Assembly: GCF_000003815.2 (NCBI RefSeq)
Contig: NC_049979.1
Location: forward strand, 1,598,594 to 1,662,593
Direction of reading: 5' to 3'
DNA length: 64,000 nucleotides
Source of the DNA: Branchiostoma floridae
Taxonomy: Eukaryota > Chordata > Leptocardii > Amphioxiformes > Branchiostomatidae
The translations under genes were made by a program, and so were the position numbers. This document shows, piece after piece, positions 1 through 64,000 of this stretch (position 1 is its first letter; the number at the start of each line of letters is the position of its first letter). The notes under the pieces were generated by a model, which worked only from the letters and a program-made list of their open reading frames with translations, searched no databases and had not been told where the DNA came from.

Positions 1-439
1 TTTTAGACAAACACAAACACTATAAAGGGCAAACGTCAGCTTTTTCAAAACCACTAGTCTTGTTTTATTTAAGTGTGGTGGGATCTCAAAACAACAACTA
101 AGGAAGGGGTTGGCCAGTACTGTGGAGATCCCAGACAGAATGCTGAATGGACTTGTTTGTAGCAAAAAAACTTTTAGACAGTCAGACCTTGCGGTATAAC
201 ACACTAGTTTGTACACTAGGTATACATGCTGCATATTACTTGATCCAATCATACTGAAAGAACCCCTGCTCTTTTTGATAAGAGTGGTGACATCTTTTGT
301 TGTCAAGTCACTTCTCCTGCATGCAGTTGCCGGGATGTATTTCCTCAGAAACTGACGAATATTGCCTTGCTTAGTGTAAATTCTCAGTTTTCAAAATTCA
401 AGACAGGAAGTACTTGCAAAAGGGATTATCATTTAACAC
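1..439. other. PSME4 intron after exon 38 (partial)
   Basis: No coding exon is recognised here. It is the intron that follows the donor at 439 on the complement; the remaining 3' exons of PSME4 lie left of the window. Confidence 0.6.
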
Positions 440-531
440 CTTGAGTATAAGAAGGATCCCCCTGACTGGTTCGCACAGTCTTCCATCAAAGCCTCCAACA
501 GCCAGTGGATCTTTCTGGGGTCCCTGTTTTC
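440..531 (-). CDS. PSME4: PSME4 coding exon 38
   Basis: Residues 1418-1448, [19 protein letters not shown] then GGSFLYS (vertebrates: ESRDPRKLHWLFELLLES, GGSFVD). Last exon in the window; donor GTGTTA, ends in phase 2. Confidence 0.92.
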
Positions 532-3500
532 CTGTAAACACAAACACAACATGTCATATATTATATCCCATTTCATGATATCCGATACGTATTACAATTA
601 TAGTGAGTCTTGTGGTTAAGGGTTGAAGGTACAGATATTTGGACATATTTTAAAAGCCACAAAGAATAAATCTTATCAATTTGTCATGTGTGTTGAAGCA
701 AAAACGAAGGTTTATGCAAGTACAATAGAATGAGGTACTAGAGTATACACTTTCAAGTGGCATGTGGAACTTACTGCAAATCCAGTAGCAACATAAAATA
801 CCTTGTATAAGGTTTTCATCATTGCACCTCAGGGTTTCAAATATGACTTTTAAGTGTGTTGTACTTTCACTGGCTTTATTCTACACAAAGCTGGTCTGTG
901 ATCACCTACCACAGCAGAAGACATGCTCTGTGCCCAGTCTCCTACTGTAGAGAGGGATGTGATAACCTACCACAGCAGAAGACATGCTCTGTGCCCAGTC
1001 TCCTACTGTAGAGAGGGATGTGATAACCTACCACAGCAGAAGACATGCTCTGTGCCCAGTCTCCTACTGTAGAGAGGGATGTGATAACCTACCACAGCAG
1101 AAGACATGCTCTGTGCCCAGTCTCCTACTGTAGAGAGGGATGTGATAACCTACCACAGCAGAAGACATGCTCTGTGCCCAGTCTCCTATGGGATAACCTA
1201 CCACAGCAGAAGACATGCTCTGTGCCCAGTCTCCTATGTGATAACCTACCACAGCAGAAGACATGCTCTGTGCCCAGTCTCCTATGGGATAACCTACCAC
1301 AGCTGAAGACATGCTCTGTGCCCAGTCTCCTATGGTCTCCACCGAAGCGTTGGTCATGACAGTCTTGAGCAGTGGCAGCAGGAACTCGTACAGCTTCTCT
1401 TGCTTTAAAAGACCAAAAAAGAAGAATAAGACTTAGTTGAACTCTCTACCGCACTGCAAAAACTTACAAATGGATCTGTACTGTTCAACAAGACCTGTTG
1501 GGGCAAGAAGTTGCACAGTTCGAGCTGATAGCTGAGTAGCTGAAGGTGTCAGAGGTTTGTGCGTACCTCGTTGAAGGTGTCAGCGGTTAGTGCGTACCTT
1601 GTCAAAGGTGTCAGAGGTTTGTGTGTACCTTGTTGAAGGTGTCAGAGGTTTGTGTGTACCTTGTCGAAGGTGTCAGAGGTTTGTGTGTACCTTGTCGAAG
1701 GTGTCAGAGGTTTGTGCGTACCTTGTCGAAGGTGTCAGGGGTTTGTGCGTACCTTGTCGAAGGTGTCAGAGGTTTGTGCGTACCTTGTCGAAGGTGTCAG
1801 AGGTTTGTGCGTACCTTGTCGAAGGTGTCAGAGGTTTGTGCGTACCTTGTCAAAGGTCCAGTGTTTGGCCCCCCTGATGAGCCCAGCTACTATCTCTGCC
1901 AGGCATCTCTGGCTGAACTCCTGCGTGTCGGCCGCCAGCCGCTCCATGTGGGGCTTGAACAGGGGCAGGAGGGAGTCGTCGTAGTTCCTGAACAAACCCT
2001 GCAAGAAGAGAGCATGATGTCTAATGCTGCACATAGTATATGTCATCCTCTTACGCAGGGACATCCAACACCGAAACCGCCTGTCTGGATGTGCCCTGCT
2101 TTCTCAACCGTCACTTAGTTCCTGTGGAAGAGTATGGAAGAGGGCAACTCATTCAAGTGATACTCATACTGTATGCATACCAATGTATTTTTCTGTTTAA
2201 CTTGAATGAATGGACCTACCTTAAACATGTTGAATCTGCGGTTGCTGAATTTGTCTCTACCTTTCCTGTCCTCCAGTGACAGGAAGCCGATCAGTTTGTC
2301 CACAAACTCCGTGTTGGAGAAGTGGTCGAAAATGATGCCTTCACCCTACAGGGAACAAAGACAAAATATTTCAGTAAGCAGCATCATATTGCGGGTAATA
2401 TCCAACTCCACTATGTTAGGTGATCGACACAGCCGGAATCGAAATCACAGCTTCTAGTTCCAGAGGCAGGGCCTCTAACCACTGGAATACTCATGTATCA
2501 TATCTTGCAACCGATGGACCATGACTTTAAGGCCTGTCCTTAGGCCTACAAGCCTTTACAGTAGCATACATGTGAAAAAGACTGGCATTTGATTTGAACT
2601 CCAGACCTCTTGGTCAAGAGATTTTATCCACTGGACAACACATGCTATACATATAGGCAATACGATGTGCAATATCACCACGAAACAGAATTGAACTAAG
2701 AAGTGAAAGTTGTAGTGTGTTACCTCCAACATGTCCTCTCTCTTCCGCCCCAGCGGAGGCTGCTGGTCTGCAGGTGCGTACGTCAGCATGGGCCTGGGCA
2801 GGGAACAATGAAAACAATGCATGTCAATTATCATTATTGAACGAGTTAAACTGTAATTTCCAACACAAAAATTGGACTCACCCAAATTTTCGACTGAACA
2901 GCACCAGTCTTTGTAAAGGAATGAACAATCCACTGCTGTCGTGATGTCACGCTATGCAGATAGAACATGTGACTCAGTGACCAGTGGATCATAGGTTGCA
3001 GGAAGTCAAATTTGAGTGAGTCCAATTTTTGTGTTGGAAATTACAGTTTAACTAGTTCAATAATGACTTCTACCAACACAGATGAACTTTCAAGTTCAAG
3101 TCAATTATCATTATGTGTTTGTCTTAGTCACTTTCTGCAACTACATTTAACAGGATGTACATGTATGGTACTTAGTCAAAGGCATGCACAGAGACAAAAA
3201 GCTCAAAATGTACAGTCACTGTTTTTATGTCTTGTCCTGTGAGCCATACTCCTGGAGCCAAATGCACCAGCTCAGCAAGCATGAATGATAACACATAAGC
3301 CAAGAAAGTTCTACATTTGGTCATAAGATTTTGAAAGGGCATCCCTCTGCACCAAGGTGCATCCAACTCATTGTCATAATATATACGGTCATATGTATTT
3401 CCCAAAATGTTTCATTGCAGCAGCTTCTTAGAGATTTCCTCATTTATTTTACAGAAGATAAATGTTTTCTGTACTTAAACATCAGGGACAGATTTCTCTC

Positions 3501-6500
3501 TTACTTGGGCCAGGTGTTGAAGCCCCAGTGAGTCTTGTCCACGAAGGTGGTGTTGTCCCACTGGGCCTGAGTCTTGGGAAGCTTGCTGCTGTCGTACTGC
3601 AGCCACTTGTTGTCTCCCCTCTCCCCCAGGGGCACCAGGGAGCCCGGGGGTGGGGGCTGGCACCCTCCTGCACCAGGGACAGGGGAGGAAGTACATGTAT
3701 GCTGTAGTTAGTACTGAATCGCTGTGGGATAATCTCTACAGTAGAGTATTGTAGCACTGTACTTGTCGTCCCTCTCCCCCAGGGGCACCAGGCAGCCCGG
3801 GGGTGGGGGCTGGCACCCTCCTGCACCAGGGACAGGGGAGGAAGTACATGTAATGCTGTAGTTAGTACTGAATCGCTGTGGGCTAATCTCTACAGTAGAG
3901 TACTGCAGTCACTTGTCGTCCCTCTCCCCCAGGGGCACCAGGGAACCAGGGGGTGGGGGCTGGCATGCTCCTGCACCAGGGACAGGGGAGGAAGTACATG
4001 TACACTGTAGGTAGTGCTGAGAACTACTGTAAAATTCATTTATTCATTTTCGAAACATCAGCAGGTGAGAAAAACTGGTTGTGTAAAAATAACCTCTTAC
4101 GTACGCCATTTATTCTTGTGGAGTCACAGTCAAAATAACACGGATGCATAAAAACACATATTTGCTTTGTCATCATTTTGCTGGAGATGCACAGCAAAAA
4201 CCTCCAAAATGATACAATCATCTGATTCAGTATTTGCTACAGTACAGTACAGTTAGAAAAATGTCACACATAGTAAACACACTGTAATATGAAATCACAC
4301 CAAAACACCAAAAGAGTCCTCAGGATTCTGGCAGTGTGAACATTTACCTTCTTTGAAAGGGTCTATCTCCTTCTTCTTGTGTTCCCTTTTCTGCTGCTTC
4401 AAGATGGCGACAACAGCACCGATGGCCATCTGCAATACACAGTACAATGCACAGTGCAATACACACAGAATGTTAGTGGACAACTCAAAGTTCAAAGAAA
4501 TTCTATATGCCAATTCCATACACAAGGAAAGTGACCAATTAATGTAGAAATTCAGACCATGGGACATTTCAACTTGAGGTCAGTGTACTGATTGAGTGTT
4601 TGTTGGTGAGCTCTTTACTTTGTGTGCAAAATGTACAAATCAATTACCGTCACAAATCGGGTGGAAAAAGCTCCACGCAAAAGTAATTGAAGAGGCAGAA
4701 ACAGGCGAAGTAACTTCAAGACTACGTGTAGAAGACAGCAAAACAGCTAAACAATCTGATAAAAGCATGAATGTATGATCACTTTGCAGCTTGACTTGAT
4801 GCATAGCAACAGAATGCCATTGCCATGGAAACACCTGTTACCAAAGACCCACCTTCCTGACTGTGATGGTGTCGTCGACGAGCGACCTGGTGAACATGGC
4901 GACCGCGCGGGGCGGGAGGGGGGTGTCCCTGCGGATCTGCAGAGTCAGCATCCCGATGGAGATCTGCACAAATCTCCACCTCCTGGAAATATTACCCATT
5001 ACCTAGTTAAAACTCAATCTCAAAATGTTGATTCCAAAGAGTCTACATTTGTACATTGTAGGCTACATTTTGTAAAACTGGGAAGGACAAATCTATACTC
5101 TGTACCTAATACATGTATCTTACTTGCAGGGTTTGAGCGAAAACAAAGTTTGACCTCCCGTGTACATCTTGTCATAGATTCTATCTTTCAAGTCCTTTCC
5201 ACACGAACCTGTTTGATAATTATTTTCTTTTGGGTAAGGTACTGACAACTTACTGTTTTTTAGCAACAGGAGATAGTTCATTGTGATGTGAAGCATGTCC
5301 AGTGATTCTTGCAAACTGTTAACCCATGAGGAGCTAACTTCACACGTGTGTCAGTGCCAATCAACTTCATTGGTGAAAGAACACAAAACTAAACATTATC
5401 TGAGTAGACTTACAGTTTTCCAGACTCCAAGAGGTCCAGCAAGGTGTTCACTAGGTCATGGTAAATGCTGAAAAACAACAAGCAAAAGGGTTGAGAAAAA
5501 ATATTTTGAATTCATGGTTTGGGTAAATATTTTCTCAATTCAACATCATTTAGTGAATTTAACATCATCTTCTTTGGTTTACAATCACACTTCTTTCTCT
5601 GCCAGTGTTTCAGCAGCTGCTCTGTGCCTTCATCAGGGACTGCTTTGTCAAAAGCAGCAAGGAGAAGTGGAGTCAAGTTGCAGAACGCATCTTTCTTGTG
5701 ATGATTACATCACAATAAGACAAGTTAACATAACCCTGATGTGCAAGCCAATGTTTCAGCAGCTGTTCTGCGCCATCATTGGGGACAGCTTTGTCACAAA
5801 GAATGCATCTTTCTTCTGATCGATGATTATGTCCCAATAAGACAAGGAGAAAGTTGACGCAGATAACTAGAGCAGCTGCGAAAACGTTAGCAGTTATAGA
5901 AGGTGGTTGTGTACCAAAGTAAACTATCACAATGTACAAGTAAGTATTCAGGGTTCTCCAGACTTACTCCAGGGTTTCCTTGTTCCTTCTCTCCAGGTCC
6001 TTAGCAGCGCCCTCTATCTCCTCTGTGGTGGGAGTGCAGCTGGGGGCTGGCTTCTTGGATGCGAGAACTGCCTTGGCAAGGTCCACACTAGCTTCTGACA
6101 CCTGGAGAGGGATAAACTTCTTTATACAACACTATAAAAACCTGATAAACTACTTATAACTTCATAATCATTATCAGTGTGATTTGTGAAATGTTTGCAG
6201 TGGTTTTATTTTCAGGAAATCATCACACCCCGAATATGAATTACAATGCACATGTGCCATGATTGTAATTGCATTTGTACTACTGCACTACAGAATTGTA
6301 CTACAAACTTTAAACACTGCGAATACCTCCTTTCCCATTCCATTGTGACATTAATAAATTGACAGTACTTCATATTGCCCAATCTATGGAGATGAATTTT
6401 AACTGTGCGGGTTTGAATTCAGAAGGGCGTGAGTTCGATCCCCGGCCAATTCATACCAAAGACTTTTAAAAATGGTACATCTCTGCGTAGTTCTCCTCAT

Positions 6501-9500
6501 TTGGGAAACACTTTCACTTTCACTTTATTTATTTTACCAGTAATTACATCTCAGGCCGGAAATCGGCCTGCTTTTCAGGTAATCCTGGACATAAAAGTAC
6601 AAAGTACACATAGCACATATACAATACATAATAAAATTATCCAATATCAAAGGAAACATTTAGGTAGTTGTGCATACAGAACACTACCAGCAGACTAGCC
6701 CCCTGCTGTAGTGATTGCACGGAATTGTGTGGCCCAGGGATACGTAATGGAGATGGCCGCCACCCAATACGACAACTTTAACTTTAACTTTTACTACCAG
6801 AGTCTTTTCCTGACCTCTGACTGTACGGCGACCGTCTCGTAGTTGCGGTGTATTCTGTCGGTGACATCCTCGATGAGCCGCTGGATGGAGGGCTTCTCGG
6901 AGTGTCCGGCCTGCAGGATGGTCGGCCACAGCTGGCGGATGACCGGGTACTCGCTGGCGCTGGCCAGGCAGCAGCTCCTGGTGCCCAGCAGGACATACAG
7001 GGCACCCTGAAACACGAGATGGGTAGTCATGAAATACATGTCTCATTCATTAGGTAACCCCAGCAGGACATACAGGGCACCCTGAAGCACATGAGAGGGG
7101 GAGACATGAAATACAAGTCTCACTCATTAGGTAATAAACCCTAGCAGAACATACAGGGCACCCTGAAACATATGAGGGGGAGACAATGACATACTAGATG
7201 TCTCACTGACTGAAACATGAGAGGGGGGAGACATGTAATACAAGTCTCACTGACTAGGAAACACATGCAGAACATACAGGGCACCCTGAAGCACATGATG
7301 GGGAAACAATGACATACTTCATGTCTCACTGACTAGGAAACACATGTAGGACATACAGGGCACCCTGCAACACATGATGGGGAAACAATGACATACTAGA
7401 TGTCTCACTGACTAGGAAACACATGCAGGACATACAGGGCACCCTGAAACATGAGAGGGGGAGACATGTAATACATGTCTCACTCATTAGGTAACCCCAG
7501 CAGGACATACAGGGCACCCTGAAACATGAGAGGGGGAGACATGTAATACAAGTCTCACTGACTAGGAAACACATGCAGAACATACAGGGCGCCCTGAAAC
7601 ATGAGAGGGGGGGAGACATGTAATACAAGTCTCATTAGGTAACACATGCAGAACATACATGTTCTCGTACTCGTTCATGTACTCGTAGACTCACATGTTC
7701 GACTGTTTGCTGACGATTGCTTGATTTATCGAACTATCAGCAAGCCTTCTGACGCACAAGGGCTGCAGTCTGACCTTGATGCGCTAACAGAATGGCAAAA
7801 TCGTTGGCTCATGTCGTTCAACCCCTCTAAATGTCACATCCTCCATATCACCCGTAAAAAGCACCCCATCATAACTCAGTACTCCCTCTGTGGAGAAGCC
7901 CTTACCGGTGTTAAGTCCCACCCCTATCTTGGAGTACAACTGTCCGACGATTTGCGGTGGGACACCCATATCAACCACGCCACTAGCAAAGCTGGTAAGG
8001 TCCTAGGAGTCATTCGGCGCAACTTGACCCATTGTCCATCTAGGGTCAAGGCCACTTGTTACAAAGCGCTGGTACGGCCTCACTTGGAATATAGTGCCAT
8101 CGTCTGGGACCCGTACACCAACAAAGGGATACAGGCGGTGGAGGCCGTCCAGCGCAGGGCAGCCCGAGTGACCCTAAATGACTACCGGCAGACTAGCAGT
8201 GTGACACAAATGCTTTCAGACCTGCAGTGGCGCCCTCTCTCCGAAAGGAGGAGGAACGCCCGCCTCACCTTTTTCTATAAAGTAGTCAACAATAATATTA
8301 ACATAGACGCCAGCAATATTCTGAAGCCTGCCCAAGGGCGCACCCGGGGTAGTCACGACTTCAAATATCAACACATATTTGCACGCACCGATATCTACAA
8401 ACATTCTTTTTTCCCACGCACAATTCCCGAGTGCAATGCCCTGCCTGGCACGGTTGTAAGCGCTCCCAACGTTGAGCACTTCCGTGCCAGGCAGGCGGCC
8501 TGCCCGCCCTAACCCGGGAGCCTCAGCTCCCCCCCCTACTTTTGCCCCTCGCGGGGTCATTTGGGGGTAACTTATGCAGATGCAGACATGCAGAACATAC
8601 AGGGCACCCTGCAACATATGAAGGGTAGTCATGACATACATGTCTCACTCATTAGGTAACCCTAGCAGGACATACAGGGCACCCTGTAACACATAAGGGG
8701 GAAGACAATGACATACCGGATTTATCACTCTTTATAGGTAACACATGCTGATGAGGGGTAGCCATGACACACTACATGTCTCACTAGGAAACACATGCGG
8801 GACATAAAGGGCACCCTGAAACATATGTGGGGGAGACAATGACATACATTGTATACCATATGTCTCACTGACTAGGAAACACATGCAGGACATACAGGGC
8901 ACCCTGAAACATGAGACGGGTAGTCGTGAAATACATGTCTCATTCATTAGGTAACCCTAGTAGGACATACAGGGCGCCCTGTAACATGAGAGGGGGAGAC
9001 ATGAAATACAAGTCTCACTCATTAGGTAACCTAGCAGGACATACAGGGCACCCTGAAGCACATAAGGGGGAAACAATGACATACTAGATGTCTCACTGAC
9101 TAGGAAACACATGTAGGACATACAGGGCACCCTGAAACATGAGAGGGGGGAGACATGTAATACAAGTCTCACTCATTAGGAAACACATGCAAGACATACA
9201 GTGAACCTCCTTTGGGAGTAGCACACCAGCTTTGTACAGTAGGTACATGCTGTGTCAGCCCAGACTGTAGGGTTTGATCCACTAACACTGGGATGGACCC
9301 CAACTCTTTTCAATAAGTGTGGTGGGTTCTTAAATGTGCTTGAGGCGTTAAATTCTCCTTAAACACAGGACCGGCTCTGTGTCTTTCTAGAGAGGACCTA
9401 ACCACAGTGTCACCTGTGTCAAGTGAGGACATAGTATCAAAGAGTCTCTTCCATGGGCAAGACATTGGGGCCTGCCAGAGATTCAAGACCATAACCTTTA

Positions 9501-12500
9501 GATTCTAGAAGTCTTACCCTAACCACATGTGAAATGGCTCAAACCATACTAACACATTTTGCCAAATGGCACTAAAACTGTTATGCAACACAGGTGTAAA
9601 GAAAAAGGTGAGGTGCTCACCTTGAACTGGTCGTGTGAGATGTTGGGGTCATCCTTCAGGTAGGTGAGAATGGACGGCAGAAGGTCCAGGTGACAGTAGG
9701 GGTACATCTGTAGGCATCCGAGGAACGCTTGCTGAGCCTTCGCACGCACCTGGGGGTGACAAACATCATCTTTATCTGTCCTTCTTGTGATCCTTACAGC
9801 TACGACAAGAGTACAATTGTACCATTACGTACATGTATTTTATTCCTGCAGCTAGATCCTACTTCCTCAATATTACATGTTAATTCCATTCCTTTTCTCT
9901 TTAGCTCTTTCCATTTCTGTTCCTTTTTCAGCCCACACGACAGTTAAGAAGTGTGTAGGCTTTTGATGATTTGCACCACCTGGCCAGTGTGACCATTTTT
10001 TGGTAGTCCCTTAGATAATTTTTCCCCAATGCAGGGCTCGAAATACTGGGTGCATGTGCACCCAGGTGCACCCAAAATTGGAACTGTGCACCCAATTTTT
10101 TTCAGTGGGTGCACCCAAATATTTTCTTAGGTTTTTGCATGGAAAGATATCAAGTATTCTAGTATACATGTCAAAATGAATGAAATGAAATAAAAATTTA
10201 AAAAAAATACTAGTATACATCGTATTCTTGACATCTAAGTGTTAGAAAGACAATAAAAATGTCTGTCATGCATGTTACTCGTTTAAGAATTTGATAGCTT
10301 GTAACTAAGTTTTGTTATTATCTTTTTTTTACATTCTACTTAAGTGGTGCACCCAAAAATTTTTGGTGCACCTAATTTTCTAAGCTGCAGTGCACCTAAT
10401 CCCAAAAATGAATTTCGAGCCCTGCAATGACAAAAGCGTCAAGAATCCTGCAGTGTCTATAACTGCCACCTGTCCACGACCACATAGACCAGATTTTATC
10501 TGTCCCCAGAGTGATATTCTGGAAAAGCTTTGACTCTATTTTTTTTAGTGCTTCAGCACTTTTCATCTGGAAAAGGTAGTTGAATGTAAATTAATCTGTG
10601 ACGATAGTCAACATTGTGATATAATTCTACACTTTATATCCGTACACAAAATAAAGCGCTTACCAACAAGCTTTCGATCAGTCCTCTGATCCTTATCAAG
10701 TTTCTTAGGGGAGTGAAAGAGGCTATCTACATCAGAGCCCATCAACCTTCCCTCAACCGAGATGGGGGCTGATACCGACTGCCAAGCACCTTTGACCCTT
10801 TGCTGATGTCACACTTCCGGTCTGGATGTGTGACTTAGGCTTTGGGTCATTTCAACTTGAAAAGGATCAGAGGACTGATCGAAAGCTTGTTCGTAAGCGC
10901 TTTATTTTGTGTACAGATATAAAGTTTAAAATTGTAACATAATGAAAAAGGTGGTATCTACATCTTAATGCTTAAGAGTGTTCCTGACCTCCCCGTAGTG
11001 ACTTGTGGATAGTTTGAGCAGGTCTTGCATGACCTCCTGCACCAGGGGTGTGTAGGGGGCGTGCTCCTTATCCAGCACTCGCATCTGCAGTAACAGAGCA
11101 GGTCAAACATGTATCAGTTACTGCAACAACACACACACAGCTTAAAAATCATCAACTACCAATCACAAAGGAGTGTGCCTACCAAATTGCTTCAAAGTGT
11201 CACTTGATACCAGGGATTAAATCAACCTGTTGTGCAGAGCAAAAAAGATTTTTTGTTTGGGGGCGCAATTTTTTTGCAAAGTAAGGTCGGGAATTTGGGG
11301 ATGACATTTATCCATTACTGCAAGAAAACTGAATCTAAGTCTCACTCACACCTCCATTAATACTCACAGATAGCAAGGTACAAAATTCTACCTACTACTT
11401 CTTTTCAATGGGGGTAGGTACACTGCAACAAAGAACAAAGCTTGCTCATTGCATAACCTGGCTTTAACAACAATTTTTTAACCTGGATACACACAGAGAG
11501 ACAGGCAACACACAGACAGAAAGACAGTCAGACCAACAGACTCATCTCATGCTGCAGAGACACTCTGTCCACAAGCAGAGCCCTGAGACAGACAGACAGA
11601 CAGGAAGACAGACAGACAGACCAACAGACTCACCTCATGCTGTAGAGACACTCTGTCCACAAGCAGAGCCCTGATGTGCCTCTTCTTCCCTTGGAGCTGC
11701 AGGAACATAAGATAAAAACTTGGTGTTAACAATAACATCAAGAGTGTTCAGTCTATCTATTGTGTACTTGTGTTTGCCAATGACATACATATTCAAAAGA
11801 TCATGCAATAGAGCAGGCTTTTAGCTAGGATTTTATAATAGGGAGTCCAACTTATTGGTGAGTAGCGGTAAGTGACTATTGTAGGGGGGTCTGGGGGCAT
11901 CCACCTTCCATGGTGCAGAGTTTTTGATGATTTTAAGTTAAAAAAGTGCATTCTTAGGTATCCCAAGAGGCAAAAATACTGTTACAAATGTCACAGTAGA
12001 AGACTACAACCACAGATGACCTGGTAGCATCCCTGGTCAATCAGAATTTCATGCTTGTCAGACGATTTTCTCCCCAGTGTAAGGGCGTCCAGCGGTATAA
12101 AAGAAAGAAGAAAAGTGCGTCCAGATGACGCGTTGATGCATGCCTGGCTAAAAGCCTGCAAGAGAGTGTGGGTGAAAGAAACAAGTGTGGCCCTGCCAAA
12201 ATGAGATTGCTACAGAGGAGTTGGGAGGGGAAAACAGAAGACAATTTTCTTCAATTATCCTGATAGGACAGGTGATTGTTACTGAACAGATCTGAACTTT
12301 TAGGTAGAGAATGATTGTGTTTTGATGCTTGAAGATATTACAGACCGATGATGATGATGTTAAGCAGATACGATGTTGCATCCAATGGTTGTTGATATAT
12401 GTGTATGTCTACAAACAGTACATCATGTGTCTAAAAAGTTTGATAATGATGAAAGCGTTGATTGATTAATAGTTTTCTACCCCACCTTGTCTTCTATGGC

Positions 12501-15500
12501 CTTCTTCACCACAGTGAAGCTCTTCCATCTGCCATCAAACTCGTGCTTCAGAGTTCCGTAGTAGAACAGGACTGCACTGTAGATCTGCATGTAAAACAGC
12601 ACACTCAGAGAGGTTATCATACTGCCAATTATACTGTTTCTTTTCTATGTCTAACGACAGGTTGTTTCTGTAGCCCTGCGCACCATAGGCATATCTCAAA
12701 AATACAAAACGTAACCAAAACATCCATACATTTTCAAACCCTTGATTGTTTGAAGCCAATTTTATTTTTATGCAACAAGTGAAATATCTCCTAAAAAATA
12801 TTCCTAACATCAAAGAATATCCTGAAATTGCTTTACAAATACAGTATAATTATTTGTATAAGAGGGACATGATTGGGATGTGTATGATCAGCATTGTTGG
12901 AGGTGCGTGTTAGTGGGATGTATATGATTGTTCATTTCCTACCTTAATAATGAAGGACAATGACTTGGTGTCATCCTCACTGTTTGTCAGGATGTGACCT
13001 GAAAAAAAAGACAAAATAACCTCAAGACTTAGATATAAATTTTAAATGAGATCGTTCAGCTCTAGTTATCTAAACTTTCTAAAATTCCAATGAGACAAAG
13101 TTGGACATCAATGAATGTACAATATTGAGTGTTGCATTTTTCTTTGTTATGGAAAAAATTGTATTTTGATTCTTTGTACAAGGAAATTTGCTTCTGATGC
13201 CAAATTTCTTGTGTCTTTAGATAAATTAAACATCATAAGACTAGACAGACATTCTGTGGAGCATCACAGACAGTAGCATCCTGATAACAAGTACACTGTC
13301 TAAAACCAAATAATTCTTAGTGTATTATATAGTCTGTGTACAAAACCCACCGACTAGTTTCTGCATGACCTTACAGATGACTCAGTGTACAAAACTTACC
13401 GACTAGTTTCTGCATGACCTTACAGATGACTCAGTGTACAAAACTTACCGACTAGTTTCTGCATGACCTTACAGATGACTGTGTACAAAACTCACCGACT
13501 AGTTTCTGCATGACATTACAGATGACTGTGTACAAAACTTACTGACTAGTTTCTGCATGACCTTACAGATGACTGTGTACAAAACTCACCGACTAGTTTC
13601 TGCATGACCTTACAGATGACTGTGTACAAAACTCACCGACTAGTTTCTGCATGACCTTACAGATGGCTGTACAAGACTCACCGACTAGTTTCTGCATGAC
13701 CTTACAGATGACTGTGTACAAAACTCACCGACTAGTTTCTGCATGACCTTACAGATGACTGTACAAAACTCACCGACTAGTTTCTGCATGACCTTACAGA
13801 TGACTGCCCTGAGATTCTTCCTCGGCTTCAGCAGAGCTTCAAATGCTGAAAAGAAAGAATGGGAAACAGTCTTACAAACCCAATGCTTTTAACATTGTAT
13901 TTCGCACATAAAAATGTATACCATAGGCACCAAAATCCAGAAATTATAACGTTGAGCTTGTTTAAGTTGTACATGTACTTCATTATACCCTGCAGACAAG
14001 CTGTAGAAACACATTGGTTCAGATAGAAACTCATTCTTCCACAACTGCTATGGCCCACTGTATAGATAGATGTTTTTAATGTACATGTATGTATATGTGA
14101 TCTTTTGTGTGCCTATGGGTTTTCTTATACCTGAAATAAGAGTAAAGTTATGTTAAGATTGTGGTTGTGAGATAGGAAATTATTCAACATGCCAAGCACT
14201 TCTCAGCATCTTATGTCTGAAGATAGAGCATAAACCAAGAGAACACGACTTACCCTCATCCTTAACTTGGTAGGTGTTGACAAACCCTCTTAGAGGAGTT
14301 TTGCTCTTGATGCTGTTGGACAATGTGGAAACATTTACACCATGTCATGTCACAATCACAGAGAAGAAGGAAACTGACAACTACATGTACGTACTGGTAA
14401 TGTAAGTAAGCAGGGCTGTTGCAAACCTAAACAAGGGCAGTTGGAGCCAGTTAGTTACACTTACAGGCACATCAACTGAGGATACAGTTGACTGTTACTG
14501 GGCAGTGTACGTACTGCTTCAAGTACAAAAAAAATGCTTGCCCTTTCTAACGAAGGATAAATGTATCCACAGCTATGTGGCAATTATGAACAAAATCTAA
14601 GTTTGACATTGGAAATATAAGACTGTCCTCATGCATTTCAGTTTCGCTATGTTAAAATATGTACTGTACCACTGAAACAAAACATTTTTCCCTAAGCCTT
14701 ACTGTCCCCCACCCTAGTATAGTATAGTAATAGGAGCAGGGCAAGCGATCACCAAGTCTGGGGTAGGGAAACTAAAATGGGGTAGGGAATTTCCCGAGCA
14801 GTCTCGTAACCCCTGCTTCGCCTATTGAGTCAGTGAAGTCAAGCTTGCTTAAGCTTGATGTTTCTGACTTAGGGAGAAGAAATGCTGCTACAGTTATCGC
14901 TATGGGCCGCTCTTCATCACCATGATGGTAACATCAGGCCCTACGAACATGATTTAGAAAAAAAAAAAAAAGTACCAGCATAGTAAACTGGAGCTAAAAC
15001 AGGATGGGTACTAGGCTACCAGTTGCCCTGAACTGGACAGCTTCCTGCATAATTCCTGTCTACCGTGCAACAATCTTTAGACCATCCCCCCACCCCTCCA
15101 GAACAGAACATGTGACATACACCTGGGAGCCCAGGCTTCCTTACAAGTCAGCTGTTTCTGGCTCCTCCCACATGGGCATGATGGCGCCGGCTCCGATCAG
15201 CCCGTCGTGTACGATCATCAGCGTGCGCTGCAGCTCGTCTCTGCGGAAGGACAGGACAAACAAAAAAGTAAAGTTGCCCGTATATCTGTGCAGATGCTTA
15301 GGGGTGGCGCCCATCTCCATTTCAAGTAGCCCTTGGGCCACAGTCAGTTCAGTTTATCCATCCGTTGACACTTGGGCCACACATTTGTGCAAGTCACTAC
15401 AGCAGGGGGCTGGTCTGCTGGTAGTGATGTGTGTTTAACTCCCATACTCTTCCTCATTAGTGCTGAGCAGAGAAAGCAGCATGTACCATTTTTAAAGTCT

Positions 15501-18500
15501 TTGGTATGACTCGGCCGGGGATCAAACTCACGACCTACTGAATGACCTACTAAACAAACTGTCCTGACCTGGAGAGTGCGCTGGTCCCCTCGGTTGGCTG
15601 CTCCAGACTGTCCAGCTCAGGCTGCAGAAACGTGTCCAGCAGGTAAAATAAATACAAACAAACAAACAAACAAACAAACAAACAAACTGTCCTGACCTGG
15701 AGAGCGCGCTGGTTCCCTCTGAGTGCTGCTCCAGCCTGTCCAGCTCCGGCTGCAGGAACGTGTCCAGCAGGTAGAGGGCGAGCTTCTTCTCCTCCAGGCT
15801 GGGAATGTGCCAGCGCAGACCCAGCTCAAACAGGTTCCCGGGGGTGCCCCAGTCCTGGGAAACACAGAGTAACATTAATCAAGTGATTGATCAATCAGTG
15901 ACCCTAAAAAAATTGCTAACAGAGAAATCCTGGAAGCACTTCCACTCCCATGTGCCAGATTAGGGTTGTAAACCACTTGTAGATCTCTCACAATTTACTA
16001 TCTTCAGATTGCGGTCAAGACAACATCATACACTATATTCAGTCGCTTCTCTGCTGTTCTGTCTGGGAACCTTGACCACATTAACGTTTGTAATCTGTTA
16101 TGTGACTGGTCCATACACATGAGCAAATTAAGGAATGGGTTCAAGCGCTTGTCAAAACGGGCATTCCAACACCCGAAACGCCCACCGTCTGCTTGCAGGG
16201 GGGCCTGTTGTAATGGAACGTGTACTCTAGAACCTATTCCTTAATTCATTCATTAACGGAAGTTACCATCAAACGGTTTGAGTGTGCAGATCCCAAAACG
16301 GGTATCATAAGCGAACGTATAATAGGAGCGAACTACTAGCCGGATGGTACCCAGGTTAGGCCTTACCCTGATGGGCAGGTACTCGTTGAGCGGAAGGGCA
16401 TGCTGCGGTACTCCTCTCTACTCTGTATTAAGATTTAGCACTATCCTGATTTCAGCATCTGCAGTGTTACTGTAACAGGTAAATGTCTAACAGAGTAATT
16501 TGAGCCTTACCCTGATGGGCAGGTACTCGTCGAGCGGCCGGTCGAAGCGGAAGGGCATGCTGCGGTACTCCTGCGGGTAGATGAGGGTCAGGGCGCGCAG
16601 GGCGTGTCGAAGGAGCAGCCCGGCCTGTTGGTACCCATCCTTACATGTCAGGTGCAGGGTGCGCTTCAACACGGGCACCAGCTGGTCACGGTACGCCACC
16701 AGGGTCATGCCGTCACAACGCACGATCTGGGGGGTAAACAGACACATTTTGTTTGTTTGTCTGTTTGTTTGTTTATTAGGCCTGTTGGTACCCGTCCTTA
16801 CACGTCAGGTGCAGAGAACGCCTCAACACCGGCACCAGCTGGTCACGGTACGCCACCAGGGTCAGGCCGTCACAGCGCACGATCTGGGGAGTAAACAGAC
16901 ACATGTTTGTTTGTTTGTTTGTTTATTAGGCCTGTTGGTACCCGTCCTTACACGTCAGGTGCAGAGAACGCTTCAACACCGGCACCAGCTGGTCACGGTA
17001 CGCCACCAGGGTCATGCCGTCACAGCGCACGATCTGGGGGAGAAACAGATACATGTTTGTTTGCTTGTTTGTTTGTTTGTTTATTAGGCCTGCTGGTACC
17101 CGTCCTTACACGTCAGGTGCAGAGAGCGCTTCAACACGGGCACCAGCTGGTCACGGTACGCCGGTCAGGCCGTCACAGCGCACGATCTGGGGGTAAACAG
17201 ATACAAACGCCCCAAACGCCCGAGTTTAACAACCTCAGAAGTTTCCCAACATACACATGTAAACACATACATTTTGTAGCAGGGCTCAAAATGCCACCTG
17301 CATATGCAGGTTAGTGCATGTAAAATTGGAGCTGTGCAAGTATTTCTGATCTCTACCTGCACCTAACCTGCACTGGTCCATGTACTGGGGTTTATACATA
17401 AATGTCATATGATGTAGATGTATGTTGATTGTCATTAGCTGCATTGAATGTTACCACCTATTATGCATTGAATGTTACCACCTATTATGCATTGAATGTT
17501 ACCACCTATTATGCATTGAATGGTACCACCTATTATGCATTGAATGTTAACCACCTATTATGTATAAAAAAAAAAAAAATAGNNNNNNNNNNNNNNNNNN
17601 NNNNNNNNNNNNNNNNNNNNNNNNNNNNNNNNNNNNNNNNNNNNNNNNNNNNNNNNNNNNNNNNNNNNNNNNNNNNNNNNNNNNNNNNNNNNNNNNNNNN
17701 NNNNNNNNNNNNNNNNNNNNNNNNNNNNNNNNNNNNNNNNNNNNNNNNNNNNNNNNNNNNNNNNNNNNNNNNNNNNNNNNNNNNNNNNNNNNNNNNNNNN
17801 NNNNNNNNNNNNNNNNNNNNNNNNNNNNNNNNNNNNNNNNNNNNNNNNNNNNNNNNNNNNNNNNNNNNNNNNNNNNNNNNNNNNNNNNNNNNNNNNNNNN
17901 NNNNNNNNNNNNNNNNNNNNNNNNNNNNNNNNNNNNNNNNNNNNNNNNNNNNNNNNNNNNNNNNNNNNNNNNNNNNNNNNNNNNNNNNNNNNNNNNNNNN
18001 NNNNNNNNNNNNNNNNNNNNNNNNNNNNNNNNNNNNNNCACCTATTATGTATAAAAGAAAAAAAATAGCAATGGGTCCTGAACAATTTTAGTATGATCCT
18101 TACTTCCTAAATTCAGAGTGGTGCAGGTAAAATTTGTCTTGTGCAGGTATGCAGAAACAAGTATTTTGAGCCCTGGTAAAGAAGTGCAGAACAGAGGCAG
18201 GAGCTACTCACATCAGCCAACATCTGCAGGTTCCACAGCAGCTCATCATCCAGCTGTTCCTCCTTCTGAACATCCTCCGCTGTACGGGAGGGGAACAAGG
18301 GTTACTGGTTACTGAAGGATCCGCAACAGGGTTTTCTAGACAATTTATCTAATAGATTACAACAGGGAGCACTGCGATGCAGTGGAGCCATCAAGCAGGG
18401 GCAGTGGGGTTGAAGTTGGGGTACAGCTTCCAGTGAATTTAGTGTTAGAGAATTTTAAGTCCAAATTGGGCATCCTACGGTTTCCTGAGTGGCAAAATTA

Positions 18501-21500
18501 CTGTCATACAGGTCACAGTTCAAGACTGTGGCCAAATATGACATAGTAGTATCCCGGATCAATAAGATCATTGATCAGTGTACATGTACATCATGTTGCA
18601 AGAGAATCTACTCCCTTTGGTAAGGGGGCACATGGTCGGGGCATGGGGGCACAGGCCCTTGTTCCCCTCTTTAAATTATCTTAAGCCCTGCATAACACAC
18701 AACTACATGTCTCCTAAGTGTTCCATTGTACATGACGGAGCAAAATGCTTAGTTTTTTCCCTCTCGCCAAGTCCAAATTTGGTTGCAAGACATGACTACA
18801 GTAGGGAGAAAATGAAAGGTCCTAACTGAAGACGGATACGGTTGTGTTTAAAGTTTCACAGTAAGGATCGTAAGCTTTTGGTTGAAAGCAGGGCTATCTC
18901 CAGGACCCGTCCCTTCTACCTGGGACTGAAATTTGCTTGTAGGTGGGGACAGAAACCTTTTTTGCCCCATCCGTCCCCAAAATTCTAACATTTCCCCATG
19001 ACATACAACTGTTGAAAATGTATTTTCATAAGCTTAAAATGACATATTGAACAAGGAAAATTAATATATTTGGTTCCCAAACAATGAGGGGGACAGAAAA
19101 AGAAGCTGGGGACAGCCCTTGTTGATAGGTTTTTGTGTCTTACCTTCAGTAAGCTTCATGATGACCTGAGCACAGTGGGGCAGGAACAGCTTTAACGTGA
19201 ACTCTGGGTGAGCCTGGACAAACAAACAGTAAATATCAGTCAAAAAGGGCAGAATCATTTAGGGCTCTATTCTAGCTAGTGTATATTGGCAGAACGGGCC
19301 AAGAGTGCCAACGTTTTAGCCCACATTTTCAAAATCTCGTAAGGCTTCCGCGGAAGGGCCAATAACCCCGTCCATACCATTTCCCTGAATGGTTGCTTTA
19401 CTACCACTCCATTAACATTGAGCTAAAATACAATCCTGGCTAGAACACTGATCAAAGTGGACATCATCAGAATGATATTGCAAAAACATTAAAGAGTAAG
19501 CTCAAACAGCCTTGTGCACAGTGTGGGTTGGCACTGGCCTATAAGATTACACATGCATCAGACTACAAACTTTTGCTTACAAGAACTCTTAATCAAGACT
19601 AGGCAGCTGTGAGCCTTTAATTGCCCACTGACTTTGCCTACTACCATGGGACTTTGCAGCCTGATTTAGTCATTGATCTGTCTAACATTCAATGGCCATT
19701 GCTCACTTTCAAATGTTATAAATGATAGAAAAAATGGTATAACAATAATACATCAGCACATCTCACCTTACTGGCAGCCCTGCACATGTTGGCTGCCATT
19801 CTGCCGGCAACTTTCGTCTCGAACATGTGGCTCGACGCAAAGTGGAACAACTTCTTGATGGCCTCCTGAAAGTTTGAATTAAATGATAAATGAAAAGCCA
19901 ACAAAATTATTACTAACAACATGTAAAATACGAAAGGGCATTTAATTCTTACCCTCGAATCATAGAAATAACCTGTGATTCTCTGACACATTTAAACCCT
20001 GCAAACAAGCAATGCTTTACCCGGAAGTAAGCATGAAGAAGACTACTAGTTGAGTTACTACAGAAGTGCTACAGTTGCATTAACAGTGTGGTACTGTTTT
20101 GTGGTTCCAATTGTGCAGTGCCATTTTGTATTTTTTAAACAGTGACGTAATTGACATTTTGTTTGCTAAATTTGTAGAGGAAGTTCCACAAATAGGCATT
20201 CTCCCAGACAGCAGAATCAGTGAGCCATAGATATGACGTTAGTTGGTCAATATTTAAATGCAATAGAAAGTCGTTTAACTGCAAACCCCATTTACCAGCA
20301 TATTGCATGCAAATATCCAGGGGGGTGCAACAATGCGCAGTTATCCAGCTGGACCGCACCAGTTTGGGATCTGGGGATTCCATGCGATTAACAGAAGTGT
20401 GCAGTAATAGGTTGTGCAATTAGCTGGCTTCTACTGTACCCCCAGAACTTTACATTGCGGGAGAGCCCTTTACGAGGATGTTTTATAAGTCTTAAGTTCT
20501 TCATGTTTGAAAGCCAGACCTGGTATATTGCAGGAGAGCTCTGTGTGAGGATGGTGCTGAACGTTGAGGTGAGACCTATCTCCACCATGCCCTCCTGGTT
20601 GCTCATCTTGTCCATGAGTGTGTCCAGCGTGGTCGTCTGTTCCAGCGTGCTGTTCTCGATCAGGGCAAAACACCTGTGGACAGGAGGGACACGTGTTGAA
20701 AGCCCGTCCAGGGTTGGACAAGTTTTCTGACATTCACTTGTCCTATTGGGCAAGTACATAAAAAATCTACCTGCCCAAACCATTATTTCACTTGCCATGG
20801 ATTTTCACTTCCAGCAATGGAACTCCTTTTTTATTGCCTCTATTTTTCTGTGTGACCAATGCTTGATTCCATGACTGTGAAAGATATCAAGTATATCAAA
20901 ATCTCACTCATTGAAAAATCTTACTTGCCCGATCGGACAAGTGAGGTAGGACATGCATTTGCCCTGGACAATCGGGCTAATGGACTTAGGTCCAACCCTG
21001 CCATCACACATACATGACTGTGGACAGACATGGCCTCCAGACCTTCTCTAGACCATGGCTGGGACATACGGTATCAGGTCTGCACTGGAAGGTATAAAAG
21101 TCAGGGCGTCCCTTGGATAGGACATTAAGTGAAACGGAAGTCTTGTGTTTGAGGAGAGCCACAACTTAAGCGCATAAAAAACCCCGCCAGACTTAACGGA
21201 AAGGCCAGAGGTTCTTCCCATTGTGAGTGGATCAAATAAATCTGTTCAGATATGCACCTTGAACTCGTCAGTACAAACCTGGTATGATATGCCAAAAGGC
21301 AGTGTACTGGGTATGCAATACAAACAAAAGCCTTAAAGGGGCATTCCACTCCAGAAACGAGTATTATTATTCCTCAGAGAATAAATAATTATGTTTGAAT
21401 CAAGTTTGTTTGGTCAAATTTACCACAAGTTTAAGCTTAAACGCAGAGGGAACATTGTAGCAAACGAGTTCTTGAATTCCCTTGAGGACCCTTCCAATGC

Positions 21501-24500
21501 ATTGCGCGCTGCTGAGGGAGGACGTGGCTTTGACCATGGGAACAGGTACCGGTTAGTACTAGTATAGATTTCGATACTGTGATGTTTTAGGATCACTTTT
21601 TGAGTAGACTGTATGTGTGTGCGCAAACGTCATTAGAACGTTTGTGGGTCATTCTGTAGTAATTTGTTAATGTATAAAAGTAACCTTTTTAGAGAAGAAT
21701 GATCCACAAAAGTGACCACATCTCTGGATTCCAAGAACCGCTGAGCTTCAAACTTTGTGTGTTCCTTCCTAAATGTCCGATAGCCACCCTACCACTTTCG
21801 TTCGCTCAGCGGTTCTACCGTTATCGAGAAATTGTGCCCAACGTCGGCCACACAAGCAGTTTTGGCGCCGACATTTTACGTTGACCGACTTTCAACTCCT
21901 TATAGTTAAGTGGCCAAATATCCCCATCCCAAGATGATATAGTCTTCAAACTTTTTTTTGTATTTCCCTACATGTGTGATTATCACTTGACTGCTTTGTC
22001 AAGCTTATCCCGACTACCGTTAGCGAGAAGGTGTGACGGAAGTCGCGAACTCATATACGGCGCAGTACATTAGAAGCGGGTCCGCATGGGGGTGCTCTAA
22101 TTTAGAAAAGAATATTGTCTAAAAGACAAATCAGGTAACTTTGCGAAAAGTCGAGTGCATTTGTATCCCAAAAAATATCATCTATCAGAAAATAACACTC
22201 GCTTCTGGAGTGGAATGCCCCTTTAAACCATCAAAGAAGCTGAAAAAAGTTCTTAATAGGAATTAGTATGTGGCTCCAGATGTCTTACATCAGTTAGTTG
22301 AGCAATGAATCCATTCAATACATTCTACAGACGTGAAATATATTGTGTATCCACTTTCCAAATTACTAAGACTAGTAAGAGGGTCTGCCTTATTACACTT
22401 TTGTCAATAGTAGCTTCAATAGACTAATCTGAGTTTGCCATATCTTTAAAATGCCAGAAAATCTACAAATCAATCAGCAGGACTTACTTGTCCATAAACT
22501 GCATGACGAAGTCCTCAAACCCTGCAGTGGAGGAGCACAATTCCTTCTCTCTCTGCAATACAAAAATGTGATTACAATCACTTGCAAAGAATTGGATATA
22601 AGTTTCTTTGGGCATTGTTTCTCAGCCCTGTGAGCAATAACACTTGTCTAGTACACCTTCATCTGCAGGGTACGTACACGTATATCCGTTGTTTTAAAAA
22701 ACAGAGTATTTAGGGGTATCAAGTCAACGGAGAGTGGTTTCAAACTGCACATTTTGGAAATGAAATATTACAGTTTGAAACGTCTCTCCGGTAAAAAATA
22801 TAGAGTACCTAGCAGATAAAGATGCACTAGTTTTTCACTCATTATGTTCATCAGTTAAAAGGAAATGGGGTGACCTTGAGTCTCACTCACTAACTCGTGA
22901 GTGGTGTGCTTGGCCGTAAAAGTCAGTTATGGCAAAGCTATACTGCACAACCAGCAACAGAAGAGGCATTAAACATTGTTCGACAGAAGAAGGAATGTGG
23001 AAGTTTATTCCTTCCAAAGACCAGAGAGACCAAAGGATCTCCCGCACAGCCATGTGAAGTCCTCACCTCTGTCAGGTCGGATCTTGTCAAATTATGTCAT
23101 ATTCAATTAAGCATACATGTACATTGTTTTATACGTATATCTCACGCTTAAAATGTTATAATTGACCAAAAATTTTTACAATATATTTAACAATTGGCAG
23201 AATTCAGCCAAGTGATTCCAGGTCTGTTGAAGAACAGACCATTCTTAATTGTTTTTTGGTTGAAGAAGAAATGTGGAATCTTTATTATGCCTTTAAGTTA
23301 CCTCTGTCAGGTCTGATCTTGTCTGCAGGGCCTCGGAACAGTCCACCAGGGGCACCAGGGTGCAGAAGGTGGAGATGAACTGGAACGTGATCTGGAAACA
23401 GAACAATATATAGTTAGTCTTCTGTATCTCATCACTCTATACTGTATGCACCAGTGAATACACTGTATGCACAGTAGAATGCAGCACACCAAAAGACATC
23501 CTGATTATGCCAAGTACTTTCATTCATATAGCTTCACATGCATTTCATTTACTACATTATGTCATACCTGGGCCATGGCAACATTTGATATGTGTGTACT
23601 GCACTGGTGATAACTTTATCGCGCTTTACCGTGATTATCACAAGGGTTCTATTGTTATCTCACTTCAATAGAATCATTCAAATGCAATTAGTTTGCGTCG
23701 AGAGCACCAAATGCCTTCGGCTTTTGAGGAATACTACCTGCAGTCAGGCTGGTAACTCTGGTGACATGGAATACACTGTGTTGTATTCTATATACTGCAA
23801 ATGCATTTAAGCTCGCGGACATTTAATTTCCCGATGGCGGGAAAATGGACTTTTCGCGGTGGTTTTATTTCACGGTGGCACCATGCACTGTAGTCTCTTA
23901 CTGTTATGGAAAAATGTTCGTGGTGGTTTTAAATTCACAGTGAAGCGGCTGCCGCGAAAACCGCGAACATTGAACCACTGCGAAAGTTTCTGCATTTACA
24001 GTATACAGTGCCTGACAAAGTGCATGCATACTCTAGCTCACCATGCACACACCAATACAGCTCAGGATACGCCTGACAAAGTGTACTCACCATGCACTTG
24101 GCAAAGTCGTTGGGGTCGATGCCGGGCAGCACCATGAAGAGCAGGGGGAGGAGGTTGGAGGGACCTTCCGGGTACCGCCCTCCCTTCACCATCTCCCTCG
24201 CCATGGTAACCACACAGCACATCGTCGCGATCAGCTGATGGGGCTCCGTTAATGTCTCCATGGCAAGGTACGTCCTGGGTGGGGGGGGAGATTTTAAGTG
24301 TCACAGCTCTTCGTTGGAAAGATACAAACAATGCAGGCCATCGCGAGCAAATCCAACTTCTATAGGCTCTCGTTCTTCCCTCGTACCATCCAGGAGTGGA
24401 ATGAACTTGAGCCTGGTGTGGCGGAGGCGGGGTCTCTCTCACAGTTCAAAACTGAACTGGGGAGGGCCCTGCTGCATTGAGTTGCCCCTACACGTCTTGT

Positions 24501-25497
24501 ATATATGTAAATAACACTAACCCACCACATTCACTTGTCTTGTCTTTTGCACCCACAGATCAGTTGTTTATGTTCCTTTGTGTTTTTTTGCCGTTGTTTT
24601 CCCTATGTTTGTATGGCATTAGCACCTGTTACTAACAAACATGCGCACTGCTATTAATCCCCGTCAAGGGGGCTAAGCAGTAGAAAAGAAGAGAACAAAA
24701 CATATGCAGCCGTGCTTGAGTAACTTTTGTATTGATGACCATTTTTTAAGCACTCATGCTCTTCTGATTAAGATGTGAAACGTATCATAACTAAGTTGCT
24801 ACAGCACTTTTAAGTTACTTCAACACTTTTAAGTTACTATGGTACTTTTGAAGTTACTTCAGCACTTTCTACCTTACCACAACACTAAGTTCCAGCAGCA
24901 CTTTTTAAGTTTTTAAGTCTTACTTCTCTAGTACAAAAGGCAGGATGAGGTCGGGTCTGATGAGATCCAGGTTCTGATTGATTGATTGATGATTTATTGA
25001 TTAATTCATGATTGATTGATTGATTGATTGAGATCGAGTCTTACTTCTCTAGCACGGGAGGCAGGATGAGGTCGGGTCTGATGAGAGCCAGGTTCTGATT
25101 GATTGAAGATTAATTGATTAATTGATTGATTAATTGAATGATTGATTGATTGATTGAGTCTTACTTCTCTAGCACAGGAGGCAGGATGAGGTCGGGCCTG
25201 ATGAGAGCCAGGTTCTGTAGTGCCTGGGCTGTGATTGATTAATTGATTGATTGATCGATTGACTGATTGATTGATTGATTGATTGATTGACTGAGTCTTA
25301 CTTCTCTAGCACAGGAGGCAGGATGAGGTCGGGCCTGATGAGAGCCAGGTTCTGTAGTGCCTGGGCTGTGATTGATTAATTGATTGATTGATTGATTGAT
25401 CGATTGACTGATTGATTAATTGATTGATTGATTGATTGAGTCTTACTTCTCTAGCACAGGAGGCAGGATGGGGTCGGGTCTGATAAGAGCCAGGTTC

Positions 25498-25537
<40 letters not shown>

Positions 25538-28500
25538 CGACTAAGTCTTACTTCTCTAGCACAGGAGGCAGGATGAGGTCGGGTCTGATAAGAGCCAGGT
25601 TCTGATTGATTGATTGATTAATTGATAGATTAAGTCTTACTTCTCTAGCACAGGAGGCAGGATGAGGTCTGGCCTGATGAGAGCCAGGTTCTGTAGGGCC
25701 TGGGCTGCATCCTGACTGCCAGTCTTGCTGAAGATGGCCAGCATGACGGGGGGCTTCATGTGTTCCACAACCTTCTCCAGCTCTGTGTCTGTCAGCTTGT
25801 AGGCGTCGGGCACGAGCCGGTCCCAGGAAGGCTTTCTGTAACGCTCTCTGGAGAAAGAATTGGGAAAAATCAGAAGGGAGAAACTCTTACCAGTGGCTCC
25901 ACACTAACAACATCTTACCAGCTACATGAGGTTAGAAAACAGTGTCCATCACTTACCTAATAATATTGTTAAAATTTTGCAAACCATACTATAGCAACCA
26001 CATGCGCCATTGACAGAAACAACAACCAAAAGTACTACAATGAAAACTTCAAGGGCCTCATGCCTGTTCCGTAATTATCAGCTTCCTGTTTTTTTGACAT
26101 GACGTTGGAGCATTACAATTGCCTTTATTACCTGTGGAGTCTCTTCACCACTGAAGAAGGCAACTTGTAGATCAGCTTCTGCAGCTTTCCCTGAAAGAAA
26201 GGACAACAATTCACAATTATCTGGATGAAATATAGACTGTACATGCAGCTAATACAATTTTTCAGTGAATCATTGCTTTTTGAATCTGATAGAACTTTCA
26301 AGTTTCTACCCAAGTTTTCTTTTAGTTTCTGAGAAATTTCTACCTAACTCAAGTCTTTACTTTGGTTGCTCGAAAAGGAACACCTCCCATTTCTTAGGAA
26401 ATTATTACTGTATCTACACCAATAGTTCAATATCTGTAGCTATAACTTTTCAATTCAAATTGGGAATCCTTAATCAGTATTCTCAGCTGTCCAGTGAGAG
26501 GCCAGAGGACCTCCATCATGGAAAAAAAGACACTGGTATGTTGTGTCAAACAGAGATTAAACTACACAGGCACAGATACAGGTCAAGGGTCAAATGATGA
26601 CCTCCGTCATGCCCTGACAACTCACCATCCACCTGCCGTTGTTGGAGGGGTGGAAGTACGTCTCCACCGCCTGGAAGAACCTCTGGATGTGGTCCAGCAC
26701 AATGTCGCCGTTGGGACCTCCCTGTGAAGAGGGAAAAACAACACAAATACACTCTATAGTCTCAAACCTGAATGAGAAAGATCCTGTTGGCCGACCGGAG
26801 CCTTGTATGACTTAAGAAAAGTTCGAACAAACTGGGGAAATGCCTGAAAACGTTACAATAGCCCTTTGGCAACACAAGTTTGTGCAATCCCTACAGAAGG
26901 GGGCTACTACTAGTGGTGGCAAGTGTTCAACCATCCCAAATACTGAGTGCTAAGCAGGGAAAGCAGCATGTATATGTACCAATCTTAAAAGTCTTTAGTA
27001 TGCCTCAGTCGGGGATCGAACTCAGGAACTACCGAATGCAAGCCAAACACCCACTGGGTCATTACACCGGTAAAACTTGGACCCCTGCTCTTTTCGATAA
27101 GTGTGATGGTGACTCTTTCACGTGGTCGAGGTGTGGCTCTCCTCAAACACTGCACCTCCATTTAACGTCCTATCCGAGGGACAGCCCTAACGGAAGCTAG
27201 GTACTCATTTTCACCTGAGTGGAGTGAACAAAGTCGTGCAAAGTGCCTTTCCCAACCAGGGCTCGAAATACTGGGTGCATGTGCATGTGCCAAAATTGGA
27301 GTTGTGCACCCAATAATTTTCTGTGGGTGCACCCAAATATTTTCTTAGGTTAATGTATACGTAAATATATCATTTTCTTGACATCTAAGTGTTGGAAAGA
27401 TAATAAAAATGTATGTCATGGTACTTGTTTAAGAATTTGATAGCTTGTAACTAAGTCTTATTAGTGGGTTATTACTCAAATTTAAGTGGTGCACCCAAGA
27501 AATTTTTGGTGCACCCAATTTTTTAAGCTGGGTGCATCAGTGCACCTAATTGCAAAAATGAATTTCGAGCCAAGGGTACAACACTATCAGCTGTTTCAAA
27601 CCCAGGACCTCTGGGGACTGAGTGAAACACCTTACGGATTGCGCCATCATCCGTTAGGTGGCGCTCCTAGGAGCGGCCGCACAAATGTACAGCTCTTACT
27701 CAACTTGAGTTTTTAGATGTTTTTAGATGTTACGAATGTCAGCTTGGTCGTTATTAAGGTTGATACGTGCGTCTCAGAGTCTACTGAACCCAGGTGGATC
27801 TCGCTCGAATGACTTCTGTCACTTCCACTCGGATTCCTTCCTGATTTGAGACCGACTGTCTTTAACAATGGCGGGGAGGGGGCCATTCCTGTACTCTGTG
27901 AGCTTCTTTCACCGTCTTCGGCACTCAGCACCTCCAGTGGGTCCTGAACTCAAGTCACAACTGCGCCAGCTGGGCTTGTTGCGTCTACGTTGTCGACCCA
28001 GAGGAACACGAGCTGGTAGGAACTTTGTTCGTTCGATTTCTACTGTTGTTGGATATAGGCCTACATTTCCCGGTTTAGACTCGACATTCACATGCAAATC
28101 AAATGGGCAAAAATGTGGAAATCAACAACCGCTATGGAATCGTCGGAATGCTGTCTCCAGTAACCTGATCATGGTACCAGTTGAGCAAAACAAGAAAACA
28201 AAGTGTACACGTCAGACACACATGCTTCCCTCAGTGTTTATGTGCAATGCAAGGTCACTCTCCAACAAATTGGATGAGTTTGAAATAACAATCAAGCAAA
28301 TGAATGCCAGTATTGCAGTCGTCACAGAGACATGGTACACACCTGAGATGGACAACACCTTCTTAAATATAGACAACTACAACCTCTTCTCCAGATGCAG
28401 AACTGATAAACGTGGTGGAGGGGTGGCTGTTTACGTGAAATCCGACATTCAGGCGAGACTGATCTCGCAGATCTCTGTCCCCCCCGAACTAGAATGCATC

Positions 28501-31500
28501 TGGGTCTGGCTACGACCCACAAGGCTACCTCGCCAAGTTCCATCCATTGCCCTATGTGCAATATACATCCCTCCAGCTTCAGAGCATCAGGAGCTGCTAG
28601 TTGACCACCTGATCCAAACTAGCGACAGACTTAAGATACAGTACCCAGATGTAGGCCTCATGCTTATGGGAGACCTCAATAGGACTGATCACAAAACGCT
28701 ATTGTTATCGCACAGCCTAGATCAAGTCGTCACCATGCCAACACGTGGGGAGGCTGTCCTAGATGTCATCCTCACAAACCTCAAGAAGTACTACACGACT
28801 CCAGAGGTTACCAACCCCGTTGGGAGGAGTGATCACTGTGCTGTTTGGTGGCACCCTCGAAGCACTCCTAGGAAACCGAACAAGACTAGGACAATTGTAA
28901 CCCGACCCATGCCAGACTCCAAGATAAGACACTTTGGCCAATGGATCGTAACCCATGAATGGACAGAAGTGATCTCAACGGACTCAGCTGACTCCAAAAC
29001 TGCAGCTCTCTATAATACTCTGTGTGCAGCCTTAGACAAGTACTTCCCACAGAAGAGCACCAAAGTACACTCTAACGACAAACCGTGGATCACCACTGCC
29101 ATAAAAGCTCTGATACGTAAGAGACAGACAGCCTACAGACACGGCCAAAGCCACCTGTACAAGTTCTTACGCAACAGGATTACCCGCCTTATTTCTACCT
29201 GCAAGAAGAACTACTATACGGACTACATAGAACAACTAAAGAACACCAAGACTGCGCAGTGGCACAAAACGATCAGACGTATGGCCAACTGGTCTAGACC
29301 AAGTTCAACAATCCATGTACCTGGAGTTGAACCTGACGACACATCTGGAGCAGCACATGCCATCAACAGACATTTAGCTACCATCTGTCAAGCACTCCCC
29401 CCACTTGACTACTCCATGCTACCAGCATACCTCCCAGCTCTACCACCACCCCAAATCAACCCATGGGATATGTACCTCCGCCTTCAACGTGTTAAAACCT
29501 CCAAGGCTCCTGGTCCAGATCTGATACCACCCAAACTCATCAAGGAATTCGCGTACGAACTCTCTGTCCCCTTGACAGACATACTGAATACATCTCTACG
29601 AGAGGGTACAGTTCCCGACATGTGGCGGGATGCTACTGTGATCCCTGTACCCAAGGAACATCCAGCGGACCTGACCAAGATTCGGCCAATCTCCTTAACT
29701 GCACAATTCGCAAAGATTTGCGAAAGTTTTGTTTCCACATGGATCTTCTCGGACATTGCACCAAATGTAGACTCCAAGCAGTTTGGCAATATCAAGTGCT
29801 GCTCAACGACACACTGCCTTGTAGATCTCCTCAATTTCTTCTACGTGGGAGGCGAGAAGAAAGGCACCGTTGGCACATTAATCTTGACAGACTTTTCGAA
29901 GGCGTTCGACCGTGTGTGTCATACCACTGCCATCAACAAACTTTTATCCATGGGTACACGAGCATCACTGATTCCATGGCTATGCAGCTTTATGTCTAAC
30001 CGCAGACAGCGTGTCCGGTATCAAGATTCCATGTCCGACTGGGAAACCTTAACGTCCGGAGTGGCCCAGGGGACCTTACTTGGCCCACTGGTGTTCCTAG
30101 CCATGATCAACGACGCCACGCCCACTACCAATAACCCTCACTGGAAGTACGTGGATGATTTAAACCTTGGAGAAGTTAGGATAGGGACAAATCCATCTAA
30201 TCTCCAGACCAACCTTGACTCTCTTGACACTTGGTCCGAACAGAACTCTATGTTGCTTAACCCCAAAAAATGTAAAGCAATGCACTTTTGTTTTATGCGT
30301 ATTCCCCCGGCGATGCCTCCTCTAACCCTCGGTGGACAGACACTTGGCATCGTCACACAAGCCAAACTACTCGGTTTGCACATCCGGTCAGACTTACGGT
30401 GGTCTGATCAAGTTGATGTTATGGTGTCAAAGGGCAGCAGACGGCTGTATCTTCTCAGTAGGCTTCGTTGAGCGGGTCTCACTTGCGCTGACCTCATCAC
30501 CGTGTATTGTGGATACATAAGACCTACATTGGAATATGCTGCTCCGTGCTGGAACGCAGGGCTCACAAAAAGTCAATCTAACAGTCTAGAAAGAATCCAG
30601 AAACGGGCTTGCAGAATCATGTTGGGGAGTCAGTACTTGTCGTACTCTGAAGCCCTTATCACACTTGGCCTCCAACGCCTGTCAGAACGCAGACTGTCTC
30701 TGTGCCAGGACTTTGCCCTTGCAGTATCCAAATCTGCAAGGTATGCCCCCTGGCTGCCCCCAGCCCGCAACCAGCCACTCAGCATGCAGCTCAGGCGCAC
30801 CCGGCCCTACAAACTGCCAACTGGTACCAAGCGGTACCTCACTAGCCCAGTCCCTTCAATTTTGAACATTCTGAACGCACTATAAGTAACACTGAAGTTG
30901 AAATGTGCTTCAGATTCTCTCTGTACCCTTGTCGATTGTCAACAGTGAATAACTGACTGTGTTTGTACAATATTATATTCCGATGTAAATAGTTTAAACG
31001 ATTTTTATAAATGACATAGTTTTTATATGATAAATATGTATCTAGCAGTAAATCGTGTACATGTACTTGTCGAAATTCGCACTCGTAATTTAAATTTTAA
31101 ATTGTGTTTGCATCTAAGCCACTATTGTGATTGAAAAGCTGCACAATTCAGCCTCCTCTGGCGGCTGCAAGGTTGCTTTTATTTCGTGTCATTTGTATTT
31201 CTGTGAAACGAATAAACCAGTCTACTACACGATGTCACTTGTAAGCAGTAAGCCATTAACCCACCATCATAGAGACGATCCAGATACCCGCCACGGCCAC
31301 GTCGTACCCGCCGCCCGCCCGCCCCACCTGCAGCTGTTTGGAGCCGACCGGCAGGTTCAGGCTGCGCAGCAGGCGCGTGAACAGTTTGGACACCCAGGGG
31401 CTCCAGTCGATGTACCCGATGTTGTCCAGGGCAACCCTCGCAAACAGGTTCACCAGGTTCTACAGGGGGAAACACAAGATTGTTCAATTTTATCCGTGGT

Positions 31501-34500
31501 ATGTCAACGAAAGTTAGACATCCAGGTAATAAGATACGCCAAAAAAGCAGTTACTCAAGCAAGTGGATATGGTTTTGGAAACGGTCAAACGTTTCAGATG
31601 GCATCCACCATCTTTCGTCAGACACTGACGGTGGATGTCATCTGAAACGTCTGACTGTTTCCAAAATCATATACAGTCACTTGAGTAAGAGCTTTTTAGC
31701 GTGCCTATATATTACAAAGACAGAGCAAGGGGCATCTACATCTACATCTTCATAGTACTGGGCAAAGACCAATCGCGGGACTTTGTGCCCAGGGGAGTGA
31801 GGTTGCCCTAGCATGACCAGTGGTGGTAAGACGAAATGGTGAAATGAAAAACAAATTCATTCAACAAGTAAAGTAAAGCACAAGTAAAGCAGAACAGAAG
31901 GTCCAGACCTGTTCCCATGACGGACAGTTGTGGCAGTTGTCCCACATCTTCAGCAGCTCATCCAGCCACAGCCTGGAAACAACAGGAGACAAATGGAGTT
32001 AGAAGTTCATGAGATGACTAGCCTGGGTACCATCCGGATAGTAGTTCGCTCCTATGCTCGCTTCTGCTATCCGTCTGGAGACATGCACATTCAAACCGTT
32101 TGGTGCTAACGTCAGTTAATGAGCGAATCAAGGAATAGGTCCTAGAGCGCTCGTTCGATGACAACAGGCCCAAAAGCGAACGGAGGATTTGTCCGGTGTT
32201 GGAACACTGGTTCGAAAGAGAGCTTGAATCCATTCCATAATTCGCTCATATGTAGGGACCAATGAGTGCTTGCGTCAAAAATTTTGACGATTCCAGACGT
32301 TAAGATGGTCCGCGTTCCCAGACGGAAACAGAGAGAAGCGACTGTACATAGTGTATAATGAATGTCAGAGCTAGAAGTGACTGTATATAGTATATAATGA
32401 CCGCCGGAACTTCTATTTCTGCTGGCAAGTGTTCTTGAGGTGTGGCTATCCTCAATCATGGGACCTCTGGCTTTTACTAAGAATTAGGTCCTATCTTAGA
32501 GGACATCCTTAACCAAAGCAGGGTACAGGACTTATTTTCACCTGAGTTGAGGGGGGAAATAGGCATTGTATGCATAGGCAATGTGTGCATTGGGGCCTGT
32601 TAGGGATCTGAACCAAGAACCTTACATGTAGGTGCTACATCAACAACCCGGACCAGATGTGCTCCCAATGGGCAGGACGGAAAAAATTTTAAGCTGGAGA
32701 CAGCCCGGGTACAAAGACTCTTTCCTGCGAACAGCAACACTGGCAGACTTACTTGAAGCCCTTGTCGTGGTGTTCGGGAGGTAGGGTGGTGGGGAGGAAC
32801 ATCTCGAAGTACGACATGGCCTTACAGGTGGTGACGTCGAACGGACAGAGCAGGGGGCGCCACTCCTCCAGCATCTCTGCACTGGACTCCACAGAGAAGT
32901 ACCTACAGGAACAACCATAATAACTCATATAATGCTAGTTCACCTTTATTCGTGGGGTAACCTATATCCGCTGTTTTCAAAACCAGGGTATTTAGGTATT
33001 TCAAGTTGATTAACAGTAGTTTTAAGCTGCAATATTTTCAAAATACCGCAATTTGAGACCAGCGTTTGACGACTTGATACCCCTAAATACTCGGGATATA
33101 CATGTAGGTTACAATGGATATAGGTTACTCGCGGATAAAGGTGAATGAGCGTTAGCAATGTTCTTCAACACACAACCAGAATAGTACTTGTACTTTCCTC
33201 CTAAGTTTTAATGGCTATCAGACACCATCATCAGGGTTAGAATGACTGGATCAGATTCTTGCTGCTACTCATAGCCGATGTAGGTGGTGCTGCAGCAGCA
33301 AGAACACTGTCCCAAACGTGGCTCAGCTTGTATCCCCTCTCGTCTCTATTGTTAACGGCTGGGGGGATACAAGCTGAGCCACGTTTGGGACGGCATTCTT
33401 ACTGCTGCAGCGCCACCTACATTGTACATCGGCTATAAGTAGCAGCAAGAATCAGATCCAGTCATTCTAACCCTGATGATGGTGTCTGACAGACATTGAA
33501 ACGTTGAAAGTGAGTACAATTCTGGTTGTGTTTTGAAGAACCTTGCAATATCAATAGTCTACCAACCAGATGAAACTATTTACAGGCACAATTAACACAA
33601 GATGTCTTACCACTTAAACTGCCTGAGTTCCAGCCCAATAAAATGCTCTTAGTGCCAGGTTATGACCACTGACCTCGGAAAAGAAACCCTCAAATAAATC
33701 TCTCTGTTTTACATTGTACCCATTACAATTGTCCTACACCTGACATAGACTTCTTACAAAACTACCCCTAACGTCTTGTACAGTAACAGTAACATTCACA
33801 GTGCTTACAAACCAGAATACTCACACTCGGCACATGCGCACAACGTTCTTGATCACATTCTCGATGGACCTGGGTGGGAGAAAAAAAGTGTAAGATTCAA
33901 GCATCAACTCTGAACAGTCTATGTGAGGTCTGATCTGTGATTGACACATGTCAATACTGATGACGAGTGGACTGATGGGGCCTTGGAAAAAATGCTGTGT
34001 TTCCGGATAACCGACCGACCCTAGCAAAAACCTACAAAACCTTGTTCTTTCTGTGGGTCAATCACTGGCAAGGGATAGGAAGTATTCAATGTGACATCCG
34101 ACTCTCCAAGTGATGAAAACTTTGTTTGTAGAATTGACTTCCGACATGTTCTCATTTCTGTCGCGATAGAAACTCGTGCTTTTGCTATGCAGTGTTCTTG
34201 CCAGGCCTTTTCAGCATAGGGTATGCTGCAAGTTGGATCCCCTTTACTATAATTTGGATCCCCTAGCGCTTTGATTTGGATCCCCTACACTGTGATTTGG
34301 GCCCATACGCTGTGATTTGGATCCCCTACACCGTGATATGGGCCCCTACGCTATGATTTGTTTCAATCAGCAAAGGGGAATTTTCACTTGTTTTGCAACA
34401 AACGTTAAAAAATGACTTTATTTCCCTTAAAATGACCTTCAAAATGCAAAACATCGTGTTTCTGAGGGTGATATAATGTAAATAGAAAGGATTCCCCCAG

Positions 34501-37500
34501 ACAATGCTCACGTGGCTCTGCTGCACTAAGATGCCCCTACGGCCTACCTTGTGAAAAAAAAAATCCTGGAGAGAACACTGCTATGTATGTCTGTACATAT
34601 TAGCAAACGATGTCAAAAACACCATCGTCCTGATGCATTTCCTGATCAACTTTCCATCCATAGCTTAACCCATTTGTTTGATCACTTTGCTCGAGATCTA
34701 AAAAAGACTAAAAAATTTTTTCAGGACTGTAAGCGGAAGCACAACATGACTTTTCCAAGGCCTTCTCAACTGACACCTGAGCTTGATTGATATGTGCAAA
34801 AAGCCGCTGGAATGGTGACAGCTTTTCTCATGACAGACACGGAGCTAAGACAACATAGCTGGCTGACTGGCGGGACTCTGGAAGAAGTCGTTAACGTGGA
34901 ATGGAAGAAAGGGCCGTTACAGGATGGTGGATTTTAGGTTCTCATCTACTCAGGAGGACAGGAAAATGGTGATGACAAGAAAAAAAAGGAGATGGCAACA
35001 TAATGAAATACACGGGGATGCAAGCAAAAACATAGCCATAAGCTTACAGGCAACATAAAGAAAGAAAGGTATACATGGAAAAACAGTGGGAGTAAGAGTT
35101 AAAGTTGGGGTTAGAAGTGTAATGCACCCATCAATGTAGAGATATAATAGTAGCACTTAATAATTGAATGTTTCTACCATTGCAAATTCAATTATGACAA
35201 AAACAGAAAGCTGGGCTAGATTTGCATAACTTTGTGGTGACCCCGACAGATCTAAGACAAAGCTAAGACAACGTTCCTTGTCTTCGGGAGGCATTGGTAG
35301 GTGCATGTAATTTTGTTACGCCGAGACGAGGGCCAAGAGTAGATCGAGGAGGTGGGTCATCCCTGTCTTACCGACCGAACCCCGCTGCGCTGAGGGCCGC
35401 CAAAACCGCTCGCAATTGCATGGCCCGCGGGTTTCTGGCTCCACTAGCCCTGCTTACCCCTACCAGCTTTGCGGCCTTCCGGCCCCTGAAACACGGAGTC
35501 ACACCTCAGTGCCCGGGGCACACAACACGACAACGCCGCGGGCGGGTTTTAGTCACTCAATGTGTTACGGAAACAAAGGCCTGCCTACCTTATTCTTAGT
35601 TGGTGCAGTAAAGAAACGGTCCAGTTGCTTCTCCCATTTCTGATCGACATGAGTTCGTACACACAAACAACAGCAGTTAGAGACCAAATAGTCGCCAGCT
35701 GCACAAGTTGAACAGCTACAATCATCTCAACAGGTTTGCAGCAAGCAGAACCTTCAATTTGTATACATCTGGAGTTTGCAATTGTTCAATACATAATTTT
35801 ACATCAAAATAAACACAGGTGTTTCAAATTTTATGCTACACGAGAAATGTCAAACTTGCCCGAAAAGCTATTAAGCATACTAAACATAACTTCCTTAGTT
35901 CTTTTGCAGTACCATTGAAATATTTTCGCAAATAGATACTGTAAAGTATCACTGATTTTTTGCTTGGAAACATTCAAAATAAGTCCTCTTCAATCTTTAT
36001 CAAGATATTTGCAAAACACAGGATTTTTGATCAAGATATTTTCTATCATATAATTGTCTTAATCTTAGGTACCAAAACACTTAATCAGTGTCTTGATTTG
36101 TCTTTGGATATTGTATTTCATGTACATGTAGCTCCTAGTGTGTACAGTCTTTGTTGCAAGCAGAACATGGTGCAATTCAGGTGCAGCGTAACAGTCTAAA
36201 AGTACAACCCAGGTGTACTACACAAGGGGTGGAACTACGGGGGTGAAACTCTGGGAATGACATCAGAAACTGGGAGGTAGCAAAGAGCGGGAACCACGGC
36301 TACTTCCAGAGTCCCATCATCAGTCATTATTACATCACACTGTATCCATACAGGGTGCCGGGGGGCTGCAGTTCTCACCAAAACCAACAGGGGGTGTTCC
36401 TGAGTCAGACTTCACATGCATGATGCATGACCAAGGGTTTCCAAATTGGATACAAATTTCCAAATGGGAGTTTTGTATTTGACTACGTCAATCTGCTCAA
36501 TAACTTCTTCAGCAGTTTGACATTACAAATCTGTGACAACAGATATGCATAAAACATAATCTTATGGTTTGTATGTGTGTGTGTGTAAACAGACACTCTA
36601 GTTGAATGGTGTAAATGAATGGTTAATTTCTCTTAGGTCTCCGAATACATATTTTTGATGAACAAACCACAGAGACCAACTGACTATTTTGTCCAGTCAG
36701 GTTTACCTCTTTATGATAGATAAACATGTGGAACTCAAAATGCTGGGTGCATGTAACTTTGTGCACCTAAAGTTGGAGCTGTGCACCTAATTTTTGACTG
36801 CAGGGCACTGGTGTACCTAGATATTTGTTTAGGGTTATGTATGTAAAGGACCTATTGTGCACTAGCAAGTACCACTGGTAGTAAATAGAAGATTCTTGAC
36901 GTTTCTAAAAATTAGGAAACACCTGTTGTATAATCTTCAAAGTTAGCTTTAGGATTTGGAGTCATTTAATATATGATTTATGTCACCAAAAAGTTTTTTC
37001 TGTGCGACTAAATTTTGGGTCTTAGCTGTACCAGAGCACCTATTCCCAACGACTAATTTGGAGCCTTGTCATGTAATCAGGACTTGAAACTAACATCTGA
37101 TCCCTATGAGTATGACCACTGGCCACCAAAATTTGGATCAGGACAACTCAATGTGCGCTTTGCAACAATTTTGAGATATTCTAAAAAAATTATATGTCTG
37201 GGGCACTGGTGGCTAATTCCATTTTCCCATCAAAGTATAACGCTAGTTCACCATTATCCGCGAGGTAACCTATATCCGTTCTACTTACAAACAGGGAATT
37301 TAGGGATATCAAGTCGATAGACAGTGGTTTCAATTTGCATTTTTGTCAGGTATTGCAATTTGACACCACCATCCGTTGACTTAATATGATCCTAAATACC
37401 CTAGTCTTGAATACAACGAATAAAGGTTACCCCGCGAATAAAGGTGAACTAGCGTTAGTCTCCTAAACCACTTTTTGCACTGTTAAGAACTGTCATACCA

Positions 37501-40500
37501 TTTATAGTACCTGGCCAATTAAACCTTGCTTTGGAACAGTTTGAGTTTCTTTTTGGGACACTTTTGGGATAGTAGGGCAGGGCTCGAAATACTGGGTGCA
37601 TGTGCACCCAGGTGCACCCAAAGTTGGAGCTGTGCACCCATTTATTTTCTGTGGGTGCACAGGGTGCACCCAAATATTTTCTTAGGTTTATGTATGTAAA
37701 GATATCAAAGTATACTAGTATACATCATATTCTTGACATCTAGGTGTTAGAAAGATAATAAAAATTTCTGTCATGGTATTTATTTAAGAATTTGATAGCT
37801 TGTAACTAAGTTTTATTATTAGGTTATTACTTAAATCTAAGTGGTGCACCCAAAATTTGTTTTGGTGCACCCAATTTTTTTAATCTGGGTGCACCAGTGC
37901 ACCTAATCCCAAAAATGAATTTTGAGCCCTGGGATGGTAGGGAAAGCCTGTGTCCTGATGTAAACTGCAGCCCTGTCCACCCCCAGCACCGGTACAAGAG
38001 AGGAGGGGGGAGGGTGTGCTTACGAGGGGTACCACTCCAGACCGTACGGCTCCCACGACGAGTAGAACAGGCGCTCCACCAGCTCGTACAGCGGTCGCCA
38101 TGGCAACACGAGGTCGTCTCGGGACAGCAGCTCTCGCTTCCTACGCAAAACACACACAAGGACAGAGGCAGTCTAATCAGGGGTGTCTGAGGGAATGTGC
38201 AGACAAATTAATCTATTTGTAGATTTTGCAATGTTGGAAAGGTTGAACAATATGAGGAAAACTCACTGGTATACAAATGTATGTATGAAGGTGGTTTTAA
38301 CAAATTCTTGTATATCTGAGACGGGACATGTACATGAATGTTACTAACAGTAAGTAAAAGGGCATTGGTACATGGTGTAGGTGTGATCCCTTTACTCAGG
38401 TGAAGTATGTAGCTTCAGTTAGGCCCGTGCCTCGGAAAGGCTGCCATTAGATGAATTGAAGGTCCCGAGTTTGGGGAGAGCCACACCTCGAGCATGTTAA
38501 AGATCCCGCCACACTTATCGAAAAAATGGAGGGGTCCTTCCCGGTGTGTGTGGATCAATTACATCTGTCCATATATACAGCTTGCACTCTTCAGTACAAA
38601 CCTGACGTGTAATGCCATGAGGCAGTTTACCAGGTATGCAATAACAAACAAACAAAAAGGAGTCTGACTCTGACCGCTTTTGTTTTCCCAAGAAGGTCTC
38701 CCAGGGTTGGACAAGGTTTCTAAACTTCACTTGTCCTATCAGGCAAGTACATAGAAAACTTACTTGTCCGAACCAACTTTTCTCTTGTCTGGACATTTAA
38801 ATGACATTTGTCTAAGAATTTTCAATTCCATCAATGGACGTCCTCTTTTATTGTTGGGTCTATTTTTCTGTGTTGACCAATGCTTGATGCTATGACTGTG
38901 AAAAGTAACAAGTATATCAACATCTCTCTCATGAAAAAGTCTTAATTGCCCAATCGGACAAGTGGTGCAGGACACTTGCCTGATCGGCACTTTCACTTGG
39001 CCTGGACAATTGGGCTAATGGACTTGTCCAACCTGTCTAAGTAGTAAATGGCTACTTACTTGAGCAGAGTGGTCAGCATCTGAGCAAACTTCTGGACGAG
39101 AGGTAACTCCAGGTCAGGAATGGTCATGAGCTCGTAGTACAGCTTCACAAACATCACGTGGTCTTCTTTGGAGAACTTCCGCCCGTACAGACGGATGTAT
39201 CTGTGAGGGATGGAAGCCAATCACTCAGTTAAAGGTATCAAAATGGATCTTAAGCAGCTTGAAAGATCTATCATCAAAAGTGGAAGACATTGAAGATCTA
39301 AGACTGTTTTAAACTTTTAGGTTATATTTGCTGACAATCAGACATGTTCTTAACACTTTCATTAGTTTTAATTCAGTGCAAAGTCCAATTTACAAGTTAT
39401 CTTGTATCTTAAAACATTGACAGCACAGCCCTGGTCAAATCATCTCAAACCAACCATCACAGTCAACTGAACACAGAGTTTATCAAGGAGTTGTTGATGA
39501 GCAGTTCCATGGAGTAACAACATCTCGAGTCCTACCAAACAGAAGATTTCTACTCTAGACTCTAGTCTCTACTCTTCTCTACTCTGAAGTAAGACTGAAT
39601 GCAGCTGCAGGACATTTGCAAAACTGTATATGAAGAAACCAGTGAAGGAATTTTTTTTAAAAATAAGTTGAAGGATATACAAAGCTGACATATATACACA
39701 GCCGGCGTATATAATATTTATTGGTACCAGCGAAAAACACAAGAACTGTAAGTGGTAACGGTTGGTTTTGTGCTGATAGAATAATGATGTGCTGGCCTAC
39801 AAAAAAGTGCCTACAAAAGTCCATAACAGAGATTTTGTTACCTTAATCATTTTCAGTTTTGTTGCCCAAATCCTAAATTGTATTGAGCAACTTAATCTCT
39901 ATTTATCTATCACCATTATGAAAAAAAGATCAAGAATAAACAAACCCACATGTGACTCATTGCAACTTTAATTAGATCCAGTCACCCAACCACAATGCCA
40001 CCAACTTATCAACAAATCAACATCAACAACATGTTGCTGCAACTTTGGCCTTGATGTGTCACAGCTCAAAACTTCAAAATCAACAACAAAGTTCAACATG
40101 CGAAGCTGAACTTGAACTCTTGCCAGAAAAACAAAAACATCTATTTTTGTGGGTTGGCGTCACCTTCGCCAGTCATCCAAAGAAATCTCGAAGATTGGAA
40201 GCAGATGAAGAAAACAATGCGTCATTGGGAACCAGTCACGGGTTCCGAACCTAACGTAATCAGGGTGCCCATCATCATGCTGCGTCATGTAGACTGGGAG
40301 GGGGGAGGGGGGCGTGCCAGATACATGACATAGCAAACACGCACATCTTTAATCTAACATCGATTCATTCGACATGTTTCGTACAGCTTGTAGTCGGCGA
40401 CTGTGCCTTTTCTGATGCCATTTGTAAAGTCTGGTCCATCTGCTGTTTGTCGAGTTTATTCAATTTTATCATGTTTTTCACAATCTGGTCGGATCTAAAC

Positions 40501-40793
40501 CCCATAAACGCGACCTGTTACGTTAGTGCCATGTAAAATTCAATACGGCTTATGTGAAATCTTGTTTCCGATCGGAGCTTAGTTAGACCCCCTACTTACG
40601 TGCCGAGCCGGGCCGTCCAGTGTACTGCACCCGGCTTCAGCTCTCTCAGGACCACCGCTCGGCCAAGGTTCGACTTGACTTCCGACAGGAATTCATTGGA
40701 TTCTGAGTCCAAACAATCAGCATAGGGGAGCAACTTGTTGTAGACGATCTCCTTCTGCGGCAAGAAGCCGAGTTTCTGCTCTCGATTAGCCAT
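440..40793 (-). CDS. PSME4: PSME4 / PA200, proteasome activator subunit 4 (38 exons, 3' end outside window)
   Basis: PA200 is a large HEAT-repeat-like solenoid that caps the 20S proteasome, mostly in the nucleus, and promotes ATP- and ubiquitin-independent degradation, including of acetylated core histones in spermatogenesis and DNA repair (family knowledge). The assignment rests on strong collinear similarity to vertebrate PA200 from the start codon onward, for example [43 protein letters not shown]-like, [34 protein letters not shown] and [14 protein letters not shown] placed 38 coding exons with GT/AG boundaries; their lengths sum to 4343 nt (~1448 codons) and the phase closes at every junction. 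About 390 C-terminal residues, including the tail that docks on the 20S core, should lie beyond the left edge. The start has the vertebrate context and is 40 bp downstream of a YY1-like motif. The gene is transcribed divergently from acylphosphatase. Ten of its exons have junction copies in flanking introns. Confidence 0.97.
893..1345 (-). repeat. Junction minisatellite: PSME4 exon 37 end plus donor, 8 copies
   Basis: Five units of 61 bp then shorter units of ~46 bp, each carrying the last ~30 nt of exon 37 and the donor GTAGGTTATC on the complement. The copy ending at 1298 is the functional exon end; the longer units carry an extra segment. Confidence 0.9.
1298..1402 (-). CDS. PSME4: PSME4 coding exon 37
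   Basis: Residues 1383-1417, [20 protein letters not shown] then [15 protein letters not shown]. Acceptor TTTAAAG is weak but is the one that keeps frame. Donor GTAGGT; the exon end is copied seven times downstream. Confidence 0.9.
1536..1860 (-). repeat. Junction minisatellite: PSME4 exon 36 end plus donor, 31-bp unit, ~11 copies
   Basis: The 31-bp unit reads on the complement as exon tail TTCGACAAG, donor GTACGC, then a short intron piece. The functional exon end at 1846 (TTTGACAAG) is the right-hand copy; about ten more lie downstream in the intron. Confidence 0.92.
1846..1998 (-). CDS. PSME4: PSME4 coding exon 36
   Basis: Residues 1332-1382. Contains [20 protein letters not shown] and [18 protein letters not shown]. 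The end ACAAG plus donor GTACGC is iterated about ten times in the next intron. Confidence 0.96.
2220..2345 (-). CDS. PSME4: PSME4 coding exon 35
   Basis: Residues 1290-1331. Contains [20 protein letters not shown] and [15 protein letters not shown]. Donor GTAGGT; phase 0. Confidence 0.96.
2412..2492 (-). mobile_element. tRNA-derived SINE head
   Basis: On the complement there is an A-box-like CCAGTGGTTAGAGG (2472-2485) followed ~25 nt later by a B-box-like GATTTCGATTCC (2435-2446). The spacing and motifs fit a tRNA-derived SINE; no folded tRNA with an intact acceptor stem is present. Confidence 0.55.
2573..2660 (-). mobile_element. tRNA-derived SINE head
   Basis: Complement carries A-box-like GTCCAGTGGAT (2627-2637) and B-box-like GGAGTTCAAATC (2591-2602). 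Diverged from the neighbour at 2412-2492. Confidence 0.45.
2724..2793 (-). CDS. PSME4: PSME4 coding exon 34
   Basis: Residues 1266-1289, ending [13 protein letters not shown] (vertebrates: QPKLGRSREDMTE). Donor GTAACA; phase 0. Confidence 0.93.
2831..3066. mobile_element. Foldback/MITE with ~58-bp terminal inverted repeats
   Basis: 2831-2888 and 3008-3066 are near-perfect reverse complements (starts TCATTATTGAACGAGTTAAA). No coding capacity; PSME4 intron 33. Confidence 0.8.
3505..3667 (-). CDS. PSME4: PSME4 coding exon 33
   Basis: Residues 1212-1266. Contains [19 protein letters not shown] and [15 protein letters not shown]. The Pro/Gly-rich first ~18 codons and acceptor recur twice more in the intron (3755-4005). 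Confidence 0.92.
3600..4005 (-). repeat. Junction repeat: PSME4 exon 33 start plus acceptor, 3 copies
   Basis: Units of ~155 bp containing the GC-rich exon 33 start and the acceptor CCTGGTGCAG. The functional copy is at 3610-3670; the others centre near 3800 and 3960. Confidence 0.85.
4348..4429 (-). CDS. PSME4: PSME4 coding exon 32
   Basis: Residues 1185-1212, [20 protein letters not shown] (vertebrates: MAISAVAGILKQLKRTHKK). Donor GTAAAT; ends in phase 1. Confidence 0.94.
4853..4982 (-). CDS. PSME4: PSME4 coding exon 31
   Basis: Residues 1141-1184. Contains [19 protein letters not shown] and LPPRAVAMF, matching PWKFEHIGIGLLSLLLRDD of vertebrates. Donor GTGGGT. Confidence 0.93.
5414..5467 (-). 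CDS. PSME4: PSME4 coding exon 30
   Basis: A 54-nt exon, residues 1123-1141, [18 protein letters not shown] (vertebrates: YENLVDTLLDGVEQRNL). Donor GTAAGT; ends in phase 2. Confidence 0.92.
5585..5845. repeat. Intronic tandem duplication, ~160-bp unit
   Basis: Two diverged copies sharing TGTTTCAGCAGCTG, GGGAC..CTTTGTCA and GCATCTTTCTT blocks, in PSME4 intron 29. No exon sequence is recognised in it. Confidence 0.65.
5968..6101 (-). CDS. PSME4: PSME4 coding exon 29
   Basis: Residues 1079-1123. Contains [20 protein letters not shown] and [18 protein letters not shown], equivalent to the vertebrate linker with KIKEGIKRQQEKNADALR. Donor GTAAGT; ends in phase 2. Confidence 0.9.
6395..6490 (+). 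mobile_element. SINE fragment (tRNA-like B box)
   Basis: Contains GAGTTCGATCCCCGGCC followed by a tail shared with 15430-15545 and 26935-27045 (both minus), so it is one dispersed family. Confidence 0.5.
6815..7006 (-). CDS. PSME4: PSME4 coding exon 28
   Basis: Residues 1015-1078. Begins [16 protein letters not shown] (vertebrates: GALYCLLGNHSGVCLAN) and contains [20 protein letters not shown]. Its acceptor and first ~20 nt are copied about 14 times upstream (7050-7650, 8585-9200). Confidence 0.95.
7040..9200 (-). repeat. Junction minisatellite: PSME4 exon 28 acceptor plus exon start, ~14 extra copies, split by a LINE
   Basis: Units of 70-90 bp, each with a complement-strand acceptor like TGTTTCAG joined to GGTGCCCTGTATGT, the first codons of exon 28. 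Copies lie at 7050-7650 and 8585-9200; the LINE tail at 7660-8585 interrupts the array. Confidence 0.9.
7660..8585 (+). mobile_element. 5'-truncated LINE (reverse transcriptase C-terminal half)
   Basis: The open frame 7694-8512 begins near the palm motif LFADD, continues through the RT thumb and the C-terminal region (FFPRTI motif) and ends at TAA 8510-8512. It ends in a TGCAGA-like short repeat. Endonuclease and fingers are absent, as expected of 5'-truncated target-primed insertion. It is related to the tails at 24290-24700 and 59011-59145 but differs from the longer LINE at 27868. Inserted in the exon 28 minisatellite. Confidence 0.85.
9621..9749 (-). CDS. PSME4: PSME4 coding exon 27
   Basis: Residues 972-1014. 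Begins [19 protein letters not shown] and ends SHDQFK. Donor GTGAGC; phase 0. Confidence 0.95.
10031..10425. mobile_element. MITE family 1 (TIR GCAGGGCTCGAAAT)
   Basis: Perfect 14-bp inverted ends at 10031-10044 and 10412-10425. The interior has repeated GTGCACCCA motifs near both ends. Related copies at 27258-27571, 37577-37931, 36730-37068 and, diverged, 17279-18174. Confidence 0.8.
10631..10925. mobile_element. Foldback MITE with ~70-bp arms
   Basis: Arms start ACTTTATATCCGTACACAAA and are reverse-complementary to the end; AAGCTTTCGATCAGTCCTCT lies inside the arm. Intron 26. Confidence 0.8.
10989..11084 (-). CDS. PSME4: PSME4 coding exon 26
   Basis: Residues 940-971. Contains [15 protein letters not shown] (vertebrates: MIRDLLRLSTSSYSQ). 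Donor GTCAGG; phase 0. Confidence 0.94.
11530..11592 (-). repeat. Copy of PSME4 exon 25 end
   Basis: Repeats the exon 25 tail next to (CAGA)n; the donor position reads ATGAGT instead of GTGAGT, so this copy has lost its splice site. Confidence 0.75.
11634..11696 (-). CDS. PSME4: PSME4 coding exon 25
   Basis: Residues 919-939, [19 protein letters not shown] (vertebrates: GKKQHIRALLIDRVMLQHE). Donor GTGAGT. A copy of the 3' part lies at 11530-11590 with the donor changed from GT to AT. Confidence 0.95.
11814..12158 (+). mobile_element. MITE family 3 (TIR CAGGCTTTTAGC)
   Basis: Ends CAGGCTTTTAGCTAGG and CCTGGCTAAAAGCCTG. An inverted, similar full-length copy is at 48781-49134, and a diverged partial one is near 18350-18560. 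Confidence 0.8.
12486..12584 (-). CDS. PSME4: PSME4 coding exon 24
   Basis: Residues 886-918. Contains [20 protein letters not shown]. Donor GTGGGG; phase 0. Confidence 0.95.
12943..12998 (-). CDS. PSME4: PSME4 coding exon 23
   Basis: Residues 867-885, [18 protein letters not shown] (vertebrates: [18 protein letters not shown]). Donor GTAGGA; phase 0. Confidence 0.95.
13340..13780 (-). repeat. Junction minisatellite: PSME4 exon 22 end plus donor, 44-49-bp unit, ~10 copies
   Basis: Each unit contains on the complement ATCTGTAAGGTCATGCAG, AAACTAGTCG and donor GTGAGTTTTGTAC. Most copies are nearly identical; two read AAGTTTT at the donor. Confidence 0.92.
13774..13845 (-). CDS. PSME4: PSME4 coding exon 22
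   Basis: Residues 843-867, [20 protein letters not shown] then QKLV. The donor GTGAGT used here is the first of about ten tandem copies of this exon end (13340-13780); any could in principle be spliced, but this one is contiguous with the exon and keeps phase with exon 23. Confidence 0.9.
14254..14312 (-). CDS. PSME4: PSME4 coding exon 21
   Basis: A 59-nt exon, residues 823-843, [19 protein letters not shown]. Weak similarity to vertebrates here; supported by AG/GT boundaries and exact phase joining of exons 20 and 22. Confidence 0.8.
14313..15144. other. PSME4 intron 20
   Basis: No exon, clear transposon or array is recognised apart from an A-run at 14959-14971. Confidence 0.4.
15145..15240 (-). 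CDS. PSME4: PSME4 coding exon 20
   Basis: Residues 791-823. Contains [20 protein letters not shown] (vertebrates: LQSLTIVHNCLIGSGNLLP). Donor GTAAGG; ends in phase 2. Confidence 0.94.
15430..15545 (-). mobile_element. SINE fragment (tRNA-like B box)
   Basis: Complement reads GAGTTTGATCCCCGGCC then AAAGACTTTAAAAATGGTAC, the same family as 6395-6490 and 26935-27045. Confidence 0.5.
15550..15690 (-). repeat. Copy of PSME4 exon 19 3' half plus donor, followed by (CAAA)n
   Basis: 15553-15645 repeats ~85 nt of exon 19 (through ...CTCTCCAG and donor GTCAGG). A (CAAA)n run separates it from the functional exon. Confidence 0.85.
15697..15854 (-). CDS. PSME4: PSME4 coding exon 19
   Basis: Residues 739-791. 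Contains [19 protein letters not shown] and [12 protein letters not shown]. Donor GTCAGG; ends in phase 2. The 3' half plus donor is copied at 15553-15645. Confidence 0.95.
16024..16357 (-). mobile_element. Dispersed repeat family 12 (end GCCTGGGTACCATCCGG)
   Basis: Reverse-oriented relative of 32021-32360; both share blocks such as TAGTAGTTCGCTCC and the terminal GGTACC motif. No coding capacity. Confidence 0.65.
16362..16430 (-). repeat. Copy of PSME4 exon 18 3' end plus donor
   Basis: Repeats GTACCTGCCCATCAGG and donor GTAAGG with a 12-nt internal deletion, 140 bp downstream of the real donor. Confidence 0.85.
16511..16726 (-). CDS. PSME4: PSME4 coding exon 18
   Basis: Residues 667-738. 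Contains [20 protein letters not shown] and [12 protein letters not shown]. Donor GTAAGG. Both ends of this exon are duplicated: three copies of the 5' half with acceptor (16779-17193) and one copy of the 3' end with donor (16362-16430). Confidence 0.95.
16779..17193 (-). repeat. Three copies of PSME4 exon 18 5' half plus acceptor
   Basis: Units of ~150 bp holding the acceptor and first ~108 nt of exon 18, joined to (CAAA)n. In frame each copy meets TAA just after the copied part, so none is a full alternative exon. The third copy also has a 5-nt deletion. Confidence 0.9.
17443..17568 (+). repeat. 24-bp tandem repeat abutting a gap
   Basis: About five copies of CATTGAATGTTACCACCTAT plus TATG; similar sequence resumes at 18039, so the array probably continues through the gap. 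Confidence 0.85.
17583..18038. other. Assembly gap (N)
   Basis: Run of N inside PSME4 intron 17, flanked by the same CACCTATTATGTATAAAA sequence. Confidence 0.99.
18212..18279 (-). CDS. PSME4: PSME4 coding exon 17
   Basis: Residues 644-666, [20 protein letters not shown] (vertebrates: DEELDKELLWNLQLL). Donor GTGAGT; phase 0. Confidence 0.94.
18280..19143. other. PSME4 intron 16
   Basis: Holds a diverged partial relative of MITE family 3 (about 18350-18560). Nothing else is recognised. Confidence 0.4.
19144..19213 (-). CDS. PSME4: PSME4 coding exon 16
   Basis: Residues 621-644, beginning [18 protein letters not shown]. Donor GTAAGA; ends in phase 1. Confidence 0.93.
19767..19865 (-). CDS. 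PSME4: PSME4 coding exon 15
   Basis: Residues 588-620. Contains [20 protein letters not shown] (vertebrates: TSHIFETRVAGRMVADMCRA). Donor GTGAGA; phase 0. Confidence 0.95.
20520..20673 (-). CDS. PSME4: PSME4 coding exon 14
   Basis: Residues 536-587. Contains [13 protein letters not shown] and [12 protein letters not shown]. Donor GTCTGG, placed so that the frame continues into exon 15. Confidence 0.93.
20709..21000. mobile_element. MITE family 2 (TIR CAGGGTTGGACAAG)
   Basis: Ends CAGGGTTGGACAAG and GGTCCAACCCTG, with inner CTTGTCC/GGCAAGT motifs. Other copies at 38702-39035 and 49344-49597. Confidence 0.75.
21085..21330 (+). mobile_element. SINE-like dispersed repeat with A-rich end
   Basis: Shares GAGGAGAGCCACA, CCCCGCCAGACTTA, GTGGATCAA and TGCAATA blocks with 38390-38660 (plus), and reverse relatives at 27075-27240, 32430-32560 and 57840-57975. 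Ends in an ACAAAC-rich tail. Confidence 0.6.
21337..22222. mobile_element. 886-bp TTAA-flanked non-autonomous DNA transposon
   Basis: Perfect 20-bp inverted ends AGGGGCATTCCACTCCAGAA, flanked by TTAA at 21333-21336 and 22223-22226. TTAA duplication is typical of the piggyBac superfamily; there is no transposase frame inside. Confidence 0.8.
22488..22552 (-). CDS. PSME4: PSME4 coding exon 13
   Basis: Residues 515-536, [20 protein letters not shown]. Donor GTAAGT; ends in phase 2. Confidence 0.94.
22668..22815. mobile_element. MITE family 13, diverged copy
   Basis: Shares TATATCCGTTGTTTT, AGTATTTAGGGGTATCAAGT and ACAGTGGTTTCAA-like blocks with 32931-33154 and 37238-37457. Confidence 0.5.
23005..23100 (-). 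repeat. Partial copy of PSME4 exon 12 end and donor
   Basis: Complement carries GATCCGACCTGACAGAG plus GTGAGG, matching exon 12 tail and donor, ~230 bp downstream of the real one; flanking intron sequence is partly duplicated too. Confidence 0.7.
23302..23391 (-). CDS. PSME4: PSME4 coding exon 12
   Basis: Residues 485-514, beginning [20 protein letters not shown]. Donor GTAACT. A partial copy of its 3' end with a donor lies at 23055-23092. Confidence 0.95.
23793..24003. mobile_element. MITE family 11 (TIR TACTGTAAATGC type)
   Basis: Ends TACTGCAAATGC and GCATTTACAGTA; the interior has repeated CGCGGTGGTTTTA motifs. A second copy is at 53970-54178. Confidence 0.75.
24091..24274 (-). CDS. PSME4: PSME4 coding exon 11
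   Basis: Residues 423-484. Contains [13 protein letters not shown] and [13 protein letters not shown], matching vertebrate [11 protein letters not shown] and LPGVDPNDFSKCM. Donor GTGAGT; phase 0. Confidence 0.95.
24290..24700 (+). mobile_element. LINE 3' tail fragment
   Basis: 24301-24480 codes a LINE RT C-terminus ([19 protein letters not shown]) with a stop at 24478-24480, followed by untranslated tail. Strongly 5'-truncated; PSME4 intron 10. Confidence 0.75.
24915..25640 (-). repeat. Junction minisatellite: PSME4 exon 10 end plus donor, 6 extra copies, with TTGATTGA microsatellite
   Basis: Copies at about 24920, 25040, 25160, 25300, 25440 and 25550 each carry the exon 10 end with donor GTAAGA (CTTACTTCTCTAGCAC on plus), separated by ATTG/TTGA microsatellite. 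Confidence 0.92.
25641..25847 (-). CDS. PSME4: PSME4 coding exon 10
   Basis: Residues 354-423. Contains [25 protein letters not shown] and [12 protein letters not shown]-like blocks. The last ~50-70 nt and the donor GTAAGA recur six times in the downstream intron (24920-25640). Confidence 0.95.
26132..26190 (-). CDS. PSME4: PSME4 coding exon 9
   Basis: A 59-nt exon, residues 335-354, [20 protein letters not shown]. Donor GTAATA; ends in phase 2. Confidence 0.94.
26626..26721 (-). CDS. PSME4: PSME4 coding exon 8
   Basis: Residues 303-334. Ends [13 protein letters not shown] (vertebrates: [13 protein letters not shown]). Acceptor CAG, donor GTGAGT; phase 0 at both ends. Confidence 0.95.
26935..27240 (-). 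mobile_element. SINE-like fragments, two families adjoining
   Basis: 26935-27045 is the B-box family (complement GAGTTCGATCCCC); 27075-27240 is a reverse relative of 21085-21330. Confidence 0.5.
27258..27571. mobile_element. MITE family 1 copy
   Basis: Begins AGGGCTCGAAATACTGGGTG and ends AATGAATTTCGAGCC. Intron 7. Confidence 0.75.
27868..30885 (+). pseudogene. Non-LTR retrotransposon ORF (endonuclease + reverse transcriptase), one in-frame stop
   Basis: A 1006-codon frame broken only by TGA at 30469-30471. Order: N-terminal extension, then an apurinic-like endonuclease domain ([10 protein letters not shown] at residue ~125, TETWY ~153, GDLNRTD ~268, SDHCAVWW ~321), then reverse transcriptase ([19 protein letters not shown] ~592, [10 protein letters not shown] ~674, AQGTLLGPL ~733, the catalytic YVDD ~761), then the C-terminal region with [10 protein letters not shown] and [10 protein letters not shown]. 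It looks like the CR1/L2/Rex broad group, but I cannot settle the clade. YVDD replaces the commoner YADD or FADD. It lies in PSME4 intron 7, antisense to that gene. The single stop suggests a recent or only just inactivated copy, or it may be polymorphic. Confidence 0.9.
30886..31130 (+). mobile_element. Probable 3' untranslated tail of the LINE
   Basis: AT-rich non-coding sequence after the LINE stop codon; the exact 3' end is not resolved because no clear poly-A or target duplication is seen. Confidence 0.4.
31265..31459 (-). CDS. PSME4: PSME4 coding exon 7
   Basis: Residues 238-302. Contains [20 protein letters not shown] and RSLNLPVGS. The donor GTGGGT after ATGATG keeps the conserved MMGGP join with exon 8. 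The following intron holds the nearly intact LINE. Confidence 0.95.
31554..31685. mobile_element. Foldback element
   Basis: Arms CTCAAGCAAGTGGATATGG / ...CACTTGAG with near-complementary inner GTTTCAGATGGCATCCACC. The same outer sequence occurs at 51697-51768 up to a gap. Confidence 0.75.
31909..31972 (-). CDS. PSME4: PSME4 coding exon 6
   Basis: Residues 216-237, [20 protein letters not shown] (vertebrates: [20 protein letters not shown]). Donor GTCTGG; phase 0. Confidence 0.93.
32021..32360 (+). mobile_element. Dispersed repeat family 12
   Basis: Begins GCCTGGGTACCATCCGG. Inverted relative of 16024-16357. Confidence 0.65.
32753..32902 (-). CDS. PSME4: PSME4 coding exon 5
   Basis: Residues 166-216. 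Contains [18 protein letters not shown] and [10 protein letters not shown], matching vertebrate PA200. Donor GTAAGT; ends in phase 2. Confidence 0.95.
32931..33154. mobile_element. MITE family 13 (CGCTAGTTCACC-type TIR)
   Basis: Ends AATGCTAGTTCACCTTTATT and AAAGGTGAATGAGCGTTAG. Similar to 37238-37457. Confidence 0.7.
33195..33545. mobile_element. Large foldback element, arms ~150 bp
   Basis: The two halves are nearly perfect reverse complements over GGTTAGAATGACTGGATC, CTTGCTGCTACT and CCCAAACGTGGCTCAGCTTG, with a short AT-rich loop near 33350. Confidence 0.85.
33825..33869 (-). CDS. PSME4: PSME4 coding exon 4
   Basis: A 45-nt exon, residues 151-166, [15 protein letters not shown] (vertebrates: NSVENILKTLVKSCR). 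Donor GTGAGT chosen because it keeps the frame into exon 5; ends in phase 2. Confidence 0.9.
34232..34365 (+). repeat. Short tandem repeat, ~24-bp unit, about 6 copies
   Basis: Imperfect copies of GATTTGGATCCCCTACRCT in PSME4 intron 3. Confidence 0.75.
34366..36729. other. PSME4 intron 3, left-central part
   Basis: No PSME4 exon fits here and the reading phase does not need one. 35290-35600 is a GC-rich block unlike its AT-rich surroundings, origin unknown. Confidence 0.4.
36730..37068. mobile_element. MITE family 1, diverged copy
   Basis: Begins GGAACTCAAAATGCTGGGTG and ends near TTTGGAGCCTTG; the interior follows the family 1 pattern. Confidence 0.55.
37238..37457. mobile_element. MITE family 13 copy
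   Basis: Ends TAACGCTAGTTCACC and GGTGAACTAGCGTTA are perfect inverted repeats. Confidence 0.8.
37577..37931. mobile_element. MITE family 1 copy
   Basis: Begins GCAGGGCTCGAAATACTGGG and ends AATTTTGAGCCCTG; ends 93 bp downstream of PSME4 exon 3. Confidence 0.8.
38024..38140 (-). CDS. PSME4: PSME4 coding exon 3
   Basis: Residues 112-151. Contains [20 protein letters not shown]. Acceptor GCGTAG, donor GTAAGC; ends in phase 2. The next intron (33870-38023) is the longest in the gene. Confidence 0.95.
38390..38660 (+). mobile_element. SINE-like dispersed repeat with A-rich end
   Basis: Plus-strand relative of 21085-21330, ending in ACAAACAAACAAAA. PSME4 intron 2. Confidence 0.6.
38702..39035. 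mobile_element. MITE family 2 copy
   Basis: Ends CAGGGTTGGACAAGG and CTTGTCCAACCTG; 25 bp from exon 2. Confidence 0.75.
39060..39200 (-). CDS. PSME4: PSME4 coding exon 2
   Basis: Residues 65-112. Begins [17 protein letters not shown], nearly the same as vertebrate PA200. Acceptor CAG, donor GTAAGT; ends in phase 2. Confidence 0.95.
39201..40599. other. PSME4 intron 1
   Basis: No repeat family, exon or RNA gene recognised. Confidence 0.5.
40600..40793 (-). CDS. PSME4: PSME4 coding exon 1
   Basis: Residues 1-65, from ATG (complement of 40791-40793). Contains [13 protein letters not shown], near-identical in vertebrate PA200; the shorter N-terminus lacks the Gly/Pro-rich extension of mammals. 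Donor GTAAGT, ends in phase 2. Confidence 0.95.
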
Positions 40794-41510
40794 AAGTGTG
40801 CAGAAACGTTCCGATCTCTCGGCTACAAAATTTGTGAAATGTCACTGTCGAAGAAGTGCCGCCATATTTGATCGGTTTGTGCCGTGACTCATGTGGTGAC
40901 GTATGGGAGGAACTAAATATAGAAGCAAATTATACATCTAATGAAATCGAACAAAATAGCTTTGTAAAACATCACAATTCAGAAAGTTTATATCTATGTT
41001 TTGAAATCTAAATGTTCTTCAGTTCAGCTTAAGTTAAGCTTTTCTCCAATTTTTTTATAAAATGATGAAAAACTTAAAGTTACCCCTATGATCATAATAG
41101 AATATTCCCATAAACTTTTAGAATCTTTGTGAATTTTCTTTACTCAACTTCATCATACTTCCATTTATAGAACACACCTTTGTCCTTAATAAATGATTTG
41201 GGCGAGATTATTTGTCGAAAAATACACCAAGGTGAATTATCCTAACGCTGCTTAGAATCCTTGACCTGGAGTAACCTCAACCCAAGGTCAAAAGCTAACG
41301 TCAACGTTGAAAAGTGTGTTGGTGTTACACCATAACCCATGCGGGGTACTTGCGAACGAATTTGCAGTGAGAAAAACGTTAAAATGACATATTCATCATA
41401 TTAGACGTTTACTGTGATCAGAAACGTTTTGCGGTCTTTTCTAGGGTCTTTTCAGATTGATACTTCAACCGTTGCGTTTGCCAGCGGTGGTTGTGGTTGT
41501 TAGTGGAAAC
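40794..41510. promoter_or_regulatory. Bidirectional promoter region, PSME4 / acylphosphatase
   Basis: 717 bp between the two start codons. On the PSME4 side the complement has CAAATATGGCGGCAC (about 40857-40871), a YY1-like motif, and TGACGTA, a CRE-like half site, sits near 40897. On the other side ACATGGCGGCG overlaps the acylphosphatase ATG. Transcription starts are inferred, not seen. Confidence 0.55.
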
Positions 41511-41568
41511 ATGGCGGCGTCCGTCAGACTTGTGTCGGTTGATTATGAAGTTTTCGGCAAAGTGCAAG
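41511..41568 (+). CDS. Acylphosphatase coding exon 1
   Basis: Start ATGGCGGCG; codes MAASVRLVSVDYEVFGKVQ. Donor GTTGGA; ends in phase 1. Confidence 0.92.
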
Positions 41569-44500
41569 GTTGGAAGCGTGCAAGCGCACTTCTTGTGTTT
41601 TCTTTTGACAGTTAACTAGACCGACTTTTATTGTGTAAAGTCGGCATCGCAAAGGATCAACTTGCATCGCTGCGGCGCAAAGGATCAACTTGCATCGCTG
41701 CCGCAAACTGTTAAGCACCTGCCAATGTTTACAGTCACAACGTTAACGTTATGTGCTAGTATGATATCGGGTCACAAAATTATGTTGTCTTGTTAATTTG
41801 CGTTCAATAACTTGTACGAGATACTATCTATAAGGACAGTACACACCATCAGCATAAGTTGTATGAATAATTACTGTGCCATCCTTGTTTTCAAATGCTT
41901 GCCAATTTCAACCAACTAATTTGTTGAACTCTTTTTTATCCTTTTCTCTTCCAGGTGTGTTCTTCAGAAAGGTAAGGAGATGGCCATCTAAATCTACTCA
42001 ATAAAAACCAACAGTATTACGGTTTTTCACACTTCCGAGTAAGCATGGGTCAAGTCGTTTCAGTCTTATTGCTACCCTCCATCGCCTTTGTCAAGGGGGG
42101 TGGCTTTTTGCAAGTCCAGTTTTCTATAAAAGATCTTCATTGACACTGTCTACCCATCTCCTCTTGGGGCGCCCATATGGGTTCTGGCCCACCACAGACA
42201 AGTTCATGACCTTTGTCATGTCATGGGACGAGAGTAGAGGACATTCTAGTCTGTAGATATTACAGACGACTACCACTACAGTAAATGAATTTGGACCTTG
42301 CACATCCTACCTTTCTCTACTCGGGGTACCATCCTCCAATCTTTTTGCTTGCTAACCATAAGCAAGCGAAGAGTTTGTGCCAGCTGTTACTAGCTAAGGA
42401 GGATAGTGCCCAGACTAACACTTCTCCAAGCTGACTAGGCTTTTGGTACTAGATATGCATCACTAACTGGTGTGGTTGTAGGGAGAAGGTAACTGTGATG
42501 ACATCAACATGCACGTTTCTGTCTCTGATACATGTCAGAACACGAAGAGGACGGCTGACCGGCTGGGACTGGTGGGCTGGGTGAAGAACGAAGTGAAGTC
42601 ACGGCCGGGGCAGGCGGCGCTGAAAACTGTGGTGGGGCAGGTACAGGGGGAGGAGACCAAGGTGTCCATCATGTGAGTAATATCTGTGTCACACCTTAAA
42701 CATAACATGTACAGGGGGAGGAGACCAAGGTGTCCATCATGTGAGTTATATCTGTGTCACACCTTAAACATAACATGTACAGGGGGAGGAGACCAAGGTG
42801 TCCATCATGTGAGTTATATCTGTGTCACACCTTAAACATAACATGTACAGGGGGAGGAGACCAAGGTGTCTGTCATGTGAGTTATATCTGTGTCACACCT
42901 TAAACATAACATGTACAGGGGGGGGAGACCAAGGTGTCCATCATGTGAGTTATATCTGTGTCACACCTTAAACATAACATGTACAGGGGGAGGAGACCAA
43001 GGTGTCTGTCATGTGAGTTATATCTGTGTCACATGTGAGTTATATCTGTGTCACACCTTAAACATAACATGTACAGGGGGAGGAGACCAAGGTGTCCATC
43101 ATGTGAGTTATATCTGTGTCACATGTGAGTTATATCTGTGTCACTCATGTGAGNNNNNNNNNNNNNNNNNNNNNNNNNNNNNNNNNNNNNNNNNNNNNNN
43201 NNNNNNNNNNNNNNNNNNNNNNNNNNNNNNNNNNNNNNNNNNNNNNNNNNNNNNNNNNNNNNNNNNNNNNNNNNNNNNNNNNNNNNNNNNNNNNNNNNNN
43301 NNNNNNNNNNNNNNNNNNNNNNNNNNNNNNNNNNNNNNNNNNNNNNNNNNNNNNNNNNNNNNNNNNNNNNNNNNNNNNNNNNNNNNNNNNNNNNNNNNNN
43401 NNNNNNNNNNNNNNNNNNNNNNNNNNNNNNNNNNNNNNNNNNNNNNNNNNNNNNNNNNNNNNNNNNNNNNNNNNNNNNNNNNNNNNNNNNNNNNNNNNNN
43501 NNNNNNNNNNNNNNNNNNNNNCATGTACAGGGGGAGGAGACCAAGGTGTCTGTCATGTGAGTTATATCTGTGTCACATCGTGAGTTATATCATGTGTCAC
43601 ACCGTTAAACATAACATGTACAGGGGGAGGAGACCAAGGTGTCCATCATGTGAGTTATATCTGTGTCACATGTGAGTTATATCTGTGTCACACCTTAGAC
43701 ATAACATGTACAGGGGGAGGAGACCAAGGTGTCCATCATGTGAGTTATATCTGTGTCACACCTTAAACATAACATGTACAGGCGGGGGAGACCAAGGTGT
43801 CCATCATGTGAGTTATATCTGTGTCACACCTTAAACATAACATGTACAGGGGGAGGAGACCAAGGTGTCTGTCATGTGAGTTATATCTGTGTCACACGTG
43901 AGATATATCTGTGTCACACCCTAGACATAACATGGACCGGCGGAGGAGACCAAGCTGTCCCTCACGTGAGATACATCTGTGTCACACCTTAGACATAACA
44001 TGTACAGGGGGAGGAGACCTAGCTGTCCCTCACGTGAGTTACATCTGTGTCACACCTTAGACATAACATGTACTGGGGGAGGAGACCAAGCTGTCCGTCA
44101 CGTGAGATATATCTGTGTCACACCTTAGACATAAAATGTACCGGCGGAGGAGACCAAGCTGTCCGTCATGTGAGTTATATCTGTGTCACACCTTAAACAT
44201 AACATGTACAGGGGGAGGAGACCAAGGTGTCCGTCATGTGAGTTATATCTGTGTCACACCTTAAACATAACATGTACAGGGGGAGGAGACCAAGGTGTCT
44301 GTCATGTGAGTTATATCTGTGTCACACCTTAAACATAACATGTACAGGGGGAGGAGACCAAGGTGTCCGTCATGTGAGTTATATCTGTGTCACACCTTAA
44401 ACATAACATGTACAGGGGGAGGAGACCAAGGTGTCTGTCATGTGAGTTATATCTGTGTCACACCTTAAACATAACATGTACAGGGGGAGGAGACCAAGGT

Positions 44501-47474
44501 GTCCATCATGTGAGTTATATCTGTGTCACACCTTAAACATAACATGTACAGGGGGAGGAGACCAAGGTGTCTGTCATGTGAGTTGTATCTGTGTCACACC
44601 TTAAACATAACATGTACAGGGGGAGGAGACCAAGGTGTCCATCATGTGAGTTACATCTGTGTCACACCTTAAACATAACATGTACAGGTGGAGGAGACCA
44701 AGGTGTCCGTCATGTGAGTTATATCTGTGTCACACCTTAAACAAAACATGTACAGGGGGAGGAGACCAAGGTGTCCGTCATGTGAGTTATATCTGTGTCA
44801 CACCTTAACCCTATTNNNNNNNNNNNNNNNNNNNNNNNNNNNNNNNNNNNNNNNNNNNNNNNNNNNNNNNNNNNNNNNNNNNNNNNNNNNNNNNNNNNNN
44901 NNNNNNNNNNNNNNNNNNNNNNNNNNNNNNNNNNNNNNNNNNNNNNNNNNNNNNNNNNNNNNNNNNNNNNNNNNNNNNNNNNNNNNNNNNNNNNNNNNNN
45001 NNNNNNNNNNNNNNNNNNNNNNNNNNNNNNNNNNNNNNNNNNNNNNNNNNNNNNNNNNNNNNNNNNNNNNNNNNNNNNNNNNNNNNNNNNNNNNNNNNNN
45101 NNNNNNNNNNNNNNNNNNNNNNNNNNNNNNNNNNNNNNNNNNNNNNNNNNNNNNNNNNNNNNNNNNNNNNNNNNNNNNNNNNNNNNNNNNNNNNNNNNNN
45201 NNNNNNNNNNNNNNNNNNNNNNNNNNNNNNNNNNNNNNNNNNNNNNNNNNNNNNNNNNNNNNNNNNNNNNNNNNNNNNNNNNNNNNNNNNNNNTTTGCGC
45301 CCACCAATTGGCATCCGGGTGATCTATCTAAGATACCAGTTGGGCTCCGCCATATTATATCTACCACCTTGAATTTTGAAAAATACTTTTTTTGCAACAA
45401 ATAATCACAAAGGGCAATGGAAATAGACTTAATTCATTCATTTAGATGGTTTTTTCTGAAAAAATACCAGGTAGTTATACATTTTAAGGGATAATTAGCT
45501 CGTTATTCTTGATCTGGCCATACGGTCCGCCATCTTGGATTTTGGGCCGATGACGTCATCAAATTAGCATAATTTATGCATGTATTATTATGAAAGATAT
45601 GCTAGATAATATAAGATTTTATTTATGTAACAAAATAGCAGTAATATAGCAAATGAATGTGAAAAATACATTGTTAGAACCAAAAATAGTGATTTTTGGC
45701 AAAACAGCCTTTCAACAAACGGTTGCCATGGCAACACGAAAATATGGAAAATTTGTCAAACTTCGTGAAATTGTTGCCAACAATATTTTAGGAAAACTCA
45801 CCAAATTTGGTGGCCCTAGCGTAAGCCGTTCTGGCGTTATAGGACATCAAAGTAGGCGCGGGCCTCAAAAGCCCCCCCCCCCCCCCGGTCTGAATAGGGT
45901 TAAACATAACATGTACAGGGGGAGGAGACCAAGGTGTCCGTCATGTGAGTTATATCTGTGTCACACCTTAAACATAACATGTACAGGGGGAGGAGACCAA
46001 GGTGTCTGTCATGTGAGTTGTATCTGTGTCACACCTTAAACATAACATGTACATGGGGAGGAGACCAAGGTGTCCGTCATGTGAGTTATATCTGTGTCAC
46101 ACCTTAACATACATGTACAGGGGGAGGAGACCAAGGTGTCCGTCATGTGAGTTATATCTGTGTCACACCTTAAACATAACATGTACAGGGGGAGGAGACC
46201 AAGGTGTCTGTCATGTGAGTTGTATCTGTGTCACACCTTAAACATAACATGTACAGGGGGAGGAGACCAAGGTGTCCGTCATGTGAGTTATATCTGTGTC
46301 ACACCTTAAACATAACATGTACAGGGGGAGGAGACCAAGGTGTCTGTCATGTGAGTTACTGTATATCTGTGACACACCTTAAACATAACATGTACAGGGG
46401 GAGGAGACCAAGGTGTCTGTCATGTGAGTTATATCTGTGACACACCTTAACATAACATGTACAGGGGGAGGAGACCAAGGTGTCCGTCATGTGAGTTATA
46501 TCTGTGTCACACCTTAAACATAACATGTACAGGGGGAGGAGACCAAGGTGTCCGTCATGTGAGTTCTATCTGTGTCACACCTTAAACATAACATGTACAG
46601 GGGGAGGAGACCAAGGTGTCCATCATGTGAGTTCTCGACTTGATCTGCTTATAAATATGAAGGCCAGACAGCTACATCAGGTGGTTACATTTCACACTTC
46701 TTGAGTAGAAGGCTTAATATAAGCAATTTGTGCTTTCTGCCTCATACTCGCAAAATATATGTGAATAAATAAAAAATAAATTTCACTCAACTATCCATTA
46801 TATCCAACTACTAGTTTTATCTGAATTCGAAGCTATCTTCAGAAGATGCCCCAACAATACCTGGTGACAGACTACCTGGTGGCAGCTGGTTTCTCTCTAT
46901 AATAGTCCTTCCGTGCCAGGCTGGAAGCTTGCCAACCTTAGCCTGGGACCTCAACTCCCACCATAGATGTTGATAACAGTTCTTGGAAAATAAGACTTGA
47001 AGGTGTGGCTATTTCTTGTTCCTTTCTGAGCTCGTATTAGATACTTAGCACATTACGTCCACCAGTTTATAAGTCAGTCAGAACTGTACCTCATGTACAC
47101 ATGAAGTTTGGATATTCTTCTTCATCAATGCAATCTTCCCTTTAATTTCACAGGAAAGGAATTATTTTGTCTACAGCATTTCTAATTAAACACATCAGCA
47201 ATAGGGTGAATGATTTGGGATCTCTCATCATTTTGCAATGTTATTTTACAGGATTTCTAATTAGATGATCTAATGATGATGATGATGATCTAATTAGACA
47301 CATCAGCAATAGGGTGAATGATTTGGGATCTCTCATCATTTTGCAATGTTGTTTTCCAGGAAGAAGTGGCTGAGAGAGACGGGAAGCCCCAAGTCCAAGA
47401 TCACAGACGCACACTTCAGAAATGAAAGCATCATTGACAGACTAGAATTTGCATCCTTTGATATTAGAAAGTGA
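41511..47474 (+). CDS. Acylphosphatase (ACYP1/ACYP2 type), 4 exons, 107 aa
   Basis: Acylphosphatase hydrolyses acyl-phosphates such as 1,3-bisphosphoglycerate and phosphorylated pump intermediates in the cytosol (family knowledge). Exons join as 41511-41568, 41955-41971, 42539-42672 and 47360-47474 (58+17+134+115 nt; all phases close) to give 107 residues against ~99 in vertebrates. The phosphate-binding loop GVFFRK with catalytic Arg24, and the GLVGWVKN block with catalytic Asn42, are intact; GQVQGEETKV and SPKSKI follow. The loop after Asn42 is ~8 residues longer than in vertebrates. Intron 3 holds a huge junction minisatellite. A poly-A signal lies 300 bp after the stop. It is head-to-head with PSME4, as I recall for human ACYP2, which favours an ACYP2-like assignment. 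Confidence 0.95.
41569..41954. other. Acylphosphatase intron 1
   Basis: Contains a two-copy 29-bp direct repeat near 41645-41702 (CGCAAAGGATCAACTTGCAT). No other feature. Confidence 0.6.
41955..41971 (+). CDS. Acylphosphatase coding exon 2 (17-nt microexon)
   Basis: Codes GVFFRK with the catalytic Arg, bounded by CTTCCAG and GTAAGG. Required by the frame and by the family motif. Confidence 0.93.
41972..42538. other. Acylphosphatase intron 2
   Basis: No exon or repeat family recognised. Confidence 0.5.
42539..42672 (+). CDS. Acylphosphatase coding exon 3
   Basis: Codes NTKRTADRLGLVGWVKN through VVGQVQGEETKVSIM. Ends ATCAT before donor GTGAGT, phase 2. The last 33 nt seed the downstream minisatellite. 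Confidence 0.95.
43154..43521. other. Assembly gap (N)
   Basis: Inside the 68-bp array; the missing sequence is probably more of the same. Confidence 0.99.
44809..45899. mobile_element. TTAA-flanked DNA transposon inserted in the minisatellite
   Basis: The array unit ...CACCTTAAACATAAC is split at TTAA, which is duplicated at 44805-44808 and 45900-45903. Ends CCCTATT and AATAGGG are inverted. piggyBac-type insertion is the best fit. No transposase is visible, but 478 bp inside is a gap. The interior has CGCCATCTTGGATTTTGG and TGACGTCATCA. Confidence 0.8.
44816..45293. other. Assembly gap (N)
   Basis: Inside the TTAA-flanked element. Confidence 0.99.
46641..47177. other. Acylphosphatase intron 3, right part
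   Basis: Nothing recognised. Confidence 0.4.
47178..47360 (+). repeat. Duplicated 3' splice region of acylphosphatase intron 3
   Basis: About 47181-47253 and 47288-47360 are ~95% alike, including the acceptor (TTATTTTACAG versus the used TTGTTTTCCAG), separated by a (GAT)n run. Confidence 0.9.
47360..47474 (+). CDS. Acylphosphatase coding exon 4
   Basis: Codes KKWLRETGSPKSKITDAHF through LEFASFDIRK; stop TGA 47472-47474. Equivalent to the vertebrate C-terminal half with IDRLEF/ISKLEYSNFSIR. Confidence 0.95.
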
Positions 47475-47773
47475 TGACTGACCAACCTTTCTGTACTAGT
47501 ACATGATGTACATACCTTTCCTGGGGAGATTGGAAGTGTGATGTGTGACTGGGCCAAAATATTTATGACTTGTACTTGCAAGAGACGATTGTACATTTTA
47601 TTTTTATTCGCCTTATGTAAGTTATCATTACTATCCAGAGAACAATGTTGATTACTGAACTGTAACCCTGCAACAGTAGAAATATAATCAATTACTAGCA
47701 CTGGTACAAGTACTTTGTTGGACTACAGGTAAACCTGTTGAGGTGAAGGTATATATGAATGAAAAGATCCACA

Positions 47774-47779
47774 AATAAA
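47774..47779 (+). terminator. Polyadenylation signal AATAAA, acylphosphatase
   Basis: Canonical hexamer 300 bp after the stop codon, the first on this strand in the 3' UTR. Confidence 0.6.
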
Positions 47780-48023
47780 TCGTCTTGAAGCAGGTATTTC
47801 AGTCAGTATTTCATGCAGATGTACATGTAGGCATAGAGAGATACTTGTAGACAATTGTGTTGACCAACATTATCTAATGTGTTATAGGTATGTAACTGTT
47901 TGAATAACATATATATATAGAGAGAGAGAGATCATGTACACGGGTGTGTAAAATATATATAGACACAATGTGTTTTTGTGTGCAAAAGAAAAGTAAAAAG
48001 AAACTTAATCTGGTCTGAATCTG

Positions 48024-48029
48024 TTTAAT
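48024..48029 (-). terminator. EIF3K: Possible polyadenylation signal ATTAAA, EIF3K
   Basis: Common variant hexamer on the complement, ~350 bp after the EIF3K stop. No AATAAA is nearer. Confidence 0.35.
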
Positions 48030-48381
48030 TGTCCACAATTTGATATCACTCCAGTATCAACTATCTTCTCACTTGCCTAGTTGGACAAAGTGGACTTCAC
48101 TACACTCAGTTGTCACGCTAGAATTAACCACAGTACAACATCTTGCTATAAGTACTCTCCAAGCAGAGGCTAGGCTCAGGCTTGTTCTGAACATCTTTTC
48201 AAGCATTTTGTCTGCATATTTTCTCAGTTTCTGTAGATATGTATTGACCTACCAAGGAAAACTGATAAAATAGAACCACCAACAAAAAGGCTTAGGAGCC
48301 GGACCTCTGCTTGAAGAGTAGCTACAAGTACAGTATTATGATAGTTGGAATTTGACACACATCCCTGACTGCTGCGCCTGA

Positions 48382-48419
48382 TCATCGCTGGATGGCAGCC
48401 GCCATGATGCCTGCTACAC
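48382..48419 (-). CDS. EIF3K: EIF3K terminal coding exon
   Basis: Codes (S)[11 protein letters not shown] then TGA, aligning with vertebrate SVSSVMASSQ. Acceptor CATACAG; the phase joins the previous exon exactly. Confidence 0.85.
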
Positions 48420-51400
48420 CTGTATGGGAAAAGCACAAATCTTGTCATCGCTGCTTTTTTTCTACAAAATATTCAGTTACTAGTAACACTGGTATGGCAG
48501 TCTGCTATGCAGAGCCTTGTTCACGGCCTGTGCAGTATACAGCTTTATCCTGTATGGGAAAAGCAAAAATCTTGTCAGCCTTGCTTTCTGTACAAAGCTT
48601 CGTATAGCATTCTCCAATGGAGAACCTTGCCCTCCTATACATTATATGCTGGAAAGACTCTAAAATCTTTACCTTTGTGGGATGGCCTCAGCTTTACCTG
48701 AAGAAAGCATTTAACAGGCAATTTGGATCCCCACGCTGTGGTGATTGCAAAATGCTGTGTGGCCTGATGCACTATTTAACCAGGCTTTTAGCCAGGCATG
48801 CGTCAACGCGTCATCTGGACGCACTTTTCTTAGAATAACAAGAAATTTGATGCCCCTGGACGCCCTATACTGGGTAGAAAATGTCTGAAAAGCATGAAAT
48901 TCTGATTGACCAGGGATGCTATCAGGTCATCTGTGGGCACAGTCTTCTACTGTGACATCTGTAACAGTATTTTTGCCTCTTGGGATACCTAAGAATGCAC
49001 TGTTTTAACTTAAAAACCATGAAAAACTCTGCAACATGGAAGGTGGATGCCCCCAGACCCCCCTACAATAGTCACTTACCGCGACTCACCAATAAGTTCG
49101 GACTCCCTATTATAAAATCCTAGCTAAAAGCCTGTATTTAACTAACTACTCCCCTGGCTACTGGGGTGCGATGTTAGTACAGTGTAGCACTTACTCTCGA
49201 AGTCAATCTTCTCCACGATGTTCTTGGTCTTTACGTTCTCCTCCTGATTGGCCAGGAAGACGAAGCCTTCGCTGTCGTCCCGCCAGCCGTACTTGTTCAT
49301 CCACTGCTTCAGCTGCTGATCTGGAATTTGAAGAAAAAAACATCAGCAAGTTTTCTAAAATTACTTGTCCTATCAGGCAAGCACATAAAAATTTACTTGC
49401 CCGAACCAATTTTCCACTCGCCCAAAATTCAAATGTCACTTTTATATGCATTTTCACTTCCAGCAATGGAATTAGTGATTCAAGTATAGCAAAATCTCTC
49501 TCAATGGAAAAATCTTACTTGCCCGATCAGGCAAGTTGAGGTAGGTCATGCACTTGCCCTGGACAATGCCTAGGGCTAGTGGATTTGTCCAACCCTGATC
49601 AGGAATTTCAACTGATGGCCATTTGTTTTGCATAACCTTCAGTCATAACACCAGTTTTGTACAGTAGGTACAAGCTGTGCAAGACCAAACTAGTATAAGG
49701 TTTGATCCACTAACACTGGGATGGACCCCTACTCTTTCTTGTGATGTGATCTTTAACATATTTGGGATGTGGCATTCCTAAAATATGGCACCTACACCTT
49801 TTTAGAAATGTTTAAACACAACAACAACAGATTTATGCTACCACTACACAAATGACCAAGAGAAAGTACTCAATACAAAACGGCTAGGTATAATGTATGG
49901 AACGGTAAGAACAAAATTGGACAAAGTTTCAAATTGTAAAATGTCTTTTTTAATACTTTTATATAATAGTTGTTTGCATCTTTCATAACTTATAAATCAG
50001 ACATGCAATTTCCCTCCTCACTTGGAAATACATCAGAATCACCAGACCTTACCATCTATGTCTCCCAGCAGTTCCAGTAGTGTCTGCTTGTCTATCCTCT
50101 GGTAGGTGATGCTGACAACATGGCAGATAACTGCAATCCAGCACAGAAGGGTTTAGTGAAGCACATGTAAAACTATGTTCTTAGTACTTATCAAAGGAAC
50201 TTCATGTACATCTTCTTCAAATATCTATCCCCTAAGTCATCCTTTAAACACTAAATCTATGTTGGTTACATCAAGGTTTTGTTTGGAAGCAGAGTCTGTG
50301 TGGTGCAATGGCTAGAGCGCCGATATCAGAATCAGTAGGTCCTGAGTTCTAAACTCGCCATGCCTCTTCCCCCATGACGGTGGAGTGACGCCCACCGAGC
50401 CTCACGGCTAATCTGTCAAAAAGGGTGCCCAAAACACCTACGGATTTGGTGCTGCCAGTGAGTCAACATCTGCACACTTGCCACTAAGACCCGTGATTTT
50501 TTTTAATTTGGAAGCAGGGGGAAAGGTAAAGGATACATATCCCATTTGAAACATACCCTTTCATTGAAGCATACCCTTTCATTGAAGCATACCCTTTTAT
50601 TGAAAACTAAATGAATCATTAATCCTTACATTTCCTGACGGAGTCCTCAAACCCCGAGACGCCCTCGATGACTTCAGGTGTGAGAGCGATCTCCTTCTGC
50701 AGAGGGAACAACACAAGTTCTTAATCAAGACACTTCCTACAGAGTAAAACTCAAAACAGCTCTTCAACTTGCTGGAAGCTTTGTGCTAGGACACAAAAGG
50801 ATATCTGTATCTATATAGCTGTATAACCTGTATAACCGCCGTTCGGCGTAACACACCAGTTTCGCAGGCACGCGACGCGGCAGCAGCTGGTTATATTACA
50901 CTGAACGACCCGTCACACCTAACTTTTGCACATCTATCTGCAAGCGTTCTTTAAAACTGTCCAGAAAAGATGCCCAAGATGCTATTTCAATGGGCATTTC
51001 TCAATGTTTGATGATTTACAAGATGTACATAATTGAGTACTAAGTATAAAGGGTTCAAATGTCCCAAAACAGAATTTTGTGATGATGATGACTAGTTTTT
51101 TACTTGACAAATTTGACTTGGACTGGAAAATAACAAGATTCTAAGCTTCCTGGAGCTTCTAACAGCCACAGGGATGAATCATGAGGCATTCGGTTTGGGA
51201 GGACAACTTGTAAAGGTGTTGATACACCTGTTTTGTCCTCCCTTCCACTTGTTTTTGCATGTGGTAAATTCAAATAAAGAAATAAAGAAATAAAGAAATG
51301 TATGCTTGATGAAACATACAGATGACGGGACTTAAAGAGATGAGCGTTACAAGTCATAGTAAACACATCAGCAGAAATACCCAGCCTACCCAGAAGTTCT

Positions 51401-54400
51401 TGAACTGACACGTCTCCAGAAGGTCGGCCAGGAAGGTCACTCGGGTGATCATCTCCTCCTCTTGCTGAGGTCATAGGTCAAGGGTCAGGTCATGTTTCTG
51501 TGTTTTATCATCTTGGTTTTTACACTGTGAACCTATTCCTATTAGACATGTGTGTATGTGTGTCAATGGTGACAATTACATCCTGTCTTTTAGTACACTG
51601 ACTGCTATATTAGTATGATAAAGTATTTCCTGTATTGTGCATTGATTGATTTATCAATAGCTTGGTTGGTTTATAAATGACTGATTGATTGATGAAGATT
51701 AGACATCCAGGTAATTAGATATGCCAAAAAGCAGTTACTCAAGCAACTGGATATGATTTTGGAAACGGNNNNNNNNNNNNNNNNNNNNNNNNNNNNNNNN
51801 NNNNNNNNNNNNNNNNNNNNNNNNNNNNNNNNNNNNNNNNNNNNNNNNNNNNNNNNNNNNNNNNNNNNNNNNNNNNNNNNNNNNNNNNNNNNNNNNNNNN
51901 NNNNNNNNNNNNNNNNNNNNNNNNNNNNNNNNNNNNNNNNNNNNNNNNNNNNNNNNNNNNNNNNNNNNNNNNNNNNNNNNNNNNNNNNNNNNNNNNNNNN
52001 NNNNNNNNNNNNNNNNNNNNNNNNNNNNNNNNNNNNNNNNNNNNNNNNNNNNNNNNNNNNNNNNNNNNNNNNNNNNNNNNNNNNNNNNNNNNNNNNNNNN
52101 NNNNNNNNNNNNNNNNNNNNNNNNNNNNNNNNNNNNNNNNNNNNNNNNNNNNNNNNNNNNNNNNNNNNNNNNNNNNNNNNNNNNNNNNNNNNNNNNNNNN
52201 NNNNNNNNNNNNNNNNNNNNNNNNNNNNNNNNNNNNNNNNNNNNNNNNNNNNNNNNNNNNNNNNNNNNNNNNNNNNNNNNNNNNNNNNNNNNNNNNNNNN
52301 NNNNGAGGATAGTCTCCAAGCAGACTCTACGGTGCCTTAGAGATAGTATCAAAGCTGGCCAAGGAGTATAGCCGGCACCAGGTGCCCGTTTGACTCCCTT
52401 TGGTCGGCTATACTCCTTGGCCAGCTTTGATACAATCTCTAAGGCACCGTAGGGTTTGCTTGGAGACTAAGGTGAGGGGACGGTAATAGGACCTTTGTGA
52501 GACACTTTTTATACTTGGTATCTTTTGTGGATACCAGAAAAAGAAGCAGACCTACTGGGTTGGCGTCCCAAAGAAATAATAACATACAAGCTATCAGAAA
52601 GCAACTTGCTATTAAATCTTCAAAAGAAAGAAGAAAATTGCCAGTCACCCAGAGGGCCAGAGCAGGTGGCTAACATGTTTACCAGAGTGCTAAGCAGACC
52701 TTTCAGTTGAATTTTACATTCAGTTCTTCTCATGTTATACTTATGTTGACTTATGTTATTTGATTGTTTTGTAATTTTAAATGGACTACAGGAAGAAAAG
52801 ATTTTCATTTGTAAAGTCAAATTAGAGATCGCAATAAACAAACAAACAAACCTACTCTGTGTGATTGGCAGATTCCTATAGCTTTTTGGGTTGGCTTGCG
52901 CTGTTTTTTTTTTTTACCACTCTTTTGTTTTATGTGGCCAAACTTAATCCATAAAGCACCAGACAACTTGAATGCCCGGTTTGCCTTGTTGTACTTTATT
53001 TTCCCCTCAACAGGTATCTTTCTGTTCAAACAAACTAATGACAACTTGCAAAGTACACTGACTGTGACAAGGAAAGATGTCAATGAGTTTGTATAATTAG
53101 CCCATTCTCAATATATGACAATTAACGTACAGTTTGAGGACCGCCAGGTTGGTATATAAGGTAACGTAGTACAGTTTGTTTGTTTGTTTGTTTGTTTGTT
53201 TAAGGTAACCTACTGTTTGAGGACTGCCAGGTTGGTATATAAGGTAACGTACTACAGTTTGTTTGTTTGTTTAAGGTAACGTACAGTTTGAGGACAGCCA
53301 GGTTGGTATATAAGGTAACGTACTACAGTTCGTTTGTTTGTTTGTTTGTTTGTTTTAGGTAACGTACAGTTTGAGGACAGCCAGGTTGGTATATAAGGTA
53401 ACGTACTACAGTTCGTTTGTTTGTTTGTTTGTTTGTTTTAGGTAACGTACAGTTTGAGGACAGCCAGGTTGGTATATAAGGTAACGTACTACAGTTTGTT
53501 TGTTTGTTTGTTTGTTTGTTTAAGGTAACGTACAGTTTCAGCACAGCCAGGTTGGTATATAAGGTAACGTACTACAGTTCGTTTGTTTGTTTGTTTGTTT
53601 GTTTTAGGTAACGTACAGTTTGAGGACAGCCAGGTTGGTATATAAGGTAACGTACTACAGTTCGTTTGTTTGTTTGTTTGTTTGTTTTAGGTAACGTACA
53701 GTTTGAGGACAGCCAGGTTGGTATATAAGGTAACGTACTACAGTTTGTTTGTTTGTTTGTTTGTTTGTTTAAGGTAACGTACAGTTTCAGCACAGCCAGG
53801 TTGGCCTCCAGGTCGTAGGTGTTCTCCTTGCACTGCAGGTCCACATACCGCTCCAGGGTGGCCAGGTTCTCTGGGTTGTATCTGGGAGGGAAACAAGATG
53901 GTCAGGCAAGGATGCATACTAACATTATATCACAGCTAACATCTCTATACCTGTGTTATAACCATGTGGTACTGTAAATGCCAAAAGTTCACGGGGATTT
54001 AATTTGGCGGGAGCGGGGAAAGGACTTTTTGCGGTGGTTTTAAGTTCGCGCTAGCACCATGCACTGTAGTCTCTTAATGCTATGGAAAAATGTTTGCGGT
54101 GGTTTTAAGTTTGCGGTAAATTTACAACGCAAAAACCACAAACATAAAACCACCGCGAACATTTCTGCATTTACAGTAGTTATAAGCCCTTTCACAGAGA
54201 TCAGAACACATGTGAGGCGACAGGAATTCTAGGTAATATGTCAAAGGCAACGGACCCGAAAAAGAAAACAAAAACCGTCTTGACATCGTTATGCAAATTG
54301 AAACAATAGTCAAGACAATAAGTCAATGACTGTTTTCATTTCACTGCCTTTTAATGCCTTTGACATACTAGTATTACCTAGAATTATTGTCACGGCCAGC

Positions 54401-55158
54401 TGGTCACCGCACATGCGTTCTGATCTCTGTGAAAGGGCTTTTACCAGCTGTACAGATACTGATAGTGATACTAGGGATATGAGAAACAAACAGCATATTT
54501 TTTAGATATTTCATAATAATTTCACATCTTGATGGGTGGTGGTAACAGTGGTGTTCAAGTACGGCCTACCGTCCTTGCCCAACAGCTCTGAGCTTTTGTG
54601 GCGACAGTGATAGCGGTCATGATTTGTAATCCGCCGCCCCGGGTCCGATCCCGGGTGTCGGCATGTTTGTTTCTTTCTGTTCTTACTCGCCCCTCTCAAT
54701 TTCTACAGGTGGTATCATAAGTGTGCATCCCTTTCCAGAAAATCTGCCCCCCTCCCCCATACACACACACACATAATTTAACACTTCCGAACGACATGAA
54801 ACGTTCAACGCCGTCTTTCCACACTTATGATCCTTGATGTTACGAGTGGCCCTCACAACGAAATAAATCTCCACTGAATTACTTCCTACAACCAAAAATT
54901 ATCAACAGATTATGGCAAGCATGAAGCAGTACCACAGTACAGCATGAAAACCCACTTGACATATGGGCGAGAACCCTTCTTCTTCTACCCTCCCTTTTTA
55001 GGCAGCCCAACAGACACCTTGAAACCTCAATACGTTCCTCAGTACATCTAGTCATCACCAAACTATGTTTTGCGTTACTGAGGGTGAAAATATAGCAGCA
55101 TTTACCTGTCAATTCCGTGCAGTAGCTCTGCGACTGATGCTCTCATAGCCTCCGCCAT
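48382..55158 (-). CDS. EIF3K: EIF3K, eukaryotic translation initiation factor 3 subunit k (one exon missing)
   Basis: eIF3k is a small PCI/winged-helix subunit of the eIF3 complex, which binds the 40S ribosome during initiation; k pairs with subunit l at the complex edge (family knowledge). Seven coding exons were placed: 55106-55158, ~53779-53881, 51390-51464, 50630-50696, 50053-50130, 49195-49320 and 48382-48419. They match vertebrate eIF3k in order: [82 protein letters not shown] and a short alanine-rich tail. The ~40-residue segment after LKLY (QFNP... of vertebrates) is not found and probably lies in the gap at 51769-52304. It shares a 249-bp head-to-head promoter with the next gene. Confidence 0.95.
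48781..49134 (-). mobile_element. MITE family 3 copy, inverted relative to 11814-12158
   Basis: Ends CAGGCTTTTAGCCAGG and TAGCTAAAAGCCTG. Lies in the last EIF3K intron, 60 bp from the preceding exon. Confidence 0.8.
49195..49320 (-). CDS. EIF3K: EIF3K exon (WMNKYGW ... EKIDFE)
   Basis: Begins [13 protein letters not shown], contains [18 protein letters not shown]. Donor GTAAGT; ends in phase 1. Confidence 0.95.
49344..49597. mobile_element. MITE family 2 copy
   Basis: Ends CAGCAAGTTTTC and TTGTCCAACCCTG; 24 bp upstream of the EIF3K exon acceptor. Confidence 0.65.
50053..50130 (-). CDS. EIF3K: EIF3K exon ([13 protein letters not shown])
   Basis: Codes [20 protein letters not shown] then LLGDID. 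Donor GTAAGG; ends in phase 1. Confidence 0.95.
50286..50510 (+). mobile_element. tRNA-derived SINE
   Basis: A-box-like TGGTGCAATGGCTAGAG (50301-50317) and B-box-like GAGTTCTAAACTC (50344-50356), then an unrelated body ending in a T-rich stretch. Confidence 0.6.
50630..50696 (-). CDS. EIF3K: EIF3K exon ([11 protein letters not shown])
   Basis: Codes [20 protein letters not shown] then RK. Donor GTAAGG; ends in phase 1. Confidence 0.95.
51390..51464 (-). CDS. EIF3K: EIF3K exon ([11 protein letters not shown])
   Basis: Codes [20 protein letters not shown] then FKNFW. Acceptor CCTCAG, donor GTAGGC; phase 0. Confidence 0.94.
51769..52304. other. Assembly gap (N), probably hiding an EIF3K exon
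   Basis: Both flanks are foldback elements (51697-51768 and 52310-52469). The missing EIF3K exon is expected between 51465 and ~53778. Confidence 0.9.
52310..52469. mobile_element. Foldback element beside gap
   Basis: Arms TAGTCTCCAAGCAGACTC / GTTTGCTTGGAGACTA with inner GGCCAAGGAGTATAGCCG repeated inverted; the loop is ~35 bp. Confidence 0.8.
52470..53125. other. EIF3K intron 2, part
   Basis: No exon matching the missing EIF3K segment is seen on either strand. Confidence 0.5.
53125..53800 (-). repeat. Junction minisatellite: EIF3K exon 2 end plus donor, ~9 extra copies
   Basis: Units of ~60-75 bp contain the exon tail on the complement (CTGGCTGTCCTCAAACTGTA and variants), the donor region GTACGTTACC, then a (CAAA)n run. 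Confidence 0.92.
53779..53881 (-). CDS. EIF3K: EIF3K coding exon 2
   Basis: Codes [20 protein letters not shown] then [14 protein letters not shown]. The donor is ambiguous: GTACGT (exon end 53783) is the stronger match, GTTACC (exon end 53779) would keep the Tyr codon whole. Confidence 0.88.
53970..54178. mobile_element. MITE family 11 copy
   Basis: Ends TACTGTAAATGC and GCATTTACAGTA; relative of 23793-24003. EIF3K intron 1. Confidence 0.8.
54184..54440. mobile_element. Foldback MITE (arms AAGCCCTTTCACAGAGATCA)
   Basis: The arm at the left is reverse-complementary to TGATCTCTGTGAAAGGGCTT at the right; the inner CCTAGAATT and TGACA blocks are also inverted. Lies 5 bp after the previous MITE. 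Confidence 0.8.
54545..54680 (+). mobile_element. tRNA-like SINE fragment
   Basis: GGGTCCGATCCCGGG resembles a T arm / B box, with a weak acceptor-like pairing of GGCGACA and TGTCGGC. The D-arm region is missing, so it is not a tRNA gene. Confidence 0.4.
55106..55158 (-). CDS. EIF3K: EIF3K coding exon 1
   Basis: Start in AAAATGGCGGAGG; codes [17 protein letters not shown] (vertebrates: MAMFEQMRANVGKLLKGID). Donor GTAAAT; ends in phase 2. Confidence 0.93.
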
Positions 55159-55407
55159 TTTGACCACATGTATGTCTCTGTGGTGCAGCAGCGCCCCCTA
55201 CGCCATGAAATCACACTGCAACGCTACACTCACAGTGCAGTGGGGACGACTAGCGACATTATTGTAAATTGCAGCGTTGCCCCTGGCAACAACATGGCGT
55301 GCGGGTGGAATCCATAACAAACCCGCCGTCCCTTTGTACCGGTGCATGTTCCTGGATGATTTGCGGTTGCTGCTCTCTTCTGCGTTTGCCGAGTTGTCGG
55401 ATTCACC
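55159..55407. promoter_or_regulatory. Bidirectional promoter, EIF3K / unknown gene
   Basis: 249 bp between divergent start codons. AAAATGGCGGAGG (YY1-like) overlaps the EIF3K start, and an ATGGCG also sits near 55293 on the plus strand, opening a 7-codon upstream ORF if transcribed. No TATA box. Confidence 0.55.
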
Positions 55408-55454
55408 ATGCCAGTGAACATTCAGCAGAAGAAGAGGGTTGAAGACCGATACAA
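55408..55454 (+). CDS. Unknown gene, coding exon 1
   Basis: Codes MPVNIQQKKRVEDRY. Context ACCATGC; donor GTGAGT; ends in phase 2. Confidence 0.75.
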
Positions 55455-58400
55455 GTGAGTTGTTTATGTGAAAGGGACTGAAACTGTTGCACCAACTTAA
55501 AAAACTCCACTTGTGAAATTTCATCTGCCACTTGACTAACCCTTCCAGCATACGTGTTTGTTGCAAAACCCTTACTACCTGCTCGAACTATGAAGTTTAG
55601 AAATTCCATACATCTGTTACCACTCGTGGGTTTAACGCCTAAATTTGTCCAATTTTCATTTAAGTACGAAGAAAAAATTGGTGAAAAGTTGAACCTGTTA
55701 CTCAAAACATTGACAGGTGGTTTTTTGGTGACGTTTGGTGAATAAGAACGGTCGCGGTTTGTCACCTAAAATTACTCGATCAGAAAACTGCAACATGCCA
55801 GAGAAAACGCTTCATCTCCAATCTACGATCTTCGGTGCAATGAATATTTCATCGGCGTTGTCGGAGTCACGTTATATTCTTTACAAACTTGTCAAGATTG
55901 TTTTGGCAGTGGGAATAAAATGGCGGCTTTATCGAGTTTGGGTTCGGATTAGACAAACAAAAGTCGCTCAAAGGGAGGCTAATTCTGGCCAGACGACGTG
56001 TATTATTTGCTGGTTCTGCTAGGTTAACCTCGTTTGTTGTACCCTCCTTGAAGAAAAATCACACCCTTCTTAAGATCTCTCCGCGCCCTCCGGGGTTTTC
56101 ATTGTCACGTCAAGTGGAACGATCCACCTGTTGCACGAACTTGTGTGACAGGTAAAGGTAAAAACGTTTGAGTATGTTTCCTTTCGCTTCATCATGATTC
56201 GCAGTATGCAGCGCCAATGTTTACCTAGCAAACCTTAACAAATCACCATCCCGTGTATTCTGCCAGGCCTGGCCTCAATCCGTCCATTCCCTGCCACCCA
56301 CCATAGCGGCATTGAAAGCAGATCTGATAGCTACAGAAAGGAGAAGACCGATCAGCGGGCTTAGGAACATCCGTGTTTTCTATGCGCGAGGATCATACTT
56401 GGGGGTTTAGAAAAGCCAATGGTCCGTGAAAGATGCAACATGACTTATACCAAGGAGCTTTAAAAGCCATTTTAAAGCTCCTTAACTTGTTTATACATGT
56501 TAAGGCTGGACAAATGAAGTCATTTGTTTAACAGACAGCTGGGGTAAAATCTACAAGTAGGTCTTGCTTTTACCAGTAGAGAAATTTTCAATCTTTTTGT
56601 TTCATGTAACGTTATATTTGACAAGTCATGCAGTGTCATTCACAGTTAAAGATATTGGACCTGAAAACAGGAACTTGAGCAATTAAATAATTAATCAACT
56701 TGCACCATCTAAGTTTTTTTAAATTGACAACAAGAAGGAAATGCAGTCTAGAGCATAACCTTGTTTGCAGAAATTAGACAAAGGTATTTAAGTTTTTTGA
56801 TGATGTTCTATTTAATATTTATCACCTCTTTTTATTCACCTGTCACGGGCTCTATTGAAAGCAGCCCAATTCAGCTCAATGGACTATCCATATATATGCA
56901 ATATTGGTATTAAAATATGCAATATTGGTATTAAGATATTCAATATTGGTATTAAAATATGCAATATTGGTATTGAAATATGCAATATTGGCATTAAAAT
57001 ATGCAATATTGGTATTAAAATAAATGAAAATAAGTAATTAAGTACAACATGCAATGCGCTTCTTGCGGCCCACCTAATAGTAAATTAATGAATCAGTCAA
57101 TTAATCCGAGATTCAATCAAATCGATTAATCTTGGTTAGTGAGAGATTATGTAAACATAGGCAACAGGTAACAACACAATTCTCGGCACCTTGGTAAATG
57201 ATAATCATCTTCGGGAGGGACGTAAAACGGGGGTCCCGTGCTCGAGGAGGTGCCTCGACCACGTAAATCAGCCTCATTACCCAACACATTGGGTACCTAC
57301 TGGCTTGCAAAATACACCAGATGTAATGATAAATAATAATAATACACGTAATTCTGTTGTCTGTTTTTGCCAGTCCCAACACATACAGGATCTTCAATGA
57401 CACCATCCCAGATGCCAGCCTACCCCCCCTGGCCAAGCCACCCCCTCCGGCCAAGCCGACAGGCAGGGAGACGCCCCCCCTGCCCATCAAGAAAGACGGG
57501 GAGACCCGGGGGAACATGCCCCACCCCCTGGACGTGGGATTCCTTAGGAAGGACCCTCGACTCATCAACGAACCGATCTGCCACGTCAGCACGTGGGACA
57601 CGGCACACATACAGCACCAGTGGTGGCCGGATAAGGTAGGCTAATTTTTTTGTTTGTTTTTTTGTTATTAGGTTTGCTGACTACTCTCTCTTGGCAGCCA
57701 GGGGCTGAATTGTGAGGAGCTTACAATAGGCGGAGCTAAATCGCAAGTGTCTGGAGCGAGCTGCCATTTGGTGCAACTCAGGTGACCTCAATACGACAGT
57801 TATTGCCCCAGATGCGGCCAGGGACTGTAGGTTTTTGAACCACTCACACCGCACCATCACACGTGTGGCGGGTTCTTTATCGTGCTCGAGGTGTGGCTCT
57901 CCCCAAACACGGGACCTCCATTTAACGTCCTATCCGAGAGACGGCCCTAGCCGAACCTAGTCCTAACTAGTACTCATTAACAAAGTCATTAGAAACAATT
58001 TGTCATGTTGAGCATATAGATTTGTCAGTCTGTCAATCAAGGACATCATATTGAAATCATTGAATCATTGACAAACCCATCAACTAGCATTTACCCATTT
58101 GTATCATCACTTATTGGGACATAACACATATCCAACAAATGACAAGACATCACTCAAATAGGTAAGAAGAACAAATCATCACTGACAGTGACATCAATGT
58201 CTCAATTTGCCTGACAGGTACCAGATGACACCAGGAAACAGCCGAACTTCGACCCCTCCACGACCCAGAGGGCGGACTACCTGCTGAAGGACGGGACCCC
58301 GCCTGGACAGACCAGACACGCCAGCAACCCTAACATTTCCCCAGCACATGGCATAGGTAAGAACCAGCAACCCCAACACTGTACCTGCACATGGCATAGG

Positions 58401-60274
58401 TAAGCATCACACACCAGCAACCCTAACACTGTACCTGCACATGGGATAGGTAAGGGTGGCACCATATATTCCTATTGTGTTCTGACAACGTTATGTTCAG
58501 TGGCACCCCAACGTTTAACGACACCCTAACATAAGGGTGACAAACACGGGTATTATGTTATAGGTAAGAGCCAGCCTAGCCTGGTATCCAGCCATAATAT
58601 AGTTCCTGAGTCTCTTCTCTCCTCTCCACAATTACGTAATTGTGGAGAGGAGAGAAGAGACTCGGGAACTATAGTATGGCTGGATACCAGGCTAGAGCCA
58701 TCCAACATGGGTTAACACTATAGTATCTGCCACCTGTTTTTTGTGGCAATATTTTGTATATCGACTGCTTGACAATTTAAAGTTTATATTCAACAGTTAT
58801 GACAATCATTAACAATAACATTGAAAAAAAATATATGTGCTGAGCTGTTCCTTTTGCTTCCAGCTCCCGTGACGTTTCTGCGCCCGCGGAGCGCGGAGGG
58901 GCCGCGGGTCCTGCTGGAACAGATCTCGTACCAACACCAGTACAACAGCAGGCTGGACCCCAACCAACCAATCAGGGCCAAGGTGAATACACTCTGTCAG
59001 ACAGTCATGACTTCAAGTACCAGAGTTACCAACCTAGGATTGATGTGTTCAAAAATTTGTATTTTTCCAGAACTATCGTAGAGTGGAATTTGTTATCACC
59101 AAGTAGAGTAGGGGCCTCTTCTCTGGGTAGTTTTAAAGAACACTAACGTCTTGCAGATAGATGAGCAAAAGGTAGCTGTGACGTTCAGTGTAATATAACC
59201 AGCTGCTGCTGTGTCATGTGCCCCAGTTAAGAATCTTCATTGTAGTCTTTTAATATCGTATCTAAGAGCAAAGTTTTTAGCCTGGAAAGAACTTCAAATT
59301 CATATGTTGTTCCTTCTCTGTCCCTACAGCGCCATGGCAGTTTTGTGTGGAGCAACTTGAAACCGTCCGTCCCGTCCGAGGTCACGTCAGAGGCCAGCTC
59401 GTCCCACGCCTCATCGCAGGAGGGTTCGCGCCGGTCGTCCGCCGCCCTGGAGGGGCCCAGAGAAGCCCTGGTGCCCGCGGAGGAGCCTGAGGGGAGACTA
59501 GAGGACACCTGGCACCCGCAGACGCCTGGTGACCAGACTACAGAATCTCCTGCACCACAGGAGCCTAACGCATCCGTCCTTCCTGCACCCAAACCGAAAG
59601 CTCTGACACCGAAAGCCTCCAAACCGACGTCCATCATCCACTCCCCAGAGGCGAAACCTCAGGCAGGGAACGGGCGCTCCCCGGCGGGATCCAAGCCAGG
59701 TTCCGCCGGCGGGTTCTCCACGGGCTCGAAGCCTCTGTCGGCAGGCTCGCAGCATCCGTCCAGAGCGCCGTCAGCAAAGTCGCTCCAGTCCGCCCTAGCG
59801 GCCGGGATGCCGCAGCTGACCAGGGCTCCATCGGGGTCACAGGTCGTGTCGGGGTCACAGGTCGTGTCCGCCCCTACATCCAGGCGGTCGAGCGCCGGGT
59901 CCCTGAGGCCGCCGTCCGACCAGCTGGGCACGCCGGTCAGACTTCCGCCGGGCAAATCCATCCAGGACCTGCAGGGGCCGCTCAAGCTGCAGGTGCCGTC
60001 GGGAACCACAGGTGAGCCGCAGGTGCCCGCACCTGTGACGTGTGCGTCACCTGGTGGAGCCACGTCGCACGGAGGCAGCCCCACTTCCAAGAGGAACATG
60101 ACGCCCGTTGCCACGGAGGTGTTTGCGCCGGCGGATTTGTACCGTCCGATGAACTCCCGTCCCGAGAGCATGAAGTCGTCGCGGAGCAGTGGTCGGGGTT
60201 CGCGGAGAGCACGTGCTTCTCCTGGGTCCGTCCACGCGCAACCGATGTCCGACACACTGCCACCTGTCGGCTGA
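55408..60274 (+). CDS. Unrecognised ~503-aa Ser/Pro-rich protein, 5 exons
   Basis: I do not recognise the family. Exons 55408-55454, 57374-57635, 58218-58356, 58864-58982 and 59330-60274 sum to 1512 nt with closed phases. The N-terminal ~185 residues look conserved in style: NPNTYRIFND, a Pro-rich linker (PPLAKPPPPAKP), MPHPLDVGFLRKDPRLINEP, CHVSTWDTAHIQHQWWPDK, then NFDPSTTQRADYLLKDGT and LLEQISYQHQYNSRLDPNQP. The C-terminal ~315 residues are Ser/Pro/Gly/Ala-rich and probably disordered, with short repeats such as SGSQVVSGSQVVS and a basic RSSGRGSRRARAS stretch. There is no signal peptide or membrane segment. The start codon is supported by the head-to-head layout with EIF3K and a short first exon. 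A cytoskeletal or ciliary role would be a guess. Confidence 0.8.
55455..57373. other. Unknown gene, intron 1
   Basis: Apart from the 21-bp repeat at 56885-57035, nothing is recognised. Confidence 0.4.
56885..57035 (+). repeat. 21-bp tandem repeat, ~7 copies
   Basis: Unit TATGCAATATTGGTATTAAA plus one base, with minor variants. Confidence 0.9.
57374..57635 (+). CDS. Unknown gene, coding exon 2
   Basis: Begins PNTYRIFNDTIPDASLPPL and ends IQHQWWPDK. Acceptor TTGCCAG, donor GTAGGC; phase 0. Confidence 0.85.
57840..57975 (-). mobile_element. SINE-like dispersed repeat fragment
   Basis: Reverse relative of 21085-21330 and 38390-38660 (GGTGTGGCTCTCC, ACCTCCATTTAACGTCCTA). Confidence 0.5.
58218..58356 (+). 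CDS. Unknown gene, coding exon 3
   Basis: Codes VPDDTRKQPNFDPSTTQRAD through HASNPNISPAHGI. Donor GTAAGA; ends in phase 1. The exon end is copied twice downstream. Confidence 0.85.
58318..58455 (+). repeat. Junction repeat: unknown-gene exon 3 end plus donor, 3 copies
   Basis: Copies of CCAGCAACCCTAACA, GCACATGGCATAG and GTAAG at 58321, ~58364 and ~58412. Confidence 0.88.
58577..58694. mobile_element. 118-bp near-perfect palindrome
   Basis: TAGCCTGGTATCCAGCCAT at the left is inverted at the right; the centre is CCACAATTACGTAATTGTGG with no loop. Only a few mismatches between arms. Confidence 0.85.
58864..58982 (+). CDS. Unknown gene, coding exon 4
   Basis: Codes PVTFLRPRSAEGPRVLLEQI then SYQHQYNSRLDPNQPIRAK. 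Acceptor CTTCCAG, donor GTGAAT. Confidence 0.85.
59011..59145 (+). mobile_element. LINE C-terminal fragment
   Basis: Codes DFKYQSYQPRIDVFKNLYFS then RTIVEWNLLSP and a stop, aligning with [20 protein letters not shown] of the LINE at 7660. Confidence 0.8.
59330..60274 (+). CDS. Unknown gene, coding exon 5 (terminal)
   Basis: 945 nt, begins RHGSFVWSNLKPSVPSEV and ends SDTLPPVG with stop TGA 60272-60274. Markedly GC-rich, Ser/Pro/Gly/Ala-rich. Acceptor CCCTACAG. Confidence 0.85.
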   Translation, partial: RHGSFVWSNLKPSVPSEVTSEASSSHASSQEGSRRSSAALEGPREALVPAEEPEGRLEDTWHPQTPGDQTTESPAPQEPNASVLPAPKPKALTPKASKPTSIIHSPEAKPQAGNGRSPAGSKPGSAGGFSTGSKPLSAGSQHPSRAPSAKSLQSALAAGMPQLTRAPSGSQVVSGSQVVSAPTSRRSSAGSLRPPSDQLGTPVRLPPGKSIQDLQGPLKLQVPSGTTGEPQVPAPVTCASPGGATSHGGSPTSKRNMTPVATEVFAPADLYRPMNSRPESMKSSRSSGRGSRRARASPGSVHAQPMSDTLPPVG

Positions 60275-60804
60275 ACGATGAACTGCAGAGGGTTTTGGAA
60301 AGTAATCTTTGAATGGGAGAATGGGACTGAAATATGTACATGTCATCTAACATGAGGCTGGTCACTTTTATTTGGAAAGGCACAAAAGTCTAAACTGCTC
60401 CATTTTGGGAGGCCTACATTTTTTACCTGTATCTGGATATAACAAAAAAGGGTTTCACTAATGGAAGTGTTTTCATTGGTATCATCAAGATGACATTAAT
60501 TTTTGGCATAACATTTCTTTGATGAATGATTTTGACAGATATTTGGCTTGGAAAAGTGGTTCCAAATTTTTTGTGTCTTTCCAAGTCTCGTGTGAGCAGT
60601 TTTATGTTTTACATCCATTGAATTGCCAAATCATTTAAACGAGACACTTTTTTTTACTCTACACCTTAAAAATGCTGTTGTGTCTGTGTTCAATGTCCAC
60701 AATGTTACAAAAGTGTTGTGTTCAGTCTGGTGTGATGTTTGTGCCTGTAAATGTGACGCAATTTTTAAAGACTGCATCTTGCTGCTATTTGATATGATAT
60801 GATA
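60275..60804. other. 3' UTR and intergenic
   Basis: No AATAAA on the plus strand close to the stop; the 3' end of the unknown gene is not resolved. Confidence 0.4.
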
Positions 60805-61380
60805 CGAGGGGCGTTCAATAAGTAATAACTCTGACCCACTTTCAGTTGTCTGATCTAGATGAAATTTTGCATGTGTAATGATACATATCCCCATAGTTTA
60901 TGTTGCAAAAAAGAGCTCTGAACTAATTGTGGTTTCTGATTTACTGGTGTTTGAACTGAGTTAGGTGTGAAATGGACCAGGTGTGAAATGGAGCCAGTTG
61001 AGTGTCGCGCAGTGATCCGGTTTTTGTATTTGAAAGGACGCACACCAAAGGAGACTTTTGATGAAATGAAGGAAACTTATGGTGATGATGCCCCATCATA
61101 TGACCTTGTAAAACGCTGGCATCCTGAATTCAAACATGGCCGGAAGTCTGTGGAAACAGCTCCCAGACCTGGTCGTTCCTCCTATGCCATTGGTGAGGCA
61201 TCTGTTGGAGGACCAACCTGGGGTGTCCTACAAAAACGGTGTCCAGAGCTGCATCAAACGATGGGAGAAATGCATAACTCTGGGTGGTTCCTATGAAGAG
61301 AAAGACTAATAACTGCCAAGTTTCATTAATCTCCTGCTATGGGAAATGGGTCAGAGTTATTACTTATTGAACGCCCATCG
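60805..61380 (+). mobile_element. Mariner-like deletion derivative, 576 bp
   Basis: 34-bp inverted ends (CGAGGGGCGTTCAATAAGTA... and its complement, one mismatch) flanked by TA at 60803-60804 and 61381-61382. Inside, 60967-61296 codes an N-terminal mariner helix-turn-helix (ECRAVIRFLYLKGRTPKETF, YDLVKRWHPEFKHGRKSVE), then a diverged piece; the DDE/D catalytic part is absent. Confidence 0.85.
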
Positions 61381-61383
61381 TAT

Positions 61384-62175
61384 AATGATGTACTGACTGC
61401 ATGGGCCAAAGTTCAACAATGATAGTAAGAAGTCATTTAGCAACACAAGAGGATACATACAAGTGAAACAATAACGCTAAGAGGTACGTAGCAATACAGT
61501 TTTATGCTGCTAATATCATCCATGTATAATCAAATTAACCTGAACATTTTCTAGGGCTAACATCATATAATTCAATAAATTGAGATTATCATGTGATAAA
61601 TTTGCAAGGAAAAGACCAGCTTTTTTTTAAAGAATAGCTCATATACTTTATTTCTTATGAACAATGCTAAATTGAATGCATCCATATGTACAGAACAACA
61701 ATAAAATATATATTACCAGTGAATGCAATCTTTGTAGTTGACTTTTTTTCACAATGTACAAACTTATATACAAATGGTCTGTGACAACATCTCAAGTTGT
61801 CATATTAATATACAGGACCTGGGAAGCCCAGTAATCAAACTAGAGTGGCTCCCAATCTAATGAGTATAGACATACAGTAACAGAATACTATTCTACAGTT
61901 ACATAGCCCAGCAGGGCTGTTGGGGCATACGAAAAACAGTGTATTCTAATTATATTTCAGCCATACATAGTATGGTGAAATATATTGTATTCGTAATGTT
62001 TCTTTCTTTCTTTCTTTCTTTCTCCTGTCAAATCTTCAAAGTGATTCATCTCCGCCGTTCCTGGACCGAAGGACCTGAAATTTGGCACAGGGATAGAATG
62101 GGCCAATACCTTGATGCTTTTTTCTCAGTTTTTTCATATCTGCCTCTAAAATGATTTTATTGAGATTTTTTGGTC
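61384..62175. other. Intergenic, AT-rich
   Basis: Only a (TTTC)n microsatellite at about 62000-62025 is recognised. Confidence 0.5.
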
Positions 62176-62179
62176 AATT

Positions 62180-62760
62180 TTAGACCAAAACTGTATATTT
62201 TGGCCCCTGTACCCTGGTATTACAACCAAATGAGCTGAAATTTGACAGAGATGTGCCTTGATAATGCCCCCATATAAATTCGATAACACTTTTGGTGTAC
62301 AGTACAACAAAATGCTTATTTTTGCGATTTTTTGACCAATTTTTGACCAAAAAAGGACACTTTTGGCCCCTGTACCCTGGTATTACAACCGAATGAGCTG
62401 AAATTTGACAGAGATGTGCCTTGATAATGCCCCCATATAAATTCGATAACACTTTTGGTGTACAGTACAACAAAATGCTTATTTTTGCGATTTTTTGACC
62501 AATTTTTGACCAAAAAAGGACACTTTTGGCTCCTGTACCTTGGTATTGCAACCGAATGAGCTGAAATTTGACAGAGATGTGCCTTGATAATCCCTTCATA
62601 TAAATTCAATAACACTTTTGGTGTACAGTGCAACAAAATGCTTATTTTTGCGATTTTTGGCCAATTTTTGACCAAAAAAGGACACTTTTGGCTCCTGTAC
62701 CCTGGTATTACAATTAAATGACCTGAAATTTGGTATAGATAGGCATTAGATACTTGGTAA
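62180..62760 (+). repeat. 163-bp tandem repeat, ~3.5 copies
   Basis: Recurrence of GACAGAGATGTGCCTTGATA at 62244, 62407 and 62570; the last copy is partial and diverged. The long minus-strand open frames here follow from the repeat. Confidence 0.9.
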
Positions 62761-64000
62761 CAAGATTCAAGTAAAATTTTTGACATAAACAACTTTAAAA
62801 TGATTAATTTTGGCACTTTTCTGAGGGGAAATTTGTTTTCTTTTGGCCTCCTGACGTGACCTTCCGTGACCCCGCACAGAGCCACACCTGTGCGCGTCAG
62901 CCGGAGAGTTAATTGAATCAAAGACCTAGCCAATCAGCGAAGAGGAGGCCAAAGGCTAATTAATATTCATAAGCGGGGCCTCATGATCCCGTATATAGCA
63001 GTGTTCCCGCCAGGGGGAGCGAAGCCCGCCTAAGGCTCTCGCATTTTAGACTATTCAGAAGGCTTTATATTGTATCACTTCTTAGGGGCATATCTATGAT
63101 AATCGCAGCAGTCACTTAACTTCTCTTCAGGAGTTTAGCGTAACACTATTTCAGGTCAAACCGTCAAAGGCAACTAAAAACAAACTTTAACGTTACTGAG
63201 TTCAACAGTACTTATAACTTGTTATCCGAAGTTGAAACGCTAGCGATGGTATTTTCGCTGCGCTGTTAGCTCCCTGCGACTGTTGTTGACGGTCTTATAA
63301 CGGTATATTTTGCACCCCTGTACCCTGGTATGAGTAACATTTGGTATAGATAGGCATAAGATAGTTGGTAAAATGATCCAAGTAAAATTTTTGGCATAAA
63401 GTACTGTAAAAGGCTTAATTACAGCACTTTTTTTAGGGGAAATTGGTTTTCTTTCGTTCTCCATGCCATGACCTTTCGGACGTTCACCCCACAGAGCCGA
63501 CATCTGCACCTGCGTCTAGCCGGCAGGAAGAGTTAATTCAATTAATGGTTCAGCCAATCAGCGAAGAGGAAAGCGAAGGCTAATTAATATTCATAAGCGG
63601 GACCACACAATACGTTAACTTGAAGACTCAGGCCGTACAGACTTCTCGCCAGGATTTTTTCAAAGCGTCGGACAGGGGTCCGGGGGCCGCCGAATGTCCC
63701 AGGCGGGGTCCAGGGGCAGGGCCACTGTGGGGGGGACCCAGGTGGGCGAAGCCCCCCCCGGAAGCTCTTGCATTTTAGGCTATTGAGAAGGCTTCTTTTA
63801 TCAGTTTTTTTAGGGCCATATCTACGATAATCGTAGCAGTCACTTACTTCTCTTCAGCAGTTTGACTTTAAAATATTTACCAAGCTCAACAGTATACAAA
63901 AATATTGTACGGGTTGCCATCATTATTATTATTATTATTATTAGTTGAAGCGCTTATTTATAGCGCTAGTATCTTCGCTGCGCCGTTAGCCGCCGTGCGA
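62690..64000 (+). repeat. Diverged direct duplication, ~0.6-kb unit, running off the window
   Basis: Blocks at 62736-63280 recur at 63347-64000: GATAGGCAT..AGATA, AAGTAAAATTTTTG, CAATCAGCGAAGAGGA, GGCTAATTAATATTCATAAG, GCAGTCACTTA and CTTCGCTGCGC. No coding sequence recognised. Confidence 0.8.

Follow-up and report, generated by a model that had tools for sequence, protein, structure and literature searches.

Mirage-type tandem repeats across exon-intron junctions in four genes of a 64 kb window of Branchiostoma floridae

Thirteen of the 100 exon-intron junctions mapped in a window of the Branchiostoma floridae genome (the whole 64 kb stretch of DNA that was analysed) carry at least one further copy in the adjacent intron. 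This pattern was confirmed as real in the window, which was one 64 kb stretch of one assembly picked by a reader who had already seen it. In kind the repeats are the already known 'mirage' minisatellites, and chance placement fails to account for their position in the window.

Host genes and junction census

In spliced alignment, the B. floridae protein P0001 was rebuilt by 39 PSME4 exons with 1487/1487 residues identical, which placed the window in a lancelet, B. floridae. The four genes were delimited as follows.

440..40793, minus strand: PSME4 (proteasome activator subunit 4), 39 exons in the window, from spliced alignment of P0001
41511..47471, plus strand: acylphosphatase-2-like gene (ACYP), gene model of 4 exons, 41511-41568, 41955-41971, 42539-42672 and 47360-47471
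48385..55158, minus strand: EIF3K, gene model with exons 55106-55158, 53779-53881, 51390-51464, 50630-50696, 50053-50130, 49195-49320 and 48385-48419
57402..58982, plus strand: CMIP6 (ciliary microtubule inner protein 6), part, read by eye, coding pieces 57402-57635, 58218-58356 and 58864-58982

The end of PSME4 exon 39 was set manually to the donor at 440, and the PSME4 exon numbers of the first-pass annotation are one less than those used here. EIF3K exon 3 was not found in the window, and its position probably corresponds to the N gap at 51769-52304. The gene left as unknown by the first-pass annotation is CMIP6 (Pfam PF15667, E=1.4e-33); its three exons were delimited by eye, and the start of 57402-57635 is not a mapped junction.

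Each mapped junction was represented by a 24-mer centred on it, which was searched for in the 3 kb to its left and right, and a match of at least 19/24 was taken as a further copy. The scan found extra copies in the adjacent intron at 10 donors (PSME4 exons 11, 19, 20, 23, 26, 37 and 38, EIF3K exon 2, ACYP exon 3 and CMIP6 exon 2) and 3 acceptors (PSME4 exons 19, 29 and 34), or about 1 in 8 mapped junctions in the window. PSME4 was host to 10/13 of these events, and the scan upheld the earlier claim that all four genes carry junction-spanning arrays. The preference for donors was not significant (10 vs 3, p=0.11). Fifteen junctions had been named before; 13 were recovered, while the PSME4 'exon 12' (here 13) donor and the ACYP exon 4 acceptor proved only borderline, as did the EIF3K exon 8 acceptor, giving three borderline junctions beyond the 13. 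In the list below, borderline rows come from repeat comparison and the others from the 24-mer scan; the number in brackets is the position of the donor or acceptor.

897..1335, minus strand: donor-type array, PSME4 exon 38 (1298), units of 48 and 61 bp, 7 copies plus the authentic one
1544..1857, minus strand: donor-type array, PSME4 exon 37 (1846), 31 bp unit, 9 copies plus the authentic one
3594..4020, minus strand: acceptor-type array, PSME4 exon 34 (3667), unit of about 150 bp, 2 copies plus the authentic one
6984..9207, minus strand: acceptor-type array, PSME4 exon 29 (7006), unit mostly 74-79 bp, 14 copies plus the authentic one, interrupted by a stretch with a reverse-transcriptase-like fragment
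11498..11674, minus strand: donor-type duplication, PSME4 exon 26 (11634), 88 bp, one copy, with AT in place of GT and an AGAC microsatellite
13333..13806, minus strand: donor-type array, PSME4 exon 23 (13774), 45-49 bp unit, 9 copies plus the authentic one
15560..15773, minus strand: donor-type duplication, PSME4 exon 20 (15697), offset 128, with a 34 nt insert containing (TTTG)n at the join
16360..16572, minus strand: donor-type duplication, PSME4 exon 19 (16511), offsets 144 and 157
16622..17205, minus strand: acceptor-type array, PSME4 exon 19 (16726), unit of about 150 bp, 3 copies plus the authentic one, (AAAC)n at joins
23065..23323, minus strand: borderline copy of the PSME4 exon 13 donor edge (23302), 235 bp away, 22 exon nt shared and only GT of the intron
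24919..25707, minus strand: donor-type array, PSME4 exon 11 (25641), units of 89-145 bp, 6 copies plus the authentic one, (CAAT)n at joins, two distinct exon breakpoints by eye
42638..46635, plus strand: donor-type array, ACYP exon 3 (42672), 68 bp unit, in two blocks
47182..47361, plus strand: borderline 72 nt repeat at the ACYP exon 4 acceptor (47360), offset 108, reaching only 2 nt into the exon
48419..48587, minus strand: borderline 39 nt repeat at the EIF3K exon 8 acceptor (48419), offset 130, reaching only 1 nt into the exon
53123..53804, minus strand: donor-type array, EIF3K exon 2 (53779), 83 bp unit, 7 copies plus the authentic one, (AAAC)n
58316..58454, plus strand: donor-type array, CMIP6 second mapped exon (58356), units of 43 and 50 bp, 2 copies plus the authentic one by eye, 1 of the 2 reaching the 24-mer threshold

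At all 13 junctions the unit spans the exon-intron boundary with at least 6 nt on both sides. Units measure 31 to about 157 bp, in agreement with the range of 31 to ~160 bp given earlier. The array in ACYP intron 3 is the largest, with 34 matching copies including the authentic one; the previous figure of ~40 is plausible, since two assembly gaps lie within this array. Array copy numbers in this assembly may be wrong.

Excess of repeats at junctions

For placement testing, 31 repeat clusters were reduced to 24 events (3 lay outside gene bodies, 3 were merged with neighbours in the same array, and 1 flanking an N gap was dropped), with event classes and unit lengths assigned manually from the 24-mer and cluster data or from Tandem Repeats Finder rows. 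An event was counted as spanning with at least 6 nt on both sides of a junction, which leaves out PSME4 exon 13 (2 intron nt). Thirteen of the 24 events were spanning, vs 2.7 expected under uniform placement of the same units (p=1.2e-7; odds multiplier 11.8). The result was similar with GC-matched placement (3.1-3.3 expected, p at most 3.6e-7), and Tandem Repeats Finder alone gave 11/19 spanning vs 1.5 expected for rows with a period of at least 15. These results bear out, for the window, the suggestion that the overlap with junctions is not random. A stricter test, in which whole arrays were rotated, weakens the junction bias: 13/23 events were spanning vs 8.3 expected when PSME4 exon 13 was left out (p=0.008), and 14/24 vs 8.6 when it was counted as spanning (p=0.0036).

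These tests bear on a simple explanation by survivorship, in which short duplications occur with uniform probability, those in exons are eliminated, and those spanning a junction survive with one intact junction. Consistent with purging, none of the clustered events was wholly exonic or engulfed an exon (0 whole exons within an array vs 7.2 under rotation), and in stacked copies the authentic splice site is the one adjoining the exon. A short 18 bp repeat does, however, lie inside a CMIP6 exon (57417-57457, Tandem Repeats Finder). The uniform placement above was on survivable positions, and the observed excess in the window is thus greater than survival of harmless duplications would give. It was also greater in high-scoring events (12/16 spanning vs 1.7 expected under uniform placement), where decay should least hide repeats. 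Survivorship as the sole cause is therefore disfavoured in this window, and we consider it unlikely.

Per-base enrichment was tried as a measure and rejected: with introns filled by the arrays, they were as repetitive as junctions (17% vs 13%; 25/112 vs 17/96). Of 38767 intron positions lying outside the 13 arrays, only 2.2% were repetitive.

The first-pass annotation had also described the repeats as centred on junctions, which did not hold: the position of the junction inside the unit was compatible with a uniform distribution (p=0.14) and so did not point to breakage at any fixed site. Four features were compared. Exons at affected junctions were longer (median 153 vs 96 bp, p=0.004). Their exon-edge GC was not clearly higher (0.60 vs 0.55, p=0.07), and neither intron length nor intron-start GC differed for affected junctions.

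Array structure and retention of splice signals

Among 17 donor-type joins tried, 15 were readable. Four had 0-3 nt of shared sequence (PSME4 exons 38 and 23) and five had inserts of 13-67 nt (PSME4 exons 38, 20, 26 and 11); the remaining 6 were unreliable or small. Join reading failed or went wrong at several arrays: ACYP was analysed without its parent sequence, EIF3K was complex, and the reading at PSME4 exon 37 was an artefact whose anchor fell inside a neighbouring copy. Microsatellites were associated with the arrays, 5/7 loci lying inside junction arrays (p=1.3e-3). Six arrays were compared for concerted evolution, which was evident from the four identical 61 bp units of PSME4 exon 38 and from the EIF3K exon 2 array, whose inner units are identical and whose end unit diverges; the arrays of PSME4 exons 11 and 29 were more diverged. 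In EIF3K exon 2, units 1-3 recur as units 4-6, a higher-order duplication of 249 bp with the authentic donor inside it.

The 24-mer matches of all 13 junctions fell within their own array, with none on the opposite strand and 0/13 matching elsewhere in the window, and the units are contiguous local sequence. Within the window, both observations speak against splice-site-targeting repeats that are introner-like or transposon-derived; the junction association and the reverse-transcriptase-like fragment within the PSME4 exon 29 array would fit such an origin, which we nevertheless regard as highly improbable. An assembly artefact, through misassembled haplotypes or collapsed repeats, is also very improbable. 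Of the four N gaps, 2 are inside the ACYP array and 1 is beside an intronic 24 bp array, and the available text on published arrays reports that the PGBD5 repeat number differed between two assembly versions (PMC3902484) and that the draft contained an aberrant assembly of one globin array (PMC3087553). The same sources, however, report that the PGBD5 sequence was upheld by new reads (PMC3902484) and that the globin array occurs in both haplotypes (PMC3087553), and the copies described here show ordered variants, differing unit lengths and unique flanks.

As noted earlier, the copies carry splice signals, GT or AG being intact in 87/88 listed copies. Such retention would be expected if selection kept the copies as useful spare sites, acting as decoys, in recursive splicing or as regulated alternative sites. 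Within 10 nt of the junction, the splice dinucleotides showed 1 change in 32 columns vs 46/198 in other donor columns and 32/90 in other acceptor columns, a comparison that overran the end of homology in some arrays. A separate, unadjusted mismatch comparison looked strong but was dropped, its intron part being inflated by indels and by positions past homology. After trimming to the homologous part, 1 splice-dinucleotide change was observed vs 4.7 expected (P=0.05-0.06). GT/AG found elsewhere in these units were about equally stable (6 changes at 34 sites vs 1 at 16). Unit lengths likewise showed no frame preference, 5/13 being multiples of three. The intact GT/AG is thus at most weak evidence of selection, its retention is only borderline above that of the rest of the unit and not clearly above that of other GT/AG, which makes it no clear sign of anything special, and selection for spare sites appears quite unlikely.

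The exon-adjacent sites yield the annotated PSME4 protein exactly. The annotated B. floridae EIF3K protein P0005 includes array sequence translated as protein, which is a warning for annotation.

Relation to known mirages, and a proposed origin

Mirages are expected to show length polymorphism or somatic instability, the latter reported for Adh3, and to leave regular splicing unaffected. In the available text of the globin study (PMC3087553), 'mirage' denotes tandem repeats across exon-intron boundaries, a name taken from Adh3; further genes are cited, and it is proposed that mirages may be general in cephalochordates. PMC3902484 adds mirages in PGBD5 and troponin C, and the amphioxus Adh mirages named in the first-pass annotation are indeed published. 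As in the mirages described there (Adh3, the globins BflGb6/BflGb9, PGBD5 and troponin C), the unit here consists of exon edge, splice signal and intron, either boundary can be affected, units reach about 160 bp and arrays are homogenised. What is added here is four further genes, a density of 13/100 junctions and a placement test; in the text available, published mirages are gene-by-gene and without a rate. Searches of an open-licence library found no genome-wide mirage count, and the available part of an arrestin paper (PMC5501109) holds nothing on mirages. The earlier description of the behaviour as pervasive applies to this one 64 kb window only.

Two other systems are comparable in part. 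In intron gain by tandem duplication in potato RdRp, as far as described in the available text (PMC4974935), a boundary-crossing duplication also copies splice signals; here, however, the copies are intronic, the authentic site is retained and a new intron is not shown. Fill-in duplication at DNA breaks (PMC8355091) would yield short duplications in head-to-tail order whose joins show little homology; that work concerns Cas9-induced breaks, and its abstract does not connect them with splice junctions or array growth.

We give roughly an even chance to an origin in which these lancelet mirages arise by microhomology or fill-in duplication, followed by unequal exchange, with an exon-linked bias. 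A break or polymerase switch close to an exon edge would come first, and repair would join 30-150 bp across the junction head to tail with minimal homology or a short insert. Unequal exchange or slippage would then enlarge the array, a step that is partly shown, and the authentic junction can take part. The outcome would be tolerated because the authentic splice site still adjoins an intact exon, so that the copies fall in the intron. Wholly exonic duplications are presumably purged by selection, which would be insufficient alone for the junction excess; duplication, or its retention, would in addition be favoured with one end in the exon.

Our best guess is that this bias is mutational and exon-linked, with breaks or repair intermediates anchored in exons. 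Exons are GC-richer here (GC 0.574 vs 0.421 in introns of the window) and should resemble each other more between divergent lancelet haplotypes than introns do. In the Chinese lancelet, the available text of PMC4284660 gives 4.39% SNPs between haplotypes, with small indels adding up to 9.29% of the genome. Only tentatively, and at somewhat less than an even chance, we suggest that a process in lancelets duplicates, or persists, across junctions about 10 times more readily than inside introns and makes spare splice sites. It may act through exon-anchored repair, given that exons match between the two haplotypes whereas introns do not. Other hyper-heterozygous animals would then be predicted to have it too. 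If this is true, the spare splice sites would supply material from which new exons and introns could arise. If the junction density and the excess beyond survivorship seen in the window hold genome-wide, lancelets would offer a natural test bed for the duplication of splice sites, for how wrong sites are ignored, and for the birth of introns and exons.

Genes of the window

The PSME4 protein of Branchiostoma floridae (P0001, 1487 aa) was retrieved via a conserved stretch near 1.9 kb, and a custom spliced alignment gave 39 exons on the minus strand, from 40793 down to about 440, with a translation matching P0001 at 1487/1487 residues. This isoform ends within the window; P0002 of a B. floridae hybrid is longer and runs past the window end. 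The other genes were:

Plus strand, acylphosphatase-2-like (ACYP2-like) gene
Minus strand, EIF3K
Plus strand, CMIP6 (PF15667, 116.8 bits against a cut-off of 27)

The last gene had been left unnamed in the first-pass annotation; its presence with a junction array was confirmed, and it is now identified as CMIP6. Pfam searches of 58990-64000 and 55200-57402 in three plus-strand frames gave no further CMIP6 match. PSME4, the ACYP2-like gene and CMIP6 lie close to each other (440-58982), and their human counterparts are presumably likewise near one another on chromosome 2p16, so that this proximity would be conserved microsynteny between lancelet and human.

In the annotated B. floridae EIF3K protein (P0005, 251 aa), about 70 residues are translated exon 2 array (53123-53881), while EIF3K of the hybrid and of B. 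lanceolatum has 218 aa without array sequence. The true EIF3K exon 3 was not found in the window sequence, and we infer that it falls in the assembly gap 51769-52304.

Some other features were observed. A weak RVT_1 match (25.2 bits, below the cut-off of 29.6) lies in an open frame at 7643-8509, between the two blocks of the PSME4 exon 29 array. HTH_48, a Mos1-type transposase helix-turn-helix domain, scored above cut-off at 60955-61293, perhaps a mariner remnant, and a 163 bp array of about 3.6 copies (62198-62740) lies beyond the mapped genes.

Junction copies and their excess over chance

In total, 100 junctions were mapped (51 donors, 49 acceptors), and a 24-mer from each (12 bases of exon, 12 of intron) was searched 3 kb on each side at a threshold of at least 19/24. 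A further match was found at 13/100 junctions, 10 donors and 3 acceptors, with 1 to 33 matching copies per junction besides the authentic one over the whole window. Stacked copies showed exon edge, splice site and intron start repeated together, in agreement with the earlier claim that at least 13 junctions are copied into the adjacent intron. When junctions were locally aligned and other junctions served as the null, 17/96 exceeded the 99% line (1 expected); this set omitted both junctions beside the missing EIF3K exon 3, including the EIF3K array, and two with an unmapped intron. The repeat crossed the junction in 13 of these 17 cases, with PSME4 exon 15 as a weak addition. The weak donor matches at 24091 (PSME4 exon 12, one side only) and 20520 (exon 15) lie just above the line and are possibly old or due to chance. 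The repeats 47182-47361 and 48419-48587 stop 2 and 1 nt inside the exon, with the breakpoint almost exactly on the acceptor site.

Microsatellites were masked and repeats detected without gaps at offsets of 15-600 bp, using a score threshold of 20, above the best score of 15.5 from two dinucleotide-preserving shuffles. The 31 repeat clusters gave 24 events within gene bodies, and each event's unit was placed randomly on positions that were intronic or crossed exactly one junction. Compared with this placement null, 13/24 events crossed a junction by at least 6 nt on both sides (2.7 expected, p=1.2e-7), and 16/24 showed any junction overlap (3.1 expected, p=4.6e-10). Crossing was found for 12/16 events with a score of at least 35 (1.7 expected) and for 10/16 in PSME4 alone (1.9 expected); 13 crossed against 3.1-3.3 expected with unit GC matched, and Tandem Repeats Finder rows alone gave 11/19 against 1.5. 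Pure survivorship fails within the window on the same count, since survivable placement yields 2.7 crossing events, not 13 of 24.

A harsher test, in which the exon map was rotated beneath full array lengths, gave 14/24 against 8.6 expected (p=0.0036), or 13/23 against 8.3 (p=0.008) without the exon 13 event; exons engulfed by arrays numbered 0 against 7.2 expected under rotation. Non-random placement at junctions, as proposed from the sequence, was thus borne out in this single window of a single assembly, the largest array being interrupted by gaps. The excess is real within the window and its magnitude varies with the null chosen; the genome-wide figure is perhaps lower, because the window was chosen after the pattern had been noticed.

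Counting against the excess, introns taken over all positions were no less repetitive than junctions (17% against 13%), and repetitive intronic 60-mers numbered 25/112 against 17/96 junctions. The 13 junction arrays account for most of this, with 7084/7955 repetitive intron positions, and outside them 2.2% of 38767 intron positions are repetitive. The event count is fairer than this per-position measure, yet it depends on our own clustering and hand-assigned classes.

Copied splice sites, joins and array growth

GT or AG was intact in 87/88 copies, as first noticed; special retention of these dinucleotides was less clear. Within 10 nt of the junction, changes were seen in 1/32 splice-dinucleotide columns against 46/198 (donors) and 32/90 (acceptors) neighbouring columns, a frame that extends beyond homology in some arrays. 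When only the homologous part was counted, 1 change was seen against 4.7 expected (P=0.05), and among other GT/AG of the same units 34 sites had 6 changes, compared with 1 change for the 16 splice sites. The copies may thus be intact chiefly owing to their youth, with weak selection on the copied sites a lesser possibility. Unit length was divisible by three in 5/13 arrays, so frame selection is not indicated.

We attempted 17 donor-type joins in eight arrays, and 15 were readable. Four (PSME4 exons 38 and 23) shared 0-3 nt, and five carried inserts of 13 nt (exon 38, 61 bp units), 34 nt (exon 20), 30 nt (exon 26) and 25 and 67 nt (exon 11). The remaining six were small or unreliable (exon 37, one exon 23 copy, CMIP6, EIF3K); by eye, ACCTT is common to both sides of the exon 37 join. 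Tetranucleotide microsatellites make up the inserts of exons 20 and 11, and the intron beyond the last copy has a short stretch of them or none; at exon 26 the intron beyond the last copy carries similar imperfect repeats, and the exon 19 acceptor array has (AAAC)n at its joins. Junction arrays hold 11/13 window microsatellites, all eleven tetranucleotide, at 5/7 loci (p=1.3e-3):

Microsatellite loci in junction arrays
11586-11629
15654-15687
17054-17082
24975-25537
53174-53770

In the EIF3K array, units 1-3 exactly equal units 4-6, indicating recent duplication of a 249 bp block that also contains the authentic donor; array growth by exchange is visible here. Exon 11 showed two distinct exon breakpoints by eye, so this junction was possibly struck more than once.

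Candidate mechanisms and known mirages

Exon length was greater at affected junctions (median 153 bp, against 96 bp at the others; p=0.004), and exon edges there were slightly GC-richer (p=0.07), with no difference between affected and other junctions in intron length or intron-start GC. Longer exons and GC-richer edges fit a process anchored by one end in the exon. DNA breaks with fill-in could produce junction-spanning duplications, and fill-in at Cas9 breaks is described as yielding short tandem duplications (PMC8355091). Abortive homologous repair, able to find a partner in exons but not in introns, would also fit; it is proposed because haplotypes of the Chinese lancelet differ extremely, with 4.39% SNPs and small indels making up 9.29% of the genome (PMC4284660).

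The amphioxus Adh repeats mentioned in the first-pass annotation are indeed published: a globin study uses 'mirages', a term it traces to Adh3, for the same structures and, in its reference list, cites retinol dehydrogenase and presenilin as other loci (PMC3087553). Two haplotypes of its globin array have 6 and 3 units, and RT-PCR suggests that regular splicing is not disturbed (PMC3087553). Repeats of 60 and 108 bp are reported for PGBD5, with troponin C cited (PMC3902484), and the relevant passages of the amphioxus huntingtin paper mention tandem repeats, not at junctions (PMC2206037). Since their anatomy matches published mirages, the window arrays join an already described kind. Neither mirage density nor such a null test was found in the open-licence literature searched; what this window adds is the density of affected junctions and the finding that the simplest null does not hold.
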